Assembly: GCF_003431975.1 (NCBI RefSeq)
Contig: NZ_CP027116.1
Coordinates: 620,001 to 684,000, forward strand
Direction: 5' to 3'
From: Bacillus pumilus
Lineage (GTDB): Bacteria; Bacillota; Bacilli; Bacillales; Bacillaceae
Length of the DNA stretch: 64,000 nucleotides
Part shown: one piece after another, positions 1 to 64,000 of the stretch
Layout: each line of letters starts with the position of its first letter
Position numbering within the stretch: the stretch's first letter is position 1
Program-made: the position numbers and the translations under genes
Notes under the pieces: generated by a model
The model's database searches: none
Told to the model about the DNA's origin: nothing
What the model saw: only the letters and a program-made list of their open reading frames with translations

Positions 1-24
1 ATCGATTTGCCTTGCTCTTAATTT

Positions 25-401
25 CTATCTCCTGTTCATCCTTCTACCAGTTCCGAATGTGTATGGACGATGATTCCCTTTTTTTATTCTTAATCTTCTC
101 CACAACACCACCGCAAGAACAAGCAAGATGACACATTGAATTGAAAGCAAAAGCATTTGCATCGCCATAGGCGTTTGTCCATTTGTCATTTGATCCACGA
201 TATTATGCACCGTGTGCCATATGATGACCCATTGCAGGCTGCCAGTAAGCGCCACGATTTCAGCTGCAACGAATCCAAATAAAAAGGCGAATAAGATTTG
301 TGCCACTGTTAATGTGAGGCTTTTTCCGCTTAGTAGATTAGCAGAATGAAAGAAAACAGCAGTAGAAGTACTGCCTTTGAAATGATTGTCATTGGTCTCA
401 T
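25..401 (-). pseudogene. CPBP-family membrane protease remnant (frameshifted)
   Basis: This is the C-terminal part of a CPBP-type intramembrane glutamic protease. The readable portion, from about base 350 down to 25, contains HSANLLSG and later TGSLQWVIIWHTVHN, which resemble the last CPBP motifs; the tail is a membrane helix and a basic end. An ATG at 401, with a purine-rich GAGGGGGA before it, opens another frame of 23 codons (ending SFILLIY) that would join the downstream frame if one shift occurred near base 350. The EExxxR motif that carries the catalytic glutamates is absent. With a usual length above 200 residues, this is a truncated, frameshifted copy and probably inactive. A short reading from a GTG at 306 is possible but I consider it unlikely to be a functional gene. 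Confidence 0.55.
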
Positions 402-413
402 CGTTGATTCCCC

Positions 414-427
414 CTCTAACGTTAGAG
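414..427. promoter_or_regulatory. Perfect 14-base palindrome, possible operator
   Basis: CTCTAACGTTAGAG reads the same on both strands. It lies just upstream of the start of the CPBP remnant, overlapping what would be its leader. Short perfect dyads of this kind resemble sites of MerR-type regulators, but no such regulator gene is in the window and no well-spaced -35/-10 pair flanks it. The regulator is unknown. Confidence 0.3.
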
Positions 428-495
428 TAGTGGAATCAAGCAGACGTCACAATTAAATCTTCCTAACATGTCAATATCTAGCCCTAAGATGCACT

Positions 496-905
496 TTAAG
501 AGGTTGTTCGTTTCTTTCGCTGCTGTAAAAGTTCGTTGATTTCCTCAGCAGTTGCTTGATCTTTTTTATACAATAGGTACTTCATTAAAAAGAATAATGC
601 CATGACCACAAGGAAATTCACGATGAACGAAAGGAGGCTGATTTCAGCGCTGACGATGATGATGGTGGTCATAATCATACACATCACAAGGACGATATAT
701 AGAATTTGTTGAAAAAGAATCCGTTTATGACTGTACGTTTGTTTTGGGTATAGCAAGAAGGTCAGGGCGCTTGAAAAAAAGGAACTGAACATGATGGCTT
801 GTAAAATATAGATGGCATTGTTCCAAACATGAAACAGTAAATCAATACGAGTGCAGTAAAGATCATACAAAATGTGATCAAAAGATTTGTGATATAACGT
901 TTCAT
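496..905 (-). pseudogene. DUF3021 membrane protein, frameshifted
   Basis: DUF3021 proteins are small four-helix membrane proteins encoded next to LytTR regulators, and this gene has that position. The expected start is the ATG at 905, preceded by GGAGGAAG, and gives MKRYITNLLITFCMIFTALV, a typical first helix. That frame stops after about 48 residues. The other helices (for example LLSFIVNFLVVMALFFLMKY) and the charged tail are in another frame, entered around bases 801-820. A single small indel there splits the gene. The longer open frame from 930 starts inside the neighbouring gene and translates the first helix in the wrong frame, so it is not the real product. Confidence 0.6.
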
Positions 906-910
906 CCTGT

Positions 911-1356
911 TCACTTCCTCCGTAACCCAAGCTTCTCTTTTAATGGTTGAATATAAAAACGTGAAATCATCACCCTTTCCTCATTTGTAAGCTTTGCTTC
1001 AAAACGACCGCTTGTTTTAGGAGAAATAGCGGCAATAGAATCTATATTCAGAATCATCGATTTTGAAATCCTGACATAATCGTGCGCTTCAAGCAGTTCT
1101 TCAAGTTCAAACAACTTTTCCTTTAAGAGAAACACCCCGTATACAAAAACGATTTTTTATCAAAGCTTTCTATATATAAAATGTCGTGATAATAGACCTT
1201 TTTCATTCTTTCTTTCGTGGGTTCTTGTGCTAAGAAATAAGGGGCTGTTTGCTCCACTTGCTGGACAAGCTTTTCAATCGTCGAATTGAGCTCATAAATG
1301 TGAAAAGAAACATATTCTACTTGTGGCTTTTGAATGAAATGGATATCTGTTTTCAT
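911..1356 (-). pseudogene. LytTR DNA-binding regulator, frameshifted
   Basis: Two consecutive frames together make one LytTR-type regulator of about 148 residues. The upstream half (from 1356) ends DILYIESFDKKSFLYTG, the start of a LytTR domain. The downstream half (from about 1135) continues FLLKEKLFELEELL, then VRISKSMILNIDSI, the core of the same domain. The break falls at a run of four C on the plus strand (1135-1138, G run in the gene); one extra G would restore the frame. It is followed directly by the DUF3021 gene, its usual partner, which is also broken. The lesion could be true decay, a switching homopolymer, or a sequencing error. Confidence 0.65.
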
Positions 1357-1361
1357 TTATT

Positions 1362-1922
1362 TTATTCGTAATCCCGCTTCAAAATTGAATACATATACAC
1401 ATCATCAAACCCATGTTGACCAAGATCATACTCTCTCAATAAACCCTCTCGTACAAAATCAACATTCTCCAATAATTGAACAGAGGACGTATTAGCTGGA
1501 TCAATAATCGCTTCAATCCGGTTCAGGTTCATCTCCTGAAATCCATATCGTAACACCGCAGCAATTGCTTCCTTCATGATGCCTTTTCTCCAATGATCGT
1601 GGTGTAATTCATAGCCAATTTCGGTGCGGTAGTGCTGTTTTTCCAAGTTAAGAAAGCCGCAGCTGCCAATGATGGTTGGGTTGTCTTTTAAAGAAATGCC
1701 CCAGCGGATGCCTGTTTGTTCTTTGAAGATATTGTCATACCACTTGATTTCTCCTTTTGTGTCTTCGATGGTTTCATGTGCATCAATGCCCATGTAGCGG
1801 CACACGGTTTCATTAGATAAATAGATGTGCATATCCTTAGCATCTTCGATCGTTGCTTGTTTTAAGATTAGTCTTTTGGTATGTATTGTTGGAAATGATT
1901 GCGGAAAGGTCATTTTGTTCAT
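1362..1922 (-). CDS. GNAT acetyltransferase, RimJ/RimL type
   Basis: This 186-residue GNAT-fold N-acetyltransferase has the start HTKRLILKQATIEDAKDMH and a middle region (RTEIGYELHHDHWRKGI, with an acetyl-CoA-binding position near GIMKEA) typical of the RimJ/RimL group that modifies protein N-termini or small amines. The substrate cannot be told from the sequence. I chose the ATG at 1922 because GGAGG lies just upstream; that ribosome site is inside the last codons of the preceding zinc-ribbon gene, so the two are probably translated together. A longer frame reaching 1985 lacks such a site. Confidence 0.8.
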   Translation of the reverse strand: MNKMTFPQSFPTIHTKRLILKQATIEDAKDMHIYLSNETVCRYMGIDAHETIEDTKGEIKWYDNIFKEQTGIRWGISLKDNPTIIGSCGFLNLEKQHYRTEIGYELHHDHWRKGIMKEAIAAVLRYGFQEMNLNRIEAIIDPANTSSVQLLENVDFVREGLLREYDLGQHGFDDVYMYSILKRDYE

Positions 1923-1926
1923 GTGT

Positions 1927-2112
1927 TTATCCTCCATGTGATGTCTTTTGTTCTGTACATGCCTTACAATAAAAAACCCCTTCATTCCTCAGCCAAGCCT
2001 TCACCTCTGTCATTCCTTTTCTCTTTGGATAGACCAGCTTAACGTACACTTCTTCGTTTCCTTCTATCTTTTTTTGACAGCTAGCACATGCGGGTTCTTC
2101 GAATCGAAACAA
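1927..2112 (-). CDS. Small zinc-ribbon protein
   Basis: A 61-residue protein with two Cys pairs, CASC near residue 9 and CKAC near residue 50, separated by a basic, beta-rich stretch (VYVKLVYPKRKGMTEVKAWL). The pairs suggest a structural zinc site. Similar small Bacillus proteins exist, some carrying a doubtful name as iron-hydroxamate transporter parts; nothing here supports transport. The start is TTG at 2112, with AAAAGGAG about eight bases upstream. Its final codons contain the ribosome site of the following acetyltransferase gene. Function unknown. Confidence 0.65.
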   Translation of the reverse strand: MFRFEEPACASCQKKIEGNEEVYVKLVYPKRKGMTEVKAWLRNEGVFYCKACTEQKTSHGG

Positions 2113-2238
2113 TCGACATACTCCTTTTTGTAGATATTTCTTCCATTATATCAAAAGTTCAATACGATCTTTGCGGCCTATTCTTCACTTTCTCTATTTT
2201 TATCCGACATATGCTAAGTAAAAGAAATTTGCGTTTGT

Positions 2239-2267
2239 TGAAACCGTTTGTGAGAAACCTTGCTCTA
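2239..2267 (+). promoter_or_regulatory. Possible ECF-type autoregulated promoter
   Basis: TGAAACC at 2239-2245 matches the -35 element used by many Bacillus ECF sigma factors; GCTCTAA about 16 bases later is a poor match to the usual CGTC/CGTA -10. It sits shortly before the sigma factor gene, where self-activation would be expected. Weak evidence. Confidence 0.3.
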
Positions 2268-2291
2268 ACAGATGTAGGAGGTGTGAATGAG

Positions 2292-2837
2292 ATGAAGCAT
2301 GTGCGTCTAATTAAAAAAGCACAAAAAGGGAATGTCCCGGCATTTGAGAAATTAATGCTGATGTATCAGGAGCGTTTATATAAAACGGCTTTTCTCTACA
2401 CAAGAAATAAAGAGGATTCGTTAGATGCTGTTCAGGAGACGGTATTTAAAGCGTTTAAGCATCTATCTGGCTTGAAAGAACCAGCTTATTTTTCTAGCTG
2501 GCTGACGCGGATTTTGATTCATATAATTTTTGCGATGAAGAAAAAGCAGCAAGATGTTGTTCCGTTTGATCAGCAGCACGAAAGCGTTGAGCGGAATGAT
2601 TTTCTGGAAGACAAGCTAGATTTAAAACATGCACTTGATGTGTTAGACGAGCAATACCAGATTGTGATTCAGCTATTTTATTTTCAAGATTATTCGATTT
2701 CGATGATTTCTAAACAGATGGGGATGCCTGAAGGAACGATTAAAACTCATTTGTATCGTGCAAGAAAGTTATTAAAGCAAACGTTGGAAGAGGAGGAGAG
2801 TGTCGATGGAACGAAAAGAAATGAAAAAGCTTTATGA
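2292..2837 (+). CDS. ECF RNA polymerase sigma factor
   Basis: A 181-residue group 4 sigma factor. Region 2 is FEKLMLMYQERLYKTAFLYT followed by SLDAVQETVFKAFKHL and FSSWLTRILIHI. Region 4 is ALDVLDEQYQIVIQLFYFQD then SISMISKQMGMPEGTIKTHL, the -35 recognition helix-turn-helix. I chose ATG 2292: TAGGAGG ends nine bases before it, whereas the open frame extending up to 2088 has no ribosome site. The next gene overlaps its end by about 32 bases and encodes a membrane protein expected to be its anti-sigma factor. The inducing signal is unknown; it does not obviously match one B. subtilis ECF factor. Confidence 0.88.
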   Translation: MKHVRLIKKAQKGNVPAFEKLMLMYQERLYKTAFLYTRNKEDSLDAVQETVFKAFKHLSGLKEPAYFSSWLTRILIHIIFAMKKKQQDVVPFDQQHESVERNDFLEDKLDLKHALDVLDEQYQIVIQLFYFQDYSISMISKQMGMPEGTIKTHLYRARKLLKQTLEEEESVDGTKRNEKAL

Positions 2838-4251
2838 TGAGATTGAAGTACCAAAGGTTGAAGTAACTTCTGCAATTCGCCAAGCAATAGGAGATGTGAA
2901 AGCGGAAAAGAAAAGACGTTGGTTCACATGGAATTGGAGAACGCCAATATATTCTGTCATCATACTAATCGTTCTTTATTTTTCATCAGGCTTCCTTTTT
3001 CCTTCTCTTAATACAGCAATGGCACGTGTCCCGATTATTGGACAGTTTTATATGATGTTTCACGATAAAGTAGGAATGTCTCTTTTTCAGAGTGATTTGG
3101 TGAAGCATGTCAATGAGGGGGCTGAATCAAGAGGGGTTACTGTGAAAGTAAACAGTGTGTACTATGATGCCGGGCGGCTTGTTTATACGTTTACTGTGGA
3201 GAATTTCCATACAAAAGAAGATGTTGTATCGTTCAGAGTGAATCCAGAAAAAATCGATGGAAACTTTCAACTGAATTTTGACAAAACAGAGTTAAAAAAA
3301 TTAAAAGATGGCCGCTATGTTGGGCAGACGGAAGTCTATACAAATGGACAAACGATCAAGCAAGGTCAACAAGTACCGCTTGTTATTTCGAAGATTGGGG
3401 ATATTGTAGGAAATTGGCGCTTCAAGTTACCTGTGGTCAAGCAAAAAACCACTTTATTAGCGGGACAAAAAGACGTGTCTATTTTAAACGGCCGTTATCA
3501 AATAAGAAATGTAAAGGTAGAAAATGGAGTGAATGGCTCTGCTATTCAATATGCCATTGATTACAATGGTTTTGCCAAAGATGATAGAGTTAGTATTGAT
3601 GGAATGAAAGATAATTTAGGGAATGAGTATGAGCTTGAGATTGGAATCGTTTTAAGAAAAAAACAACTAACTTCTGACAAAACTAGAAAAGATCATTTGA
3701 CGATTTTGAATCAGCCGATTAATCCAAAGGCGACTGAATTGACATTTTACACGAATGTGAGAAACGAACGAGAATACAGCCACATTATTCCTCTTCAGAC
3801 AAAGCTGCCTGTTCAGTTCAAAACAAAACACCATGGCATCGGAATCAAAATCAATAAGATAGAACAAAAAGACCGTTCTGTGATTGTTGATTATCAATTT
3901 ACTGGAGTAGATCAAAAAGAATTAGATCAGGATGTGATGGAGAATATAGGTGAATTCATTGGATTAGGCGATGTTGAAAAGATGAAATCATGGCCCGATC
4001 CACAAGCAGACTATGAAAGCGGATATTACTTGAAGGGGAACTATGCGAAGATGACGAATTTAAAGACAGCTTCCATGCAATCCACCTTTGAATTTGATAA
4101 TAAGAATTTAGAGACTTTATCATTAAACCATTTTTCTTTTAAAGATTATGGGCTTTATCTTGATTTATCAGAACTGAATATGTTGGCACCACACAAAGAT
4201 ATACCTGTAACCATTCCAGTCAAAAAAGAAACATCAAAAGCTAGTCAATAA
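2806..4251 (+). CDS. DUF4179-type membrane anti-sigma factor
   Basis: A protein of 481 residues. A short cytoplasmic N-terminus (about 45 residues) precedes one membrane helix (YSVIILIVLYFSSGFLF), then a long outer region. The segment after the helix (LNTAMARVPIIGQFYMMFHD) is typical of DUF4179 proteins, and the C-terminal half looks like a beta-rich sensing region of the DUF5643 sort. No HxxxCxxC zinc anti-sigma motif is visible. Overlap with the upstream ECF sigma gene suggests it binds and holds that factor at the membrane. GAGGAGGAG at 2790-2798 fits ATG 2806 better than the GTG at 2800. A hairpin terminator follows. Confidence 0.75.
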   Translation: MERKEMKKLYDEIEVPKVEVTSAIRQAIGDVKAEKKRRWFTWNWRTPIYSVIILIVLYFSSGFLFPSLNTAMARVPIIGQFYMMFHDKVGMSLFQSDLVKHVNEGAESRGVTVKVNSVYYDAGRLVYTFTVENFHTKEDVVSFRVNPEKIDGNFQLNFDKTELKKLKDGRYVGQTEVYTNGQTIKQGQQVPLVISKIGDIVGNWRFKLPVVKQKTTLLAGQKDVSILNGRYQIRNVKVENGVNGSAIQYAIDYNGFAKDDRVSIDGMKDNLGNEYELEIGIVLRKKQLTSDKTRKDHLTILNQPINPKATELTFYTNVRNEREYSHIIPLQTKLPVQFKTKHHGIGIKINKIEQKDRSVIVDYQFTGVDQKELDQDVMENIGEFIGLGDVEKMKSWPDPQADYESGYYLKGNYAKMTNLKTASMQSTFEFDNKNLETLSLNHFSFKDYGLYLDLSELNMLAPHKDIPVTIPVKKETSKASQ

Positions 4252-4257
4252 ATAAAA

Positions 4258-4290
4258 GAGCGAACATGATTACACATGTTCGCTTTTTGT
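4258..4290. terminator. Bidirectional terminator
   Basis: AGCGAACATG pairs with CATGTTCGCT (4259-4268 with 4275-4284), followed by TTTTT on the plus strand and, on the other strand, CTCTTTTA. It lies between the convergent anti-sigma and MFS genes; the stop codon of the MFS gene is in the loop. Confidence 0.85.
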
Positions 4291-5457
4291 CTGCTTTTGG
4301 ACCAGCCGATTACGATGGAACGAGTACCGAATCAACATGAATGAGGCAAAACTGGCTAAACCGCCAATCCAGCTTAAGTTCGTGACATTTGTATATTGTA
4401 TAATCACACCGCCCATTGATGATCCGAGCATCATGCCGATGTTCATAATCGCTGTATTAAAGCTCAGCACGGTTTCTGATGCTTGGGGTTTTAGGGAGAT
4501 CAGATAAAATTGCTTCGCTGGTGTTGTTGTCCAAGTAGCGATGCCCCATATGGCAAGCGTGATCAAGACGCTAATTGTAGAGAATTGAGTAAAGAATAGG
4601 GCAAAGAGTGCGAACATCTGGATCATGATGCTGATCGAGATGGTTCGGTTTGGCCCCCATTGATCAACGGCGAAGCCGCCAAATCGTGAGCCTATAAAAG
4701 CAGCGATTCCTAAAATGAGTAAGGCGATACTTGTCATTTCAAGAGAGAAGCCAGCGGTCTGTCGTAATAAAGGTGAGATATAAGCGAATACCATTGTGTA
4801 GCCTAAGATCCAAAATACGGTCGTGGCTAATCCGCTGATCACCCTGCTATCTTGAAGAAGGTGTAATTGCTGCTTCAATGGCAGATGTGAATGTCCCTCC
4901 ATACGTGGCAGTAATTGATAAAGCAATAATAAAAGACAAGCAGTACCTAGCGCAATGATGAGAAAAATATAGTGCCAATCCACATGACCTGATAGAAATG
5001 TGCCAATAGGGACACCAAGTACGAGTGATACGGTAAAACCAGTAATGACCGTTGCCATTGCGCTTCCCTTTTTTTCTGGAGGGGCGATCTGCGCTGCATA
5101 ATTCGTGGCGACGACAATATATAAGCCGCCACTCATCGCCATGATAACTCGGGATAGCAGGAGCAGCACAAAGTGATGGCTAAAAAAGGCGACCACATTG
5201 CCTAAAATAAACACAAAAATCGCTGATAACAGAACCTTTTTTCGGTTCAATTTCGATGTTGCCATCACTAAAAAGAGAGCACCTACTGCATAAAAGAGAG
5301 AGTAAACGGTGATGAGCTGTCCGGCAGCAGGAATGGAGATGTGTAAATCAACAGCAATGATATCTAGAATGCCTGACACGACGAATTCTGACGTGCCTGT
5401 GACAAATGAACCGACAGCTAAAAGAATGATCAATAGCTGATGAGATGTGTTTTTCAT
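4270..5457 (-). CDS. MFS drug/metabolite exporter (DHA1, PbuE/AraJ-like)
   Basis: A 395-residue major facilitator with about twelve membrane helices. The first helix region (SFVTGTSEFVVSGILDIIA) and the following AAGQLITVYSLFYAVGALF are typical of the DHA1 exporters that include AraJ, YtbD and the purine-base exporter PbuE. It probably extrudes a small molecule by proton antiport; the substrate is not readable. I start at ATG 5457 because the first codons of the longer frame from 5475 (AAGGAAGGG) serve as its ribosome site. It is transcribed away from a LysR regulator 100 bases away, its likely controller. Confidence 0.82.
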   Translation of the reverse strand: MKNTSHQLLIILLAVGSFVTGTSEFVVSGILDIIAVDLHISIPAAGQLITVYSLFYAVGALFLVMATSKLNRKKVLLSAIFVFILGNVVAFFSHHFVLLLLSRVIMAMSGGLYIVVATNYAAQIAPPEKKGSAMATVITGFTVSLVLGVPIGTFLSGHVDWHYIFLIIALGTACLLLLLYQLLPRMEGHSHLPLKQQLHLLQDSRVISGLATTVFWILGYTMVFAYISPLLRQTAGFSLEMTSIALLILGIAAFIGSRFGGFAVDQWGPNRTISISIMIQMFALFALFFTQFSTISVLITLAIWGIATWTTTPAKQFYLISLKPQASETVLSFNTAIMNIGMMLGSSMGGVIIQYTNVTNLSWIGGLASFASFMLIRYSFHRNRLVQKQTKSEHV

Positions 5458-5557
5458 TTTGAACCCTTCCTTCATGTTGATACGTTGTCTTTAGTTTAAA
5501 TTCCGTGCTAACATAAGTAAAATTGATGTTTTTCATGAAGGAGATGAGTAAATACTC

Positions 5558-6454
5558 ATGAGCTTTGTTCGCTTTGATATTATCGCAAAAATTGTGGAGC
5601 TTGGCAGTTTTACAGCAGCAGCTGAAGCATTAAATATGACGCAGTCCGCTGTCAGTCATGCAGTGGCGAATTTAGAGTCAGAGTGGGGTGTGTCCTTATT
5701 CATTCGTGATCGAAAAAAGGGCATTATGCTGACGGACATTGGTCAAACGCTTCTCCCGCATATTAGAGAAGTGTTAAATAGGGTGGAGAAGATCCAGCAG
5801 GAAATTGCGTTAACGAAAAATATTGAAACGGGCTTGATTCGTATCGGGACATTTGCCAGTGCCTCGGCTTGTTTACTGCCTAAGCTGCTTGTGAGCTATC
5901 AGAAAAAACATCCAAAAATCGAATTTAAATTTTATGAGGGAACGTATGAAGAAATATTGGAGTGGCTGAACTCTGGCATCATTGATGTTGGTTTTGTTGT
6001 GAAAGGCCATGCAGATGAAGCCTTTGACTTGCTGCCGCTGATCAAAGATGAGATGGTGGTCGCCTATCATCCAAATCATCGATTTCATCAGAAGTCCATT
6101 GTAGATATTACAGATTTGGCAGATGAACCATTTATTATGCCGACTGGCATGTATCAATCACATGTAGAGGATATTTTTTCTGAGGCGCAATTGAAGCCAG
6201 CTACTTTATTTGAAGTACATGATTGCACGACCATTGCCCGTATGGTGGGGGAAGGACTTGGTGTCACGATAGGCCCTGAGCTGTTTTTAAAAACGCAGCA
6301 GCTTGTGCACATTCGTGAGCTGAATGTCTCTCATCATCGTGAGGTTGCGCTTGCCTGTCCGTCTCTCTCCCAAGCTTCTCCGGCAGTGAAAGAGTTTTTC
6401 CGTGTAGCCGAGGCGGTTTTTGCAAAAGAGAAGGATTTGGAGAAGGGTGTATAA
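5558..6454 (+). CDS. LysR-family transcriptional regulator
   Basis: A 298-residue LysR regulator. The N-terminal winged helix reads GSFTAAAEALNMTQSAVSHA then LESEWGVSLFIRDRKKG, followed by a linker helix and a periplasmic-binding-like effector domain from about residue 90. It is divergent from the MFS exporter and most likely activates it on binding a small ligand; LysR sites normally lie in such an intergenic region, though I cannot place one with confidence. GAAGGAG precedes ATG 5558 at a rather long distance. A strong terminator follows, so it is transcribed alone. Confidence 0.85.
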   Translation: MSFVRFDIIAKIVELGSFTAAAEALNMTQSAVSHAVANLESEWGVSLFIRDRKKGIMLTDIGQTLLPHIREVLNRVEKIQQEIALTKNIETGLIRIGTFASASACLLPKLLVSYQKKHPKIEFKFYEGTYEEILEWLNSGIIDVGFVVKGHADEAFDLLPLIKDEMVVAYHPNHRFHQKSIVDITDLADEPFIMPTGMYQSHVEDIFSEAQLKPATLFEVHDCTTIARMVGEGLGVTIGPELFLKTQQLVHIRELNVSHHREVALACPSLSQASPAVKEFFRVAEAVFAKEKDLEKGV

Positions 6455-6498
6455 AGAACTAGATGCGATTTTCCAAATTCGTGTAATAAGACGAATGA

Positions 6499-6531
6499 AG
6501 CGGACATTTCTTTGAAAAATGTTCGCTTTTC
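6499..6531 (+). terminator. Terminator after LysR gene
   Basis: An 11-base-pair stem (AGCGGACATTT with AAATGTTCGCT, one G-T pair) with a six-base loop, followed by TTTTC. It separates the LysR gene from the pbuG promoter a few bases downstream. Confidence 0.8.
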
Positions 6532-6534
6532 GTA

Positions 6535-6563
6535 TTGTTTTTTAAAAATGAAGTTGGTACAAT
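6535..6563 (+). promoter_or_regulatory. Sigma-A promoter of pbuG
   Basis: TTGTTT (6535-6540) and TACAAT (6558-6563) are 17 bases apart. Transcription would start near 6570, just ahead of the purine riboswitch. Confidence 0.7.
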
Positions 6564-6586
6564 AGACACAGAAATCAAATAGATAG

Positions 6587-6657
6587 AAGTCGTATAATAG
6601 CGGGGATATGGCCCGCAAGTTTCTACCAAGCTACCGTAAATAGCTTGACTACGTCAA
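6587..6657 (+). ncRNA. Purine riboswitch aptamer, guanine type, upstream of pbuG
   Basis: The conserved purine aptamer core is present: GTATAAT, the P2 stem GCGGG/CCCGC around GATATGG, the GTTTCTACC loop segment, CCGTAAAT in P3 and GACTAC closing P1. The pyrimidine that pairs with the ligand is C (GACTA), so guanine or hypoxanthine is expected rather than adenine (GATTA). Aptamer bases 6643-6652 (GCTTGACTAC) are exactly complementary to 6723-6732, which overlap the terminator stem. Ligand binding should therefore free the terminator and switch pbuG off. Confidence 0.95.
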
Positions 6658-6730
6658 TTCACACTCGTTTGATATAAATCATGCATTGTTCTTGTTTTAT
6701 GTCACCGTCTGAATTCACATATGTAGTCAA

Positions 6731-6758
6731 GCGTCCCAAAACTGTTGGGGCGTTTTTT
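6731..6758 (+). terminator. Riboswitch-controlled terminator of pbuG
   Basis: CGTCCCAA pairs with TTGGGGCG and is followed by TTTTTT. The 5' arm overlaps the antiterminator arm GTAGTCAAGC (6723-6732), which can pair instead with the aptamer; this is the expression platform. Confidence 0.9.
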
Positions 6759-6815
6759 ATTTGACTTGTGAATGGGGCAGACTAAAGCAAAAGGACATGA
6801 AGGGAGTCAGTTGGC

Positions 6816-8141
6816 TTGAAACAGTTTTTTCAATTTGATGAGTTAGAAACGAATTACCGCAGAGAAATCATCGGTGGTTTAACCACATTTTTGTCGATGG
6901 CTTACATTTTGTTTGTCAATCCGATCACACTTGCTTTAGTGTCGGTACCGGATTTTCCAGATAAATTACGAATTGATCAGGGCGCTGTCTTTACTGCGAC
7001 GGCGTTAGCCTCTGCCGCAGGGTGTATTCTGATGGGGGTGATTGCCAGGTATCCGATTGCGATTGCTCCAGGTATGGGCTTGAATGCCTTTTTCGCTTTT
7101 TCGGTTGTTCTTGGCATGGGCATCACATGGGAAGCAGCGCTTTCTGGTGTGTTTGTTTCAGGATTAATTTTCGTTGCTCTTTCTTTAACAGGTTTCCGTG
7201 AAAAAATCATCAATGCCATTCCAGCTGAGCTGAAGCTGGCGGTTGGTGCAGGTATTGGTCTATTCATTACGTTTGTCGGTCTGCAAGGCTCTGGCATTAT
7301 TGCCAATAACGATAATACGCTCGTTTCGATTGGAAACATTCATAGTGGCCCTGTCTTATTAACGGTGTTTGGTATCGTGGTGACTGTCATTTTAATGGTT
7401 CTTCGAGTGAATGCAGGTGTCTTCATTGGGATGCTTGTGACAGCTATAGCAGGAATGATTGTTGGTCTTGTCCCAGTACCGACGCAAATTGTGGACAGTA
7501 TTCCAAGCTTATCTCCAACCTTTGGACAAGCGCTGATTCATTTGCCAGACATCTTCTCGATTCAAATGCTTGTCGTGATTTTAACGTTCTTATTCGTTGG
7601 GTTCTTTGATACAGCAGGAACGCTTGTGGCTGTTGCCACCCAAGCTGGTTTAATGAAAAATAATGAGCTGCCGCGTGCAGGAAGAGCACTTCTAGCGGAT
7701 TCATCTTCAATCGTTGTAGGTTCTGTTCTTGGAACATCGACGACAACGTCTTATGTTGAATCGAGCTCAGGTGTTGCTGCTGGTGCTCGTTCAGGATTTG
7801 CAGCTGTCGTGACAGGTATTTTCTTCTTGCTTGCGATGTTCTTCTCGCCGCTATTATCAATCGTTACATCGAATGTGACAGCGCCTGCTTTAATCATTGT
7901 CGGTGCACTGATGGTCGCTCCGCTTGCGAAGATTGCCTGGGATCGTTTTGAAATTGCCGTACCAGCGTTCTTAACGATGATTATGATGCCACTCACATAC
8001 AGTATTGCAACGGGGATTGCGGTTGGCTTTATTTTCTACCCGATTACGATGATCTTTAAAGGAAAAGCCAAAGAAGTACATCCGATTATGTACGGGTTGT
8101 TTGTGATCTTTATTCTTTACTTTGCTTTCTTAAATCATTAA
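6816..8141 (+). CDS. pbuG: Hypoxanthine/guanine permease
   Basis: A 441-residue nucleobase permease of the AzgA/NCS2-like group, with about twelve membrane segments. It carries family features such as LTTFLSMAYILFVNP early, GMGLNAFFAF, and TTSYVESSSGVAAGARSG, which lines the substrate path. It imports hypoxanthine and guanine by proton symport for salvage. The start is TTG at 6816 with AGGGAG ten bases upstream. Control by a guanine-type riboswitch and the downstream yebC-yebE-yebG-pur order support the assignment. In B. subtilis guaA lies directly upstream; here a LysR/MFS pair does. Confidence 0.93.
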   Translation: MKQFFQFDELETNYRREIIGGLTTFLSMAYILFVNPITLALVSVPDFPDKLRIDQGAVFTATALASAAGCILMGVIARYPIAIAPGMGLNAFFAFSVVLGMGITWEAALSGVFVSGLIFVALSLTGFREKIINAIPAELKLAVGAGIGLFITFVGLQGSGIIANNDNTLVSIGNIHSGPVLLTVFGIVVTVILMVLRVNAGVFIGMLVTAIAGMIVGLVPVPTQIVDSIPSLSPTFGQALIHLPDIFSIQMLVVILTFLFVGFFDTAGTLVAVATQAGLMKNNELPRAGRALLADSSSIVVGSVLGTSTTTSYVESSSGVAAGARSGFAAVVTGIFFLLAMFFSPLLSIVTSNVTAPALIIVGALMVAPLAKIAWDRFEIAVPAFLTMIMMPLTYSIATGIAVGFIFYPITMIFKGKAKEVHPIMYGLFVIFILYFAFLNH

Positions 8142-8152
8142 TGGTTCACCTG

Positions 8153-8185
8153 AAACAGCAGCTCATGGAAGCTGCTGTTTTTTTG
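8153..8185 (+). terminator. Terminator after pbuG
   Basis: AACAGCAGCT pairs with AGCTGCTGTT around a six-base loop and is followed by a run of T. It ends the riboswitch-controlled pbuG transcript. Confidence 0.9.
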
Positions 8186-8237
8186 TTTTGCCCTAATTTT
8201 CTTGCCATTTTAAAACCTCTGCTGCCTTTTATCCGTC

Positions 8238-8340
8238 TATTCGTATGAACGTCAAGGCAACTTGACTGAACAGAGAGACTCCGCTACTTTAAGAGGAGTC
8301 ATCCGACAGGTCATTCGTATGAGCCTGTAAGGATTGTGCT
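8238..8340 (+). ncRNA. Possible structured leader RNA of yebC, unidentified
   Basis: Three hairpins follow each other closely between the pbuG terminator and yebC. The first is GTCAAG-GCAA-CTTGAC (8251-8266) with a GNRA tetraloop. The second is GACTCC/GGAGTC (8277-8300) with a 12-base loop. The third is ACAGGTCAT/ATGAgCCTGT (8306-8328) around TCGT. The motif TTCGTATGA occurs twice (8240-8248 and 8314-8322). There is no U-rich terminator, so any control would act on translation or stability. I do not recognise the class, and the structures are by eye only. Confidence 0.35.
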
Positions 8341-8359
8341 GGATAGGAGTTGATATGAG

Positions 8360-9157
8360 ATGTTAGAAAAAGATAAAGAGCAAAGTACATCAGACTTAAA
8401 AAATGAAGAGCCATCAATAGATCAAGAAACGAGGCAATCCCGTCTTAGCAGAAGCGCCGCAAAACGTGGAAGAACGTCGAAAGCAAAAGCAGTGGATGAT
8501 GAGCGTTCTACCATTCAGCGTATGCTACAAGGGGTAGGAGGCGCGTTTAAGCGCTATGGCTCATATGGGCTTGCGATGTTGAAATCGCCGAGCCAGGCCA
8601 TCAATCAGGCGGAAACATTACGGATGAAGTACGCCTGGATTTCGATTGTGTTATTCAGCGTGTTTTTTGCTTTAGGCAACTTTGTTCAATTAAAGGCGTC
8701 AAAGACCCGTTTATTAGGCTTTGGCATTCATTATTCTTTTGGTGACGCCTTTTTGAGGATAGCGGTCTTTACACTCATTCTGCTCACATTGATGATGCTC
8801 ACCGTTTGGTTACTTGGAAAGTACATGCTAAAAGGAAACATATCATTAAAAGAAGTGATCATGAAATTTGGCGCCGCACTTGTGCCAGTTTTGGTTTTAT
8901 CCATCCTTTGGCTTGTATTTGCCATGCTGAATATTCCTTATGTGACGGTCATTTTATCTGTGATGATGTTTTTCGGTTTCCAGTTGATTGCAGTCGTCCT
9001 TTTTCGCTCGGTTCAATCAGAGCATGAAGCGATGCGCGGAGATTTGATGTATGCAGGCTGGGTCTTTTTATTGGTGGAGCTTATCATCATTGCACTGCTT
9101 TGGAGCATTGTCGGAGAGTATTTGATTCCTTCACTTGTGCCCGTCCGGTTTGGATAA
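8360..9157 (+). CDS. yebC: YebC, Yip1-like multi-pass membrane protein
   Basis: A 265-residue protein with a charged, Ser/Lys/Arg-rich cytoplasmic N-terminus of about 90 residues and then five or so membrane helices (ISIVLFSVFFALGNF, AVFTLILLTLMMLTVWLLG, GAALVPVLVLSILWLVFAML, VILSVMMFFGFQLIAVVLF, WVFLLVELIIIALLWSIVG). Length, topology and position match YebC, placed in the Yip1 group. This is not the YebC/TACO1 translation factor that shares the name. TAGGAG precedes ATG 8360. Function unknown. Confidence 0.8.
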   Translation: MLEKDKEQSTSDLKNEEPSIDQETRQSRLSRSAAKRGRTSKAKAVDDERSTIQRMLQGVGGAFKRYGSYGLAMLKSPSQAINQAETLRMKYAWISIVLFSVFFALGNFVQLKASKTRLLGFGIHYSFGDAFLRIAVFTLILLTLMMLTVWLLGKYMLKGNISLKEVIMKFGAALVPVLVLSILWLVFAMLNIPYVTVILSVMMFFGFQLIAVVLFRSVQSEHEAMRGDLMYAGWVFLLVELIIIALLWSIVGEYLIPSLVPVRFG

Positions 9158-9164
9158 AACACAC

Positions 9165-9198
9165 TGAAACCCCCCTTTTTCAAAAAAGGGGGGTTTCA
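9165..9198. repeat. Long perfect inverted repeat after yebC, terminator-like
   Basis: TGAAACCCCCCTTTTT pairs with AAAAAGGGGGGTTTCA, a stem of about 16 pairs with a two-base loop. The T run is inside the stem rather than after it, so it is not a classic terminator, but it is well placed to end or protect the yebC transcript. Confidence 0.7.
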
Positions 9199-9360
9199 TG
9201 TTGAGAAGAGGAAAAAACGGGTAAACTCTTGGTAACAAAGACCACCCTTATTGTCGAAAGATATATGTGTTTTTCTCGCGCAAATTTGATTGTATCAAGG
9301 TATGTTCTCTAGTAGAATATGGGGTGCTTTATTTGATTTTTAGTGCAGGGGGTTCGAATC

Positions 9361-9915
9361 GTGCTTCAACAACTTTTATCCAATGCGTTCACCATGGTTT
9401 TGATCATTTTAGTGATTAATATTGTCTACGTTTCTTTTTCCACCATGCGTTTGATTTTAACGATGAAAGGCAGACGGTATGCAGCTGCTTTTGCTGGGAC
9501 GATTGAAATGCTCATTTATGTGATCGGGTTAAGTATCGTACTTGATAACTTAGACCAAATCCAAAATGTCATTGCGTATGCGCTTGGTTATGGGATGGGG
9601 ATCATTGTCGGGATGAAAATTGAAGAGAAGCTGGCACTTGGCTACACAACTGTTAACGTGATCACAAAAGAATTAGATGTCGATCTTCCAAGACAACTGA
9701 GAGAAAAAGGATATGGTGTCACCAGCTGGGTAGCAGGCGGTCTTGAAGGAGACCGAACAGCATTGCAAATTTTAACACCGAGAAAATATGAACTGCAATT
9801 ATATGAAACGATTAAAACCATTGATTCAAAGGCGTTTATCATTTCATATGAGCCCAAATCGATTCACGGCGGTTTCTGGGTGAAGGCTGTGAAGAAAAGG
9901 AGAATTAAAGAATGA
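9361..9915 (+). CDS. yebE: YebE, DUF2179/DUF5698 membrane protein
   Basis: A 184-residue protein with two or three N-terminal membrane helices ([48 protein letters not shown]) and a soluble C-terminal domain ([38 protein letters not shown]) resembling the DUF2179 domain that in other proteins may bind nucleotides. I chose GTG 9361 because AGGGGGT at 9347-9353 suits it and the length then equals B. subtilis YebE; the open frame itself reaches a GTG at 9343. It overlaps yebG by four bases (ATGA), so translation is coupled. Confidence 0.85.
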
Positions 9916-10112
9916 CCGCAAAACCAAAGAAGAAAAAATTTTATGTGGAAGACAACATGACGATTGATCAAGTGTTGTCCCAGATGGCAGCGGAAGGCTA
10001 CTCGCCTGTCCGACGAATGGAGGAGCCGATTTTTCAAGAAAAGAAGGAAAATGGGTCGATTCAGATCATTCCGGTTGGGAAAAAAATCGTATTTGAAGGA
10101 AAAATAGTCTAA
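9912..10112 (+). CDS. yebG: YebG, small conserved protein (DUF2892-unrelated NETI type)
   Basis: A 66-residue basic soluble protein beginning [20 protein letters not shown]. Its ATG overlaps the yebE stop in ATGA. It occupies the same place as B. subtilis yebG, directly before the pur promoter, and resembles the small NETI-motif Bacillus proteins. No enzyme motif is visible and the function is unknown. The PurR box region begins immediately after its stop codon. Confidence 0.8.
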
Positions 10113-10153
10113 ACCCGAACATTAAAACAACGACTTCGTAGATTGTTCGATAA
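10113..10153 (+). promoter_or_regulatory. purE: PurR box pair upstream of purE
   Basis: CCCGAACATTA (10114-10123) and the inverted GATTGTTCG (10141-10149, reverse complement CGAACAATC) form the two arms typical of Bacillus PurR sites, with CGAAC at the core of each and about 24 bases between. They lie just upstream of the -35 element. PurR would bind and repress when PRPP is low. Confidence 0.75.
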
Positions 10154-10158
10154 ATCCG

Positions 10159-10187
10159 TTGACATCATGAACATCCGTTGTTAAGAT
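10159..10187 (+). promoter_or_regulatory. Sigma-A promoter of the pur operon
   Basis: TTGACA (10159-10164) and TAAGAT (10182-10187) are separated by 17 bases, a near-consensus promoter. Start of transcription is expected near 10194, just before the riboswitch. Confidence 0.85.
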
Positions 10188-10206
10188 AAACATGAAATCA
10201 AAACAC

Positions 10207-10281
10207 GAGCCTCATATAATCTTGGGAATATGGCCCATAAGTTTCTACCCAGTTACCGTAAATGACTGGACTATGCAGGAT
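10207..10281 (+). ncRNA. Purine riboswitch aptamer, guanine type, upstream of purE
   Basis: The purine aptamer core is present: CATATAAT, GGGAATATGGCCC in P2, GTTTCTACC, CCGTAAAT and GACTATGC closing P1. The ligand-pairing base is C, as in guanine/hypoxanthine sensors. It lies between the pur promoter and a strong terminator, so guanine shortage would allow read-through into purE. Together with the PurR boxes this gives the operon two layers of control. Confidence 0.95.
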
Positions 10282-10329
10282 AGTGAACAAAACTGACATG
10301 GCAATTCAAAAGCGAACAGCGCTTACCAT

Positions 10330-10378
10330 GGCCCGGTTTGTGTTGCTTCCTAACAATGCAATGCAAATCGGGCCTTTT
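10330..10378 (+). terminator. Riboswitch-controlled terminator before purE
   Basis: GGCCCGGTTTG pairs with CAAATCGGGCC (G-T near the middle) around a loop of about 23 bases, followed by TTTTTG. It ends the pur leader when the riboswitch is ligand-bound. Confidence 0.9.
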
Positions 10379-10462
10379 TGTTCGGCGTTTGACAAGCTAC
10401 TTAGGTTTGGGGAGCGTGTCAAACGATACAAAATCGAATAATAGCTTAAAGGTGGGGACAAA

Positions 10463-10951
10463 ATGAAGCCGCTTGTAGGTGTCATCATGGGAAGTACATC
10501 TGATTGGGAAACAATGAAAAATGCGTGCGACATCTTAGAGGAATTAAACATTCCGTATGAAAAACAGGTGGTATCGGCACATCGGACACCTGACTTGATG
10601 TTTGAATATGCGACTGAAGCAAGAGGTAAAGGACTAAAGGTCATCATTGCCGGTGCTGGAGGCGCAGCACATTTACCGGGGATGGTCGCAGCGAAAACGA
10701 CACTCCCGGTCATTGGTGTGCCCGTACAATCAAAAGCACTAAATGGGCTGGATTCCTTATTATCCATCGTTCAAATGCCAGGCGGTGTACCAGTTGCTAC
10801 AGTAGCCATTGGCAAAGCTGGTGCAACAAATGCAGGCCTTCTTGCCGCACAAATGATTTCAGCATTTGATGAAACAATCGCTGCTCGTCTTGAAGAAAGA
10901 AGAGAGCAAACAAAACAGACTGTATTAGAAAGCAGTGATCAGCTTGGCTAA
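10463..10951 (+). CDS. purE: N5-carboxyaminoimidazole ribonucleotide mutase
   Basis: A class I PurE of 162 residues that moves the carboxylate of N5-CAIR to C4, giving CAIR. The motifs are GSTSDWETM near the start, SAHRTPD around residue 45 and [11 protein letters not shown] around residue 73, the substrate-binding and catalytic loops. It works as an octamer and takes its substrate from PurK, whose gene overlaps the end of this one. AAAGGTGG precedes ATG 10463. It is the first gene of the twelve-gene pur operon. Confidence 0.97.
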
Positions 10952-12086
10952 GCAGACCATTTTTCCGAACGCAACCATCGGTATTATCGGCGGAGGCCAG
11001 CTTGGCAGATACATGGCCGTCAGCGCAAAGCAAATGGGGTACCGGGCAGCTGTCTTAGATCCAGTCACACAGTCTCCTTGTGGACAGGTTGCTGATACAG
11101 AAATCACAGCCGCATATAGTGACCTGGGTGGGATTCGACAGCTCGCAGAAATTAGTGATGTCGTGACATATGAATTTGAAAATATTGATTATGATGCACT
11201 CAACCAACTGAAGGAAGAAGCATATTTACCGCAAGGAAGTGAACTTCTTCTTTTAACTCAAAATCGTGAAACGGAGAAAAAAGGGATTGTAGACGCAGGC
11301 TGTGAAGTAGCGCCTTACCGCATTATTCATGATGAAAAAGAGTTAGAAGACGCAACGGCTGTGCTCGGTTTGCCAGCTGTACTGAAAACGTGCAGAGGCG
11401 GCTACGATGGAAAAGGGCAGTACGTGATCAAGGATGCAGAACAGCTTCATGAAGCAGCGGCATTGCTCACACATGGAACTTGTATTTTAGAAAGCTGGGT
11501 TGCGTTTCAAATGGAGCTCTCGGTGATCGTCACTCGTTCTGTTCATGGCGAAATTGCGGTATTCCCAGTCGCTGAAAACATTCATAAACACAACATTTTA
11601 TTCCAAAGCATTGTGCCTGCAAGGGTAGAGGAACGCATTCAGGAAGAGGCAAAAGAGCTGGCAACGACACTGGCTGAAAAGCTGGGGCTGGTTGGTACAC
11701 TTGCTGTAGAACTGTTCCTCACAAACGAAGGAAAGCTGCTTGTCAATGAACTGGCACCTCGCCCGCATAATTCTGGTCATTATACGCTCGATTTATGTGA
11801 GACAAGTCAGTTTGAACAGCACGTTCGTGCGATATGCGGTTTACCGCTTGGCGGTACAGCGCTTTTATCAGAGGGCATGATGGTGAACTTATTAGGCGAT
11901 GAAGTAGACATTCCAAAGGAACATCCAGAGCTTCTCAAAGAAGCGAAGCTTTATCTATATGGAAAGCATGAAGTAAAAGCCGGCCGCAAAATGGGGCATA
12001 TAACCTTTATGAAACAGCTCGATGATGAATGGATGACAAACATCACAAAGATATGGACTGAAAGAGATGGAGGAAACGGGAAATGA
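10935..12086 (+). CDS. purK: N5-carboxyaminoimidazole ribonucleotide synthase
   Basis: An ATP-grasp enzyme of about 380 residues that makes N5-CAIR from AIR, bicarbonate and ATP. The N-terminal fold opens with [14 protein letters not shown]; the ATP-grasp part has [17 protein letters not shown] and, near the end of the active site, [14 protein letters not shown]. The listed start is GTG 10935, inside purE; a TTG at 10944 is an alternative, and neither has a strong ribosome site, so translation probably depends on purE. Its stop overlaps the purB start by four bases. Confidence 0.95.
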
Positions 12087-13378
12087 TCGAACGTTACGCA
12101 AGACCAGAAATGTCAGCAATCTGGACAGAGGAAAACAAATTTAATGCATGGCTTGAAGTAGAAATTCTCGCTTGTGAAGCATGGGCAGAGCTTGGTGTCA
12201 TTCCGAAAGAAGACGTTGTGACCATGCGTAAGAATGCAAGCTTTGATATTGATCGTATTCTAGAGATTGAACAAGACACGCGCCACGACGTGGTTGCCTT
12301 TACGCGTGCTGTATCTGAATCTCTAGGAGAAGAAAGAAAGTGGGTTCATTACGGGTTAACCTCTACAGACGTAGTGGATACGGCGCTTTCATATCTATTA
12401 AAGCAGGCGAACGATATCTTGCTCAAGGACATTGAGAGATTTGTTGACATCCTAAAAGAAAAAGCGAAAGAGCACAAATATACCGTCATGATGGGCCGTA
12501 CACACGGTGTACACGCTGAACCGACAACATTTGGCCTAAAGCTTGGTCTTTGGTACGAAGAAATGAAGCGTAACCTAGAACGTTTTAAACAAGCAAAAGC
12601 TGGCATCGAATTTGGCAAAATTTCTGGGGCTGTTGGCACATATGCAAACATCGACCCGTTTGTTGAGCAATATGTATGTGAGAAGCTTGGCATCAAAGCT
12701 GCACCAATCTCCACCCAAACCTTGCAGCGTGATCGTCACGCAGATTACATGGCAACTCTTGCACTCGTCGCAACTAGCATTGAGAAATTTGCTGTTGAAA
12801 TTCGTGGTCTTCAAAAGAGTGAAACACGTGAAGTAGAAGAGTTCTTTGCAAAAGGACAAAAAGGATCATCAGCAATGCCGCATAAACGCAACCCAATCGG
12901 CTCTGAAAATATGACGGGAATTGCCCGCGTGATCCGTGGATATATGCTGACAGCTTATGAAAATGTACCGCTTTGGCATGAGCGTGATATTTCCCATTCC
13001 TCTGCTGAGCGCATCATTTTACCTGATGCAACGATTGCACTGAACTACATGCTAAACCGTTTCTCAAACATTGTGAAAAACTTGACGGTCTTCCCTGAGA
13101 ACATGAAACGCAACATGGACCGCACACTTGGCTTGATTTACTCTCAGCGTGTTCTTCTTGCATTAATCGATACAGGCATGGCACGTGAAGAGGCATATGA
13201 CACGGTTCAGCCAAAGGCAATGGAAGCGTGGGAAAAGCAAGTACCATTCCGTTCTTTAGTAGAAGCGGAGGAAAAAATCACGTCACGCCTAACACCTGAA
13301 CAAATCGCTGACTGCTTCGATTACAACTATCATTTAAAAAATGTCGATATGATTTTCGAACGTCTAGGTCTTGCGTAA
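12083..13378 (+). CDS. purB: Adenylosuccinate lyase
   Basis: A 431-residue member of the fumarase/aspartase superfamily. It removes fumarate from SAICAR and from adenylosuccinate, so it serves both IMP synthesis and the step from IMP to AMP. The signature [16 protein letters not shown] is near residue 265, with TSTDVVDTA and [14 protein letters not shown] earlier; the catalytic His and Ser lie in these loops. ATG 12083 overlaps the purK stop. A 72-base gap with a small hairpin separates it from purC. Confidence 0.97.
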
Positions 13379-13383
13379 GAAAT

Positions 13384-13407
13384 GGACCGCCTGCTCGTCA
13401 GGCGTCC
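13384..13407 (+). other. Small hairpin between purB and purC
   Basis: GGAC-GCCTG pairs with CAGGC-GTCC around a five-base loop, with one bulged C. No T run follows, so it is not a terminator. It may influence RNA processing or stability between the two coding regions. Confidence 0.4.
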
Positions 13408-13450
13408 AATCCTGAAAATTGCCAACATTCAAATTAGGAGGCCAACCTGA

Positions 13451-14173
13451 ATGACTGTGAAACAAGAACTTCTCTACGAAGGCAAAGCGAAAAAAATCTA
13501 TCAGACCGATGACGAGCATATTTTATATGTCGAATATAAAGACTCAGCGACAGCATTTAACGGCGAAAAGAAAGCTGAAATCGAAGGCAAAGGCAGACTG
13601 AACAATGAAATTTCAAGCTTAATCTTTCAAATGTTGCATGAGAAAGGGATCAATAATCACTTTGTAAAACGCCTCTCTGAAACAGAGCAGCTTATTCAAA
13701 AGGTACAGATTGTGCCGCTTGAAGTGGTTGTGCGGAATGTGGTGGCAGGCAGTATGTCAAAGCGCCTTGGCATTCCAGAGGGAACAAAACTGGATACACC
13801 ATTGATCGAGTTTTACTACAAAGATGATGCACTCGGTGATCCGCTCATTACAGAAGATCATATTCGCATTTTAGATGCAGCGACACCGGAGCAGGTCGAG
13901 GAAATGAAACAGATCACAAGACAAGTGAATGAAGAGCTAAAGCTAATCTTCTCAGACTGCCATGTGAATTTAATTGATTTCAAGCTTGAATTCGGAATAG
14001 ATCACGAGAATCGTATATTGCTAGCTGATGAGATTTCACCTGATACGTGCAGGCTTTGGGACAAAGATACAAACGAAAAGCTTGATAAAGACGTGTTCAG
14101 ACGAAACCTGGGCGGCTTAACAAATGCATACGAAGAAATTTTCAAAAGACTTGGAGGCCATAAACATGTATAA
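13451..14173 (+). CDS. purC: SAICAR synthetase
   Basis: A 240-residue phosphoribosylaminoimidazole-succinocarboxamide synthase that joins CAIR and aspartate using [16 protein letters not shown] at the N-terminus is the nucleotide-binding signature, [16 protein letters not shown] sits in the middle, and [12 protein letters not shown] near residue 200 completes the active site. GGAGG lies before ATG 13451. The end overlaps purS by eight bases. Confidence 0.97.
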
Positions 14174-14420
14174 AGTGAAAATTTTTGTCAGCTTAAAAGA
14201 GAGCGTTCTTGATCCACAAGGAAGTGCCGTGCAGCACGCCTTGCACAGCATGTCTTATCAGGAAGTAAAGGATGTCCGCATCGGGAAATACATGGAGCTT
14301 GTCATTGAAAAATCAGATCGTGACTTAGACACAGTCGTGAAAGAAATGTGTGAAAAATTACTTGCCAATACGGTGATTGAAGATTACCGCTATGAGGTGG
14401 AGGAGGTTGTCGCACAGTGA
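14166..14420 (+). CDS. purS: FGAM synthase subunit PurS
   Basis: The 84-residue small subunit of the three-part formylglycinamidine ribonucleotide synthase. PurS dimers link PurL and PurQ and help channel ammonia. The chosen start is ATG 14166 ([13 protein letters not shown]), with GGAGG at 14153-14157; it overlaps the purC end by eight bases. The longer frame from 14124 lies inside purC and has no ribosome site. The stop overlaps the GTG of purQ. Confidence 0.95.
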
Positions 14421-15100
14421 AGTTTGCAGTGATCGTCTTGCCTGGCTCTAACTGTGATATCGACATGTACCATGTGATTCAAGATGAGTTAGGTGAACAA
14501 GTTGAATATGTATGGCACGACGAAACGAGTCTAGACGGATATGACGGTGTACTCGTACCAGGTGGTTTCTCTTATGGGGATTACTTAAGATGCGGTGCGA
14601 TTGCTCGCTTTTCAAACATCATGCCGGCGGTGAAAAAAGCAGCTGCGGAAGGAAAGCCTGTTCTTGGTGTTTGTAACGGATTCCAAATTCTTCAGGAGCT
14701 TGGCATTCTGCCAGGTGCGATGAGACGAAATAAAGACTTAAAATTTATCTGTCGTCCAGTTGAACTCATTGTAGAGAACAACGAAACGCAATTTACAAGC
14801 GGCTATCAAAAAGGCGAATCTATTTCGGTTCCTGTAGCGCACGGTGAAGGCAACTTCTACTGTGATGAAGACACTTTAGCGAAGCTTATTGAAAATAACC
14901 AAATCGCTTTCACATACGGAGACGATATTAACGGCAGTGTCAATCGAATTGCAGGAATAACGAATGAAGAGGGCAATGTACTCGGCATGATGCCGCACCC
15001 TGAGCGCGCGGTGGATTCATTACTAGGCAGCGCAGACGGACTTAAATTGTTTCAATCTATCGTGAAAAATTGGAGGGACACTCATGTCACTACTGCTTGA
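14417..15100 (+). CDS. purQ: FGAM synthase glutaminase subunit PurQ
   Basis: A 227-residue class I glutamine amidotransferase that supplies ammonia to PurL. The nucleophile is Cys86 in [13 protein letters not shown], and the His-Glu pair is in MMPHPERA near the C-terminus. The GTG start at 14417 overlaps the purS stop (GTGA), and the end overlaps purL by 17 bases, so the three subunits are translationally linked. Confidence 0.97.
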
Positions 15101-17315
15101 ACCAAGTCACAAGCAAATTAAAGAAGAGAAATTGTATCAGCAAATGGGATTGAGTGATGAAGAATTCGCTTTAATCGAATCCATTATTGGCAGGCTGCCA
15201 AACTACACAGAAACGGGTATTTTTTCTGTCATGTGGTCAGAGCATTGTAGTTATAAAAACTCAAAGCCTGTTCTAAGCAAATTCCCGACAAAAGGAGAAC
15301 ATGTTCTTCAAGGTCCTGGGGAGGGCGCTGGAATCGTTGATATTGGAGACAACCAAGCGGTTGTATTTAAAATCGAATCACATAACCATCCATCTGCGAT
15401 TGAACCGTATCAAGGAGCGGCTACAGGTGTCGGCGGAATTATCCGTGATGTATTCTCTATGGGTGCGCGTCCAATTGCTGTATTAAACTCTCTTCGTTTT
15501 GGTGAACTGACTTCACCTCGCGTGAAGTACTTGTTTGAAGAAGTAGTGGCAGGGATCGCAGGCTATGGAAACTGTATCGGAATTCCTACAGTCGGCGGAG
15601 AAGTTCATTTTGATCAAAGCTATGAAGGCAATCCGCTCGTGAATGCGATGTGTGTTGGGTTAATTAACCATGAGGACATCAAAAAAGGGCAGGCCAAGGG
15701 TGTGGGCAACACGGTCATGTATGTTGGTGCCAAAACGGGACGTGACGGTATTCACGGTGCAACATTTGCGTCAGAGGAATTTTCTGATGAATCAGAAGAA
15801 AAACGTTCAGCAGTTCAAGTCGGTGATCCATTCATGGAAAAATTGCTGCTTGAAGCATGCCTTGAAGTGATCAAAAACGATGCGCTCGTTGGGATTCAAG
15901 ATATGGGAGCGGCTGGCTTAACAAGCTCAAGTGCGGAAATGGCGAGTAAAGCAGGTTCTGGAATCGAGATGAATCTAGACCTCATTCCGCAGCGTGAAAC
16001 AGGCATGTCCGCATACGAAATGATGCTGTCTGAATCACAAGAGAGAATGCTTCTAGTCATTGAAAAAGGCCGTGAACAAGAAATTATTGATATTTTCGAG
16101 AAATACGATCTTGAAGCGGTATCAGTCGGTCATGTGACAGACGATAAAATGCTTCGTTTACTCCATCAAGGTGAAGTGGTATGTGAGCTTCCTGTCGACG
16201 CTCTTGCAGAAGAAGCGCCGGTTTATCATAAGCCGTCAAGTGAGCCTGCATACTATCGTGAGTTTTTAGAAACAAAAGTTGAAGCTCCAGCCATTACAGA
16301 TGCAGCCCAGACGTTAAAGCAGCTCCTTCAGCAGCCAACGATTGCAAGTAAAGAATGGGTTTATGATCAGTATGACTATATGGTTCGGACAAATACAGTT
16401 GTTGCACCAGGCTCTGATGCGGGCGTTTTAAGAATCCGCGGAACGAAAAAAGCCCTAGCGATGACAACCGATTGTAACGCACGCTATCTCTATCTTGATC
16501 CAGAGGTCGGCGGGAAAATCGCCGTCGCAGAAGCAGCACGTAACATTGTCTGCTCAGGCGCTCGTCCGCTAGCAGTGACAGACAACCTAAACTTCGGTAA
16601 CCCGGAGAAACCAGAAATTTTCTGGCAAATTGAAAAGTCTGCTGACGGGATTAGCGAAGCATGCCGCACGCTAAGCACACCGGTTATCGGTGGGAACGTC
16701 TCTTTATATAACGAATCAAATGGAACAGCGATTTACCCAACACCAGTCATTGGAATGGTTGGTTTGGTTGAAGATACTGCTCATATTACGACTCAATCGT
16801 TCCAGCAGGCTGGCGATGTGATTTTCGTCATTGGTGAGACGAAGGAAGAATTTGCAGGCAGTGAGCTTCAAAAGATGACAGAAGGCCGTATTTACGGAAA
16901 AGCACCAGAAATTGATTTGGACGTAGAGCTTACGCGTCAAGAAGCTCTTCTAGCTGCAATTCAAAACGGTCTTGTTCAATCAGCACATGATGTGTCTGAA
17001 GGTGGACTTGGTGTAGCACTTGCTGAAAGTACATTTGGAACAGACGGTCTTGGCGCTGATATCCACATCGATTTAAACAGCGAAGCTTCACTATTCAGTG
17101 AAACACAGTCACGTTTTGTTGTTACAGTCAAACCAGAGCACCGCCAAGCGTTTACTGCGGCTGTCAAAGATGCGAAAGAAGTCGGAACGGTCACAAATGA
17201 TGGTGTATTTACTGTCAAAAATCAAGAAGGACAACAATGGATTCATGCAGCGGTCAACGAGCTTGAGCGCGCATGGAAAGGAGCGATCCCATGCTTGCTG
17301 AAATCAGAGGCTTAA
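15084..17315 (+). CDS. purL: FGAM synthase large subunit PurL
   Basis: The 743-residue ATP-using subunit that turns FGAR into FGAM with ammonia from PurQ. It is the short, PurS-dependent form. Features are [13 protein letters not shown] near residue 53, [19 protein letters not shown] around 95 (active-site His), [17 protein letters not shown] and, in the second half, [20 protein letters not shown] precedes ATG 15084. It overlaps purF by 25 bases. Confidence 0.97.
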
Positions 17316-18721
17316 ACGAAGAGTGTGGTGTCTTTGGGGTTTGGGGACACGAAGAAGCCCCACAAATCACATATTACGGCTTGCATAGCCTTCAGCACCG
17401 AGGACAAGAAGGTGCGGGAATTATTGCAACAGATGGTGAGAACCTAACATCACATAAAGGCCTTGGACTGATTACGGAAGTCTTTCAAAACGGTGAGCTA
17501 AAGGATTTAAAGGGAAAAGGTGCGATCGGACACGTTCGTTATGCGACAGCAGGCGGAGGCGGCTTTGAAAATGTGCAGCCCCTCTTCTTCCGCTCGCAAA
17601 ACAATGGCAGTCTTGCCCTTGCTCATAATGGAAACTTAGTGAATGCAACGCAATTAAAGCAGCAGCTAGAGAACCAAGGGAGCATTTTCCAGACCTCTTC
17701 TGATACCGAAGTGCTGGCTCATTTAATTAAGCGCAGCGGTCATTTTGAACTGAAAGAGCAGATCAAAAATGCGCTGTCTATGTTAAAAGGAGCATATGCT
17801 TTCTTAATCATGACAGAAACAGAAATGATCGTAGCACTTGATCCGAACGGCTTACGTCCGCTTTCGCTTGGTATGCTTGGAGATGCTTATGTTGTCGCTT
17901 CTGAAACATGTGCATTTGATGTCGTCGGCGCTACGTATTTACGTGATGTGGAGCCTGGCGAAATGCTAATTATTAATGATGAAGGCTTGAAATCTGAGCG
18001 CTTCTCCATGAACATTAACCGCAGCATGTGCAGCATGGAATACATTTATTTCTCAAGACCTGACAGCAACATCAACGGAATCAATGTGCATAGTGCGAGA
18101 AAGAATCTTGGCAAAAAGCTTGCAGAAGAAGCACATGTCGAAGCAGATGTCGTGACAGGAGTACCAGATTCCAGTATTTCCGCTGCGATTGGATATGCTG
18201 AAGCGACAGGTATTCCGTATGAGCTTGGCTTAATTAAAAACCGTTATGTCGGCCGGACGTTTATTCAGCCGTCTCAAGCATTGCGAGAGCAGGGCGTACG
18301 GATGAAGCTGTCTGCTGTGCGCGGTGTTGTCGAAGGAAAGCGTGTCGTGATGGTCGATGATTCTATCGTACGCGGGACAACGAGCCGCCGAATTGTCACG
18401 ATGCTTAGAGAAGCGGGAGCGACGGAAGTGCATGTACGCATTAGTTCACCGCCAATTGCACATCCGTGTTTTTATGGAATCGATACGTCCACACATGAAG
18501 AGCTGATTGCTTCGTCTCATTCAGTGGAAGAAATTAGACAGGAAATCGGTGCAGACTCCATTGCATTTTTATCTGTAGACGGTTTAATGGACGGGATTGG
18601 CAGGAAGTATGATGATCCGCAGCGTGGTCAGTGTTTAGCATGCTTTACTGGAAAATACCCGACTGAAATTTATGAAGATACGGTTCTTCCACATGTGAAG
18701 GAAACAGTCCTGACGAAATAA
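17291..18721 (+). CDS. purF: Amidophosphoribosyltransferase
   Basis: A 476-residue enzyme that commits PRPP to purine synthesis, forming phosphoribosylamine from PRPP and glutamine. An 11-residue propeptide ([11 protein letters not shown]) precedes Cys12, the N-terminal nucleophile exposed after cleavage. The PRPP site is [14 protein letters not shown], and cysteines in [12 protein letters not shown] and [15 protein letters not shown] fit the [4Fe-4S] cluster of the Bacillus type. ATG 17291 follows AAAGGAG; the frame extending up to 17273 is inside purL. A hairpin separates it from purM. Confidence 0.97.
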
Positions 18722-18731
18722 TCGAATAATG

Positions 18732-18764
18732 GAGCAGCAGTCAAGATGTGTTGATATGCTGCTC
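18732..18764 (+). terminator. Terminator-like hairpin between purF and purM
   Basis: GAGCAGCA pairs with TGCTGCTC around a 17-base loop and is followed by TTTCATTCT, a weak T run. It lies in the only sizeable gap in the second half of the pur operon, so it may reduce transcription of purM onward or mark an RNA end. Partial attenuation is a guess. Confidence 0.4.
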
Positions 18765-18813
18765 TTTCATTCTGCCGAAAATACTTGGAAAAGAAGCAAA
18801 AGGAGTGAATGGG

Positions 18814-19854
18814 ATGTCAGAAGCATATAAAAACGCCGGTGTCGACATCGAAGCAGGATACGAAGCCGTCAAACGAATGAAATCACACGTAGAACGTACA
18901 AAAAGAGCAGGCGTTATGGGTGCTCTAGGCGGATTTGGCGGTATGTTTGATCTATCTGAACTGCCATATAAAAAGCCCGTTCTTGTTTCAGGAACAGATG
19001 GTGTCGGAACGAAATTAAAGCTTGCTTTTTTAATGAATCAACACGATACGATCGGCATCGATGCCGTGGCAATGTGTGTCAACGATGTGCTTGCACAAGG
19101 GGCAGAACCGCTCTTTTTCTTAGATTACTTAGCCGTTGGTAAAGCGGATCCGATAAAAATTGAATCCATTGTCAAAGGTGTGGCTGATGGCTGTGAGCAG
19201 TCTGGTTCAGCACTTGTCGGCGGAGAGACAGCCGAAATGCCTGGCCTTTACACAGAAGAGGAATATGATATTGCTGGTTTTTCTGTAGGTGTCGTTGAAA
19301 AGGATGAAATCGTGACAGGAGACAGCATCAAAGAAGGTCATTTGCTCATTGGACTCAGCTCAAGCGGAATTCATAGCAACGGATACTCTCTTGTACGAAA
19401 AGTATTACTTGAAGACGCTGGTCTTGACCTGCATCAAACGTATGCACCTTTTACAAGACCTCTTGGAGAAGAGCTTCTTGAACCGACGAAGATTTATGTA
19501 AAGCCCGTTCTCAAACAAGTGAAAGCCGGCAAGGTTGACGGTATGGCCCATGTGACAGGCGGCGGCTTTATTGAGAATTTACCACGTATGCTGCCTGAAG
19601 GTCTTGGCGTTGAGGTAGATAACGGCTCATGGCCAGTTCCTCCTATTTTTTCCTTTATTCAAGAAAAGGGTCAGTTAAAGGCAGAAGAGATGTTCAACGT
19701 GTTTAATATGGGCATTGGCTTTGTCTTAGCTGTCAAAGAGGACGATCTTGTGGATGTGATCAGCGGACTTGAACACGATGGAGAGAAAGCATTCCTTATC
19801 GGACGAGTTCAAAAAGGAGAAGGTGTCACATTCGGCGGTGGAAGCCTCTCATGA
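18814..19854 (+). CDS. purM: AIR synthetase (FGAM cyclo-ligase)
   Basis: A 346-residue enzyme that closes the imidazole ring of FGAM using [17 protein letters not shown] near residue 35 and [14 protein letters not shown] near 60 form the nucleotide and substrate sites; [14 protein letters not shown] comes later. I chose ATG 18814 because AAAAGGAGTG precedes it; the frame extending up to 18748 has no ribosome site. The stop overlaps the purN start by four bases (ATGA). Confidence 0.97.
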
Positions 19855-20420
19855 AGAAGTTTGCGATTTTCGCCTCTGGAAGTGGGACGAACTTTCAAGC
19901 CATTATAGATACGTTAAAAGAAGAAGACTGGCAGGCTGAAGCCGCCATTGTGATTTGTGATAAACCAGGTGCAAAGGTGCTGGAGCGTGCTGAGAAAGAG
20001 GGCATCCCCTCCTTTGCTTTTACTCCGAAGGCTTTTCCGAATAAAGCCGCTTTTGAACAAACGATCATCGAACAGCTCAGGCTTCATGAAGTGGAATGGG
20101 TTTTCCTTGCTGGATATATGAGACTGATCGGTCCGACATTACTTGAAGCATATAGAGGGAAAATCGTGAATATCCACCCATCCTTGCTGCCTGCCTTCCC
20201 AGGGCTTGATGCCATTGGACAAGCCTATCAAGCAGGCGTCAAAGTAGCGGGAATCACTGTCCATTTTGTCGATGAAGGGATGGATACAGGTCCGATTATT
20301 GACCAAGCGGCGATTTATATTGAACAAGGCGAAGAGCTTGAATCGATTGAAAAAAGAATGCATGAACTAGAACACACACTATATCCAAAAGTGATCAAAT
20401 CACTTTTAGAATTATCTTAA
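19851..20420 (+). CDS. purN: GAR transformylase
   Basis: A 189-residue phosphoribosylglycinamide formyltransferase that uses 10-formyl-tetrahydrofolate to formylate [17 protein letters not shown] opens the protein, [14 protein letters not shown] carries the catalytic Asn and His, and [15 protein letters not shown] the conserved Asp. It overlaps purM by four bases and is followed after 15 bases by purH. Confidence 0.97.
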
Positions 20421-20435
20421 TGAGGTGACGAAGGC

Positions 20436-21974
20436 ATGACGATCAAACGCGCATTAATCAGTGTTTCCGATAAAACGAATCTTGTACCTTTTGTGAAGGA
20501 ATTAACAGAACTTGGTGTTGAAGTCATTTCAACTGGAGGTACACATAAGCTTCTTCAAGAGAACGGCATTGATGTCATTGGGATTTCTGAAGTCACTGGA
20601 TTCCCTGAAATCATGGACGGACGACTCAAAACACTTCACCCAAACATTCATGGTGGATTATTGGCAGTGAGAGAAAACGACGAGCATATGGCACAGATTG
20701 AAAAGCATGGTATTCAACCGATTGATCTTGTTGTCGTGAATCTTTATCCATTCAAAGAGACGATCTCAAAAGACGATGTGACGTATGAAGAAGCAATTGA
20801 AAACATTGATATTGGCGGACCGGGAATGCTTCGTGCGGCATCAAAAAACCACCAAGACGTCACAGTGATTGTCGATCCTCGTGACTATGATACAGTCGTT
20901 CAGCAAATCAAAGAAGGCGGCGTATCACTTGAGAAAAAACGTGAGCTTGCGGCGAAGGTATTCCGTCATACAGCTGCTTACGATGCCCTCATTGCGGATT
21001 ATTTAACGAACTTTGTTGGCGAAACAGAGCCAGAGCAGTTCACCGTCACGTTTGAGAAAAAACAATCCCTTCGTTATGGAGAAAACCCGCACCAAGCGGC
21101 GACTTTCTATGAAAATGCTCTTCCAAGCAAAGGTTCTTTAGCTACTGCAACGCAATTACACGGAAAAGAACTTTCCTACAACAACATTAAAGACGCAGAT
21201 GCAGCTCTTCAAATCGTACGTGAATTTACGGAGCCAGCGGCTGTTGCTGTAAAGCATATGAATCCATGCGGCGTTGGTACAGGTGAAACGATAGCAAAAG
21301 CCTTTGATCGTGCATTCAAAGCAGATGAAACATCTATTTTTGGCGGCATTGTGGCGCTTAACCGTGAAGTAGACAAGCAAACGGCTGACGTGCTTCATAC
21401 AATTTTCTTAGAAATTGTTATCGCCCCATCATTTAGCCAAGAAGCACTTGATGTGTTAACAGCGAAAAAGAATCTTCGTCTCTTAACACTTGATGTCGAT
21501 GCAGATCTTGGGAAAAAAGAAAAGCAGCTGACAAGTGTTCATGGCGGACTGCTCGTTCAGGATATTGATACGTACGGCTTAGAGGAAGCAACGATTTCTA
21601 TTCCAACGAAAAGAGAACCAACAGAAGACGAATGGAAAGACTTAAAGCTTGCATGGAAAGTCGTGAAGCATGTGAAATCAAATGCCATTGTCCTTGCAAA
21701 AGATCAAATGACAGCAGGTATTGGTGCTGGTCAAATGAACCGTGTCGGCTCAGCGAACATTGCGATTGAGCAAGCAGGTGAAAAAGCGAAAGGGAGTGCA
21801 CTAGGCTCTGACGCATTCTTCCCAATGGGAGATACAGTGGAAGCTGCTGCAAAGGCAGGCGTCACAGCGATCATTCAGCCGGGAGGATCTATTCGTGATG
21901 AAGAATCGATTCAAAAGGCAGATGAATACGGCATTGCCATGGTCTTCACTGGCGTTAGACATTTCAAACATTAA
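20436..21974 (+). CDS. purH: AICAR transformylase / IMP cyclohydrolase
   Basis: A 512-residue bifunctional protein doing the last two steps to IMP. The N-terminal cyclohydrolase part has [12 protein letters not shown] and [15 protein letters not shown]; the C-terminal formyltransferase has [15 protein letters not shown] and [16 protein letters not shown], the Lys-His pair of the active site. GAGGTGACGAAGG precedes ATG 20436. Next gene purD starts 12 bases later. Confidence 0.97.
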
Positions 21975-23261
<1,287 letters not shown>

Positions 23262-23264
23262 TCC

Positions 23265-23306
23265 AAACACCTTTCTATCTAACGAGATGGAAAGGTGTTT
23301 TTTTCT
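23265..23306 (+). terminator. Terminator of the pur operon
   Basis: AAACACCTTTC pairs with GAAAGGTGTTT around a 15-base loop (inner ATCT/AGAT also pair), followed by TTTTTC. Confidence 0.9.
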
Positions 23307-23381
23307 TCTTTTGATGATTAGAAGGGATAAAGCCTGAATATGAAGAAGTGTTATTAGATGACCCATTCACGAGGAGGCAAC

Positions 23382-23576
23382 ATGGAAATTAAGGCAATTA
23401 TTCTCTTTGCAATATTCATGATCATTTTATTTCTCATAAACATAAATAACATTATGTTATTTGCCATTAAACACAATAAAATGAAAAAAGCTTCAGCCAT
23501 TAGTTATATGATCCTATCCATTTTTTCTGGTATTGTTATTTCTTCATTTTTAATTTGGAAGTTTTTCATTAGCTAA
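23382..23576 (+). CDS. Small two-helix membrane protein
   Basis: A 64-residue protein with two predicted membrane helices (AIILFAIFMIILFLINI and ISYMILSIFSGIVISSFLIW) joined by a short basic loop (KHNKMKK). ATG 23382 has a good GAGGAGG five bases upstream; the longer frame from 23358 does not. It lies 16 bases before the acetyltransferase gene, so it may be co-transcribed. No family recognised, function unknown. Confidence 0.6.
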   Translation: MEIKAIILFAIFMIILFLININNIMLFAIKHNKMKKASAISYMILSIFSGIVISSFLIWKFFIS

Positions 23577-23591
23577 GAGGGGAATGAGTGT

Positions 23592-24437
23592 ATGGTGCAA
23601 TTGAAGAAACTTGCAAACGAGCGTTTTTCTGCTTTGATTTGTATGGATCCATTCAATGAGCGAATTCGATTAGATGATTATAGTGGCAGGGTGCGGGATG
23701 TCATTCAGTCAGTGCTTCAGGAAGCGGTGGACTGCAAGGCTTCTAAGGTCATTGTAAAAGTAAGGCGTGAGCATATGCCTCTTTTTTTAGAAAAAGGCTT
23801 TCGGCTTGAAGGGGTGTTTTCTCATTATTTTCTTGGAAGTGATGCGTACGGCATGTCGCTTTTTCTCACTGAGGATCGAATGAACAATTCGTATTGGCTG
23901 AAGGAAGATGAAATTGTTGCGTCTATTCAAGAAAAGCCTCTGAAAAAAGACCAAGGCACATGGCAGGATGAGTATGTGATGAGGAAAGCCGATCCGAAAG
24001 ATATTCACAAGCTGGCAAAGCTCTATGATACGGTCTTTGAAACGTACCCTACGCCAATGAACGAGTCAGATTATATTCAAAAGGTAATGGAGGAAGGGAC
24101 GGTTTTTTATGTCGTTGAACATGACGGTCATATTGTGAGTGCAGCATCCGCTGAGATCAATGCACCTTATGGTCATGCGGAATTAACAGATTGTGCGACC
24201 CTTCCTTCATATAGAAAACTAGGATTCATGCATCATTTGATTCTAGCGCTTGAAAAAGAACTCCAGTCGATGCATATCTATGTCTTTTATTCTCTTGCCC
24301 GTGCTCTGTCCTATGGAATGAATCAAGTATTTTATCAGCTCGGATATACGTACACCGGTCGCTTTCAAAACAACTGCTATATTTTTGACAAAATGGAAGA
24401 TATGAATCTATGGGTCAAAACGCCGAATGAATCATGA
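23592..24437 (+). CDS. ablB: Beta-lysine-type N-acetyltransferase (AblB/YodP-like)
   Basis: A 281-residue GNAT protein of the AblB group, which in archaea and bacteria acetylates beta-lysine on its epsilon amine. The N-terminal non-catalytic part (RVRDVIQSVLQEAV, HYFLGSDAYGMSLFL) is characteristic; the GNAT domain begins near residue 135 and contains TDCATLPSYRKLGFMHHLI, the acetyl-CoA loop. The closest B. subtilis equivalent is yodP, beside yodQRST and kamA. Here kamA, which would make beta-lysine, is not in the window, so the substrate is uncertain. Its last six bases overlap the convergent PucR gene. Confidence 0.75.
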   Translation: MVQLKKLANERFSALICMDPFNERIRLDDYSGRVRDVIQSVLQEAVDCKASKVIVKVRREHMPLFLEKGFRLEGVFSHYFLGSDAYGMSLFLTEDRMNNSYWLKEDEIVASIQEKPLKKDQGTWQDEYVMRKADPKDIHKLAKLYDTVFETYPTPMNESDYIQKVMEEGTVFYVVEHDGHIVSAASAEINAPYGHAELTDCATLPSYRKLGFMHHLILALEKELQSMHIYVFYSLARALSYGMNQVFYQLGYTYTGRFQNNCYIFDKMEDMNLWVKTPNES

Positions 24438-26090
24438 AATGGTTCTCATCTGATCAAGCAGACCAGATAGGCGGTAAGCCATGATACTAAGCTGCAGCTT
24501 CATCCGATCATCAGTGGATTTGAGGCTGCAGCCTGTTCTCGTTTCAATTTGTTTCAGCCGGTAGCTTAACGTATGTCTATGAATAAACAATTCTCCCGCA
24601 GATTTTTGAATATTTTCATTGTGCGCCAAATACACTTCGAGTGTATGAATCAGGTCAGCCCCTTGTTTTTTCGTATATAGCAACGGACTTAACAGCTCCA
24701 CGTAAAAATCATGCAAATTCATCCCCGCCTCATTCATTTCAAGAAGCATCCCGTATAAGCCGAGCCTTTGATAATGAATGATGCTGTCGTCTGTTTTTAA
24801 AAGTGGGAGAAGTCTTGCTGCATACTGCGCTTCCTTCGCGCTTTTTGCAAAGAGGCTGATTTGGTCATAGGCTCTCCCGATGCCAATCACAATCGGATGG
24901 ACGGGGAAAAAATAAGACCAAGTGCTCCGGCACTCCTCTGCTGCGCGATACCACTCCGTTTCTTGAAATGCTTTTTTTCCCGCCGGTGTCAGGACAAAAA
25001 TAGAATCGAGCCTTGCCTTTAATAAAAAAGGAATATGTCTGCGTTCAAAGATCGACGTGAGTAATTGAGAGAGACGCTGCATCATTTGGTGATCGAGCTG
25101 TGTGTGCTGATGCTGAAATTGAAAGTAGATGACGACCTGTTCATCGCTCATATCATATTGCAGCTTTCGTGCTTGTTCGATGACATAGCTTTCTTCTGTG
25201 TATTGCTGTTGCAGCATATCATCCAATAAATGCCCCTGCATTTGGTTTTCTGTATCTTGAATGGCTTTTTGTTTCAGCCATTCAATTGCATACACTGCCC
25301 CGGCATGCTCGATGGCAATCGCGTCGAGATGGTGCCATGTCTCTTTTTTCTTTAACGCCACAATAAATCCGAAAATATCGCCCATTGCAATGACAGGACA
25401 TGCAGCGAGGACAAACGCACCGCATGTGTCATAGACGAGTCGTCCTTTCTCCTCAGCTTGTTTGAGAAGAGATGTTGTTTCAATTGGCTCGTGATCTGTT
25501 TGAAAGCCAAAAGCAGGAGAATACATTATTTCATTCGTTTCGAAGTGAGCGGCTGTTTGATGTAAAAAAACATCAAGTACGACGATGTTCGCCGCAGTGA
25601 GATGTGCCAACTCATCAGTAATTTGCGTGACATTTTTATTGCTGACATTTAAGTGAGTCAATCTTTGATGAATGGCTGAAGAATATTTCAGTTGATGGAG
25701 CTGGCTGCTGACGATTTGCTCTAGTACGGCTTTTGTAATGTCTGAGAAATTGACATGTGAAGGAATCTCAATGAGTGGAACGCCACTGCTTTTGGCAGCT
25801 TTGATCAGTGATGCAGGAATTTCTGTTAAATATACGCCTTTATAAATGGCGATAGCTGACAGCCTGTGAGATTGAATCAGTTCTTCAAGCCGTGCGCGTC
25901 TTTCTTTATTTTCTGCAAGTCCAAATCCAGTTGTGACAAGTAATTCCCCTTCAGAAAGTCTGGAAGTGTCCTCGATAATTTCTACAATGGTCACCCACTG
26001 AATAAGGCGATCCAGTCCATTTTCCCCAGCAAGCAGCTTTGTTTCCTTCATGATATCGAGCGAGAGTGCATCTTTGACGAGAATCGCCAT
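24432..26090 (-). CDS. PucR-family transcriptional regulator
   Basis: A 552-residue regulator. The N-terminal PucR domain (about residues 8-125) includes GENGLDRLIQWVTIVEI and SEGELLVTTGFGL; a GAF/GGDEF-like middle follows; and the C-terminal helix-turn-helix (about 485-540) reads AGELFIHRHTLSYRLKQIE. Members control purine, amine or amino-acid catabolism. AAAGGAGG precedes the ATG. It is divergent from the aminotransferase/CoA-transferase operon and most likely controls it; B. subtilis pucR itself controls ureide use, so the name should not be transferred. Confidence 0.85.
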   Translation of the reverse strand: MAILVKDALSLDIMKETKLLAGENGLDRLIQWVTIVEIIEDTSRLSEGELLVTTGFGLAENKERRARLEELIQSHRLSAIAIYKGVYLTEIPASLIKAAKSSGVPLIEIPSHVNFSDITKAVLEQIVSSQLHQLKYSSAIHQRLTHLNVSNKNVTQITDELAHLTAANIVVLDVFLHQTAAHFETNEIMYSPAFGFQTDHEPIETTSLLKQAEEKGRLVYDTCGAFVLAACPVIAMGDIFGFIVALKKKETWHHLDAIAIEHAGAVYAIEWLKQKAIQDTENQMQGHLLDDMLQQQYTEESYVIEQARKLQYDMSDEQVVIYFQFQHQHTQLDHQMMQRLSQLLTSIFERRHIPFLLKARLDSIFVLTPAGKKAFQETEWYRAAEECRSTWSYFFPVHPIVIGIGRAYDQISLFAKSAKEAQYAARLLPLLKTDDSIIHYQRLGLYGMLLEMNEAGMNLHDFYVELLSPLLYTKKQGADLIHTLEVYLAHNENIQKSAGELFIHRHTLSYRLKQIETRTGCSLKSTDDRMKLQLSIMAYRLSGLLDQMRTIS

Positions 26091-26117
26091 AGACTCATGA
26101 CCTCCTTTTGAACAATC

Positions 26118-26134
26118 TTATACACGATGTATAA
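26118..26134. promoter_or_regulatory. Dyad operator in the PucR/aminotransferase intergenic region
   Basis: TTATACA-CGA-TGTATAA is a perfect 17-base dyad. A degenerate copy, TTATAACAAGTATACAA, is at 26200-26216. Both lie between the divergent regulator and the aminotransferase gene, the normal place for the regulator to bind. Confidence 0.45.
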
Positions 26135-26281
26135 AAAATGCGTGTGAAATTCGGGCATGTGGCGAATGGAGGATGACTGCCCTCTTGATTAAGCTAATCT
26201 TATAACAAGTATACAAAATTTTCTTGCGATTCATGAAAAAAGAAAGATGCAGCTGCTGACGAGAGAGGGAGGAATGACAAA

Positions 26282-27646
26282 GTGGAGACCCGGGATTACT
26301 TAATCAAACCGATATTGAATCAGCATTATCCTGTGGCTGTGAAAGGAGAGGGGATTTATTTATATGATCGGGACGGGAAAAAATATATAGATGGCTCATC
26401 GGGGGCTGTCACGGCAAGTGTTGGACATGGCATACGTGAGATCATTGATGCCATGACCGAGCAAGCGGAAAAGGTGACCTTTACGTACAGATCGCAATTT
26501 ACAAATGAACCAGCAGAAGAACTTGCCTATGAATTGAGTACGCTTTGTCCAGGTAATCTGAACTGGTCTTTTTTTGTCGGAAGCGGCTCAGAGGCAACGG
26601 AGACCGCCATGAAAATCGCTATTCAGCATTGGCAGGAGCAGGGGAAGGCTGAAAAGAATCACATCATTTCAAGGTGGATGAGTTATCACGGTATCACACT
26701 CGGTGCGCTGTCGATGTCAGGGCATATTGCAAGGAGAGAGCGCTTTGAGCCGTTGCTCGAAAAGCACCCAGTGCTGTCTCCGCCATATAGCTATCGTTCA
26801 TGGCTGCCAAAGGATGAAGGCAAGCAGGTCGAATGGTATGTCCAGGAATTTAAAACCGTCATCCAGCGTATAGGAAAAGAGAGGATTGCGGCTTTTATTG
26901 CAGAGCCGATTGTTGGAGCAGCGGGCGCGGCGCTTGTTCCGCCAGATGGATATTTTGAAGCGATGAAACGAGTCTGTGAGGAAAATGACATTTTAATGAT
27001 TGCAGACGAAGTCATGACAGGCTTTGGACGAACTGGGAAAATGTTTGCGATGGAACATTGGGGTGTCATACCAGATATTATGGTACTCGGAAAAGGCATG
27101 AGTGCCGGCTATTCACCAATTGCGGCAGCCGTCTCAGCGGATCACGTCATCGCACCGATTCTCAGCGGTTCAGGCTCTGTGATGGCAGGTCACACTTATA
27201 GCGGCAATCCGCTTTCAGCAGCCGTCTCACTTGCGGTCATTCGTTATTTGAAAAAACATCAGCTTCCTGAACGAGCTGATCTGTCTGGCCGATATTTAAT
27301 GAATGCTTTAAAGGATTTGCAAACAAATCATCCCATCATAGGAGATGTGAGAGGAAAGGGACTGCTCATTGGCATTGAATTTGTTGCAGACCGTTTATCG
27401 AAAACGCCATTTCCTGCCCATGCTCAAATGACGCATTTAGTCGTTGAGACAGCCAAGCAAAATGGTTTGCTCGTTTACCCAGCAAGCGCTGGAGAGGATG
27501 GAGTGGGAGGTGCAGCGGTTATGATCGCACCGCCGCTTTCCATCACGCAGCAGGAGATGGATGAACTCATTCAGTTATTTGAGCAGACAATTACGCAGGT
27601 CGAACAAGAAGTCATCAATCGAGGGTTTTTCCCATCTGCGATGTAG
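26282..27646 (+). CDS. yodT: Class III pyridoxal-phosphate aminotransferase (YodT-like)
   Basis: A 454-residue omega-type aminotransferase. The N-terminal DGSSGAVTASVGHG, the FVGSGSEATETAMK phosphate-binding loop, IADEVMTGFGRTGKMF and VLGKGMSAGYSP (Lys that holds the cofactor) are all present. It is similar to YodT of B. subtilis, which sits with yodQRSP. It starts at GTG 26282 after GGGAGG and leads a four-gene run (aminotransferase, CoA-transferase A and B, M20 deacylase). It probably converts an amino acid, or its acetylated form, to a keto or aldehyde acid. Confidence 0.82.
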   Translation: METRDYLIKPILNQHYPVAVKGEGIYLYDRDGKKYIDGSSGAVTASVGHGIREIIDAMTEQAEKVTFTYRSQFTNEPAEELAYELSTLCPGNLNWSFFVGSGSEATETAMKIAIQHWQEQGKAEKNHIISRWMSYHGITLGALSMSGHIARRERFEPLLEKHPVLSPPYSYRSWLPKDEGKQVEWYVQEFKTVIQRIGKERIAAFIAEPIVGAAGAALVPPDGYFEAMKRVCEENDILMIADEVMTGFGRTGKMFAMEHWGVIPDIMVLGKGMSAGYSPIAAAVSADHVIAPILSGSGSVMAGHTYSGNPLSAAVSLAVIRYLKKHQLPERADLSGRYLMNALKDLQTNHPIIGDVRGKGLLIGIEFVADRLSKTPFPAHAQMTHLVVETAKQNGLLVYPASAGEDGVGGAAVMIAPPLSITQQEMDELIQLFEQTITQVEQEVINRGFFPSAM

Positions 27647-27658
27647 GGAGGAAAGCTG

Positions 27659-28345
27659 ATGAATAAAACAGTGAATGTGGATGAAGTGATTACGCATTTT
27701 AAGGACGGCATGACCATCATGTTTGGAGGGTTTGGCGGCGTAGGATCACCACCATCATTGGTCGACGTCATTCTAGAAGCCAATATCAAGGATCTGACTT
27801 TGATCGGAAACGATGCAGGTTTCCCGCAAATCGGTATCGGCAGGCTGATCACAGAAGGAAGAGTCAAGAAGATCATTGCTTCTCATATTGGCTCAAATCC
27901 TATTGCCGGACAGAAAATGCAGGCGGGTACACTAGATGTTCATTTTTACCCGCAGGGCATTCTAGCAGAAAAAATCCGAGCAGGCGGGATGGGCTTAGCA
28001 GGCATTGTGACTGATGTCGGCATGGATAGCCTCAATCTCGATGAGAAGCAGCTCGTGCCGCTAAACGGGAAGACATATATCCTTGAGCCTGCGCTGACTG
28101 CGGACATTGCCATTGTGAATGCCCTTAAAGCAGATGAAGCAGGAAATCTAATTTTTGATAAAAGTGCACGGAATACAAACCCGCTTGTGGCGATGGCAGG
28201 AGACTGGACGATTGCGGAAGTAGAAGAGATTGTGCCTGTAGGCAGTCTTCATCCTGAAGAAATCGTGACACCTGGCGTATTTGTGAACCAGATCGTGCAA
28301 TCAAAAGGAGTGAACTGGACATGGGCATGGGAGACAACGACTTAA
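27659..28345 (+). CDS. yodS: CoA-transferase subunit A (YodS/ScoA-like)
   Basis: The 228-residue A subunit of a 3-oxoacid CoA-transferase. FGGFGGVGSPPSLVD near residue 20 is the glycine-rich CoA site, with GNDAGFPQIGIGRL after it. With the B subunit it would transfer CoA from a donor such as succinyl- or acetyl-CoA to the 3-keto acid made by the pathway. It starts 12 bases after the aminotransferase gene and overlaps subunit B by 25 bases. Confidence 0.85.
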   Translation: MNKTVNVDEVITHFKDGMTIMFGGFGGVGSPPSLVDVILEANIKDLTLIGNDAGFPQIGIGRLITEGRVKKIIASHIGSNPIAGQKMQAGTLDVHFYPQGILAEKIRAGGMGLAGIVTDVGMDSLNLDEKQLVPLNGKTYILEPALTADIAIVNALKADEAGNLIFDKSARNTNPLVAMAGDWTIAEVEEIVPVGSLHPEEIVTPGVFVNQIVQSKGVNWTWAWETTT

Positions 28346-28986
28346 GACACCGCATAGCCAAACGTGCGGCGCAGGAAATTGAAGATGGCATGATCGTCAA
28401 TCTAGGGATCGGCATCCCAACCCTTGCGGCTGAATACATCCCAGCGCATTACAGCGTGTGGCTTCATGCAGAAAACGGCATTATGGGGGCAGGCGCCTCA
28501 CCAATAAAAGGGGAAGAAGATCCAAATTTGTGCAATGCCGGCGGCTTTCCTATTACGTTAACAAAAGGCGGCTCATACATGGACAGCGCAACAGCTTTTG
28601 GCATCATTCGGAAAGGTATGCTGGATATGACCATTTTAGGCGCACTTGAAGTAAGCAGTCAGGGTGACCTTGCGAATTGGATTGTGCCGGGTAAACGAGT
28701 ACCGGGAATGGGCGGAGCGATTGAGCTTGCGCAAAAGGCGAAAAAGGTTGTAGTGGTGATGAGCCACCTTGATAAACACGGTGAGTCAAAGGTGAAATCA
28801 GCCTGCACATTGCCCTTAACGGCTAAGTCTTGTGTGGATCTCATTATTACGGACATGGCAGTCATTGAGGTTAAATCCCAGCTGCTCATTTTACGTGAAG
28901 TCATGCCGCCTTATCAGCCGGAAGATGTCATAAGAGCGACAGAGGCACCTTTAATTTTAGCGCCTGATGTTAAATCTGTTGTGTAG
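28321..28986 (+). CDS. yodR: CoA-transferase subunit B (YodR/ScoB-like)
   Basis: The 221-residue B subunit. It carries VNLGIGIPTLAAEYIP and LHAENGIMGAGASP, where the Glu of the ENG motif forms the thioester intermediate, and GGSYMDSATAFGIIRKG later. It pairs with the upstream A subunit. The ATG at 28321 lies within the A gene; AAAAGGAG a few bases upstream serves as its ribosome site. Confidence 0.85.
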   Translation: MGMGDNDLRHRIAKRAAQEIEDGMIVNLGIGIPTLAAEYIPAHYSVWLHAENGIMGAGASPIKGEEDPNLCNAGGFPITLTKGGSYMDSATAFGIIRKGMLDMTILGALEVSSQGDLANWIVPGKRVPGMGGAIELAQKAKKVVVVMSHLDKHGESKVKSACTLPLTAKSCVDLIITDMAVIEVKSQLLILREVMPPYQPEDVIRATEAPLILAPDVKSVV

Positions 28987-28991
28987 AAAGG

Positions 28992-30266
28992 ATGACTGAC
29001 TTGCAGCCAATCACACGTATCAGAAGCTGGATGAGAGAGCACCAAGATGAAGCGATAGCGCTTCTTCAGCAAATGGTGCAATGTGAAAGCACCCAAGGGA
29101 ATGAACAAAACGTGCAGCAAATCGTAGCAAATAAGCTGTCCACTATTGGTTTTGATGTAGACGTCTGGGAGATTGGTGGAAAAGACTTGCTGGAACATCC
29201 GTATTTCTATTCACCGAGGCGTTCCTTTAAAGGAAGTCCCAATGTCGCCGGACGATTGAAGGGGAGAGGGGACGGCAAATCCATTTTATTAAATGGGCAC
29301 GTGGATGTTGTGCCAGAAGGAGATAGGAAACAATGGACATATCCACCCTACAGCGGGCATATCATAAACGGGAGACTTTATGGACGCGGGGCAACAGATA
29401 TGAAAGGCGGAAACGTTTCTTTACTCTTTGCACTAGAGGCACTGCATGCACTTCAGATTCCGCTAAAAGGAGATGTCGTGTTTCATAGTGTCGTCGAAGA
29501 AGAGAGCGGCGGCGCAGGTACCCTTGCAGCCATACTAAGAGGGTATACAGCAGATGCAGCCATCATACCAGAACCAAGTCATATGAAAATCTTTCCGATA
29601 CAGCAGGGATCTAAATGGTTCAGACTGCATGTTAAAGGAAGGGCAGCACACGGTGGAACAAGATATCACGGTGTTTCCGCTATTGAAAAGAGTATGATCG
29701 TTCTTTCCCATATAGCAGCCCTTGAAGAAGAACGAAATCAGCGCATCACTGAACCGTTATTTCAGCATATCCCGATTCCAATCCCCATCAACATGGGGAA
29801 AATTCAAGGTGGTGATTGGCCATCCTCTGTAGCGGATCTCGTCACAATGGAGGGCAGACTTGGTGTGATGCCAGGTGAGACGGTTGAGCAGGCAGAGAAG
29901 GAATTAGAAAAGTGGATGGCTGGACTCGGTGAAAAGGATGAGTGGTTCCAAGATCATCCTGTCGAGGTCGAGTGGTTTGGGGCAAGATGGCTTCCGGGTT
30001 CAATCGATATGGATCATCCACTTTTAGGTCTATTGAAGGAACAATATGAAGAAGTCATGAAGGAGCCGCCAAAGGTTGAAGCTGCTCCTTGGGGAACAGA
30101 CGGCGGATTATTGTCACAGGCGGCAGGTATCCCGATCATCGTGTTCGGACCTGGAACAACAGAGCTTGCCCATTTTCCGAATGAATCCATCGATATTGAG
30201 CATGTGATTGAAGCAGCAGAAATTATTGCAGGTACGATGGTGGAATGGTGTGAAGCGGCAGAGTGA
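28992..30266 (+). CDS. yodQ: M20-family deacylase (YodQ, acetylornithine-deacetylase-like)
   Basis: A 424-residue zinc metallopeptidase-family deacylase. LNGHVDVVPEGD carries the first metal His and Asp, RGATDMKGG the bridging Asp, VVEEESGGAGT the catalytic Glu pair and EPSHMKIF the next ligand. It probably removes an acetyl group late in the pathway opened by the AblB-like enzyme. GAAAGG is almost touching ATG 28992; a TTG at 29001 has better spacing, so the true start may be there. Confidence 0.82.
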   Translation: MTDLQPITRIRSWMREHQDEAIALLQQMVQCESTQGNEQNVQQIVANKLSTIGFDVDVWEIGGKDLLEHPYFYSPRRSFKGSPNVAGRLKGRGDGKSILLNGHVDVVPEGDRKQWTYPPYSGHIINGRLYGRGATDMKGGNVSLLFALEALHALQIPLKGDVVFHSVVEEESGGAGTLAAILRGYTADAAIIPEPSHMKIFPIQQGSKWFRLHVKGRAAHGGTRYHGVSAIEKSMIVLSHIAALEEERNQRITEPLFQHIPIPIPINMGKIQGGDWPSSVADLVTMEGRLGVMPGETVEQAEKELEKWMAGLGEKDEWFQDHPVEVEWFGARWLPGSIDMDHPLLGLLKEQYEEVMKEPPKVEAAPWGTDGGLLSQAAGIPIIVFGPGTTELAHFPNESIDIEHVIEAAEIIAGTMVEWCEAAE

Positions 30267-30284
30267 TGGGAAAATCATATAAAA

Positions 30285-30312
30285 AGAAGGCTGTTCACTC
30301 AGCCTTCTCTTT
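30285..30312. terminator. Bidirectional terminator
   Basis: AGAAGGCT pairs with AGCCTTCT around GTTCACTC. CTCTTT follows on the plus strand and TTCTTTTT on the minus. It ends both the yodQ operon and the convergent DUF2892 gene, whose stop codon is in the loop. Confidence 0.75.
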
Positions 30313-30516
30313 ATGTGTGTCCTGCTGCTCACACATATACGTCACTGGACAAAAACGAAGAATACCAGATGCCAGTTTCATTCCGCCGCACATGATGCTG
30401 AAAAGAAGCATTTTACTCCATGGTTTTCTAGCATATAAAGAACCAGCTACAGTACATATTGTCATTCCGCAGGCAATTCGAATGAGCGCTTCCATTAAGC
30501 CGAGATTAGGTTTCAT
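30295..30516 (-). CDS. Small DUF2892 membrane protein
   Basis: A 73-residue protein beginning MKPNLGLMEALIRIACGMTI, which has the DUF2892/YgaP transmembrane signature, with two membrane segments (IRIACGMTICTVAGSLY, LLFSIMCGGMKLASGIL) and RFCPVTYMCE near the end. It may support sulfur or rhodanese-type chemistry as in YgaP, but there is no rhodanese domain here. AAGGAG precedes ATG 30516. The opposite strand also has an open frame, but only this one has family character. Confidence 0.7.
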   Translation of the reverse strand: MKPNLGLMEALIRIACGMTICTVAGSLYARKPWSKMLLFSIMCGGMKLASGILRFCPVTYMCEQQDTHKEKAE

Positions 30517-30640
30517 TGAAGGTAAATCTCCTTTTTTAAATATTTTAAGTGTGATTTCAAGAAATTGTAACGTTTCATTAATGCGTAACGTGGTTCGTTA
30601 TGTTACGATAGGGCTAATACAAATGAAGGAGAGTATGTGA

Positions 30641-32383
30641 ATGTCCGAACGTACTTTTAATTGGAGAAACAATGACATCCGCACACAAATCGATGTAGTC
30701 GACTCAAAAATAGTTCCAACACTCCTTTTAACGAATGGACTCGTGCTAAACCCGTTTTTAAAACAATGGGTGAAGGCAAATATTTGGATACATGATGATC
30801 GAATTGTTTATGTCGGAGCAGAGCTTCCACAAAATAAATCAGCTAAACGTGTGATTGATTGTGAAGGGAAATACATTGTGCCTGGGTATATAGAGCCTCA
30901 CGCGCATCCGTTCCATATTTATAATCCCCAATCACTTGCAGAATATGTGTCTCAATTTGGCACAACAACAATGGTCAGCGATAACTTATTTCTTCTTTTG
31001 CAAAGCAATGAAAAGAAAGCGCTTTCGACGTTGTGTGAATTAAAACAGCAGCCATTTCAGTATTTCTGGTGGTCTAGATACGATCTTCAGACTGAAGTTA
31101 GATATGAAGATGAGATGCTTCCTATTAACTATCGTAAGGAATGGATTGATCATCCTGACGTTCTTCAAGGCGGCGAATTAACAAGCTGGCCAAGATTGAT
31201 GGACGGTGATGATCTCATTTTATACTGCATGCAAGAAACGAAGAAGCAGCGGAAACGAATTGAAGGGCATTTCCCTGGAGCTTCTGAGAAAACGCTAACA
31301 AAAATGAAGCTGTTTGGCGCGGACAGTGATCATGAAGCGATGAATGCGGACGATGTGTTAAAACGCTTGTCTCTTGGCTACCATGTCTCTCTTCGTCATT
31401 CGTCCATCCGCCCAGATTTAGTGAACATTTTAAGAGAATTGCATGAGCGCGATTTTAGGCACTATGATCACTTTTTCTATACAACTGATGGCGCTGCACC
31501 TCATTTTTATGAGGAGGGTATGATTAATCGTTTGATTGCCATTGCGCTTGAAAAAGGCGTGCCTATCATTGATGCATACAATATGGCGACATTTAACATT
31601 GCGAAGTACTATCAAATTGATGATCTATTAGGTGTTGTCGGTCCTGGACGTTTGGCTTCTTTAAATGTGTTAGATGATCCAATGAATCCAAATCCTGAAA
31701 CGGTGATATCTAAAGGGGTTATCCTCAAATTAGATGGCGAGAACCAGCATCAATTTCAAGAAACAAAATGGGAAAATGGCGGCCTTGTTCCATTAGATCT
31801 AGGCTATGATCTGACGATGAGTGATTTGCAATTTTCCATGCCGCTAGGTGTCAAAATGAGAAATGCTGTTATCATGGAGCCTTATACAGTGGAGATTGAT
31901 AACTCTGTGAACCAGCTGTCGTGTGATCATGATCAAAGTTTCTTTAGCCTGATTGACCGAAAAGGTGAGTGGCGAGTGAATACGATGCTCAAAGGTTTTG
32001 CAAGTAAAGTGCAAGGCTTTGTCAGCTCATTTTCGCTGACTGGTGACATTTTAGTGATTGGGAAAAATAAAGAGGATATGATGCTTGCACATAAGCGAAT
32101 GAAAGAAATCGGCGGGGGAATCGTTCTTACAGAGAACGGGAAAATTTTGCATGAAATCCCGCTTCAATTATCAGGCTGTGCATCTGCTGAACCGTTTGAG
32201 ACTGTTCTTCAGCAGATACAAACATTACGTGAGCTACTCATTGAGCGAGGCTATCCATTTGATTGTCCAATTGATACACTTGTCTTTTTCCAAAGCACCC
32301 ATTTGCCGTATATTCGAGTGACACCAAGAGGAATATTTGATGTCATGAAAAAAACTGTACTCTTTCCGTCTATAATGCGTTAA
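30641..32383 (+). CDS. yerA: Adenine deaminase-family amidohydrolase YerA
   Basis: A 580-residue amidohydrolase. VPGYIEPHAHPFHIY carries the HxH metal motif; SLRHSSIRPD and HFFYTTDGAAPHF supply further metal ligands and the conserved Asp; the C-terminal part matches the second domain of adenine deaminases. It is the counterpart of YerA, a relative of AdeC whose activity is less certain. GAAGGAGAG precedes ATG 30641. ATAACGAACCAC (reverse complement of 30591-30602) resembles half of a PurR box, a weak hint of purine control. It may turn adenine into hypoxanthine. Confidence 0.83.
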   Translation: MSERTFNWRNNDIRTQIDVVDSKIVPTLLLTNGLVLNPFLKQWVKANIWIHDDRIVYVGAELPQNKSAKRVIDCEGKYIVPGYIEPHAHPFHIYNPQSLAEYVSQFGTTTMVSDNLFLLLQSNEKKALSTLCELKQQPFQYFWWSRYDLQTEVRYEDEMLPINYRKEWIDHPDVLQGGELTSWPRLMDGDDLILYCMQETKKQRKRIEGHFPGASEKTLTKMKLFGADSDHEAMNADDVLKRLSLGYHVSLRHSSIRPDLVNILRELHERDFRHYDHFFYTTDGAAPHFYEEGMINRLIAIALEKGVPIIDAYNMATFNIAKYYQIDDLLGVVGPGRLASLNVLDDPMNPNPETVISKGVILKLDGENQHQFQETKWENGGLVPLDLGYDLTMSDLQFSMPLGVKMRNAVIMEPYTVEIDNSVNQLSCDHDQSFFSLIDRKGEWRVNTMLKGFASKVQGFVSSFSLTGDILVIGKNKEDMMLAHKRMKEIGGGIVLTENGKILHEIPLQLSGCASAEPFETVLQQIQTLRELLIERGYPFDCPIDTLVFFQSTHLPYIRVTPRGIFDVMKKTVLFPSIMR

Positions 32384-32935
32384 AATATAACAGAGTGGAG
32401 CTGTATCATCTTTGCCATCTTTCTGACAGCTGTTATAGAGCAGAAGTGAGCGATTGATCTCTTCACGGCTATGTAAGCGAAAATGCTTATGTGGAATTGT
32501 CGACAAAGCAGAGGGCTTTGACATGACGAGTGAGATGCCCTGATTGAAAAATGAATCTGTCGGTTAACGCTGGCCGACCAACATATTTTGAATGATTGAG
32601 CTAGGCGGGGCGCATATTTCTGGTCTCGCCGAGCTTTCCAAACACCCTGTTTTTTAGGGCAGACCTATTTAAGGCAGAAGTGTTCTTAATATCGGAAGCA
32701 AACAAGTTTGTCAGATTGTCGAACAAGGAAAATGACAGAACTTGTCGAATTTGTATACGATAAAGAAGGTTCGGCTTACGAAAGAACTGACGGCATTTCC
32801 AGCGTAGAACCAAACCTGTCATGATTCGTTCAAAGCTCATTGCTGAGGTTGAAAAATATTAGTCAGGAAAGATACCGCTTTCTCCGTAGAATGTCGTGCG
32901 AGCGGTGCCAATAGTAAAGGAGAAGATGTATAAAG
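32384..32935. other. 552 bases without a convincing gene; yerB position
   Basis: B. subtilis has yerB (a lipoprotein) between yerA and yerC. Here no frame of useful length is open on the plus strand. A 30-codon frame at 32732-32824, after AAGGAAA, reads LVEFVYDKEGSAYERTDG, which may be a remnant of such a lipoprotein or unrelated. A minus-strand frame at 32601-32840 has no ribosome site and no family character. Short inverted repeats occur (AGCTGT/ACAGCT at about 32399-32442; GTCGGT with GGCCGAC around 32560). Either a decayed yerB or an unrecognised RNA is possible. Confidence 0.4.
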
Positions 32936-33250
32936 ATGCAAATTGATAAATTAAGGGGCAAAAGCTTAGATCAGTTATTCAACTCAATCTTATCCCTTAA
33001 AGACCTGGAAGAATGCTATCGATTCTTTGATGATTTGTGTACCATCAATGAAATCCAATCTTTATCACAGCGTCTTGAAGTAGCACGTATGCTTCGTGAG
33101 GGGAACACGTATCATAAAATTGAGACGGAAACAGGTGCCAGCACCGCAACCATCTCACGTGTCAAACGCTGCTTGAACTACGGAAACGATGCCTATACGA
33201 TGGCTCTTGACCGTGTAGCAGAACAGCAAGCAAATGACGAAACGAAATAA
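32936..33250 (+). CDS. yerC: YerC, TrpR-like DNA-binding protein
   Basis: A 104-residue all-helical protein of the YerC/YecD group related to the Trp repressor. The helix-turn-helix spans about residues 55-85: EVARMLREGNTYHKIETETG then ASTATISRVKRCL. It is expected to act as a dimer; its target is not known. AAAGGAGAAG precedes ATG 32936, and a strong terminator follows. Confidence 0.88.
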   Translation: MQIDKLRGKSLDQLFNSILSLKDLEECYRFFDDLCTINEIQSLSQRLEVARMLREGNTYHKIETETGASTATISRVKRCLNYGNDAYTMALDRVAEQQANDETK

Positions 33251-33260
33251 TGCAGATTTC

Positions 33261-33310
33261 ACTGTAAACAACCCTTTTTCGAAAGAATGGAGTTGTTTAC
33301 AGTTTTTTTT
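33261..33310 (+). terminator. Terminator after yerC
   Basis: ACTGTAAACAAC pairs with GTTGTTTACAGT around a loop of about 23 bases, followed by seven T. Confidence 0.9.
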
Positions 33311-33449
33311 ATGAAGTTCGCTGAATCAGAAATCCCTTTTTACTTTAGCTCGCCTATAAACCATGGATCTCAATAACCTCGTTTAATATTTGTAGGAAAT
33401 TCCTGTGTCCTTGTCTCAATTCTAGTGACGATCTCATTTGTCTTTCGTT

Positions 33450-35054
33450 TCATTCCGCGAACCTTTTTCCAACTAGGGCAGACGCCTGTGTACCTGAAAA
33501 TACCGGCACTTCACTTGTCTGGCCATTTTCTTGTCTATAGATAATATGTTTCTCATTAAAATGAATCGGTGATTCAATGCCAGCGGCTGCGGATAAGTTA
33601 AACAAACCTTCTCTAAGAGACAGGATATAATTGCAGACGCGATATTTCTTTTCTTCGATCGATAACCCCTTTTGCAGCTTTGGATCAGTTGTAGCAACCC
33701 CGACTGGGCATTTATTCGTGTGGCATACTTGTGCGCGAATGCATCCGACTGAAAACATGAGGCCCCGTGCGATATTCACAAAATCAGCACCCATGGAAAG
33801 GGCAATTGCAATTTTATCAGGTGAGAGTAGTTTGCCAGAAGCAAAAATTTTCACCTGATCTCTGACACCATATTCTTTCAATATTTGATGAACCATTGGG
33901 AGTGCCGTGAAGATCGGCAGTCCTGCGGAATCTGCTAATTCATGAAAGGACGCTCCGGTGCCGCCTTCTCCGCCATCCACTGTAATGAAATCAGGATGCT
34001 TTCCGCTTTTTTTCATATACGCGGCAAGCTCTTCAATGTTTTCTTTATGTCCGACAACAAGCTTGATTCCGACAGGCTTTCCTCCTATACTTCGCAGTTG
34101 TTCAATGAAATCAAACATGTCAGGAATGGAGTGGAACATCTCAAATCGGTTTGGGCTGTCAATGGATTGGTGAGGCGATAATTTACGGATATTTGCAATT
34201 TCTTCGGTGACCTTTTCCCCGTCAATGTGGCCACCGCGAGTTTTTGCTCCTTGTGCCAGCTTTAGCTCAAAGGCTTTGACTTCTTCATGCTCGCTTTTTT
34301 TCTTAAATTCTTCAAAGGAAAAAGCGCCGTCCTCTGTTCTCACACCAAATAGACCGGGACCAATCTGGCAAATAATATCGGCGCCGCCTTTAAGGTGATA
34401 TGGAGAAAGACCGCCTTCACCTGTGTTCATCCACGTACCGCCGGCCATTTTTAATCCAGAGGAGAGAGCTGTGATCGCTCTGTCTCCTAAAGATCCATAG
34501 CTCATGGCAGATTGACCAATCAAGCCCTTCACCCGAAAAGGCTTTTGACATGTGTGTTCGCCAATCACTTGTACATCGTCTTGATGGAGATAGTAAGGCT
34601 TTGCTTCGGTCTCTTTGGTATGTTCGCTTCTTCGTAGTAAATTGTCTTGATCAATTTGATACACTTTTGTTTGGATTTTTTCAGATTGATCGATGCGTAA
34701 TTCATCTCGCTGCTTTGGAAATAGGACGTTACGTATATAATAACCAGGCTTGTCAAAATCACGTTTTGATCCAAATCCCATCGTCCGGCTTTTGTACTTT
34801 CCAGACATGACGGCTTGCTCATATTCTCTTCTCGAGAAAGGAAGCTCCTCTCGATCATTTAGAAACAGATATTGGCGGAGCTCTGGACCTATTTTTTCAA
34901 AAATAAACCGTAGCTTTCCAATGACAGGATAATTTCTCAGGACGGAGTGCTCTTCCTGTTTTTCATCCCTCATCCAAATCCAGATGAATAAAATGATCGG
35001 TATGATCAAGCAAATGACTAATAGTGCAGCAATGACAATTAAAGTTGTTGTCAC
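33450..35054 (-). CDS. yerD: YerD, membrane-anchored glutamate synthase-like flavoprotein
   Basis: A 534-residue protein with one N-terminal membrane helix (about residues 5-28) and a glutamate synthase (GltB central/FMN) domain. GEGGLSPYHLKGG, VDGGEGGTGASFHELA, FASGKLLSPDKIA (FMN phosphate site) and CIRAQVCHTNKCPVG (iron-sulfur cysteines) are visible. No glutaminase domain is present, so it may use another nitrogen donor or act in redox chemistry; the reaction is not established. The family is widespread in Bacillus. GGGGA lies upstream of ATG 35054. Confidence 0.85.
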   Translation of the reverse strand: MTTTLIVIAALLVICLIIPIILFIWIWMRDEKQEEHSVLRNYPVIGKLRFIFEKIGPELRQYLFLNDREELPFSRREYEQAVMSGKYKSRTMGFGSKRDFDKPGYYIRNVLFPKQRDELRIDQSEKIQTKVYQIDQDNLLRRSEHTKETEAKPYYLHQDDVQVIGEHTCQKPFRVKGLIGQSAMSYGSLGDRAITALSSGLKMAGGTWMNTGEGGLSPYHLKGGADIICQIGPGLFGVRTEDGAFSFEEFKKKSEHEEVKAFELKLAQGAKTRGGHIDGEKVTEEIANIRKLSPHQSIDSPNRFEMFHSIPDMFDFIEQLRSIGGKPVGIKLVVGHKENIEELAAYMKKSGKHPDFITVDGGEGGTGASFHELADSAGLPIFTALPMVHQILKEYGVRDQVKIFASGKLLSPDKIAIALSMGADFVNIARGLMFSVGCIRAQVCHTNKCPVGVATTDPKLQKGLSIEEKKYRVCNYILSLREGLFNLSAAAGIESPIHFNEKHIIYRQENGQTSEVPVFSGTQASALVGKRFAE

Positions 35055-35193
35055 GAAGATCCCCTCTTTTCTCTTTCATTACTGTTGTTATTCCACTTTT
35101 CATTGAAAGAGAAACCACATCAGCATATTGTGACGTTTAGAAATAAAAGGGCGGGGTAACTTACAAATAAGATCATAAGGGGAGGGAACATAC

Positions 35194-35424
35194 ATGAATA
35201 AGCGTCCGAATGCGTATGTACTTGCAGGATTAGGGGTTGGAGGTGCTGTGTTATTAGCAGTAAAAAATAAACAGCATCTGAAAAAGTGGGCAAGCATGTT
35301 CCGCTCAGATGAAAAGGTTCCTGAAAAAGCGGGTCACCCTGATCCATTAGATATTCAAGACAACAAGATGGTCGATGAAGGGGCCATGACATCTGTTCAT
35401 TATTTTAATGAAGTGAGACAATAG
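35194..35424 (+). CDS. Small hypothetical protein
   Basis: A 76-residue protein with a hydrophobic stretch near the start (AYVLAGLGVGGAVLLAV), a basic segment (KNKQHLKKW) and an acidic, hydrophilic tail. The glycine-rich helix suggests membrane association. GGGGAGGG precedes ATG 35194. A terminator follows, and the neighbouring yerD is on the other strand, so it is a single gene. No family recognised. Confidence 0.6.
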   Translation: MNKRPNAYVLAGLGVGGAVLLAVKNKQHLKKWASMFRSDEKVPEKAGHPDPLDIQDNKMVDEGAMTSVHYFNEVRQ

Positions 35425-35426
35425 TT

Positions 35427-35462
35427 TAAAAAACCGTTTTGACCTTTCAAAACGGTTTTTTT
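35427..35462. terminator. Bidirectional terminator
   Basis: AAAAAACCGTTTTGA pairs with TCAAAACGGTTTTTT, giving A and T runs on both sides. It serves the small gene on the plus strand and the DUF2283 gene on the minus strand, whose stop is inside it. Confidence 0.9.
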
Positions 35463-35827
35463 CTTGTCTTTCTTTTGATGTTATATCGAAGAGGATCGAC
35501 AATGGTAATGCCGATCAGCCCATTGTGATCAGGCGTAGAGAATTGAAATTCAATACCTGATAAATGATAGGTTGAGAGAACTTCCTGATCCGTGAAACGT
35601 AATGAAAGCTCGTCCTCATAAACGGGTGTGTGCTTCAAAACCTCGGCTTCCTTTGCAAATAACTCCAGCCCAGCCACTCGGCCCTGTTTGTCGATATCAG
35701 CGTTCACACATTCATTCACGTCTAATTCAATGGTTTCTTTGATTGTCCCGATTCCAGGCGGGAGAAGATATATGTATCCAATGTCGATCGTTTGATCATA
35801 TGAGATGGTTCTTTTCAAATCATTCAC
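35447..35827 (-). CDS. DUF2283-family protein
   Basis: A 126-residue protein. TISYDQTIDIGYIYLLPP followed by NADIDKQGRVAGLELF has the spacing of the DUF2283 fold, seen in small bacterial proteins without assigned function. The C-terminal half (FTDQEVLSTYHLSGIEFQ) is an extension. No catalytic motif. Convergent with the upstream small gene and sharing its terminator. Confidence 0.65.
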   Translation of the reverse strand: MNDLKRTISYDQTIDIGYIYLLPPGIGTIKETIELDVNECVNADIDKQGRVAGLELFAKEAEVLKHTPVYEDELSLRFTDQEVLSTYHLSGIEFQFSTPDHNGLIGITIVDPLRYNIKRKTRKKPF

Positions 35828-36054
35828 CTGCTTCTTTGATGGTAAAATGCTCCTTTATTGTATAATATCATGTGATGAGACGAAGCAGCTTGTATTTCAG
35901 TTCAGTATCAATATATTGACCTCCTTCAGTTTCGCTTGAAGTGAATCTTTCCATATAATCACCATTAGCCTTCTTTAGAGTTAAAATCGCCCATTTTCAA
36001 AAGAATGAAACTTTTAGGTGAAGGAGGTTACCCATTTTTTGCGGTCACTGATTT

Positions 36055-36063
36055 TGTTATAAT
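36055..36063 (+). promoter_or_regulatory. Extended -10 promoter of pcrB operon
   Basis: TGTTATAAT is an extended -10 (TGnTATAAT), about 40 bases before pcrB. The -35 region is only T-rich, which is usual for this promoter type. Confidence 0.55.
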
Positions 36064-36100
36064 ATTTAAATGGAATGAAACGAATGGAGGAACGTTTTTC

Positions 36101-36793
36101 ATGTATGATGTTACCGAGTGGAAGCATGTCTTTAAACTCGATCCAAATAAAGAAATATCCGATGAACAGTTGGAGGCGATTTGTGAATCTGGTACGGATG
36201 CCATATTGATTGGCGGCAGTGATCATGTGACAGAGGACAACGTGCTCCAATTGATGTCAAAGGTTCGGCGCTTTCTAGTGCCTTGTGTGCTTGAAATCTC
36301 AACACATGAGATGATTGTGCCGGGCTTCGATCTGTATTTCATCCCGACCGTCTTAAACAGCTCTCATCCTGACTGGATTGTCGGGCTTCACAAGGACGCA
36401 ATGAAGGAATTCGGTGATTTGATATCCATGGAAGAGATTGTACCTGAAGGCTATGTCATTTTAAATGAAGAGTGTAAAGCGGCCAAGCTCACAGAGGCAA
36501 ATACAGCGCTGGATATTGATGACGTAAGGGCATATGCAAGAGTGGCAGAGCATTTGATGAAGCTGCCCATTTTTTATCTAGAATACAGTGGGACGCTTGG
36601 AGATATAGAGCTTGTGAAAGAAACAAAAGCAGTGCTTCATGAAACGGTTCTTTTTTATGGCGGGGGCATTGAAAACGCAAAGCAGGCAACAGACTTTGCG
36701 CAGCATGCAGACGTGGTTGTTGTCGGAAACGTGATTTATGACAATTTCAAAGAAGCATTAAAGACAGTTGACGCAGTCAAAAAGTCATCATAG
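36101..36793 (+). CDS. pcrB: Heptaprenylglyceryl phosphate synthase
   Basis: A 230-residue TIM-barrel enzyme that attaches a heptaprenyl chain to glycerol-1-phosphate, forming an archaeal-type ether lipid found in Bacillus. TDAILIGGSDHVTEDN near residue 30, YLEYSGTLGD near 160 and FYGGGIENAKQA near 185 form the glycerol phosphate site. TGGAGG at 36085-36090 fixes ATG 36101; the frame from 36005 lacks one. First gene of the pcrB-pcrA-ligA-camS operon. Confidence 0.95.
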   Translation: MYDVTEWKHVFKLDPNKEISDEQLEAICESGTDAILIGGSDHVTEDNVLQLMSKVRRFLVPCVLEISTHEMIVPGFDLYFIPTVLNSSHPDWIVGLHKDAMKEFGDLISMEEIVPEGYVILNEECKAAKLTEANTALDIDDVRAYARVAEHLMKLPIFYLEYSGTLGDIELVKETKAVLHETVLFYGGGIENAKQATDFAQHADVVVVGNVIYDNFKEALKTVDAVKKSS

Positions 36794-36850
36794 TCAAACA
36801 AGACGAAACGGGTTAAAATAGAACATAAGTTCGAATTGGCGGTGAATGGA

Positions 36851-39073
36851 ATGAATGAAATATCAAATCATCTATTAGAAGGGCTGAATGACGCGCAGAA
36901 AGAAGCAGTCAAAGCAACAGACGGTCCGCTACTCTTGATGGCGGGAGCAGGAAGCGGAAAGACACGGGTACTCACACATCGAATTGCTTATTTAATGGCA
37001 GAAAAACATGTGGCACCGTGGAACATTTTAGCAATTACGTTTACAAATAAAGCAGCACGTGAAATGCGTGAACGTGTCCAAGCCATATTAGGGCCTGGCG
37101 CAGATGATATTTGGATCTCTACGTTCCACAGTATGTGTGTCCGTATTTTACGACGTGATATTGACCGTATTGGGGTAAATCGCAACTTTTCTATATTAGA
37201 CACATCTGATCAGCTTTCAGTCATTAAAAACATTTTAAAAGAACGAAATATCGATCCTAAAAAGTTTGATCCACGCAGCATTTTAGGATCAATCAGCAGT
37301 GCAAAAAACGAACTCATTGACGCAGAGGAATACGCCAAAACAGCCGGTGATTTCTATGATCAAGTGGTCAGCGACGTCTACACAGATTATCAAAAACGGT
37401 TGCTCAAAAACCAATCACTCGATTTTGATGATCTTATTATGATGACGATTCGTCTGTTTGAGCGCATCCCAGAAGTATTAGAGCACTATCAGCGGAAATT
37501 CCAATACATTCATGTGGATGAGTACCAGGATACGAACAGAGCGCAGTACATGCTTGTGAAACTGCTCGCTCAGCGTTTTCAAAATATATGTGTGGTCGGT
37601 GACTCGGATCAGTCTATTTATCGCTGGCGCGGAGCGGATATTACAAACATTCTCTCCTTTGAAAAAGATTATCCGTCCAGTGAAGTGATCCTGCTTGAGC
37701 AAAATTACAGATCAACGAAACGTATCCTGCATGCCGCAAATACCGTCATCCAAAACAATGCAAACCGTAAGCCGAAAAATCTTTGGACAGAAAATGATGA
37801 AGGAGCGAAGATTGCCTATTACCGTGCTGATAATGAATTCGGTGAAGGACAATTTGTTGCTGGAAAGATTCGTCAGCTTTATCAGAGCGGTAAGCGTCAA
37901 TTATCTGACTTTGCGATTCTTTATCGGACGAATGCCCAGTCTCGTGTCATCGAGGAAACATTATTGAAGTCAAACATTCAATACAATATCGTCGGCGGCA
38001 CAAAGTTCTATGACAGAAAAGAGATCAAGGACATTTTGGCGTACTTACGTCTAGTAGCTAACCCAGATGACGACATTAGCTTTGCACGTATTGTCAACGT
38101 ACCAAAGCGTGGAATCGGTGCGACATCTGTTGATAAAATTGCTGCGTATGCAGAGATGAATGACCTGTCTATGTTTGAAGCGCTTGGTCAGGTAGATTTC
38201 ATTGGGCTCAGTGCAAGAGCAACCAATGCACTTGATGAGTTCAAACAGCTCATTGATCAAATGACGAATATGCAGGATTATTTATCTGTCACAGAACTAA
38301 CAGAAGAAATTTTAGAAAAAACAGGCTATCGTGAAGCGTTGAAGATTGAAAAAACGATTGAAGCACAAAGCCGTTTAGAAAATATTGACGAGTTTCTCTC
38401 GGTCACTAAGAACTTTGAAGAACAAAATGAAGATAAGTCTCTCGTGACCTTCCTGACAGATCTCGCCCTTGTCGCAGACATTGATAAGCTGGATGAAAAT
38501 GAGGAAGAAGACAAGGATGCTGCCATCTTAATGACTCTTCACGCCGCAAAAGGTCTAGAATTCCCTGTTGTTTTCTTAATGGGCATGGAAGAAGGTGTCT
38601 TCCCGCACAGCCGTTCATTAATGGAAGATGCAGAGATGGAAGAAGAGCGCCGCCTTGCCTATGTAGGCATTACTCGAGCAGAAGAAGAGCTTTATTTATC
38701 AAGTGCCAAGATGAGGACCCTCTTTGGCCGAACGAACATGAACCTTGAATCAAGATTCATTCGAGAAATACCAGCCGATTTATTGGACAACCTAAATGAG
38801 AAAAAAGAAACGAAAACACCGTTTGGCCAAACAAGAGAAAGACCACAAAGACGGGGGCCTGTCTCACGTCCGCAAACTCAAACCATTCAAAACACAGGCG
38901 GCGGAAGTATTGGCTGGGCTGTGGGCGACAAAGCGGCCCATAAAAAATGGGGCGTTGGAACGGTTGTGAGTGTAAAAGGCAGCGGAGACAGCACAGAGCT
39001 TGATATTGCCTTCCCAAGCCCTACAGGCATTAAGCGTCTACTCGCAGCATTTGCGCCAATTGAGAAGCAATAA
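36851..39073 (+). CDS. pcrA: ATP-dependent DNA helicase PcrA
   Basis: A 740-residue UvrD/Rep helicase (superfamily 1, 3'-5') used in repair, plasmid replication and clearing RecA and RNA polymerase. Motif I is [15 protein letters not shown], Ia [73 protein letters not shown] and [18 protein letters not shown]. The C-terminal tail with the Tudor-like fold ([20 protein letters not shown]) is intact. I take ATG 36851 after GGCGGTGA rather than TTG 36836. Confidence 0.97.
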
Positions 39074-39099
39074 ACCGATAGGACTTATAAAACGGATGA

Positions 39100-41124
<2,025 letters not shown>

Positions 41125-41139
41125 GAGGAGTGTTTTCTA

Positions 41140-42327
41140 TTGAAAAAGTTGTTATTGCTGCTGACAATGCTCTCATTGGTATTGTCAGCGTGTGCACCTT
41201 TTGGGGGAAAGGAAGAACAAGAGGTCACACAAAAAACGGATGAAACGAAGGAAACAGCCATCATCCCAATGTATAATATCTCTGACTCCTATTACAAAAT
41301 GGTGCTACCATTTAAACAAGGAGCTGCAAGAGGACTAACAGCAGAGCGTCTCAATACACGCTTAGACATTGATGAATTTGAAACAGGACTGATGCGCCTC
41401 GCAACAGAGTCATTTAATACAAACGACTACCTTTTCCAAGAAGGACAGCATTTAGATGAGGATACTGTTCTCAGCTGGCTTGCGCGCAAAAAAACAGGTA
41501 GTGATCTGAAAAAAGCTGAAAAAGATGACAAAGACTTTAAAAACTTAGGCTTAAATCCTGCCCTTCCAAACTCAGGTTCAACAAAGTCTAAAAATGAAAA
41601 TAGTCCAATTTACTTAGCTTCAATGCTTGAGCATAATTACTTAATTCGAAAAGATAAAAACAGCTTACAGCTTGGCGGAGTTGTGATCGGTCTTGCACTG
41701 AACTCTGTTTACTATTACCGCGAAAATATCGGTGATCCACAACAAGAAGTGACGATCGATTCATCGAAAAATTCAAAAAAACTATTGGCAGAAGGCGAAA
41801 AAATTGCTGAGCAAGTGATCAAACGAATTCGTCAAATGGACGGGCTGCAAAAAGTGCCTGTCATGATTGCCCTTTATAAACAAGCACCAAAATCATCCAT
41901 TGTGCCAGGAAACTTTATCGCCAAAACGGATGTAAAAGCAGGCTCAGCTGATATCGGCAATTGGGATACGATCAAAGAAGAGAATGTATTCTTCCCTTCC
42001 GATAATGCGAAAAGCAGCTACAAAGATGATTCTGAGCGATTTGACCGCTTCAAGACAAAGGTCGAAGACTACTTCCCGAATTACACCGGAGTCGTAGGCA
42101 AAGGCTTTTATAAGAACGGCAACCTGCAAAAAATGAAAGTTGAAATTCCAATGCAGTTCTACGGAAAAACGGAAGTCGTAGCCTTCACTCAATATTTAAC
42201 AGGTGAAGTGATGGATTACTATAAGAGTACCAATATCGAAATTAACATCACATCATCAGATCAACAAGAAGCCTTGATCACGAAAAATGCTGAAGACAAA
42301 GAACCAACCGTCCATATATATGACTAA
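41140..42327 (+). CDS. camS: CamS-family lipoprotein (YerH)
   Basis: A 395-residue lipoprotein of the CamS sex-pheromone-precursor family, the B. subtilis YerH counterpart. The signal peptide ends in LSAC, with lipid-bearing Cys18; a glycine- and charge-rich linker leads into the CamS domain. In enterococci and staphylococci the leader peptide yields a mating pheromone; a role in Bacillus is not established. TTG 41140 follows AAGAGGAG. It ends the pcrB-pcrA-ligA-camS operon; the ami cluster begins just beyond. Confidence 0.92.
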
Positions 42328-42328
42328 A

Positions 42329-42356
42329 TAAAAACCGCCTTTTGGCGGTTTTTTAA
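42329..42356 (+). terminator. Terminator after camS
   Basis: AAAACCGCC pairs with GGCGGTTTT around TTTT, followed by a short T run. It separates the housekeeping operon from the biosynthetic cluster. Confidence 0.9.
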
Positions 42357-42460
42357 ATTAGTTAAAATGTATCAAATTAAGAAAATGTTGTTATAAAAAG
42401 TAGAAGTGTAGAAAATAATGTATTATTATGGGTGATAATGAAGAGGAAATGGAGATACAT

Positions 42461-43660
42461 ATGAAAAACAAATCATTTTACTTTTTATTAGGGGGACAAT
42501 CCCTAGCTAATTTTGGGGATTCGCTATATGTCCTCGTTCTAACCATCCTGACATATCAATTAACAAATTCTACACTGATTGCTTCAATGGTGGCTGTCTC
42601 GCAGTTTGTTGGACAAGCACTTGGAGCGGTACTTATTCCTTTCTTTATGTACCAATTTAAGCTAAAAAGATTCATTATCTATTTGCAAATGTGTCAAATT
42701 GCTTTCTTCGGCTGCTTGATTTTCATTTATATTCTACAATTATCAACTTTTACTATTCCTTTCTTTTTTATTATTGTATTTTTCCTTTCTTTGATAGATG
42801 GAGGAACGATTCCTGTTCGAAATTCGATGATCCCGCGTTTAGTAGAAAAGAATTTTTTACTAAAAGCTAATAGTTACATCTTAACTTCTGACCAAATGGT
42901 CCTTTTACTAGGCTGGCTGTTAGGAGGGCTGTTTATTGGCATTCTTGGACCACAGTTTCTCCTATTGACGACACTTGTTTTATACAGTTTGTCGCTCATA
43001 TCTATGCTCTTTATCATTGATACTGGGGCTGCAGCTAAACAAGAGCAACAGTCTGAATCATTTACTACAAGGGTCTTTTCAGGATGGAAGCTCATGTATG
43101 CAAAGCCTACTATTCGAACATTAACGATTTTAGAAATGCTGTCCATGAGTGGTAGAAGTATATGGACTGGTGCCATTATTCTTGTGTATGTCACAGAAGT
43201 CTTACACCAGCCAGAAACATGGTGGGGCTTTATTAACGCAAGCTATTTTGGCGGGACCATTCTAGGCGGCCTACTCGTACTGCGGTTCGCAAAACATGTG
43301 GAACAGCGTTTGTTTGATCACATTTTTTACAGTTCGGTGATCGTTGCTGTGCTAACCCTTTGTTTAGGATTGAATCATTCTGCGTGGATGAGTTTGTTGT
43401 TTGTTTTTTTATTAGGACCAGCCTTTCAGCTTCGCAGTATTTCCATTCGTACCTATGTACAAGATACATTGAGTGAAATTGAATTGCCTAAAATACTATC
43501 AGCTCAACATACACTATCAACTTTTATATATGGAATGTCTATCCTCGTTATGAGCACCATGACCGATCTCTTTGGGGCAAGAGTCGTCTTTTTTATAAAC
43601 GTTGCCCTGTTTACTGTGTCGGCCTTCCTAGCGTCTAAATTAAAAAATGAACATATTTAG
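42461..43660 (+). CDS. MFS transporter (MFS_3 type), probably part of the ami locus
   Basis: A 399-residue major facilitator with about ten to twelve helices, of the type that includes macrolide and siderophore exporters. The start GGQSLANFGDSLYVLVLTIL and GTIPVRNSMIPRLVEKNFLL in the cytoplasmic loop are typical. ATG 42461 follows TGGAGA; the longer frame from 42428 is less likely. It is a candidate exporter of the cluster product or precursor. It is 91 bases before the first NRPS gene, on the same strand, with no clear terminator between. Its substrate is inferred from position only. Confidence 0.7.
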   Translation: MKNKSFYFLLGGQSLANFGDSLYVLVLTILTYQLTNSTLIASMVAVSQFVGQALGAVLIPFFMYQFKLKRFIIYLQMCQIAFFGCLIFIYILQLSTFTIPFFFIIVFFLSLIDGGTIPVRNSMIPRLVEKNFLLKANSYILTSDQMVLLLGWLLGGLFIGILGPQFLLLTTLVLYSLSLISMLFIIDTGAAAKQEQQSESFTTRVFSGWKLMYAKPTIRTLTILEMLSMSGRSIWTGAIILVYVTEVLHQPETWWGFINASYFGGTILGGLLVLRFAKHVEQRLFDHIFYSSVIVAVLTLCLGLNHSAWMSLLFVFLLGPAFQLRSISIRTYVQDTLSEIELPKILSAQHTLSTFIYGMSILVMSTMTDLFGARVVFFINVALFTVSAFLASKLKNEHI

Positions 43661-43677
43661 ACATTTTATCTCAATTA

Positions 43678-43706
43678 TTTACAAAAATACCATTATATGA
43701 TTTAAT
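43678..43706 (+). promoter_or_regulatory. Candidate promoter of the ami NRPS/PKS operon
   Basis: TTTACA (43678-43683) and TTTAAT (43701-43706) lie 17 bases apart, 45 bases before the TTG start of the first NRPS. The match is moderate and the surrounding sequence is AT-rich, so other -10 choices exist. Confidence 0.4.
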
Positions 43707-43751
43707 ATGTTCGTAGAAATGTTAACTATATGAAAAGTAGAGGTGGCGTAA

Positions 43752-46700
43752 TTGACTAGTAGTTTAGTATATTGGCCATTAACACATCCGCAGCGGCGCG
43801 TGATGAACATGGAAACTTTTTATCCAGAAACACCGATCAATCATATTGGCGGGATCATTTTCGTCAATGGGCCGTTGCAGCTCGATAAACTGAAGCAGGC
43901 CATTGCATCTTGTATCATAATGACAGAATCACTTCGTCTCAAGCTAATAGAGAAAGATGGCGAAACGCTTCAATACGTTGACCCAAACACCGATCACACT
44001 ATTCCTACCTATGAGTTTTCCACACAAGAAGACATGCTAAAATGGGCCGAAAAAGCCTTCAAAACACCATTTCAATTAACAGAAACCTCTCTCGCCGAAT
44101 TTGCGGTACTAAAAATCGGTGAACAACAATCCGGTTATTTCATCAAATGCCATCATACAGTAGCAGATGGATGGTCGATGAAAGTAATCATCGATAAAAT
44201 TAGCCAGCTTTACACTGCTCTTACCCAAAGCTCCTCTATCGAACAAGAAGCAGACAATCATTCTGTATTTATTGATAAAGAATCAAAATATAGGAACTCC
44301 CCAAGATTTAAAAAAGATCAGCAATTTTGGAAAGAAGCATTATCTGATGTGTCTAATAGTTATTTGGTACAGGGAACTGAACAAATCAAAGGCCATCGGC
44401 AAAGCCATTACCTTGATCGCCAACTCTCAGAACGAATCTATGAATTTATAGATACCCATCATTGTTCAATCAACTCTTTATTTACTTTAGGACTTTTCAT
44501 TTACTTGCATAAAAGATACCAGCAAAAAGATTTTATTATTGGGACGCCAGTTCTCAATCGTTCCGGACAAAAGGAAAAAGCCACGTCCGGTATGACCGTG
44601 AGTACAATGCCATACCGAATGAAGGTGGATCCTCATCTATCTTTGTTAGAAAGTTTAACAGACGTTCAAAAAAGCTATAAGGCTTACTTCCTGCATCAGC
44701 GTTATCCCTATGATGCACTTGTCAAAGATTTAGAGCTTGCAAAAGCAGGGTATGATCAGCTTTTTCAAATCTATATCAACTCCTACAGCACAAATATGGT
44801 GCAGGAGATGGAAGGATACAAAGTTGAATACATAGAGCTTTACAATGGCTTCCAGCCCTATGGCTTACAAGTTGCTGTGAAAGAATGGGATGAAAAAGGG
44901 CAAATCGAGCTTCAATATGACTACAAGACCTCAGATTACAGCAATGAAGATATCGACTTTCTACACGAAAGAATGCTTCTCTTCGTCGAAACCATACTTG
45001 CTCAGCCAAAGCAGCTGTTAAAAGACATACTTCTCATGACAGAAGACGAGGAACACCGGGAGCTATATCAATGGAACGATACAGGCGTGCAATTTCCACA
45101 GAAACAAAAAATCCATGAATTGATCACAAACATGTCAACGTCTTCTCCTGATCGAATTGCACTTCAGGACGGATCTTATAGCATGACATACGGTGAACTT
45201 GAGAGAAAAACCAATCAAATGGCGCATTTTCTTCAAACACATGGCTTACAAAGACATGACTTTGTTGCCGTATGTATGAATCATTCACCAGAACTGATTG
45301 TGCTGCTGCTGGGGATTTTAAAGGCTGGAGGCGCATATGTACCGATTGATCCTGAGTATCCAGAGGAACGCATTCAGTTTATTTTGGATGACAGCCAGGC
45401 AAAGCTGTTTTTCACAAATGACGCATCTGCATACCAATTTAATGGCGATACGTACAATATCAGCAGCGTGTGGAATCAGCTCGCTCAGTATAATGAGGAA
45501 CATTCATTCACTGGGAATGATGAAGACGTCGCATATATGATTTATACGTCTGGCTCTACAGGACAGCCAAAGGGAGTCATGATTGAGCACGGAAGCTTAG
45601 TGAACTATATTATGTCTGCTAAAACACACTATACTGATTCACCAGATGATCACTTTGCCTTGTATTCATCCATTGCATTTGATTTAACTGTGACATCCAT
45701 TTATACGCCATTGGTCATTGGCAGTACAGTGGTGATCTATCGTCAAGAGGATCAGTCAGGCTTTTTATTAGAACATATTTTGCTTGATCAAAAAGCAAAA
45801 GTCATTAAGCTGACACCAGCTCATATGGCACTATTAACTGATGCTGCACTTTCTCAATCAGTTGTGAAACGGATGATTGTGGGCGGAGAACAATTATCGA
45901 CCGCTTTGGCCAAAAGAATCACAGAGGCAAGTGATGGAAGGATATCCATCTTTAATGAATATGGACCAACTGAAGCAACCGTTGGCTGTATGATTCATCA
46001 ATTCCATCAAGATGATGGAGGGACATCGGTGTCAATTGGTGTGCCAATGCCCAATACAGAGATCTACCTTTTAGATGAGAATCAGCAAGCTGTACTGCCT
46101 GGGACAGTGGGAGAAATCTATATATCAGGTGCAGGGGTTGGCAGAGGGTATTGGCAAAGACCTGATTTGCAGGAATCACGCTTTTTGCCCAATCCATTTG
46201 TAAACGGCCACCGCATGTATCGAACAGGTGATATCGCCAAACGAGCAAATGATGGAAAGATTGATTACATTGGCCGAATCGATCATCAAATCAAGCTGCG
46301 CGGCTACCGGATTGAGCTCGGTGAAATTGAACTTGCATTGATGGCACTTGAAGAAGTTGATAAAGCAGCTGTTATTGATCTAACCGATGAATCAGGAGAA
46401 AAACAGCTGGCTGCCTATATTGAATTAAAAGAAAAAAAGACGACATCCTTTTTACTGAGAAAGAAATTATCAGATCAGCTTCCAGCTTATATGGTCCCTG
46501 CCTATTTTGTTGTACTAGACGAGCTCCCGCTCACTCAAAACGGAAAAATCGATCGGACGGCACTGCCTGATCCATTGCTGTCTCAAGAAACAGCTGTTGA
46601 GTGGTCCAAGGAAACAGCGGACATTGAAGAGATCATCATAAATACAGCAAAAGACATCTTAGGGCATGAAACAATCGAACCGGCTGATCATTTTTATCAG

Positions 46701-48218
46701 CTTGGCGGAGATTCCATTAAGGCGATTCAATTTATTGCGAAGCTAAAAGACAAAGGACTCTATTTAAAGACAAAGGATCTTTTTACTTATCCCATTTTTA
46801 GAGAAATGGCACAAGTGGTTCAACAGGAACCTGTTATACATATCTCACAAGAGCAAGCTGTGGGTGATGTGAAATCGATCCCAATTATCGAATGGTTCTG
46901 GTCCCAGCGGTTAAAAGATGAACATTTTTGGCATCAATCCATCATTGTTCATTCAAAGAAAAAGATGGATGAAACTATCGTGCAGAAAGCTCTCAAAGAG
47001 CTTGTCATTCACCACGACGGACTAAGGTTAAAAGTACATGAGGCAACAAACACACTCTATTATGATGAAGACATTCAAGAGATTCCGCTGATGATTCACG
47101 ATTTCACAGCACTGTCAGAAGAGAATGTGGAAGAAACGTTACAAAAAGTAGGATATCAGGTCAAGCAAAGGACTCATCTTTATCAAGGACCATTGATTCA
47201 GGCGGCGCTATGTCAAACTGATTCTCAATCACATCTCATCTTTGCCGCCCATCATCTATTAGCTGACGGTATGTCTTGGCAAATTCTTGTGGAGGACTTG
47301 ATTCAATTATTGCATGCAGAGAAGGTTACAGCAGAAGTACTGCCGTCTAAAACCCATTCCTATCAAACATTTGCCGAGCGGGTGAATCAGTATGCAGGAT
47401 CAGAGGGTGTAAAAGAGTCGGTCAGCTATTGGCAAAAAGCGGTGCAAAATATTCAGCCTCTGTATCCAGTTTCCTCAAATGAGGGATATGTCAGAGACGC
47501 AATCAAATTAACCAACGCATTATCAGTGGAACTCACGAATCAATTGCTCAATCAAGCGAATCAAGCGTATCAAACGCAGCCGCATGAACTGTTAATTTCA
47601 GCCTTGACGCAAGCCTGTTATCAGCAAACGAATCAAGAGCGGATTTCTTTGGAATTAGAAGGTCATGGCAGGGATGCTGTAGAGGATGAGATCGATGTAT
47701 CTAGAACGTTCGGCTGGTTCACCACCATCTATCCTGTGAATGTTCATGTGTCTGAATCTCTTTCAGATCACATACGTGTTGTCAAAGAAACGATACGAGA
47801 AGTGCCAAATAAAGGTGCAGACTATGGGCTGTTGTCACTCATCAATCAGCAGCTTCCTCCTCATTCAGCACCACAATTACGTTTTAACTATCTAGGTGAA
47901 ATTGATCAAGTGCTTAAACAATCATCTGATTATGAGATGTCTTACTTTACATCGGGGATTGACTCGTCATTGGATAATCCATTAACAACCGTCATCGATA
48001 TGGTCGCTACCATCAAGGGTGGTCAGCTGATTTTCCATCTTTCTTTCAGCGAAAAACAGCTGTGTGAAACAGATATGACGCAGCTATTGCAAGCGGTAGA
48101 ACAGCAAATTGAGCGTCTTGTACAGCATTGCTTAGAGAAAGAAGGAATCGAATTTACACCGTCTGATTTTGAAACAGTGGATATGTCCCTTGAAGAAATG
48201 GATTCATTATTTACATGA
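43752..48218 (+). CDS. amiA: NRPS, C-A(Asn)-T-E, prodrug cap module
   Basis: A 1488-residue nonribosomal peptide synthetase. The condensation domain (1-430) has HHTVADG at 134-140 and, being first in the cluster, probably adds a fatty acyl group. The adenylation domain (about 455-960) has YTSGSTGQPKG and NEYGPTEATVG; its pocket residues read D-L-T-K-I-G-E-V-G, the asparagine code. The carrier domain Ser is 988 (GGDSIKA). The epimerization domain (about 1045-1480) has HHLLADG at 1167-1173, EGHGRD and FNYLGE. It should make acyl-D-Asn, the cap later cut off by the next gene product. TTG 43752 follows GAGGTGG. The letter A follows the published ami order as I recall it. Confidence 0.85.
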   Translation: MTSSLVYWPLTHPQRRVMNMETFYPETPINHIGGIIFVNGPLQLDKLKQAIASCIIMTESLRLKLIEKDGETLQYVDPNTDHTIPTYEFSTQEDMLKWAEKAFKTPFQLTETSLAEFAVLKIGEQQSGYFIKCHHTVADGWSMKVIIDKISQLYTALTQSSSIEQEADNHSVFIDKESKYRNSPRFKKDQQFWKEALSDVSNSYLVQGTEQIKGHRQSHYLDRQLSERIYEFIDTHHCSINSLFTLGLFIYLHKRYQQKDFIIGTPVLNRSGQKEKATSGMTVSTMPYRMKVDPHLSLLESLTDVQKSYKAYFLHQRYPYDALVKDLELAKAGYDQLFQIYINSYSTNMVQEMEGYKVEYIELYNGFQPYGLQVAVKEWDEKGQIELQYDYKTSDYSNEDIDFLHERMLLFVETILAQPKQLLKDILLMTEDEEHRELYQWNDTGVQFPQKQKIHELITNMSTSSPDRIALQDGSYSMTYGELERKTNQMAHFLQTHGLQRHDFVAVCMNHSPELIVLLLGILKAGGAYVPIDPEYPEERIQFILDDSQAKLFFTNDASAYQFNGDTYNISSVWNQLAQYNEEHSFTGNDEDVAYMIYTSGSTGQPKGVMIEHGSLVNYIMSAKTHYTDSPDDHFALYSSIAFDLTVTSIYTPLVIGSTVVIYRQEDQSGFLLEHILLDQKAKVIKLTPAHMALLTDAALSQSVVKRMIVGGEQLSTALAKRITEASDGRISIFNEYGPTEATVGCMIHQFHQDDGGTSVSIGVPMPNTEIYLLDENQQAVLPGTVGEIYISGAGVGRGYWQRPDLQESRFLPNPFVNGHRMYRTGDIAKRANDGKIDYIGRIDHQIKLRGYRIELGEIELALMALEEVDKAAVIDLTDESGEKQLAAYIELKEKKTTSFLLRKKLSDQLPAYMVPAYFVVLDELPLTQNGKIDRTALPDPLLSQETAVEWSKETADIEEIIINTAKDILGHETIEPADHFYQLGGDSIKAIQFIAKLKDKGLYLKTKDLFTYPIFREMAQVVQQEPVIHISQEQAVGDVKSIPIIEWFWSQRLKDEHFWHQSIIVHSKKKMDETIVQKALKELVIHHDGLRLKVHEATNTLYYDEDIQEIPLMIHDFTALSEENVEETLQKVGYQVKQRTHLYQGPLIQAALCQTDSQSHLIFAAHHLLADGMSWQILVEDLIQLLHAEKVTAEVLPSKTHSYQTFAERVNQYAGSEGVKESVSYWQKAVQNIQPLYPVSSNEGYVRDAIKLTNALSVELTNQLLNQANQAYQTQPHELLISALTQACYQQTNQERISLELEGHGRDAVEDEIDVSRTFGWFTTIYPVNVHVSESLSDHIRVVKETIREVPNKGADYGLLSLINQQLPPHSAPQLRFNYLGEIDQVLKQSSDYEMSYFTSGIDSSLDNPLTTVIDMVATIKGGQLIFHLSFSEKQLCETDMTQLLQAVEQQIERLVQHCLEKEGIEFTPSDFETVDMSLEEMDSLFT

Positions 48219-49756
48219 GGAAAAATCAGTATGTTATGTATCTGTCATTTTTATTAGCGATCTTATGGATAAGCAGCTTTGCCGGGGGGATACATGCAAA
48301 AGCAGTGATTTCATCTAAAGCCATTGATCAAGTGATCGAGCAACAGATGGAGCTTGGACGCATTCCAGGCATGTCCGTTGTGGTTGTGAAAAAGGACGAA
48401 ATGGTGTATCAAAAAGGCTTTGGATATGCGGATCGAAAGAAAAAGAAGCAAGTGACAGCTAGCACTTTCTTTGAAATTGGATCTACATCAAAAGCGTTTA
48501 CCGCTCTTGCGATTGTGGAGTTAGAGAAGCAAGGAAAACTTCATTTAAAAGACCCGGTGAGCAGCTATATTCCAGGTTTTTTTCCAACATACAATGGAAA
48601 GCCTCAGCGTTTAACGGTGGAGCAATTCATGCATCACACAAGCGGCATTCCCTTTCAATCTATTGCGCTGATCCAGCCTGATACTGCAAAGGATGCATTG
48701 AAAAAAACAGTTGATCAGCTGAAATCAATCGAGCTTAATCGTAAGCCAGGCAGTTCCTTTGAATATGCGACCATCAACTATGATGTCCTTGGTCTCATCA
48801 TTGAAAATGTAACAGGAACATCGTATGAGGCTTATATGAAAGAGCTGTTTAAAAGGCATCATCTTGACCAAACGGAGGCTGGGCTAAAGCGGATGAAATC
48901 CGGTGCCGTCTCAGAAGGATTTAAACTGCAATTCCTTGCTCCGCATGCTTTTAAAGCACCAGAATATCGAGGCAACACCCCTGCAGGCTATATTGTGATG
49001 AATAGTCAGGATGTGGGGACTTGGCTGCAATATCAATTGACCGATTCAACTTGGTCTCGCTTTGTAAAAAATCCTGATCACTTAACTGTGAATGTCCCAG
49101 AAGAAGGGAAGCATGTCTATTACAATGCCGGCTGGTATATAGAAAAGGCGCATGAGCAGGTGGACTCGCTTTTTCATGCAGGCTCTAACCCAAACTATTC
49201 ATCATTTTTTCTGATCCAGCCAAAAGAAGGGATTGCGATCGGAGTGTTAGCAAATATGAATAGTAGCTACTCAGAGCAAACGGCACGTCTTATTGCCAAA
49301 ACGATCACAGGCACAAATGAAGAAGCAGAGTCATCAATGGATCCTTTTCAGCTCATTGATCAATTGAGCCTTGGTGCCACATGTCTTTTCATTTTGCTGC
49401 AAATAGTATCTATCGTGCGTTTTATCAAGTGGAAAAAGCGTGTAAGAAACGGCGCTTTCGTTCGCAGGGACATGTCACTTCGCGTTTGGCTGAAAAGTAG
49501 CGGCTGGGTGCTGCTGCTAATTGGGATATTGCTCCTGCCAATGATTGTTGCGCAGCTAGCCTTTAATGGGCTGCCTTGGAAAATGACTTTTGTATGGGGA
49601 CCTTCCTCTCTCATTGAATTAGCGATTTCTTATTATTTGTTTTTCATATGGTTTTGTACGATTGGTTTCATCAAAGGATTTATGGTGACATCTCATGCTG
49701 GAAAGAGAGGAAAAAAAGATGACCGTCAAACAGATTTCGGGCATTCATCCTTATAA
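48215..49756 (+). CDS. amiB: S12 prodrug-activating D-Asn peptidase (ClbP/ZmaM/XcnG-like)
   Basis: A 513-residue membrane peptidase of the beta-lactamase S12 family. A signal peptide (1-30) precedes the catalytic domain, with Ser90 and Lys93 (STSK), Tyr184 (FEYATINYDVLG) and H321-A-G. Three C-terminal membrane helices (about 385-405, 428-450, 465-490) match ClbP, ZmaM and XcnG, which remove an N-acyl-D-Asn cap during export. The residue two after Tyr is Thr, where the common YxN has Asn. ATG overlaps the amiA stop by four bases (ATGA). Best reading: cuts the acyl-D-Asn cap from preamicoumacin outside the cytoplasmic membrane. Confidence 0.87.
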   Translation: MRKNQYVMYLSFLLAILWISSFAGGIHAKAVISSKAIDQVIEQQMELGRIPGMSVVVVKKDEMVYQKGFGYADRKKKKQVTASTFFEIGSTSKAFTALAIVELEKQGKLHLKDPVSSYIPGFFPTYNGKPQRLTVEQFMHHTSGIPFQSIALIQPDTAKDALKKTVDQLKSIELNRKPGSSFEYATINYDVLGLIIENVTGTSYEAYMKELFKRHHLDQTEAGLKRMKSGAVSEGFKLQFLAPHAFKAPEYRGNTPAGYIVMNSQDVGTWLQYQLTDSTWSRFVKNPDHLTVNVPEEGKHVYYNAGWYIEKAHEQVDSLFHAGSNPNYSSFFLIQPKEGIAIGVLANMNSSYSEQTARLIAKTITGTNEEAESSMDPFQLIDQLSLGATCLFILLQIVSIVRFIKWKKRVRNGAFVRRDMSLRVWLKSSGWVLLLIGILLLPMIVAQLAFNGLPWKMTFVWGPSSLIELAISYYLFFIWFCTIGFIKGFMVTSHAGKRGKKDDRQTDFGHSSL

Positions 49757-50699
49757 TGATTTGTTTTATCGCAGCTGTTTCTTCAATTGCTTTTTTCCAA
49801 TTGTGAAGCTGCACAATCAAGAAGTTTCTCCATACTTATTAAATGATCAATTTGCCTACGGGCTTAAAGAGAATGGTTTGCTACAGATTGACTGGATGCC
49901 GGCACACGATCCAGAAAAAATTATGAATGCACAAGGCATTCAAGTCGAAAAAATGGCGTATTGTCCCAACCTCATTGAAAAGGTCAAGCAAGATGTGACA
50001 TGTGACCGCCCGGTAATCGTTTGGGTAGACCCTTACGTTCAGCGAGGCAGAAAAGAGTATTTGACAACCCATAGCCGTCATTCCATTTTAATCACTGGGT
50101 TCGATGAAAATCAGCAAATCTTTCACGTATTAGAGAATCGGCATTTAGATAATTTGTCTTATGAGCATCAAGTGCTGTCATTTAAAGATGTACAGAAAGG
50201 GTATGACACCTTTCATGATCATTTTCAGCCGAATGATCAATTTCATTCCTATGCGGCTTTCTACTTTGATCCAGACAAGCTCTCGACTGAGTTATTTAAT
50301 CAAAAAACGACTTATTTCCTGAGAAATATGCTTGGTCAGATAGATGCAATAGAAAAAGGAATCACAGCTCTTGAAACATTTTATGAGCAGTTTTTGCAAT
50401 GGGATGATATTGAGAGGCTCGTGGCGTCTTTCAATCAGATCATCAATACGAAGAAAGTGGAGCTGTATCGACTGAATCTCATCAAAGACGATCTACCTGA
50501 GCTGGTGGGATGGATGGAACGTATTTTAGCAGAATGGGAGAAAGCGAGGCATCAGGCAGCGAAACTCCTTTTTTCAGCTGAGATGTCTAGTAGGTACCAA
50601 GCCAATATCAAAGCTTCTTTAGAACAAATTATTCATGATGAAAAACACTGGCTGGAGGAATTGGAAATGAAATGCAAAAGGGAGTGTGGCGTATCGTGA
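49719..50699 (+). CDS. BtrH-like protein of the ami cluster
   Basis: A 326-residue protein. The N-terminal half resembles the BtrH N-terminal domain: a Cys-rich start (YRSCFFNCFFPIVKL), then VDPYVQRG and HSRHSILITGFDENQQIFHV, where a Cys and a His could form a papain-like pair. The rest is helical. BtrH in butirosin biosynthesis transfers an acyl group from a carrier protein to an amine. Here a transfer or peptidase role in tailoring can only be guessed. It starts at ATG 49719 after AGAGAGGA and overlaps amiB by 38 bases. By order it would be amiC. Confidence 0.7.
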   Translation: MTVKQISGIHPYNDLFYRSCFFNCFFPIVKLHNQEVSPYLLNDQFAYGLKENGLLQIDWMPAHDPEKIMNAQGIQVEKMAYCPNLIEKVKQDVTCDRPVIVWVDPYVQRGRKEYLTTHSRHSILITGFDENQQIFHVLENRHLDNLSYEHQVLSFKDVQKGYDTFHDHFQPNDQFHSYAAFYFDPDKLSTELFNQKTTYFLRNMLGQIDAIEKGITALETFYEQFLQWDDIERLVASFNQIINTKKVELYRLNLIKDDLPELVGWMERILAEWEKARHQAAKLLFSAEMSSRYQANIKASLEQIIHDEKHWLEELEMKCKRECGVS

Positions 50700-51406
50700 A
50701 ATTATTTTGCTTACCGTACGCAGGTGGAGCAAGTACCGTATTCAGTACGTGGAAATCTTATATAGACCGGTCGATAGAAATTCATGCCCTTGAACTCCCT
50801 GGGCACGGGACAAGAATGACAGAGTCTGTTCTAACCGATTTACAGCAGGTCGCAGATGATCTCTATGACCAGGCATCAACCTCCTTAAAAGAAGGAGAGC
50901 CCTATGCCATCTTCGGTCATAGCATGGGAGCCGTCCTTGCATATGAATTACAAAAAAGAATGAAAACAAGGTTAAACAGAGAGCCTGTCCATGTCTTTTA
51001 TTCTGGGCGCTTCCCGCCACATATTCCAGAAAAGAAAGTCTATCATCAGCTGTCAGATTCCAAATTAAAAGAGGCGATCATTGCGATGGGAGGGGTTCCT
51101 GAGGAACTTGCTGATAACCATGCAGTGCTTGATTTCTTTCTGCCGATTTTAAGAGCAGACTTTCAGCTTTTGGAGACCTATTTGTGTGATGAAGTTGTTC
51201 CAGCTGCTTGTCCAATTTCTATTTTTTATGGTACGCGTGATTTGCCTTCTGTGCTGTTTGATTTAGACGATTGGGATCAATATACAAGCGAAGATTGTGC
51301 GTTTTTCGAATTCGATGGAGATCACTTTTTTATTCATTCATTAACAAATGAAGTCGTAGAAAAAATCAATGTCATTTTAAAGCGAATTGGAGTGTTGGAG
51401 AAATGA
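50696..51406 (+). CDS. Type II thioesterase of the ami cluster
   Basis: An alpha/beta hydrolase of 236 residues. It opens with LFCLPYAGGASTVFSTWK, has Ser in FGHSMGAVLAYEL, and the His in DGDHFFI near the end. Type II thioesterases free misloaded acyl groups from carrier proteins. GTG 50696 overlaps the upstream stop as GTGA, which fits coupled translation; an in-frame ATG at 50672 gives eight more residues. By order it would be amiD. Confidence 0.9.
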   Translation: MKLFCLPYAGGASTVFSTWKSYIDRSIEIHALELPGHGTRMTESVLTDLQQVADDLYDQASTSLKEGEPYAIFGHSMGAVLAYELQKRMKTRLNREPVHVFYSGRFPPHIPEKKVYHQLSDSKLKEAIIAMGGVPEELADNHAVLDFFLPILRADFQLLETYLCDEVVPAACPISIFYGTRDLPSVLFDLDDWDQYTSEDCAFFEFDGDHFFIHSLTNEVVEKINVILKRIGVLEK

Positions 51407-52260
51407 ACACGAAGCACGTAGGCGTGATTGGAGCAGGTGTCATGGGGGCTGATATGGCATTAGACCTTTCAGCAAATGGCTATCAAGTCACATTAGTTGA
51501 TGTCACAGAAGAAAAGTTAAACGAAGCGCTGGAAAAAATCAAGAAGACCTATCAACTGGTTCAATTTGTGCGAAAGAAGAAAATCTCATTGTCTTTAGAA
51601 GATGTTCTGTCTCAAATCCAGCTGTCAACTTCACTTGAAGGCTTACATGATGCGCATATCGTCATTGAAAATGTGACAGAAGATTGGGAAATTAAAAAAC
51701 CTATTTATGAAGAGCTGCGAGATATTTGCGCGAAAGAAACCATCTATTTTGTAAACACAAGCTGTATCTCGATCACAAAGGTAGGGTCCCTTATGCATCA
51801 TCCTGAGAATGTCATTGGGGCGCACTTTATGAACCCTGTTCCTCTTAAAGCGTTAGTTGAAGTCATTAGAGGCAAAGCCACTTCTGATGACACAGTGGAA
51901 ACGGCAAAAGGTTTCTTGAAATCGTTTGATAAAACACCAGTTGTGGTGCATGATTTTCCTGGATTTGTTTCCAACCGTGTGCTGATGCTGACAATCAATG
52001 AAGCGATTTGGGCGGTGCAAGATCAAGTCGCCACGCCAGCGGATGTCGATAAAATTTTCCGCGGAGGTTTCGGTCATAAAATGGGCCCACTTGCGACAGG
52101 AGACTTAATTGGACTTGATACGATTTTGAATTCATTGCTTGTTTTATACAAGAGCTACAAAGATCCGAAGTTCCGTCCGTGTCCTCTGCTTGTCAAAATG
52201 GTTGATGCAGGCGAGTACGGCAAAAAATCAGGCAAGGGCTTTTTCCAATATGACATGTGA
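51403..52260 (+). CDS. 3-Hydroxyacyl-CoA/ACP dehydrogenase, hydroxymalonyl-ACP synthesis
   Basis: A 285-residue NAD-dependent dehydrogenase of the FkbK/ZmaG type. VIGAGVMGADMALDLS binds NAD; GAHFMNPVPLKALVEVI and FPGFVSNRVLMLTINEA are in the active-site region. In methoxy- and hydroxymalonyl-ACP pathways this enzyme oxidises glyceryl-ACP to the 3-oxo form. The ATG overlaps the thioesterase stop by four bases. By order it would be amiE. Confidence 0.9.
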   Translation: MNTKHVGVIGAGVMGADMALDLSANGYQVTLVDVTEEKLNEALEKIKKTYQLVQFVRKKKISLSLEDVLSQIQLSTSLEGLHDAHIVIENVTEDWEIKKPIYEELRDICAKETIYFVNTSCISITKVGSLMHHPENVIGAHFMNPVPLKALVEVIRGKATSDDTVETAKGFLKSFDKTPVVVHDFPGFVSNRVLMLTINEAIWAVQDQVATPADVDKIFRGGFGHKMGPLATGDLIGLDTILNSLLVLYKSYKDPKFRPCPLLVKMVDAGEYGKKSGKGFFQYDM

Positions 52261-52274
52261 GAGGAGAATAACCA

Positions 52275-53330
52275 ATGGCTAAGCAAATCAAGTGTGTTGT
52301 CTGGGATTTAGATCATACATTATGGGATGGAATTTTACTTGAGTCAGATGAAGTGACGTTAAAACCATCGATGAAGGAAGTACTAACTGAGTTAGATAAG
52401 CGCGGCATCCTTCTTTCTATAGCAAGCCGGAATGATGAAGCAGCCGTGAAGGAAAAGCTTTCTACCTTCGGAATTGAACATTTCTTTCTCTATCCAGAGA
52501 TTCATTGGAATGCCAAATCTAGTTCATTAGAGAGAATTAGTGAGCACCTAAATATTCATAAAGATACCATTCTCTTTATTGATGATCAGCCATTTGAGCG
52601 GGAAGAAGTGAAGGCTGTTCATCCAGAGATTACGTGCTGGGATGCAGTGGATTATCTGTCATTACTCACTGATGATCGCCTGCGTCCAGTCTTTATCACA
52701 GAAGATGCTAGACGACGCAGAAGAATGTACTTAGAAGCGGACAAAAGGCAGCAGGAAGAAGAGAAATATGAAGGGCCGCCTGAGAAATTCTTGGCGTCTT
52801 TACAAATGAAGTTCGTGATATCAGAAGCAGGAGAACAAGACCTCCAGCGCGCTGAAGAATTGACCGTCCGTACCAATCAATTAAATGCGAGCGGGAAAAC
52901 CTACGATTATGAAGAGCTTGATTTCTTCCGTCAATCAGATTCCCACTTGCTGCTTGTCTGTGAACTTGAAGATAAATTCGGTTCCTATGGAAAAATTGGA
53001 CTCTCATTAATAGAAGAAACAGGTGACACATGGCATGTCAAACTGCTGCTTATGTCTTGCCGCGTCATGTCTCGTGGTGTCGGGACCATCTTACTCACAA
53101 CGATTTTGCAAGAAGCGAAAAAGCGAGGAAAGCGGCTTGTGGCTGATTTTAAACAAACCGATCGAAACCGTATGATGTACATCACATATAAGTTTGCCAA
53201 TTTCAAAGAAATTGAGAAGGGGGAGGATGGTTATATCTTGTTTGAAAATGATTTAAGCATGATACAGCCTTTCCCAGAATACGTAGATGTCAATATTGAA
53301 TTAAATCAGAAAGACCCAGCCAAACAATAA
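52275..53330 (+). CDS. FkbH-like HAD protein, glyceryl-ACP formation
   Basis: A 351-residue protein with an N-terminal HAD phosphatase fold (VVWDLDHTLWDGILL, the DxDxT motif; ILFIDDQPFEREEVKAVHPE) and a C-terminal acyltransferase-like part (about 170-330). FkbH proteins take 1,3-bisphosphoglycerate, remove a phosphate and load a glyceryl group on the small ACP. It is the starting enzyme of the extender unit. By order it would be amiF. Confidence 0.92.
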   Translation: MAKQIKCVVWDLDHTLWDGILLESDEVTLKPSMKEVLTELDKRGILLSIASRNDEAAVKEKLSTFGIEHFFLYPEIHWNAKSSSLERISEHLNIHKDTILFIDDQPFEREEVKAVHPEITCWDAVDYLSLLTDDRLRPVFITEDARRRRRMYLEADKRQQEEEKYEGPPEKFLASLQMKFVISEAGEQDLQRAEELTVRTNQLNASGKTYDYEELDFFRQSDSHLLLVCELEDKFGSYGKIGLSLIEETGDTWHVKLLLMSCRVMSRGVGTILLTTILQEAKKRGKRLVADFKQTDRNRMMYITYKFANFKEIEKGEDGYILFENDLSMIQPFPEYVDVNIELNQKDPAKQ

Positions 53331-53357
53331 AAAAGCGAAAAGCGAGGAGATTAAATC

Positions 53358-53627
53358 ATGAACCTACACGAACAAGTAAGAGCCTATATCGAGCAAAACC
53401 TAGTGGTATTTGATGAGGAAATTGAGCTTGGAAATGATGATCATATTTTTGAACAAGGCTTTGTGAATTCTCTATTTGCGATGAAACTAGTGAACTATAT
53501 CGAACATGACTTTCAATTCCAATTAGACAACGAAGACCTCGACATTGCTCATTTTAGTACGGTCAATCGCATTGTCGCCTTAATTGAGAGAAAACAACAG
53601 GGGGCAGCTCTTCATGAAAACAGCTGA
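53358..53627 (+). CDS. Acyl carrier protein for hydroxymalonyl unit
   Basis: An 89-residue carrier protein of the FkbJ/ZmaD type. The phosphopantetheine Ser is in GFVNSLFAMKLVNYIE, where Asn-Ser replaces the common Asp-Ser. It carries the three-carbon glyceryl unit through oxidation to hydroxymalonyl. AGGAG precedes ATG 53358, and the 3' end overlaps the dehydrogenase gene. By order it would be amiG. Confidence 0.9.
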   Translation: MNLHEQVRAYIEQNLVVFDEEIELGNDDHIFEQGFVNSLFAMKLVNYIEHDFQFQLDNEDLDIAHFSTVNRIVALIERKQQGAALHENS

Positions 53628-54756
53628 ACAAACGATCAATGCCGTTGAAGACATTCGCCAGTATTGCGATGAACATATCCGTCCGTTTGCCAATGAATTC
53701 GATGAGACGGAACATTTGCCAGAGTCACTGATTCGAGATATGGCGAAACGAGGCTACTTGGCAGCAGGTATCCCTTCTTCCTATCAAGGGCTGGGGCTTG
53801 ATCCAATCGCATATGGACAGTTCACAGAACAAGTGGGAAAAGCTTGCTGTAATGTACGCACATTATTGACAGTAAATTCACTTGTAGGAGAAGCCATTCT
53901 TCGTTATGGAACAGAAGATCAAAAACAAGGATGGCTTGTTGAATTAGCTAAAGGAGAAAAAATCGGAGCCTTTGCTTTGTCAGAGCCGAATATTGGTTCA
54001 GATGCCAATCATGTTGAAACAAGCTATCAAAAGGAAGGACAATCCTATGTATTAAATGGGACGAAAAAATGGATTTCCTTTGGAGCGATTGCCGATTTCT
54101 TTATTGTGATTGCAAGAGACGGTGAACAAGTCACGGCATTCCTTGTCGATCGAGATCAGCCGGGTGTAGAGATTGAGAGAATTACAGGAATGATGGCCAA
54201 CCGAGCGTCATATTTAGCGGAAATGACCTTCGATCATGTCCGGGTGCATGAAGACTGTGTCTTAGGACCAGTTGGGGGCGGATTTAACCATGTGGTGTCA
54301 CTTGCATTAGACCATGGAAGATACAGTGTCGCTTGGGCAGGACTTGCCATCGCACAAGAAGCTGTTGATTCTCTTGTCACGTATTCGCGTAAAAGAACAC
54401 AGTTTAATGAAAAATTGTACAAGCATCAAATGATCAAAGGCATGATCGGGGATGCAGTGACCCAGCTCCATGCAGCGAGAGCTTTATGCCTAAAGGCTGG
54501 GGAAATGAGAGAAGCGAATCATCCTGATGCGATCACAGAAACATCCATTGCAAAATATTTCACTTCTAAAATCGCTGTTGACATTACAAATACAAATGTC
54601 CAAATTCATGGCGGAAGTGGATTTAGCCGGGAAAACTCAGCTTCAAGACTATATCGTGAAGCGAAGGTGCTTGAAATTATTGAAGGGACTTCGCAAATTC
54701 AGCAGCAGGTTATTGCTAACTATGGTTTACGCCATTATTTCGTGAAACATTCTTAG
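53614..54756 (+). CDS. Acyl-ACP dehydrogenase, hydroxymalonyl-ACP synthesis
   Basis: A 380-residue FAD enzyme of the acyl-CoA dehydrogenase family (FkbI/ZmaE type). ALSEPNIGSDANHVETSY, GTKKWISFGAIADF and, near the end, QIHGGSGFSRENSASRLYRE with EIIEGTSQIQQQVIANYGL are typical. It oxidises the carbon-3 aldehyde carrier-bound unit to the malonyl level. Start at ATG 53614 after AGGGGG; the longer frame from 53584 is within the ACP gene. No O-methyltransferase follows, so the unit stays hydroxy rather than methoxy. By order it would be amiH. Confidence 0.9.
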   Translation: MKTAEQTINAVEDIRQYCDEHIRPFANEFDETEHLPESLIRDMAKRGYLAAGIPSSYQGLGLDPIAYGQFTEQVGKACCNVRTLLTVNSLVGEAILRYGTEDQKQGWLVELAKGEKIGAFALSEPNIGSDANHVETSYQKEGQSYVLNGTKKWISFGAIADFFIVIARDGEQVTAFLVDRDQPGVEIERITGMMANRASYLAEMTFDHVRVHEDCVLGPVGGGFNHVVSLALDHGRYSVAWAGLAIAQEAVDSLVTYSRKRTQFNEKLYKHQMIKGMIGDAVTQLHAARALCLKAGEMREANHPDAITETSIAKYFTSKIAVDITNTNVQIHGGSGFSRENSASRLYREAKVLEIIEGTSQIQQQVIANYGLRHYFVKHS

Positions 54757-54775
54757 AGAGAAAGGAGATGAGCCC

Positions 54776-57700
54776 ATGGCTTTACAGCCGCAGAAGCTGG
54801 ATAAACAGAACATTGAAAATATGTTAGGTATCACTACGATCCAAGAAGGACTGCTGTTTCATCATTTAATGGAACCGAACGGAACAGCTTATTTTGAACA
54901 ACTGATGATCGAAATAGACGGACCAATAGATCGAGACATTTTTGAACAATCATGGACGAATGTCACCAAACAGCATGAAATGCTTAGAACATTGTTCAGA
55001 TGGCAGGAACTCGCAAGACCAGTACAAATTGTGCTGAAGCAGCATCAGCCAGACATTCGTTATCGTGATTTCACGCAAGCGAAGGAGCCTCTTCATGTGC
55101 TGAAAGAAGAGGTAAAGGCACAGAACCGAGAAGAACGCTTTGATCTGCAGGAAGTCCCATTCCGCCTGACGTTATGTGAAGTGAATGATGAAGTCAGCTG
55201 GGTTCTCATTAGCTTTCATCACATTTTATTGGACGGCTGGAGCCTTGGGATTGTATTAAGCGATTGGATGAGTGCATATGAGCGCTTATCGAATGGGGAC
55301 AAACCTCTTCTGGAACAAAGACCAACCTACCAATCCTTTGTCAAATGGCAGCAGAAAAACCTTCAACAGACTGAAGCACAAGCCGCCTATTGGAAAAATG
55401 TTTTCAACGGCTGGAGTTATGCAGAACTGCTTCCGAAGTCAAGCGGCGCATATGAAGATTCAGAAGCGTTCCATCAATATGAACATCAAGTGGATACTTC
55501 CATTGCCGAGAGCCTGAGCAAATTCACGAATCAATATGACGTGACGCTGGCATCTGTGATGTATACGCTGTGGGGAGTTTTGCTATCTAAGTATGCCAAC
55601 CAAGATGATATTGTCTTTGGGACAACAGTATCGGGGAGAAATGCAGATGTCCCTCATATTGAAAAGATGACTGGGCTGTTCATTAACACATTACCGCTGC
55701 GGGTCTCATTCGAACAGGAACGGCCAATTCTTGAACAGATGCAGGAAGTGAGCCGTGAGATCGCTGTAAGAAATGAATATGAACATACTCCGCTATCTGA
55801 CTTAAAGAAATATGCAGGAATGACTGCAGAGCAATCCTTATTTGATTCAATCGTCGTCATTGAAAACTATCCATTAGATCAAATGCTCACGAAAAACGAT
55901 CAGCCAATTCGTATTCGTGGATTTGAGATGACTGAGCAGACAGAATTCGATCTCACGCTTAGTGTCCAGGCATTTGATGATCAGCTGCACTTTTCATTGG
56001 TGTATAACCCCGTCAGCTTTTCAGCTGAGCAAATCGAAAAGTGGTGTCAGCATTTTCTTCATCTCCTGTCTGATGCCTGTGCTCATCCGCACAAAACTGC
56101 TGCTCAACTACAGCTGCTATCAGAAGAAGAGAAAGAAAAGCAGTTGGCAATTTTTCGGCAATATGGCGGAGCAACATCTAGCAATGAGCCAACGGTGATT
56201 GACCTATTTGAAGCACAAGTAGAGCGAACTCCAGCGGCAGCTGCAGTTGAGTTTGGCGATACGACGGTTACATATGAACAACTCAATAAGAGAGTGAACC
56301 AGCTCGCACATTATTTACAAAACAAAGGGGTCAAACAGGAGCAGCGTGTCGGCATTTTAGCAGAGCATTCCATTGAAATGGTGATAGCATGCTTAGCGAT
56401 CTTAAAAGCTGGTGGTGCATACGTGCCGATTGATCCTGAATATCCGCAGGAACGAATAGAATATCTATTAGAAGACAGCGGAGTAGAATGGCTCTTAACT
56501 CACCCAATAAAAGGGCTCACCTACGCCTATCATGGAGAAAAAATCGATATCACGCAGCCGGATCTATACACCGGACCATCAGACAACTTGGCAGAAGCCA
56601 TCACCTCAGACCAAACAGCCTACTGCATTTATACATCAGGAACGACCGGAAGACCAAAAGGTGTACTCATTCATCATCTTGGCTTAGCCAACTATATTGA
56701 ATGGGCGAAGCAAGTATATGTTCGAGGAGAAACAAGGCATTTTGCTTTGTACACTTCACTGTCCTTTGACCTGACGGTTACTTCTATTTTCACACCGCTC
56801 ATTTCAGGAAATACCATCATGATTTATCACCATGAAAACCGGCAGCTGCTTGTCGAAGACATCATAAAAGACAACCGTGTACATGTGATGAAACTGACAC
56901 CATCCCATTTACAGTTTATTAAGCATTTGTCTTTCCCAGACAGCCAAATGAAATGTTTCATTTTAGGCGGAGAGCAGCTGGAAACATCTTTAGCGAAATC
57001 CATTCAGCAGTCCTTCCCGCAGCCAATTGAAATTGTGAATGAATATGGACCAACTGAAACGGTCGTTGGCTGCATGATTCATCGATATGATCAGGATCTT
57101 GATCAAGACGTGTATGTACCGATTGGAAAGCCTGCACAGCATACAGATATTCTTCTGTTTGACAAACATATGAATCTCATGCCGGAAGGAGCCGTCGGTG
57201 AATTATATATTGGCGGAAAAGGTGTCGCAAAAGGCTATTTGAATCGCCCAGAACTAACCGAAGAAAGATTTGTCGATCACCCTTTCCAGCCAGGAGAAAA
57301 AATTTATAAAACAGGTGATGCAGCGCGCATCCTCCCTAATGGGCTCATTCAATTTTTAGGTCGAAATGATGATCAAGTGAAGCTGAGAGGCTACCGGATT
57401 GAAACTGGTGAAATTGAATTTTGGCTGAATGAACAGCCAGGAATAAAAGCAGCAGCAATTGTTGTAAAGCCAGATGCTTCTGGTACACCATGTTTGGCCG
57501 CATATGTTGTCACGACAGCCATACTTGATCAAGCGGCAATAAAACAAGCGTTGGCTGATCAACTGCCGGATTATATGATTCCAACTCATTTTGTTCAATT
57601 GGACGATATGCCACTGACTGCAAATGGCAAACTAGATAAACGAGCTTTACCTGCTTTGAAACAGGCGCAGCAAACGAAAAAACAGGCGGGATCTACCAAT

Positions 57701-60700
57701 CTTTCTGATACGGAGAAAGTTATTCAAGACATTTGGAAAAAAGTCCTCGGATTAGATGAGGTAAGTGTCCATGACAAATTCTTTGACATTGGCGGGCATT
57801 CACTCAATTTGATCCACGTCAATCAACAGCTCGCTAAGCAATTGAATCAAAGCATTCCAATGGTCGAAATGTTCCGCCGCCCAACGATTAGAGAGCTTGC
57901 CGCATATTTAAGCGGCGATTCAGAGCAAGTAGCGGCAGACGCGCAGCCTGTAAAACAAAAGACAAGAAAAGCCAATGAGCCGATTGCCATTATTGGAATG
58001 GCTGGTAAATTCCCAGGTGCGAAAAATGTTGAGGCATTTTGGCGAAATTTGAAGAACGGAGAAGAATCAATTTCCTTCTTTTCCGATGAAGAACTGCTCG
58101 AAGCCGGTATTGACCGTCAAACTTTCGAACGTTCCGATTATGTGAGGGCAAAAGGTGTCATTGATGGACCTGATTTATTTGATGCATCCTTCTTCGGCTA
58201 TTCGCCAGGTCAGGCAGAAATGATGGATCCTCAAATACGTCTTCTGCATGAGTACGCCTATAAGGCGTTGGAAGATGCGGGGTATGTGCAAGAAGATTAT
58301 ACGGGTAAGGTCGGGTTGTTTACTGGGTCCACATCGAATTTCCAATGGATTCAGCGTTTTGCCGCTTCCCTTGATAGCAGTATGTCAGAGCTGTTTGAAG
58401 TGGGTTCACTCAATGATACCTACACTGTAAGTACAAGAATTGCCCATAAATTGAATTTGAAAGGACCGGCGCTTACGCTGCAAACCGCTTGTTCAACTTC
58501 TTTGGTCGCCTTGCATTTAGCCTGTCAATCCATTGCGAATGGTGATTCAGATGTAGCTCTTGCGGGAGGTGTGTCGATCCTGCACCCAGTGAAATCAGGC
58601 TACGTTTATCAACAGAACATGGTGAAATCAAGTGATGGCCACTGCCGCGCCTTTGACGATCAAGCGGATGGAACTGTTGGCGGAGATGGTGTTGGTCTTG
58701 TTGCTTTAAAAGCACTTAGTGAAGCCATAGAAGATGGCGACCATATTTATGCAGTCATTAAAGGATCTGCCATCAACAATGATGGTGATCAAAAGGTTGG
58801 TTTCAATGCTCCGAGCGTCGAAGGACAGACACGTGTCATTCAGGATGCACTGCATCAAGCAGATGTTTCACCAGATACGATTGAATATGTGGAAACACAT
58901 GGAACAGGCACATCACTTGGTGACCCGATTGAAATAGAGGCGCTCACAAAGGCTTTCGACACACAGAAAAAACAATTTTGCCGCATTGGGTCTGTGAAAA
59001 CCAATATTGGACATTTGGATGCAGCGGCAGGAGCAGCTGGCTTGATCAAAGCTGTGCTTTCGCTTCAGCATCACACATTTGTACCTAGTCTTCACTTCAA
59101 AAAAGCCAATGAAAACATTGCATTTGAACATAGTCCTTTCTTTGTTAATACTGAGCTGACCGACTGGAATCAGCCAGCTTCCCATTTGCGGCGGGCTGGG
59201 GTGAGCTCATTTGGAATGGGTGGAACGAATGCACATGTCATATTAGAAGAAGCGCCACAAAGAGACCGTCAGCAAATGCCTCGTTCTGCTGAGCTGCTTG
59301 TTCTTTCAGCAAAGAGCAAAACGAGCTTGGAACGAATGAAAGCCAAACTCGCAAGCCAAATAGACAACACGCCTTCTATCAATTTGGCAGACGCAGCTTA
59401 TACGCTGCAAACAGGAAGACAATCCTTTGGTTTCCGTCAGACATTTGTTGCGGCAAGCAGAGAAGATGCTTTGCGCGTATTAACAGAAAAGCAAGGAAAG
59501 GGCATTGGAAAGCTCATGCATTCGCATGTGGAGAAACAAAAGATTATTTTTATGTTTTCTGGACAAGGCAATCAATATCTCAATATGGGATTAGATTTGT
59601 ACCGGGAAGAGCCTTACTTTAAGAAGCAAATGGATGCTTGTTTTCAAGCATATGAAGAAGCAACGGGGCGAAGTCTTGCACGTATTCTGTACCCATTAGC
59701 GGCTGAAACAGAAAAGGCGCGTGAACAATTGGCAAGTACTCAATATGCACAGCCAGCCATTTTTGCCATTGAATATGCCTTATCCATGCTTTTCATTGAA
59801 TGGGGCGTTCGTCCTGATGCAATGATCGGCTATAGCTTTGGCGAATTAACGGCAGCCGCCATATCAGGGCTATTCAGCTTAAAGGACGCAATGTCCATGG
59901 TCGCCTATCGTGCGAATGCGATGCAGTCGTCACCATCTGGCGTCATGATGAGTGTTCCATTACCTGAGGCAGAGCTTAAACCGATGCTTCCAAAAGATAT
60001 TTCTCTCGCGGTTGTCAATGATTCATCATGTATTGTGTCAGGTCTAGAAGAGGCGATCAGTGAATTTGAACAAGAGCTGAAAAGCAACAGATTGATGTGT
60101 ATGCGATTAGGTGGAACCATTGCCGCCCACTCACATGTCATGAAGGAGGCAGCGGAGCAATTCGGAGAAAAATTAACACATATGAAAGCCGAGTCTCTTC
60201 GCATTCCATTCATTTCGAATTTGTCAGGAGATTGGATGACAGATACGAGAGCGAAGGATATGTCTTATTGGAAAAGGCATATGACTGATACAGTTCGTTT
60301 TGCTGAAGGGATCACAAATATTTTACAAGAGGACAATATTCAATTAATTGAGATTGGACCAGGACAAGATTTAAGCGTGATGGTCAATCGGTCGCTGAAC
60401 GGCCTGAACCAGCATGTATGTCATGTGTTAAGGCATGCAAAACAAGATGTGACGGATACTGAATTTTTACTTGGGCAAATAGGACGTCTGTGGACAAACG
60501 GATTATCTATTGATTGGGATAGGTTCCATCTAAACCGTCAGCCGCGGAAAATGCCGCTGCCAACGTATGTGTTTGATCAAACCTCCTATTGGTATGATGC
60601 AGCAGATCGTGTGAAACAAGACAAACCAAAGCAATCTGGACGAAAGCAGCAAATGGCTGAATGGTTCTATACCCCTCATTGGGAAGCGGATCTTTTACCT

Positions 60701-63700
60701 TGCGTGCCATTAGAAGATACGTCTGACGGAGCCTTGCTTTTGTTTGCAGATCCATCTGCTTTTGGAGAGAAGGTTACGGCTGAGCTCCTGACGAAACGGA
60801 ACGAGTCCGTCATGGTTCGTAAAGGAAATGAATTTACAAAGCATGACGAAAAAAGCTATACCATTCGGTCACATGAGCCATCTGATTATGAAAGGCTCAT
60901 ATCAAATCTGGCAGATGACGAAATCAACGTGTCAAAAGTTTGCCATCTATGGGGGCTTGCAGAAAGACAGCCGTCTCAAACGGAAGAAGAATGGGTGAAG
61001 CAAACGCAGCAAGAAGCTTATTACTCCTTGCTTTATATCGGCCAGGCACTGAAAAAATATGTGTTGGACCAAAAGGTATCGATTACAGTTCTTTCCTCAT
61101 TGACGTATGCCGTTGGCGGTGAGCCTGTACTTTATCCTGAAAAAGCGATCCATCTAGGACCTGCCATGGTGATATCACAAGAAACCCCGAACTTACGTTA
61201 CCGCATTATTGATATTGATCGTCCAGTGGAAAATGGGGTTCAAGAAAAGAGATTGCTAAAGCAAATAAGCGATGAGCTAGATCGAGCGTATGGACCGCTT
61301 CTCACGGTCTATCGACGAAATAAACGATATGTGAAAAAGTATGCGAAAGGTTCAGTTCCCGAAACGGGACATGCTCATTTGGCTAAAAAAGATGGTGTGT
61401 ACATTTTAATTGGCGGACTTGGGTTTATTGGATTGAATATCGCCCAGACTTTGGCCGAGCTAACGCAGGGAACATTGATCTTAACGAGCAGATCTGGGCT
61501 CCCTGATAGAAGCAAGTGGCAAGAATGGCTGTCTACGCATGATGATCAGGATCTAACAAAGATAAAAATACAAAGGGTCATGGCACTGGAAGAGACAGGC
61601 GCAGACGTTCTTATTCAGAAAGTAGACGTTCGTCACAAGGAAGATATCCAGCAATTGATCAACACAGTGGATGCGTCATATGGACAGATCAATGGCGTGA
61701 TCTATGCAGCTGGAGTGACAGGCGACCAATCCTTGCAGGTGATGGAGCAAACAGATGTCACTTTTTCGGAGCCGCATTTTGAAGCGAAGATGAATGGTGT
61801 ACTTCATCTTGATGATGCCTTAGGTGATCGATCCCTTGATTTCTGTTTTGTCCTGTCATCTTTGTCACCGATCTTGGGCGGACTCGGTTTTACAGCCTAT
61901 ACAGCTGTGAATCATTTCATCGATGCGTACGTGTATGAACGCAATCTACGTTCAGAAACACAGTGGTCTGTCATTAGCTTTGACGGCTGGGAATTTGAGC
62001 AAGGGAAGCAGCTTGATCTTCCAATCGGAGATGATGTTACCGAAACGTTAATTACAGAAAAAGAAGGAAGAATGATCTTTGAACGATTGCTTTCACTGGA
62101 TCAAGTGGAACAAATGGTTATTTCAACAACATCTTTACATGATCGTATTCACCGATATGTAGACCGTTTATCCCTTGAGGAAGAGAGCGGCGTGGAGCAT
62201 GAACAAGATGGCAATTTGTATTCTCGTCCAGCGCTTTCCACGAATTATGCGGCTCCAGAAACGGAGCTGGAGAAGGCATTAAGTCAACATTGGCAAGCTT
62301 TCTTTAAGATTGATGAAATTGGCATAGATGATCATTTCTTTGAAATGGGCGGAGATTCTCTAAAGGCGATTACCTTCATTGGTATCATTCATCGTGCATT
62401 TAGTGTAGAGCTGACGCTGCCACAATTTTTCCAAATACCTACGATACGATTAATGGCAGCATATATCGATCAAGCAGATACTGCTGCTTATCATGCGATT
62501 GAAAAAGCCGAAGTGAAGGAGCATTATCCTTTGTCGTCTGCGCAAAAACGGTTGTATCTCATGCAGCAAATGGATGTAAACAGCACAGGATACAACGAGT
62601 TTAAAGCGGGGCGAATCAAAGGAAAACTCGATATTAGCAGGTTGGAATGGGCATTTCAGCAGCTTATTAAGAGACACGAAAGTTTGCGGACTGCGTTTGT
62701 ACTAGAGAATGGTGTTCCTTATCAAAAGATTGAAGAAGAGGTACCATTTGCAGTCACATTATTTGACCTCACTAACGGATCAACACAAGGATCTGAGGAA
62801 GAGCAAAAACAAGTGATTGAACAATTTTTGACTGCCTTTACGTTAAGTGAGGCTCCATTGATGAGAGTCGGTGTGATGAAGCTGGCAGAAGAGGAATTCG
62901 TGCTCATGCTGGACATGCACCACATTATTTCAGACGGTCTTTCTCAAGATATTTTGGTCAATGACTTTATGCAGTTATATGACGGCAGGACGCTTGAACC
63001 TCTCGCTCTGCAATATAAAGATTTTTCAGAATGGCAAAATGACCTGCTGGCATCAGAAGTACTGAAAGAATCGAGTGATTACTGGAAAGATCGGTTAGAG
63101 GGTGCCCCCCTCCTTGATCTGCCAACAGATTTCGATCGGCCAGAGGTGAGACAATTCCGCGGCGGGCATTATACGTTCCGTATAGAAGAAGCAGAGCTAA
63201 ACGCATTTAAACAGGTGATTTTAAAGGAAGACGCTACACTGTTTATGGGCTTGTTAAGTGTATATCAGATTTTGCTTTACAAATTAAGCGGACAATCAGA
63301 TATCACGGTCGGGGTTCCGGTAGCAGGGAGAAAACAAGAGGAGCTGCAGCAAGTGATCGGTATTTTTGTCAATATGCTGCCACTTCGTTTGTATCCTAAA
63401 GCAGAGCTGACGTACCAGCAATTCCTAGAGGATGTGAAAGCACACGTCATCGATGATTTCGGACATCAAGATTATCAATATGAACAAATGGTTCAAGACC
63501 TTCAGTTAAGCCGGAGTGTCAGCCGGAATCTATTGTTTGATGCTGTGTTCGCCTTGCAAAATATGAATCAGCCAGAACTGAAGGTAGGCGGTTTAACCTT
63601 TAGTGATTATCCGTATGAGACAGGAACGTCACGCTTTGATTTACTCTGGATTGCGTATGAGCAGGAAGACGGTCTTTCTTCAACGATCGAATATAATACT

Positions 63701-63865
63701 GAGCTTTTCACAGAGGAAACCATAGAGCGGATTGCGGGCTTGCTGAAAGACATCATGCGGGCTGTTTCAGTAGATGCTGTAAGAATAGAGGAGATCGAAC
63801 TGACTTCTTCGTTCCAGCAATTAGATGACGTATCTCTTTTCGAATTAGATGACTTGAAAATATAA
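54776..63865 (+). CDS. amiI: Hybrid NRPS-PKS, C-A(Asn)-T-KS-AT-KR-ACP-C
   Basis: A 3029-residue megasynthase. C1 (12-450) has HHILLDG at 148-154. The A domain (about 470-950) has YTSGTTGRPKG and the pocket code D-L-T-K-I-G-E-V-G, asparagine. T1 Ser is 1009. KS (1068-1490) has Cys1239, His1375, His1413. AT (1590-1890) has GQGNQ at 1596 and Ser1687 in GYSFG; the specificity motif is I-A-A-H-S at 1782-1786, not HAFH, consistent with an unusual extender. KR has GGLGFIG at 2213-2219 with Ser2362, Tyr2375, Asn2379. The ACP Ser is 2528. C2 (2580-3010) has HHIISDG at 2715-2721, and an acidic tail could dock to the next protein. It joins acyl-D-Asn to Asn, extends it with hydroxymalonyl and reduces it. 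AAAGGAG precedes ATG 54776. Confidence 0.9.
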   Translation: MALQPQKLDKQNIENMLGITTIQEGLLFHHLMEPNGTAYFEQLMIEIDGPIDRDIFEQSWTNVTKQHEMLRTLFRWQELARPVQIVLKQHQPDIRYRDFTQAKEPLHVLKEEVKAQNREERFDLQEVPFRLTLCEVNDEVSWVLISFHHILLDGWSLGIVLSDWMSAYERLSNGDKPLLEQRPTYQSFVKWQQKNLQQTEAQAAYWKNVFNGWSYAELLPKSSGAYEDSEAFHQYEHQVDTSIAESLSKFTNQYDVTLASVMYTLWGVLLSKYANQDDIVFGTTVSGRNADVPHIEKMTGLFINTLPLRVSFEQERPILEQMQEVSREIAVRNEYEHTPLSDLKKYAGMTAEQSLFDSIVVIENYPLDQMLTKNDQPIRIRGFEMTEQTEFDLTLSVQAFDDQLHFSLVYNPVSFSAEQIEKWCQHFLHLLSDACAHPHKTAAQLQLLSEEEKEKQLAIFRQYGGATSSNEPTVIDLFEAQVERTPAAAAVEFGDTTVTYEQLNKRVNQLAHYLQNKGVKQEQRVGILAEHSIEMVIACLAILKAGGAYVPIDPEYPQERIEYLLEDSGVEWLLTHPIKGLTYAYHGEKIDITQPDLYTGPSDNLAEAITSDQTAYCIYTSGTTGRPKGVLIHHLGLANYIEWAKQVYVRGETRHFALYTSLSFDLTVTSIFTPLISGNTIMIYHHENRQLLVEDIIKDNRVHVMKLTPSHLQFIKHLSFPDSQMKCFILGGEQLETSLAKSIQQSFPQPIEIVNEYGPTETVVGCMIHRYDQDLDQDVYVPIGKPAQHTDILLFDKHMNLMPEGAVGELYIGGKGVAKGYLNRPELTEERFVDHPFQPGEKIYKTGDAARILPNGLIQFLGRNDDQVKLRGYRIETGEIEFWLNEQPGIKAAAIVVKPDASGTPCLAAYVVTTAILDQAAIKQALADQLPDYMIPTHFVQLDDMPLTANGKLDKRALPALKQAQQTKKQAGSTNLSDTEKVIQDIWKKVLGLDEVSVHDKFFDIGGHSLNLIHVNQQLAKQLNQSIPMVEMFRRPTIRELAAYLSGDSEQVAADAQPVKQKTRKANEPIAIIGMAGKFPGAKNVEAFWRNLKNGEESISFFSDEELLEAGIDRQTFERSDYVRAKGVIDGPDLFDASFFGYSPGQAEMMDPQIRLLHEYAYKALEDAGYVQEDYTGKVGLFTGSTSNFQWIQRFAASLDSSMSELFEVGSLNDTYTVSTRIAHKLNLKGPALTLQTACSTSLVALHLACQSIANGDSDVALAGGVSILHPVKSGYVYQQNMVKSSDGHCRAFDDQADGTVGGDGVGLVALKALSEAIEDGDHIYAVIKGSAINNDGDQKVGFNAPSVEGQTRVIQDALHQADVSPDTIEYVETHGTGTSLGDPIEIEALTKAFDTQKKQFCRIGSVKTNIGHLDAAAGAAGLIKAVLSLQHHTFVPSLHFKKANENIAFEHSPFFVNTELTDWNQPASHLRRAGVSSFGMGGTNAHVILEEAPQRDRQQMPRSAELLVLSAKSKTSLERMKAKLASQIDNTPSINLADAAYTLQTGRQSFGFRQTFVAASREDALRVLTEKQGKGIGKLMHSHVEKQKIIFMFSGQGNQYLNMGLDLYREEPYFKKQMDACFQAYEEATGRSLARILYPLAAETEKAREQLASTQYAQPAIFAIEYALSMLFIEWGVRPDAMIGYSFGELTAAAISGLFSLKDAMSMVAYRANAMQSSPSGVMMSVPLPEAELKPMLPKDISLAVVNDSSCIVSGLEEAISEFEQELKSNRLMCMRLGGTIAAHSHVMKEAAEQFGEKLTHMKAESLRIPFISNLSGDWMTDTRAKDMSYWKRHMTDTVRFAEGITNILQEDNIQLIEIGPGQDLSVMVNRSLNGLNQHVCHVLRHAKQDVTDTEFLLGQIGRLWTNGLSIDWDRFHLNRQPRKMPLPTYVFDQTSYWYDAADRVKQDKPKQSGRKQQMAEWFYTPHWEADLLPCVPLEDTSDGALLLFADPSAFGEKVTAELLTKRNESVMVRKGNEFTKHDEKSYTIRSHEPSDYERLISNLADDEINVSKVCHLWGLAERQPSQTEEEWVKQTQQEAYYSLLYIGQALKKYVLDQKVSITVLSSLTYAVGGEPVLYPEKAIHLGPAMVISQETPNLRYRIIDIDRPVENGVQEKRLLKQISDELDRAYGPLLTVYRRNKRYVKKYAKGSVPETGHAHLAKKDGVYILIGGLGFIGLNIAQTLAELTQGTLILTSRSGLPDRSKWQEWLSTHDDQDLTKIKIQRVMALEETGADVLIQKVDVRHKEDIQQLINTVDASYGQINGVIYAAGVTGDQSLQVMEQTDVTFSEPHFEAKMNGVLHLDDALGDRSLDFCFVLSSLSPILGGLGFTAYTAVNHFIDAYVYERNLRSETQWSVISFDGWEFEQGKQLDLPIGDDVTETLITEKEGRMIFERLLSLDQVEQMVISTTSLHDRIHRYVDRLSLEEESGVEHEQDGNLYSRPALSTNYAAPETELEKALSQHWQAFFKIDEIGIDDHFFEMGGDSLKAITFIGIIHRAFSVELTLPQFFQIPTIRLMAAYIDQADTAAYHAIEKAEVKEHYPLSSAQKRLYLMQQMDVNSTGYNEFKAGRIKGKLDISRLEWAFQQLIKRHESLRTAFVLENGVPYQKIEEEVPFAVTLFDLTNGSTQGSEEEQKQVIEQFLTAFTLSEAPLMRVGVMKLAEEEFVLMLDMHHIISDGLSQDILVNDFMQLYDGRTLEPLALQYKDFSEWQNDLLASEVLKESSDYWKDRLEGAPLLDLPTDFDRPEVRQFRGGHYTFRIEEAELNAFKQVILKEDATLFMGLLSVYQILLYKLSGQSDITVGVPVAGRKQEELQQVIGIFVNMLPLRLYPKAELTYQQFLEDVKAHVIDDFGHQDYQYEQMVQDLQLSRSVSRNLLFDAVFALQNMNQPELKVGGLTFSDYPYETGTSRFDLLWIAYEQEDGLSSTIEYNTELFTEETIERIAGLLKDIMRAVSVDAVRIEEIELTSSFQQLDDVSLFELDDLKI

Positions 63866-63885
63866 GTAAAGAGGTGAATGCAAGA

Positions 63886-64000
63886 GTGATTGAACATGAT
63901 GATTTTCAACTGAAAGCAGCGGCGAAGGAAAGGGTGAGGGAAAGAGCCTACTGGACATCGATCTTATCAGGTGTCCAGCTTGATGGCCGCATTCCACATA
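63886..64000 (+). CDS. Next NRPS module, N-terminal part (runs off edge)
   Basis: The first 38 codons of a gene that leaves the window. VRERAYWTSILSGVQL has the sequence found between condensation and adenylation domains, so the protein begins with an A domain and the assembly line is split after the terminal C domain of the preceding protein. In the amicoumacin pathway this A domain would load leucine, which cannot be checked here. GTG 63886 follows AAAGAGGTG. By order it would be amiJ. Confidence 0.7.
   Translation, partial: MIEHDDFQLKAAAKERVRERAYWTSILSGVQLDGRIPH

Follow-up and report, generated by a model that had tools for sequence, protein, structure and literature searches.

The amicoumacin-type gene cluster of Bacillus pumilus, its conserved AmiM tail and AmiC as predicted off-loading enzyme

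The window, i.e., the whole stretch of 64,000 nucleotides that was analysed (G000:C1:620001-684000, where G000 is the Bacillus pumilus genome studied), carries the genes amiP(MFS)-amiA-B-C-D-E-F-G-H-I and the start of amiJ. To its right follow amiJ-K-L-M-N and a reversed amiO, such that the order matches the published one. Respective coordinates are listed in Table 1. Judged from these genes, the right-hand part of the window holds the beginning of a complete amicoumacin-type cluster of 44.7 kb, which is of the published B. pumilus type, i.e., already known in kind. The original prediction had recognised an amicoumacin cluster from module logic and called its chemistry described. Gene content and order agree with the described clusters, and the B. 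pumilus-type ami cluster is already in the literature. This includes the 40 kb right of the window, where an A domain, PKS modules, an AmiN-type kinase and an AmiO-type phosphatase are all present in the published order. A homologue of amiP (59-98% identical) sits in the same place in 7/7 other Bacillus clusters compared. Both amiC and amiD, located between amiB and amiE, were absent from the gene listing of the original prediction.

Table 1. Genes of the ami cluster in window coordinates; amiK to amiO are given as window-equivalent positions beyond the window
Gene	Assignment	Position	Strand	Support
amiP / Orf1	MFS transporter	42428..43660 (start by longest frame)	+	PF07690 E 6.1e-15
amiA	NRPS C-A(Asn)-T-E, predicted acyl-D-Asn cap	43752..48218	+	Pfam, code DLTKIGEVGK, E motifs
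amiB	S12-type membrane peptidase, prodrug activation by homology	48215..49756	+	PF00144 E 1.3e-62
amiC	papain-like fold, predicted carrier-protein-dependent acyltransferase/off-loader	49719..50699 (49695 by longest frame)	+	
amiD	stand-alone thioesterase	50672..51406	+	PF00975 E 6.7e-43
amiE	3-hydroxyacyl-CoA dehydrogenase-like (3HCDH), hydroxymalonyl-ACP	51403..52260	+	PF02737/PF00725
amiF	FkbH glyceryl-loading enzyme by family	52275..53330	+	TIGR01686 281.6 bits vs cut-off 146.65
amiG	acyl carrier protein	53358..53627	+	PF00550
amiH	acyl-CoA dehydrogenase-like	53584..54756	+	PF00441/PF02771/PF02770
amiI	C-A(Asn)-T-KS-AT-KR-ACP-C	54776..63865	+	Pfam, code DLTKIGEVGK
amiJ	C-lobe-A-T	63874..64000 in window, on to window-equivalent 66555	+	
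amiK	KS-AT-KR-ACP	66548-71053		
amiL	KS-[vestigial AT]-ACP-KS-AT-KR-ACP	71054-78304		
amiM	KS-AT-ACP-C*-FkbH-ACP	78297-84719		
amiN	APH-family kinase	84712-85719		PF01636
amiO	alkaline phosphatase, opposed	85763-87169	-	PF00245

The alignment with the reported cluster was run with G011 as stand-in for B. subtilis 1779. The AmiM of G011 is 99.2% identical to a B. inaquosorum protein, and the proteins of B. inaquosorum KCTC 13429 are >97% identical to those of B. subtilis 1779 according to the available text of PMC5055758. Genes, order and orientation agree, i.e., all of amiA-O as described for B. subtilis 1779 and KCTC 13429 (PMC4894447) are arranged as in B. pumilus. Gene by gene, both Asn codes are shared with the G011 cluster and protein sizes are within 5%, while protein identity is 43-80% and AmiL is ~100 aa shorter. 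The B. pumilus-group clusters (B. safensis CB729, PMC12366304; types in PMC8835302) are of the same type, as far as the available text of these sources goes (AmiM 2140 vs 2136 aa). The B. safensis S-11 locus shows 93.7% DNA identity over 26.8 kb, and we found no differences of substance from these clusters. The amicoumacin/xenocoumacin clusters of Xenorhabdus bovienii share homologues of amiA, B and D-M as well as the prodrug logic, as stated in the available part of PMC5055758. In contrast, the X. bovienii cluster that makes amicoumacin A is described there without amiC, amiN and amiO, and its AmiL-M (3419 aa in the paper's table) is too short for the C*-FkbH-ACP tail of AmiM. The B. pumilus cluster is a further copy of a described kind; what goes beyond the known description is the AmiM tail and the role of AmiC.

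For the front of the assembly line, a C-A-T-E protein with an Asn code and an S12 peptidase with a signal peptide and three C-terminal helices had been predicted, and both descriptions hold. In AmiA, C-A-T is followed by another C-like domain, in which the E motifs EGHGR and NYLG are found, and the A-domain code is that of Asn (codes were located by anchoring on motifs rather than by comparison with PheA, with K assumed for position 517). AmiB shows SxxK at residue 90 and hydrophobic stretches at its N-terminus and at ~380-406, 422-454 and 465-493. AmiA would build the acyl-D-Asn cap and AmiB would strip it outside the cell; AmiN would phosphorylate the drug and AmiO would reactivate it. An amiB mutant gives preamicoumacins A-B, i.e., D-Asn plus two acyl chains (available text of PMC4894447).

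The four-gene hydroxymalonyl-ACP set was likewise confirmed by the family matches of amiE-H, with no methyltransferase found between these genes, and Pfam together with the code supports the domain order predicted for AmiI. AmiI would add Asn and the hydroxymalonyl unit from AmiE-H, resulting in the amino-dihydroxy-amide arm. An apparently broken amiF in G020 was rejected as such: its 357-aa frame is intact and the stops belonged to an over-long match.

A split before an A domain had also been proposed. The split at 63865/63874 is real, but the A domain of amiJ is preceded by a condensation domain of which only the C-terminal lobe is present (matching profile positions 186-455 only). We sought a classic Leu code in AmiJ and did not find one; its code is DAQDLGAVQK, which is not a textbook Leu code. 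The original prediction held that a different substrate code at this point would speak against amicoumacin. While the code is atypical for Leu, we do not take it as a refutation, since the B. inaquosorum-type AmiJ of G011 carries the nearly identical DAQDMGNVQK. Feeding of trifluoroleucine spoke for Leu in the case of the 1779 cluster (PMC4894447), and AmiJ would add Leu here.

Ketoreductase domains are present in AmiK and in the second module of AmiL and absent from the first module of AmiL and from AmiM. We infer that this pattern is what an 8-hydroxy-dihydroisocoumarin needs, i.e., AmiK-L-M would add four malonyl units and the reduction pattern would let the chain close to this ring system. 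It also bears on whether the cluster makes another zwittermicin- or xenocoumacin-like backbone, as the lack of a textbook Leu code in AmiJ could suggest. We consider this very improbable: the KR pattern suits an isocoumarin, amiN and amiO are present, and the B. inaquosorum-type cluster has its genes in the same order, with similar sizes and almost the same codes. Amicoumacin A is the predicted product of the B. pumilus cluster. As a joint explanation, we hold with high confidence that the ami cluster would lead to amicoumacin A via an acyl-D-Asn prodrug, with the further prediction that AmiC off-loads AmiM.

AmiM continues past KS-AT-ACP with an extra C-FkbH-ACP block. The condensation motif of this tail is HNxxxDG instead of the canonical HHxxxDG in 13/13 AmiM proteins and 26/26 loci (overlapping sets), and the domain (C*) is presumably non-condensing. 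Related C-FkbH blocks with a readable motif show HH. Among the best 120 of 1284 proteins of the FkbH scan, HHxxxDG lies upstream of 23 non-AmiM FkbH domains from 22 proteins, a comparison that leaves out 9 FkbH domains (8 proteins) whose motif is not readable by pattern. Sorted by motif, there are 26 HN loci (12 Bacillus, G393 and 13 of family f19; G000 included), 13 HH loci and 6 unreadable ones (G256, G342, G478, G492, G605, G704). The 26/26 do not represent 26 independent events, since the loci may share one origin. Family f19 probably corresponds to Paenibacillaceae, judged from named relatives; the AmiM of Paenibacillus apiarius shares 68% identity with the G432 protein. The cluster context of the f19 HN loci was read in G432 and partly in G662 and G634, out of 13 loci.

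The tail FkbH reaches 275.3 bits for TIGR01686 (cut-off 146.65). D1651, D1653, K1730, D1752, D1753 and C1915, which we take to be the FkbH catalytic residues (DxD, Lys, Asp-Asp, Cys), are invariant in 13/13 AmiM proteins, as is the Ser of the second carrier. The dN/dS ratios are 0.037-0.057 for C* (5/5 pairs) and 0.061-0.203 for FkbH. By these ratios, the tail is under purifying selection, which weakens the view of a decaying relic. An origin as duplicate of AmiF was rejected, given only 25-27% identity between the tail and AmiF proteins. In the open literature (i.e., other than subscription papers and supplements), we found nothing that joins amicoumacin with FkbH.

The gene amiC is listed as 'hypothetical' in the available parts of published cluster tables. 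AmiC matches PF13529 (Peptidase_C39_2) with 31.4 bits (cut-off 24) and the BtrH_N profile, named after BtrH of butirosin, only below cut-off; PF13529/PF14399 matches are found in 14/14 aligned members. A sequence search against the PDB gave 4 rows (best E 0.39), none of them relevant. The AF2 model (pLDDT 87) structurally matches CcbD, AziU3 and CtaG with 8-12% identity in the alignments and shares its fold over the full length with CcbD and CtaG, known from lincosamides (CcbD/LmbD) and closthioamide (CtaG), respectively. The putative counterpart of their Cys-His-Glu triad is C20, H118 and E139, which are invariant in 14/14 (the G432 analogue lies outside the residue alignment) and suitably placed in the secondary structure of the model. 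The PF13529 match above cut-off would also fit a peptidase of the C39 type that serves transport or deacetylation, a role proposed for the Paenibacillus-type gene in the available text of PMC8835302; we rate this as quite improbable.

AmiC or a BtrH_N relative is found at 26/26 HN loci. BtrH_N matches on the same contig and no more than 50 kb away are present at 13/13 f19 HN loci, at least 4/13 HH loci and at least 1/4 others, where the count covers the top 30 loci of a longer list, the HH figures are lower bounds and at least 3 genomes hold one further match. Uniform placement expects ~0.47 of 13 loci. Outside this count, the FkbH gene of G256 has BtrH_N matches at distances of ~9 and 33 kb, while G342 has none within 200 kb. 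Among the matches listed, many C-FkbH loci outside AmiM are without a BtrH_N gene nearby, an observation against the off-loading explanation proposed below.

In other synthases, AmiC homologues also occur as fused domains that follow a carrier domain. At least 14 BtrH_N matches lie in frames of at least 990 aa, of which 8 were examined. Here, 5/8 C-termini align with the AmiC motifs (G703 on motif evidence alone, the remaining four with Pfam matches as well). The match is weaker in G454 and in the 6716-aa protein of G714, and ~290 further residues follow it in G718.

A thioesterase had been expected right of the window; AmiM has no such domain that we could find, while the free-standing AmiD lies inside the window. 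Since AmiM lacks a recognisable thioesterase domain, we predict, from sequence and model, that AmiC off-loads AmiM. As stand-alone relative of the domains behind carriers, AmiC would take the finished chain from the AmiM carrier onto Cys20. The Leu-derived hydroxyl would then close the lactone on the AmiC-held chain, i.e., the acceptor would be internal, and the C*-FkbH-ACP tail would be conserved as part of the terminal apparatus. In the available text of Li et al. (PMC4894447), the chain rearranges to the ring system with no release enzyme named, and the accessible published cluster descriptions name none for AmiM either. CcbD as described acylates the amine of another molecule and not an internal hydroxyl, which speaks against this role of AmiC, as does the low identity (8-12%) of the structural matches.

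Alternatively, release may be spontaneous or due to AmiD, with the lactone closing unaided, the tail a relic and AmiC doing something else. AmiD is a free-standing thioesterase, the condensing His is gone from the tail, and amicoumacin A production by X. bovienii implies that AmiC and tail are not chemically indispensable. On the other hand, the tail shows no decay in dN/dS or invariant residues, and an AmiC or BtrH_N gene is kept throughout the HN loci, such that we consider this alternative rather unlikely, though it is the strongest of the rivals. Less likely still, the tail could charge its own carrier with D-glycerate, and AmiC could pass this glyceryl group to an acceptor, with glycerylated congeners or an additional, removable cap as the outcome. 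The FkbH score and catalytic residues would fit, as would the carrier-to-amine transfer of CcbD (PMC12945683) and G454, where a C-FkbH-carrier block precedes the weak BtrH_N match in one protein. In contrast, all five of the fused AmiC-like domains are preceded by KS-ACP or KS-KR-ACP and not by FkbH-carrier, the preamicoumacins are described as D-Asn plus two acyl chains, and no glycerylated amicoumacin was found in the accessible published descriptions.

Returning to off-loading by AmiC, we propose, at slightly below even chances, that the Gram-positive amicoumacin line has an unrecognised terminal apparatus composed of a ninth block (HN C without the catalytic His, intact FkbH and carrier) and AmiC, the free-standing version of a papain-like off-loading domain that ends PKS subunits elsewhere (KS-ACP-AmiC), and that AmiC-like domains are a thioesterase-independent ending in Paenibacillaceae-like polyketide/hybrid lines. 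What would matter is the ending of the assembly line, with AmiC, so far a listed hypothetical, or a BtrH_N gene at every HN-type locus. If AmiC is a carrier-dependent off-loader, a function would also follow for the family of AmiC-like domains at the C-termini of other synthases, for which profile libraries at present return no match other than C39_2 or BtrH_N.

The ami set of the genome under study (G000, a single contig of 3.94 Mb, with the window at C1:620001-684000) spans 44.7 kb. For the B. subtilis 1779 cluster, the published description states a 47.4-kb region and a contig range of 95,452-140,246, i.e., 44.8 kb (PMC4894447). Both genes that the original prediction expected to the right of the window, for a kinase and a phosphatase, are present as amiN and amiO.

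Features of the ami cluster and related loci (window positions, continued past 64000, unless a genome or locus is named)
Feature	Position or locus	Strand	Length	Content
ami set	genome 662428-707169		44.7 kb	
MFS gene	from 42428	+		
amiA	after MFS gene	+		C-A-T-E
amiB		+		S12 peptidase
amiC	between amiB and amiD	+		
amiD		+		thioesterase
amiE-H		+		hydroxymalonyl-ACP set
amiI		+		C-A-T-KS-AT-KR-ACP-C
amiJ	63874-64000 and on (L010:3874-4701)			C-lobe-A-T; first 127 bases inside window
amiK	beyond window			KS-AT-KR-ACP
amiL	beyond window			KS-[AT remnant]-ACP-KS-AT-KR-ACP
amiL, whole gene	71054-78304 (L010:11054-18304)			
amiM	beyond window, after amiL			
amiN	beyond window, after amiM			APH-family kinase
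amiO	beyond window	opposite		alkaline phosphatase
MgtC-family gene	beyond window, with amiO	opposite		
Other NRPS clusters, G000	G000:C1:369483-410535, 2599380-2626992, 3893606-3898087			
Divergent cluster, G432	G432:C1:4855156-4900846 (L053-L055)			
Shortened amiL, G018	G018:C1:709299-713171 (L060)			
Reduced cluster, G036	G036:C1:720127-726468 (L065)			
Fused subunit, G714			1132 aa	KS-ACP-AmiC-like
Fused subunit, G705			2371 aa	KS-KR-ACP-KS-ACP-AmiC-like
Fused subunit, G463			2410 aa	KS-KR-ACP-KS-ACP-AmiC-like
Fused subunit, G703			2354 aa	AmiC-like C-terminus, by motifs
Fused subunit, G626			1496 aa	KS-KR-ACP-AmiC-like
Fused AmiC/BtrH_N-like domains	L117, L120, L124, L125, L127; weaker L114, L115			PKS and hybrid subunits, Paenibacillaceae-like genomes

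A-domain codes were read from motif anchors with G000's own surfactin-type A domains as guide (positions 299 and 301 by eye). AmiA and AmiI share DLTKIGEVGK, an Asn code. The AmiJ code, DAQDLGAVQK, is not known as a Leu code. It is close to DAQDMGNVQK of the AmiJ in two comparison genomes (G011, G039), and G011 has an AmiM with 99.2% identity to a protein of B. inaquosorum. Therefore, the route proposed before, i.e., an arm of Asn and reduced hydroxymalonyl followed by a unit predicted to be Leu, stands; four malonyl units would come next. According to the domain scan, AmiK and the second AmiL module carry a KR, the first AmiL module and AmiM do not. By polyketide logic, this order would yield the lactone-closing hydroxyl, the ring-closing aldol carbonyl, the deoxygenated position and the phenol. 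We consider amicoumacin identity and route, taken jointly, highly probable.

At its start AmiJ has a partial condensation domain (the C-terminal lobe), although a complete one already closes AmiI; AmiJ lengths in other clusters (889-915 aa) suggest that the lobe is retained there. Of an acyltransferase, the first AmiL module holds only a vestige (profile 52-115; E 1e-4 when the excised segment is scanned), and its loading would therefore need another AT. In total, G000 has 33 Condensation matches, including those of the ami cluster.

The available text on the ami assembly line counts eight modules (PMC4894447), and two later papers name AmiM a polyketide synthase. Pfam and NCBIfam profiles identify KS-AT-ACP followed by Condensation (1007-1439), FkbH (1646-1964; 275.3 bits vs. 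a cut-off of 146.65) and a second carrier. This C-FkbH-carrier end is previously unreported, and the printed AmiM lengths (2136 and 2142 aa) include it. In contrast, X. bovienii AmiL-M (3419 aa; AmiL and AmiM here: 2416+2140) is by length about 1100 aa too short for the tail.

The condensation motif of the tail is HNIVADG instead of canonical HHxxxDG. Among 13 aligned AmiM (identity of the other 12 to the G000 protein: 49-96%), H1134, N1135, D1139 and G1140 never vary, and neither do FkbH D1651, D1653, S1696, K1730, D1752, D1753 and C1915 and carrier S2098. Outside AmiM, 23 FkbH domains among the matches listed (best 120 of 1284 proteins) have HHxxxDG upstream and none of the readable ones has HN (9 further domains unreadable). 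Genomes show the same split, i.e., HN in 26 AmiM loci (12 Bacillus, 1 Paludifilum-type, 13 of the Paenibacillaceae-like family f19) vs. HH in 13 other C-FkbH loci (6 more unread), so the change looks old and AmiM-specific. Because of the HN motif, we infer that the domain has probably ceased to condense. For G000 vs. five congeners, dN/dS is 0.016-0.029 (KS), 0.063-0.194 (AT), 0.037-0.057 (HN condensation domain), 0.061-0.203 (FkbH) and 0.34-0.87 for the linker preceding the last carrier. Judged from sequence, the tail is retained rather than decaying.

The tail was matched in 13/44 Bacillus genomes (12 full length, one remnant in G036). AmiC is found in exactly the 12 with the full tail, and at E 1e-5 neither in G036 nor in the other 31; it is also present in the Paludifilum-type G393. 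At the f19 HN loci, a gene of the related BtrH_N type lies 39-42 kb upstream (13/13 vs. about 0.47 expected), next to AmiA or an AmiA-sized C-A-T-C frame in G432, G662 and G634. BLASTP with AmiC found no match in G432, where we take the BtrH_N gene (E 5.9e-6, below cut-off) as its counterpart. That is, 26/26 HN loci, which are not 26 independent events, have either gene; a BtrH_N gene lies within 50 kb of at least 4/13 HH-type loci.

Among the matches listed, AmiC-like C-termini follow a carrier in synthase subunits of five other f19 genomes. In single pairwise BLASTP comparisons, AmiC shares 27% identity with the G714 protein over 306 aa (E 1e-38) and 25% with the G705 domain over 279 aa (E 4e-32), and its Cys, His and Glu are invariant columns across the five. 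In G454, the C-terminus behind C-FkbH-carrier resembles BtrH_N more distantly (E 1.5e-4, below cut-off). Such C-termini may represent a kind of terminal domain that has no name yet, and the fact that they are fused to the last carrier points to off-loading at the end of the assembly line. Given this fusion, and since the domain scan found no thioesterase domain in AmiM, we tentatively propose AmiC as its trans-acting off-loader, a clause to which we assign slightly less than an even chance. Against it counts that the related CcbD uses an external amine as acceptor. Furthermore, X. bovienii makes amicoumacin A without amiC and, by length, without the tail, so other release is possible. AmiC could instead act on a glyceryl-loaded tail carrier. 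In the literature passages covered, we found no amiC experiment; for the 1779 cluster, amiA and amiB deletions are reported (PMC4894447).

Named database entries for B. stratosphericus, two strains of B. pumilus, B. safensis S-11 and B. zhangzhouensis also contain AmiM, with 88-96% identity in the best segments, and the S-11 locus shares 93.7% DNA identity with G000 over 26.8 kb. Given also the 12 full-length tails, the cluster is thus one more copy of a type described before; PMC8835302 names three such types.

In the Paenibacillaceae-like G432 cluster, the AmiI A domain has a hydrophobic DAF-type code, not Asn, and AmiJ reads DAWFLGNVVK, the classic Leu code. Downstream of AmiM follow an AmiF-like gene (35%), an ACP-like small frame (by eye), a GNAT and a BpsA_C-type gene; the product may be other than amicoumacin. 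In G018, amiL has an in-frame loss of residues 1020-2144 of 2416 (1-based 1020-2145), i.e., most of the second module, with the remaining ami genes present; this may be a true deletion or an assembly error. In G036 (Bacillus), the amiA-M core is down to fragments of amiB, amiA and amiM, with full-length MFS, amiN, amiO and mgtC frames, i.e., synthesis is lost and self-protection retained.
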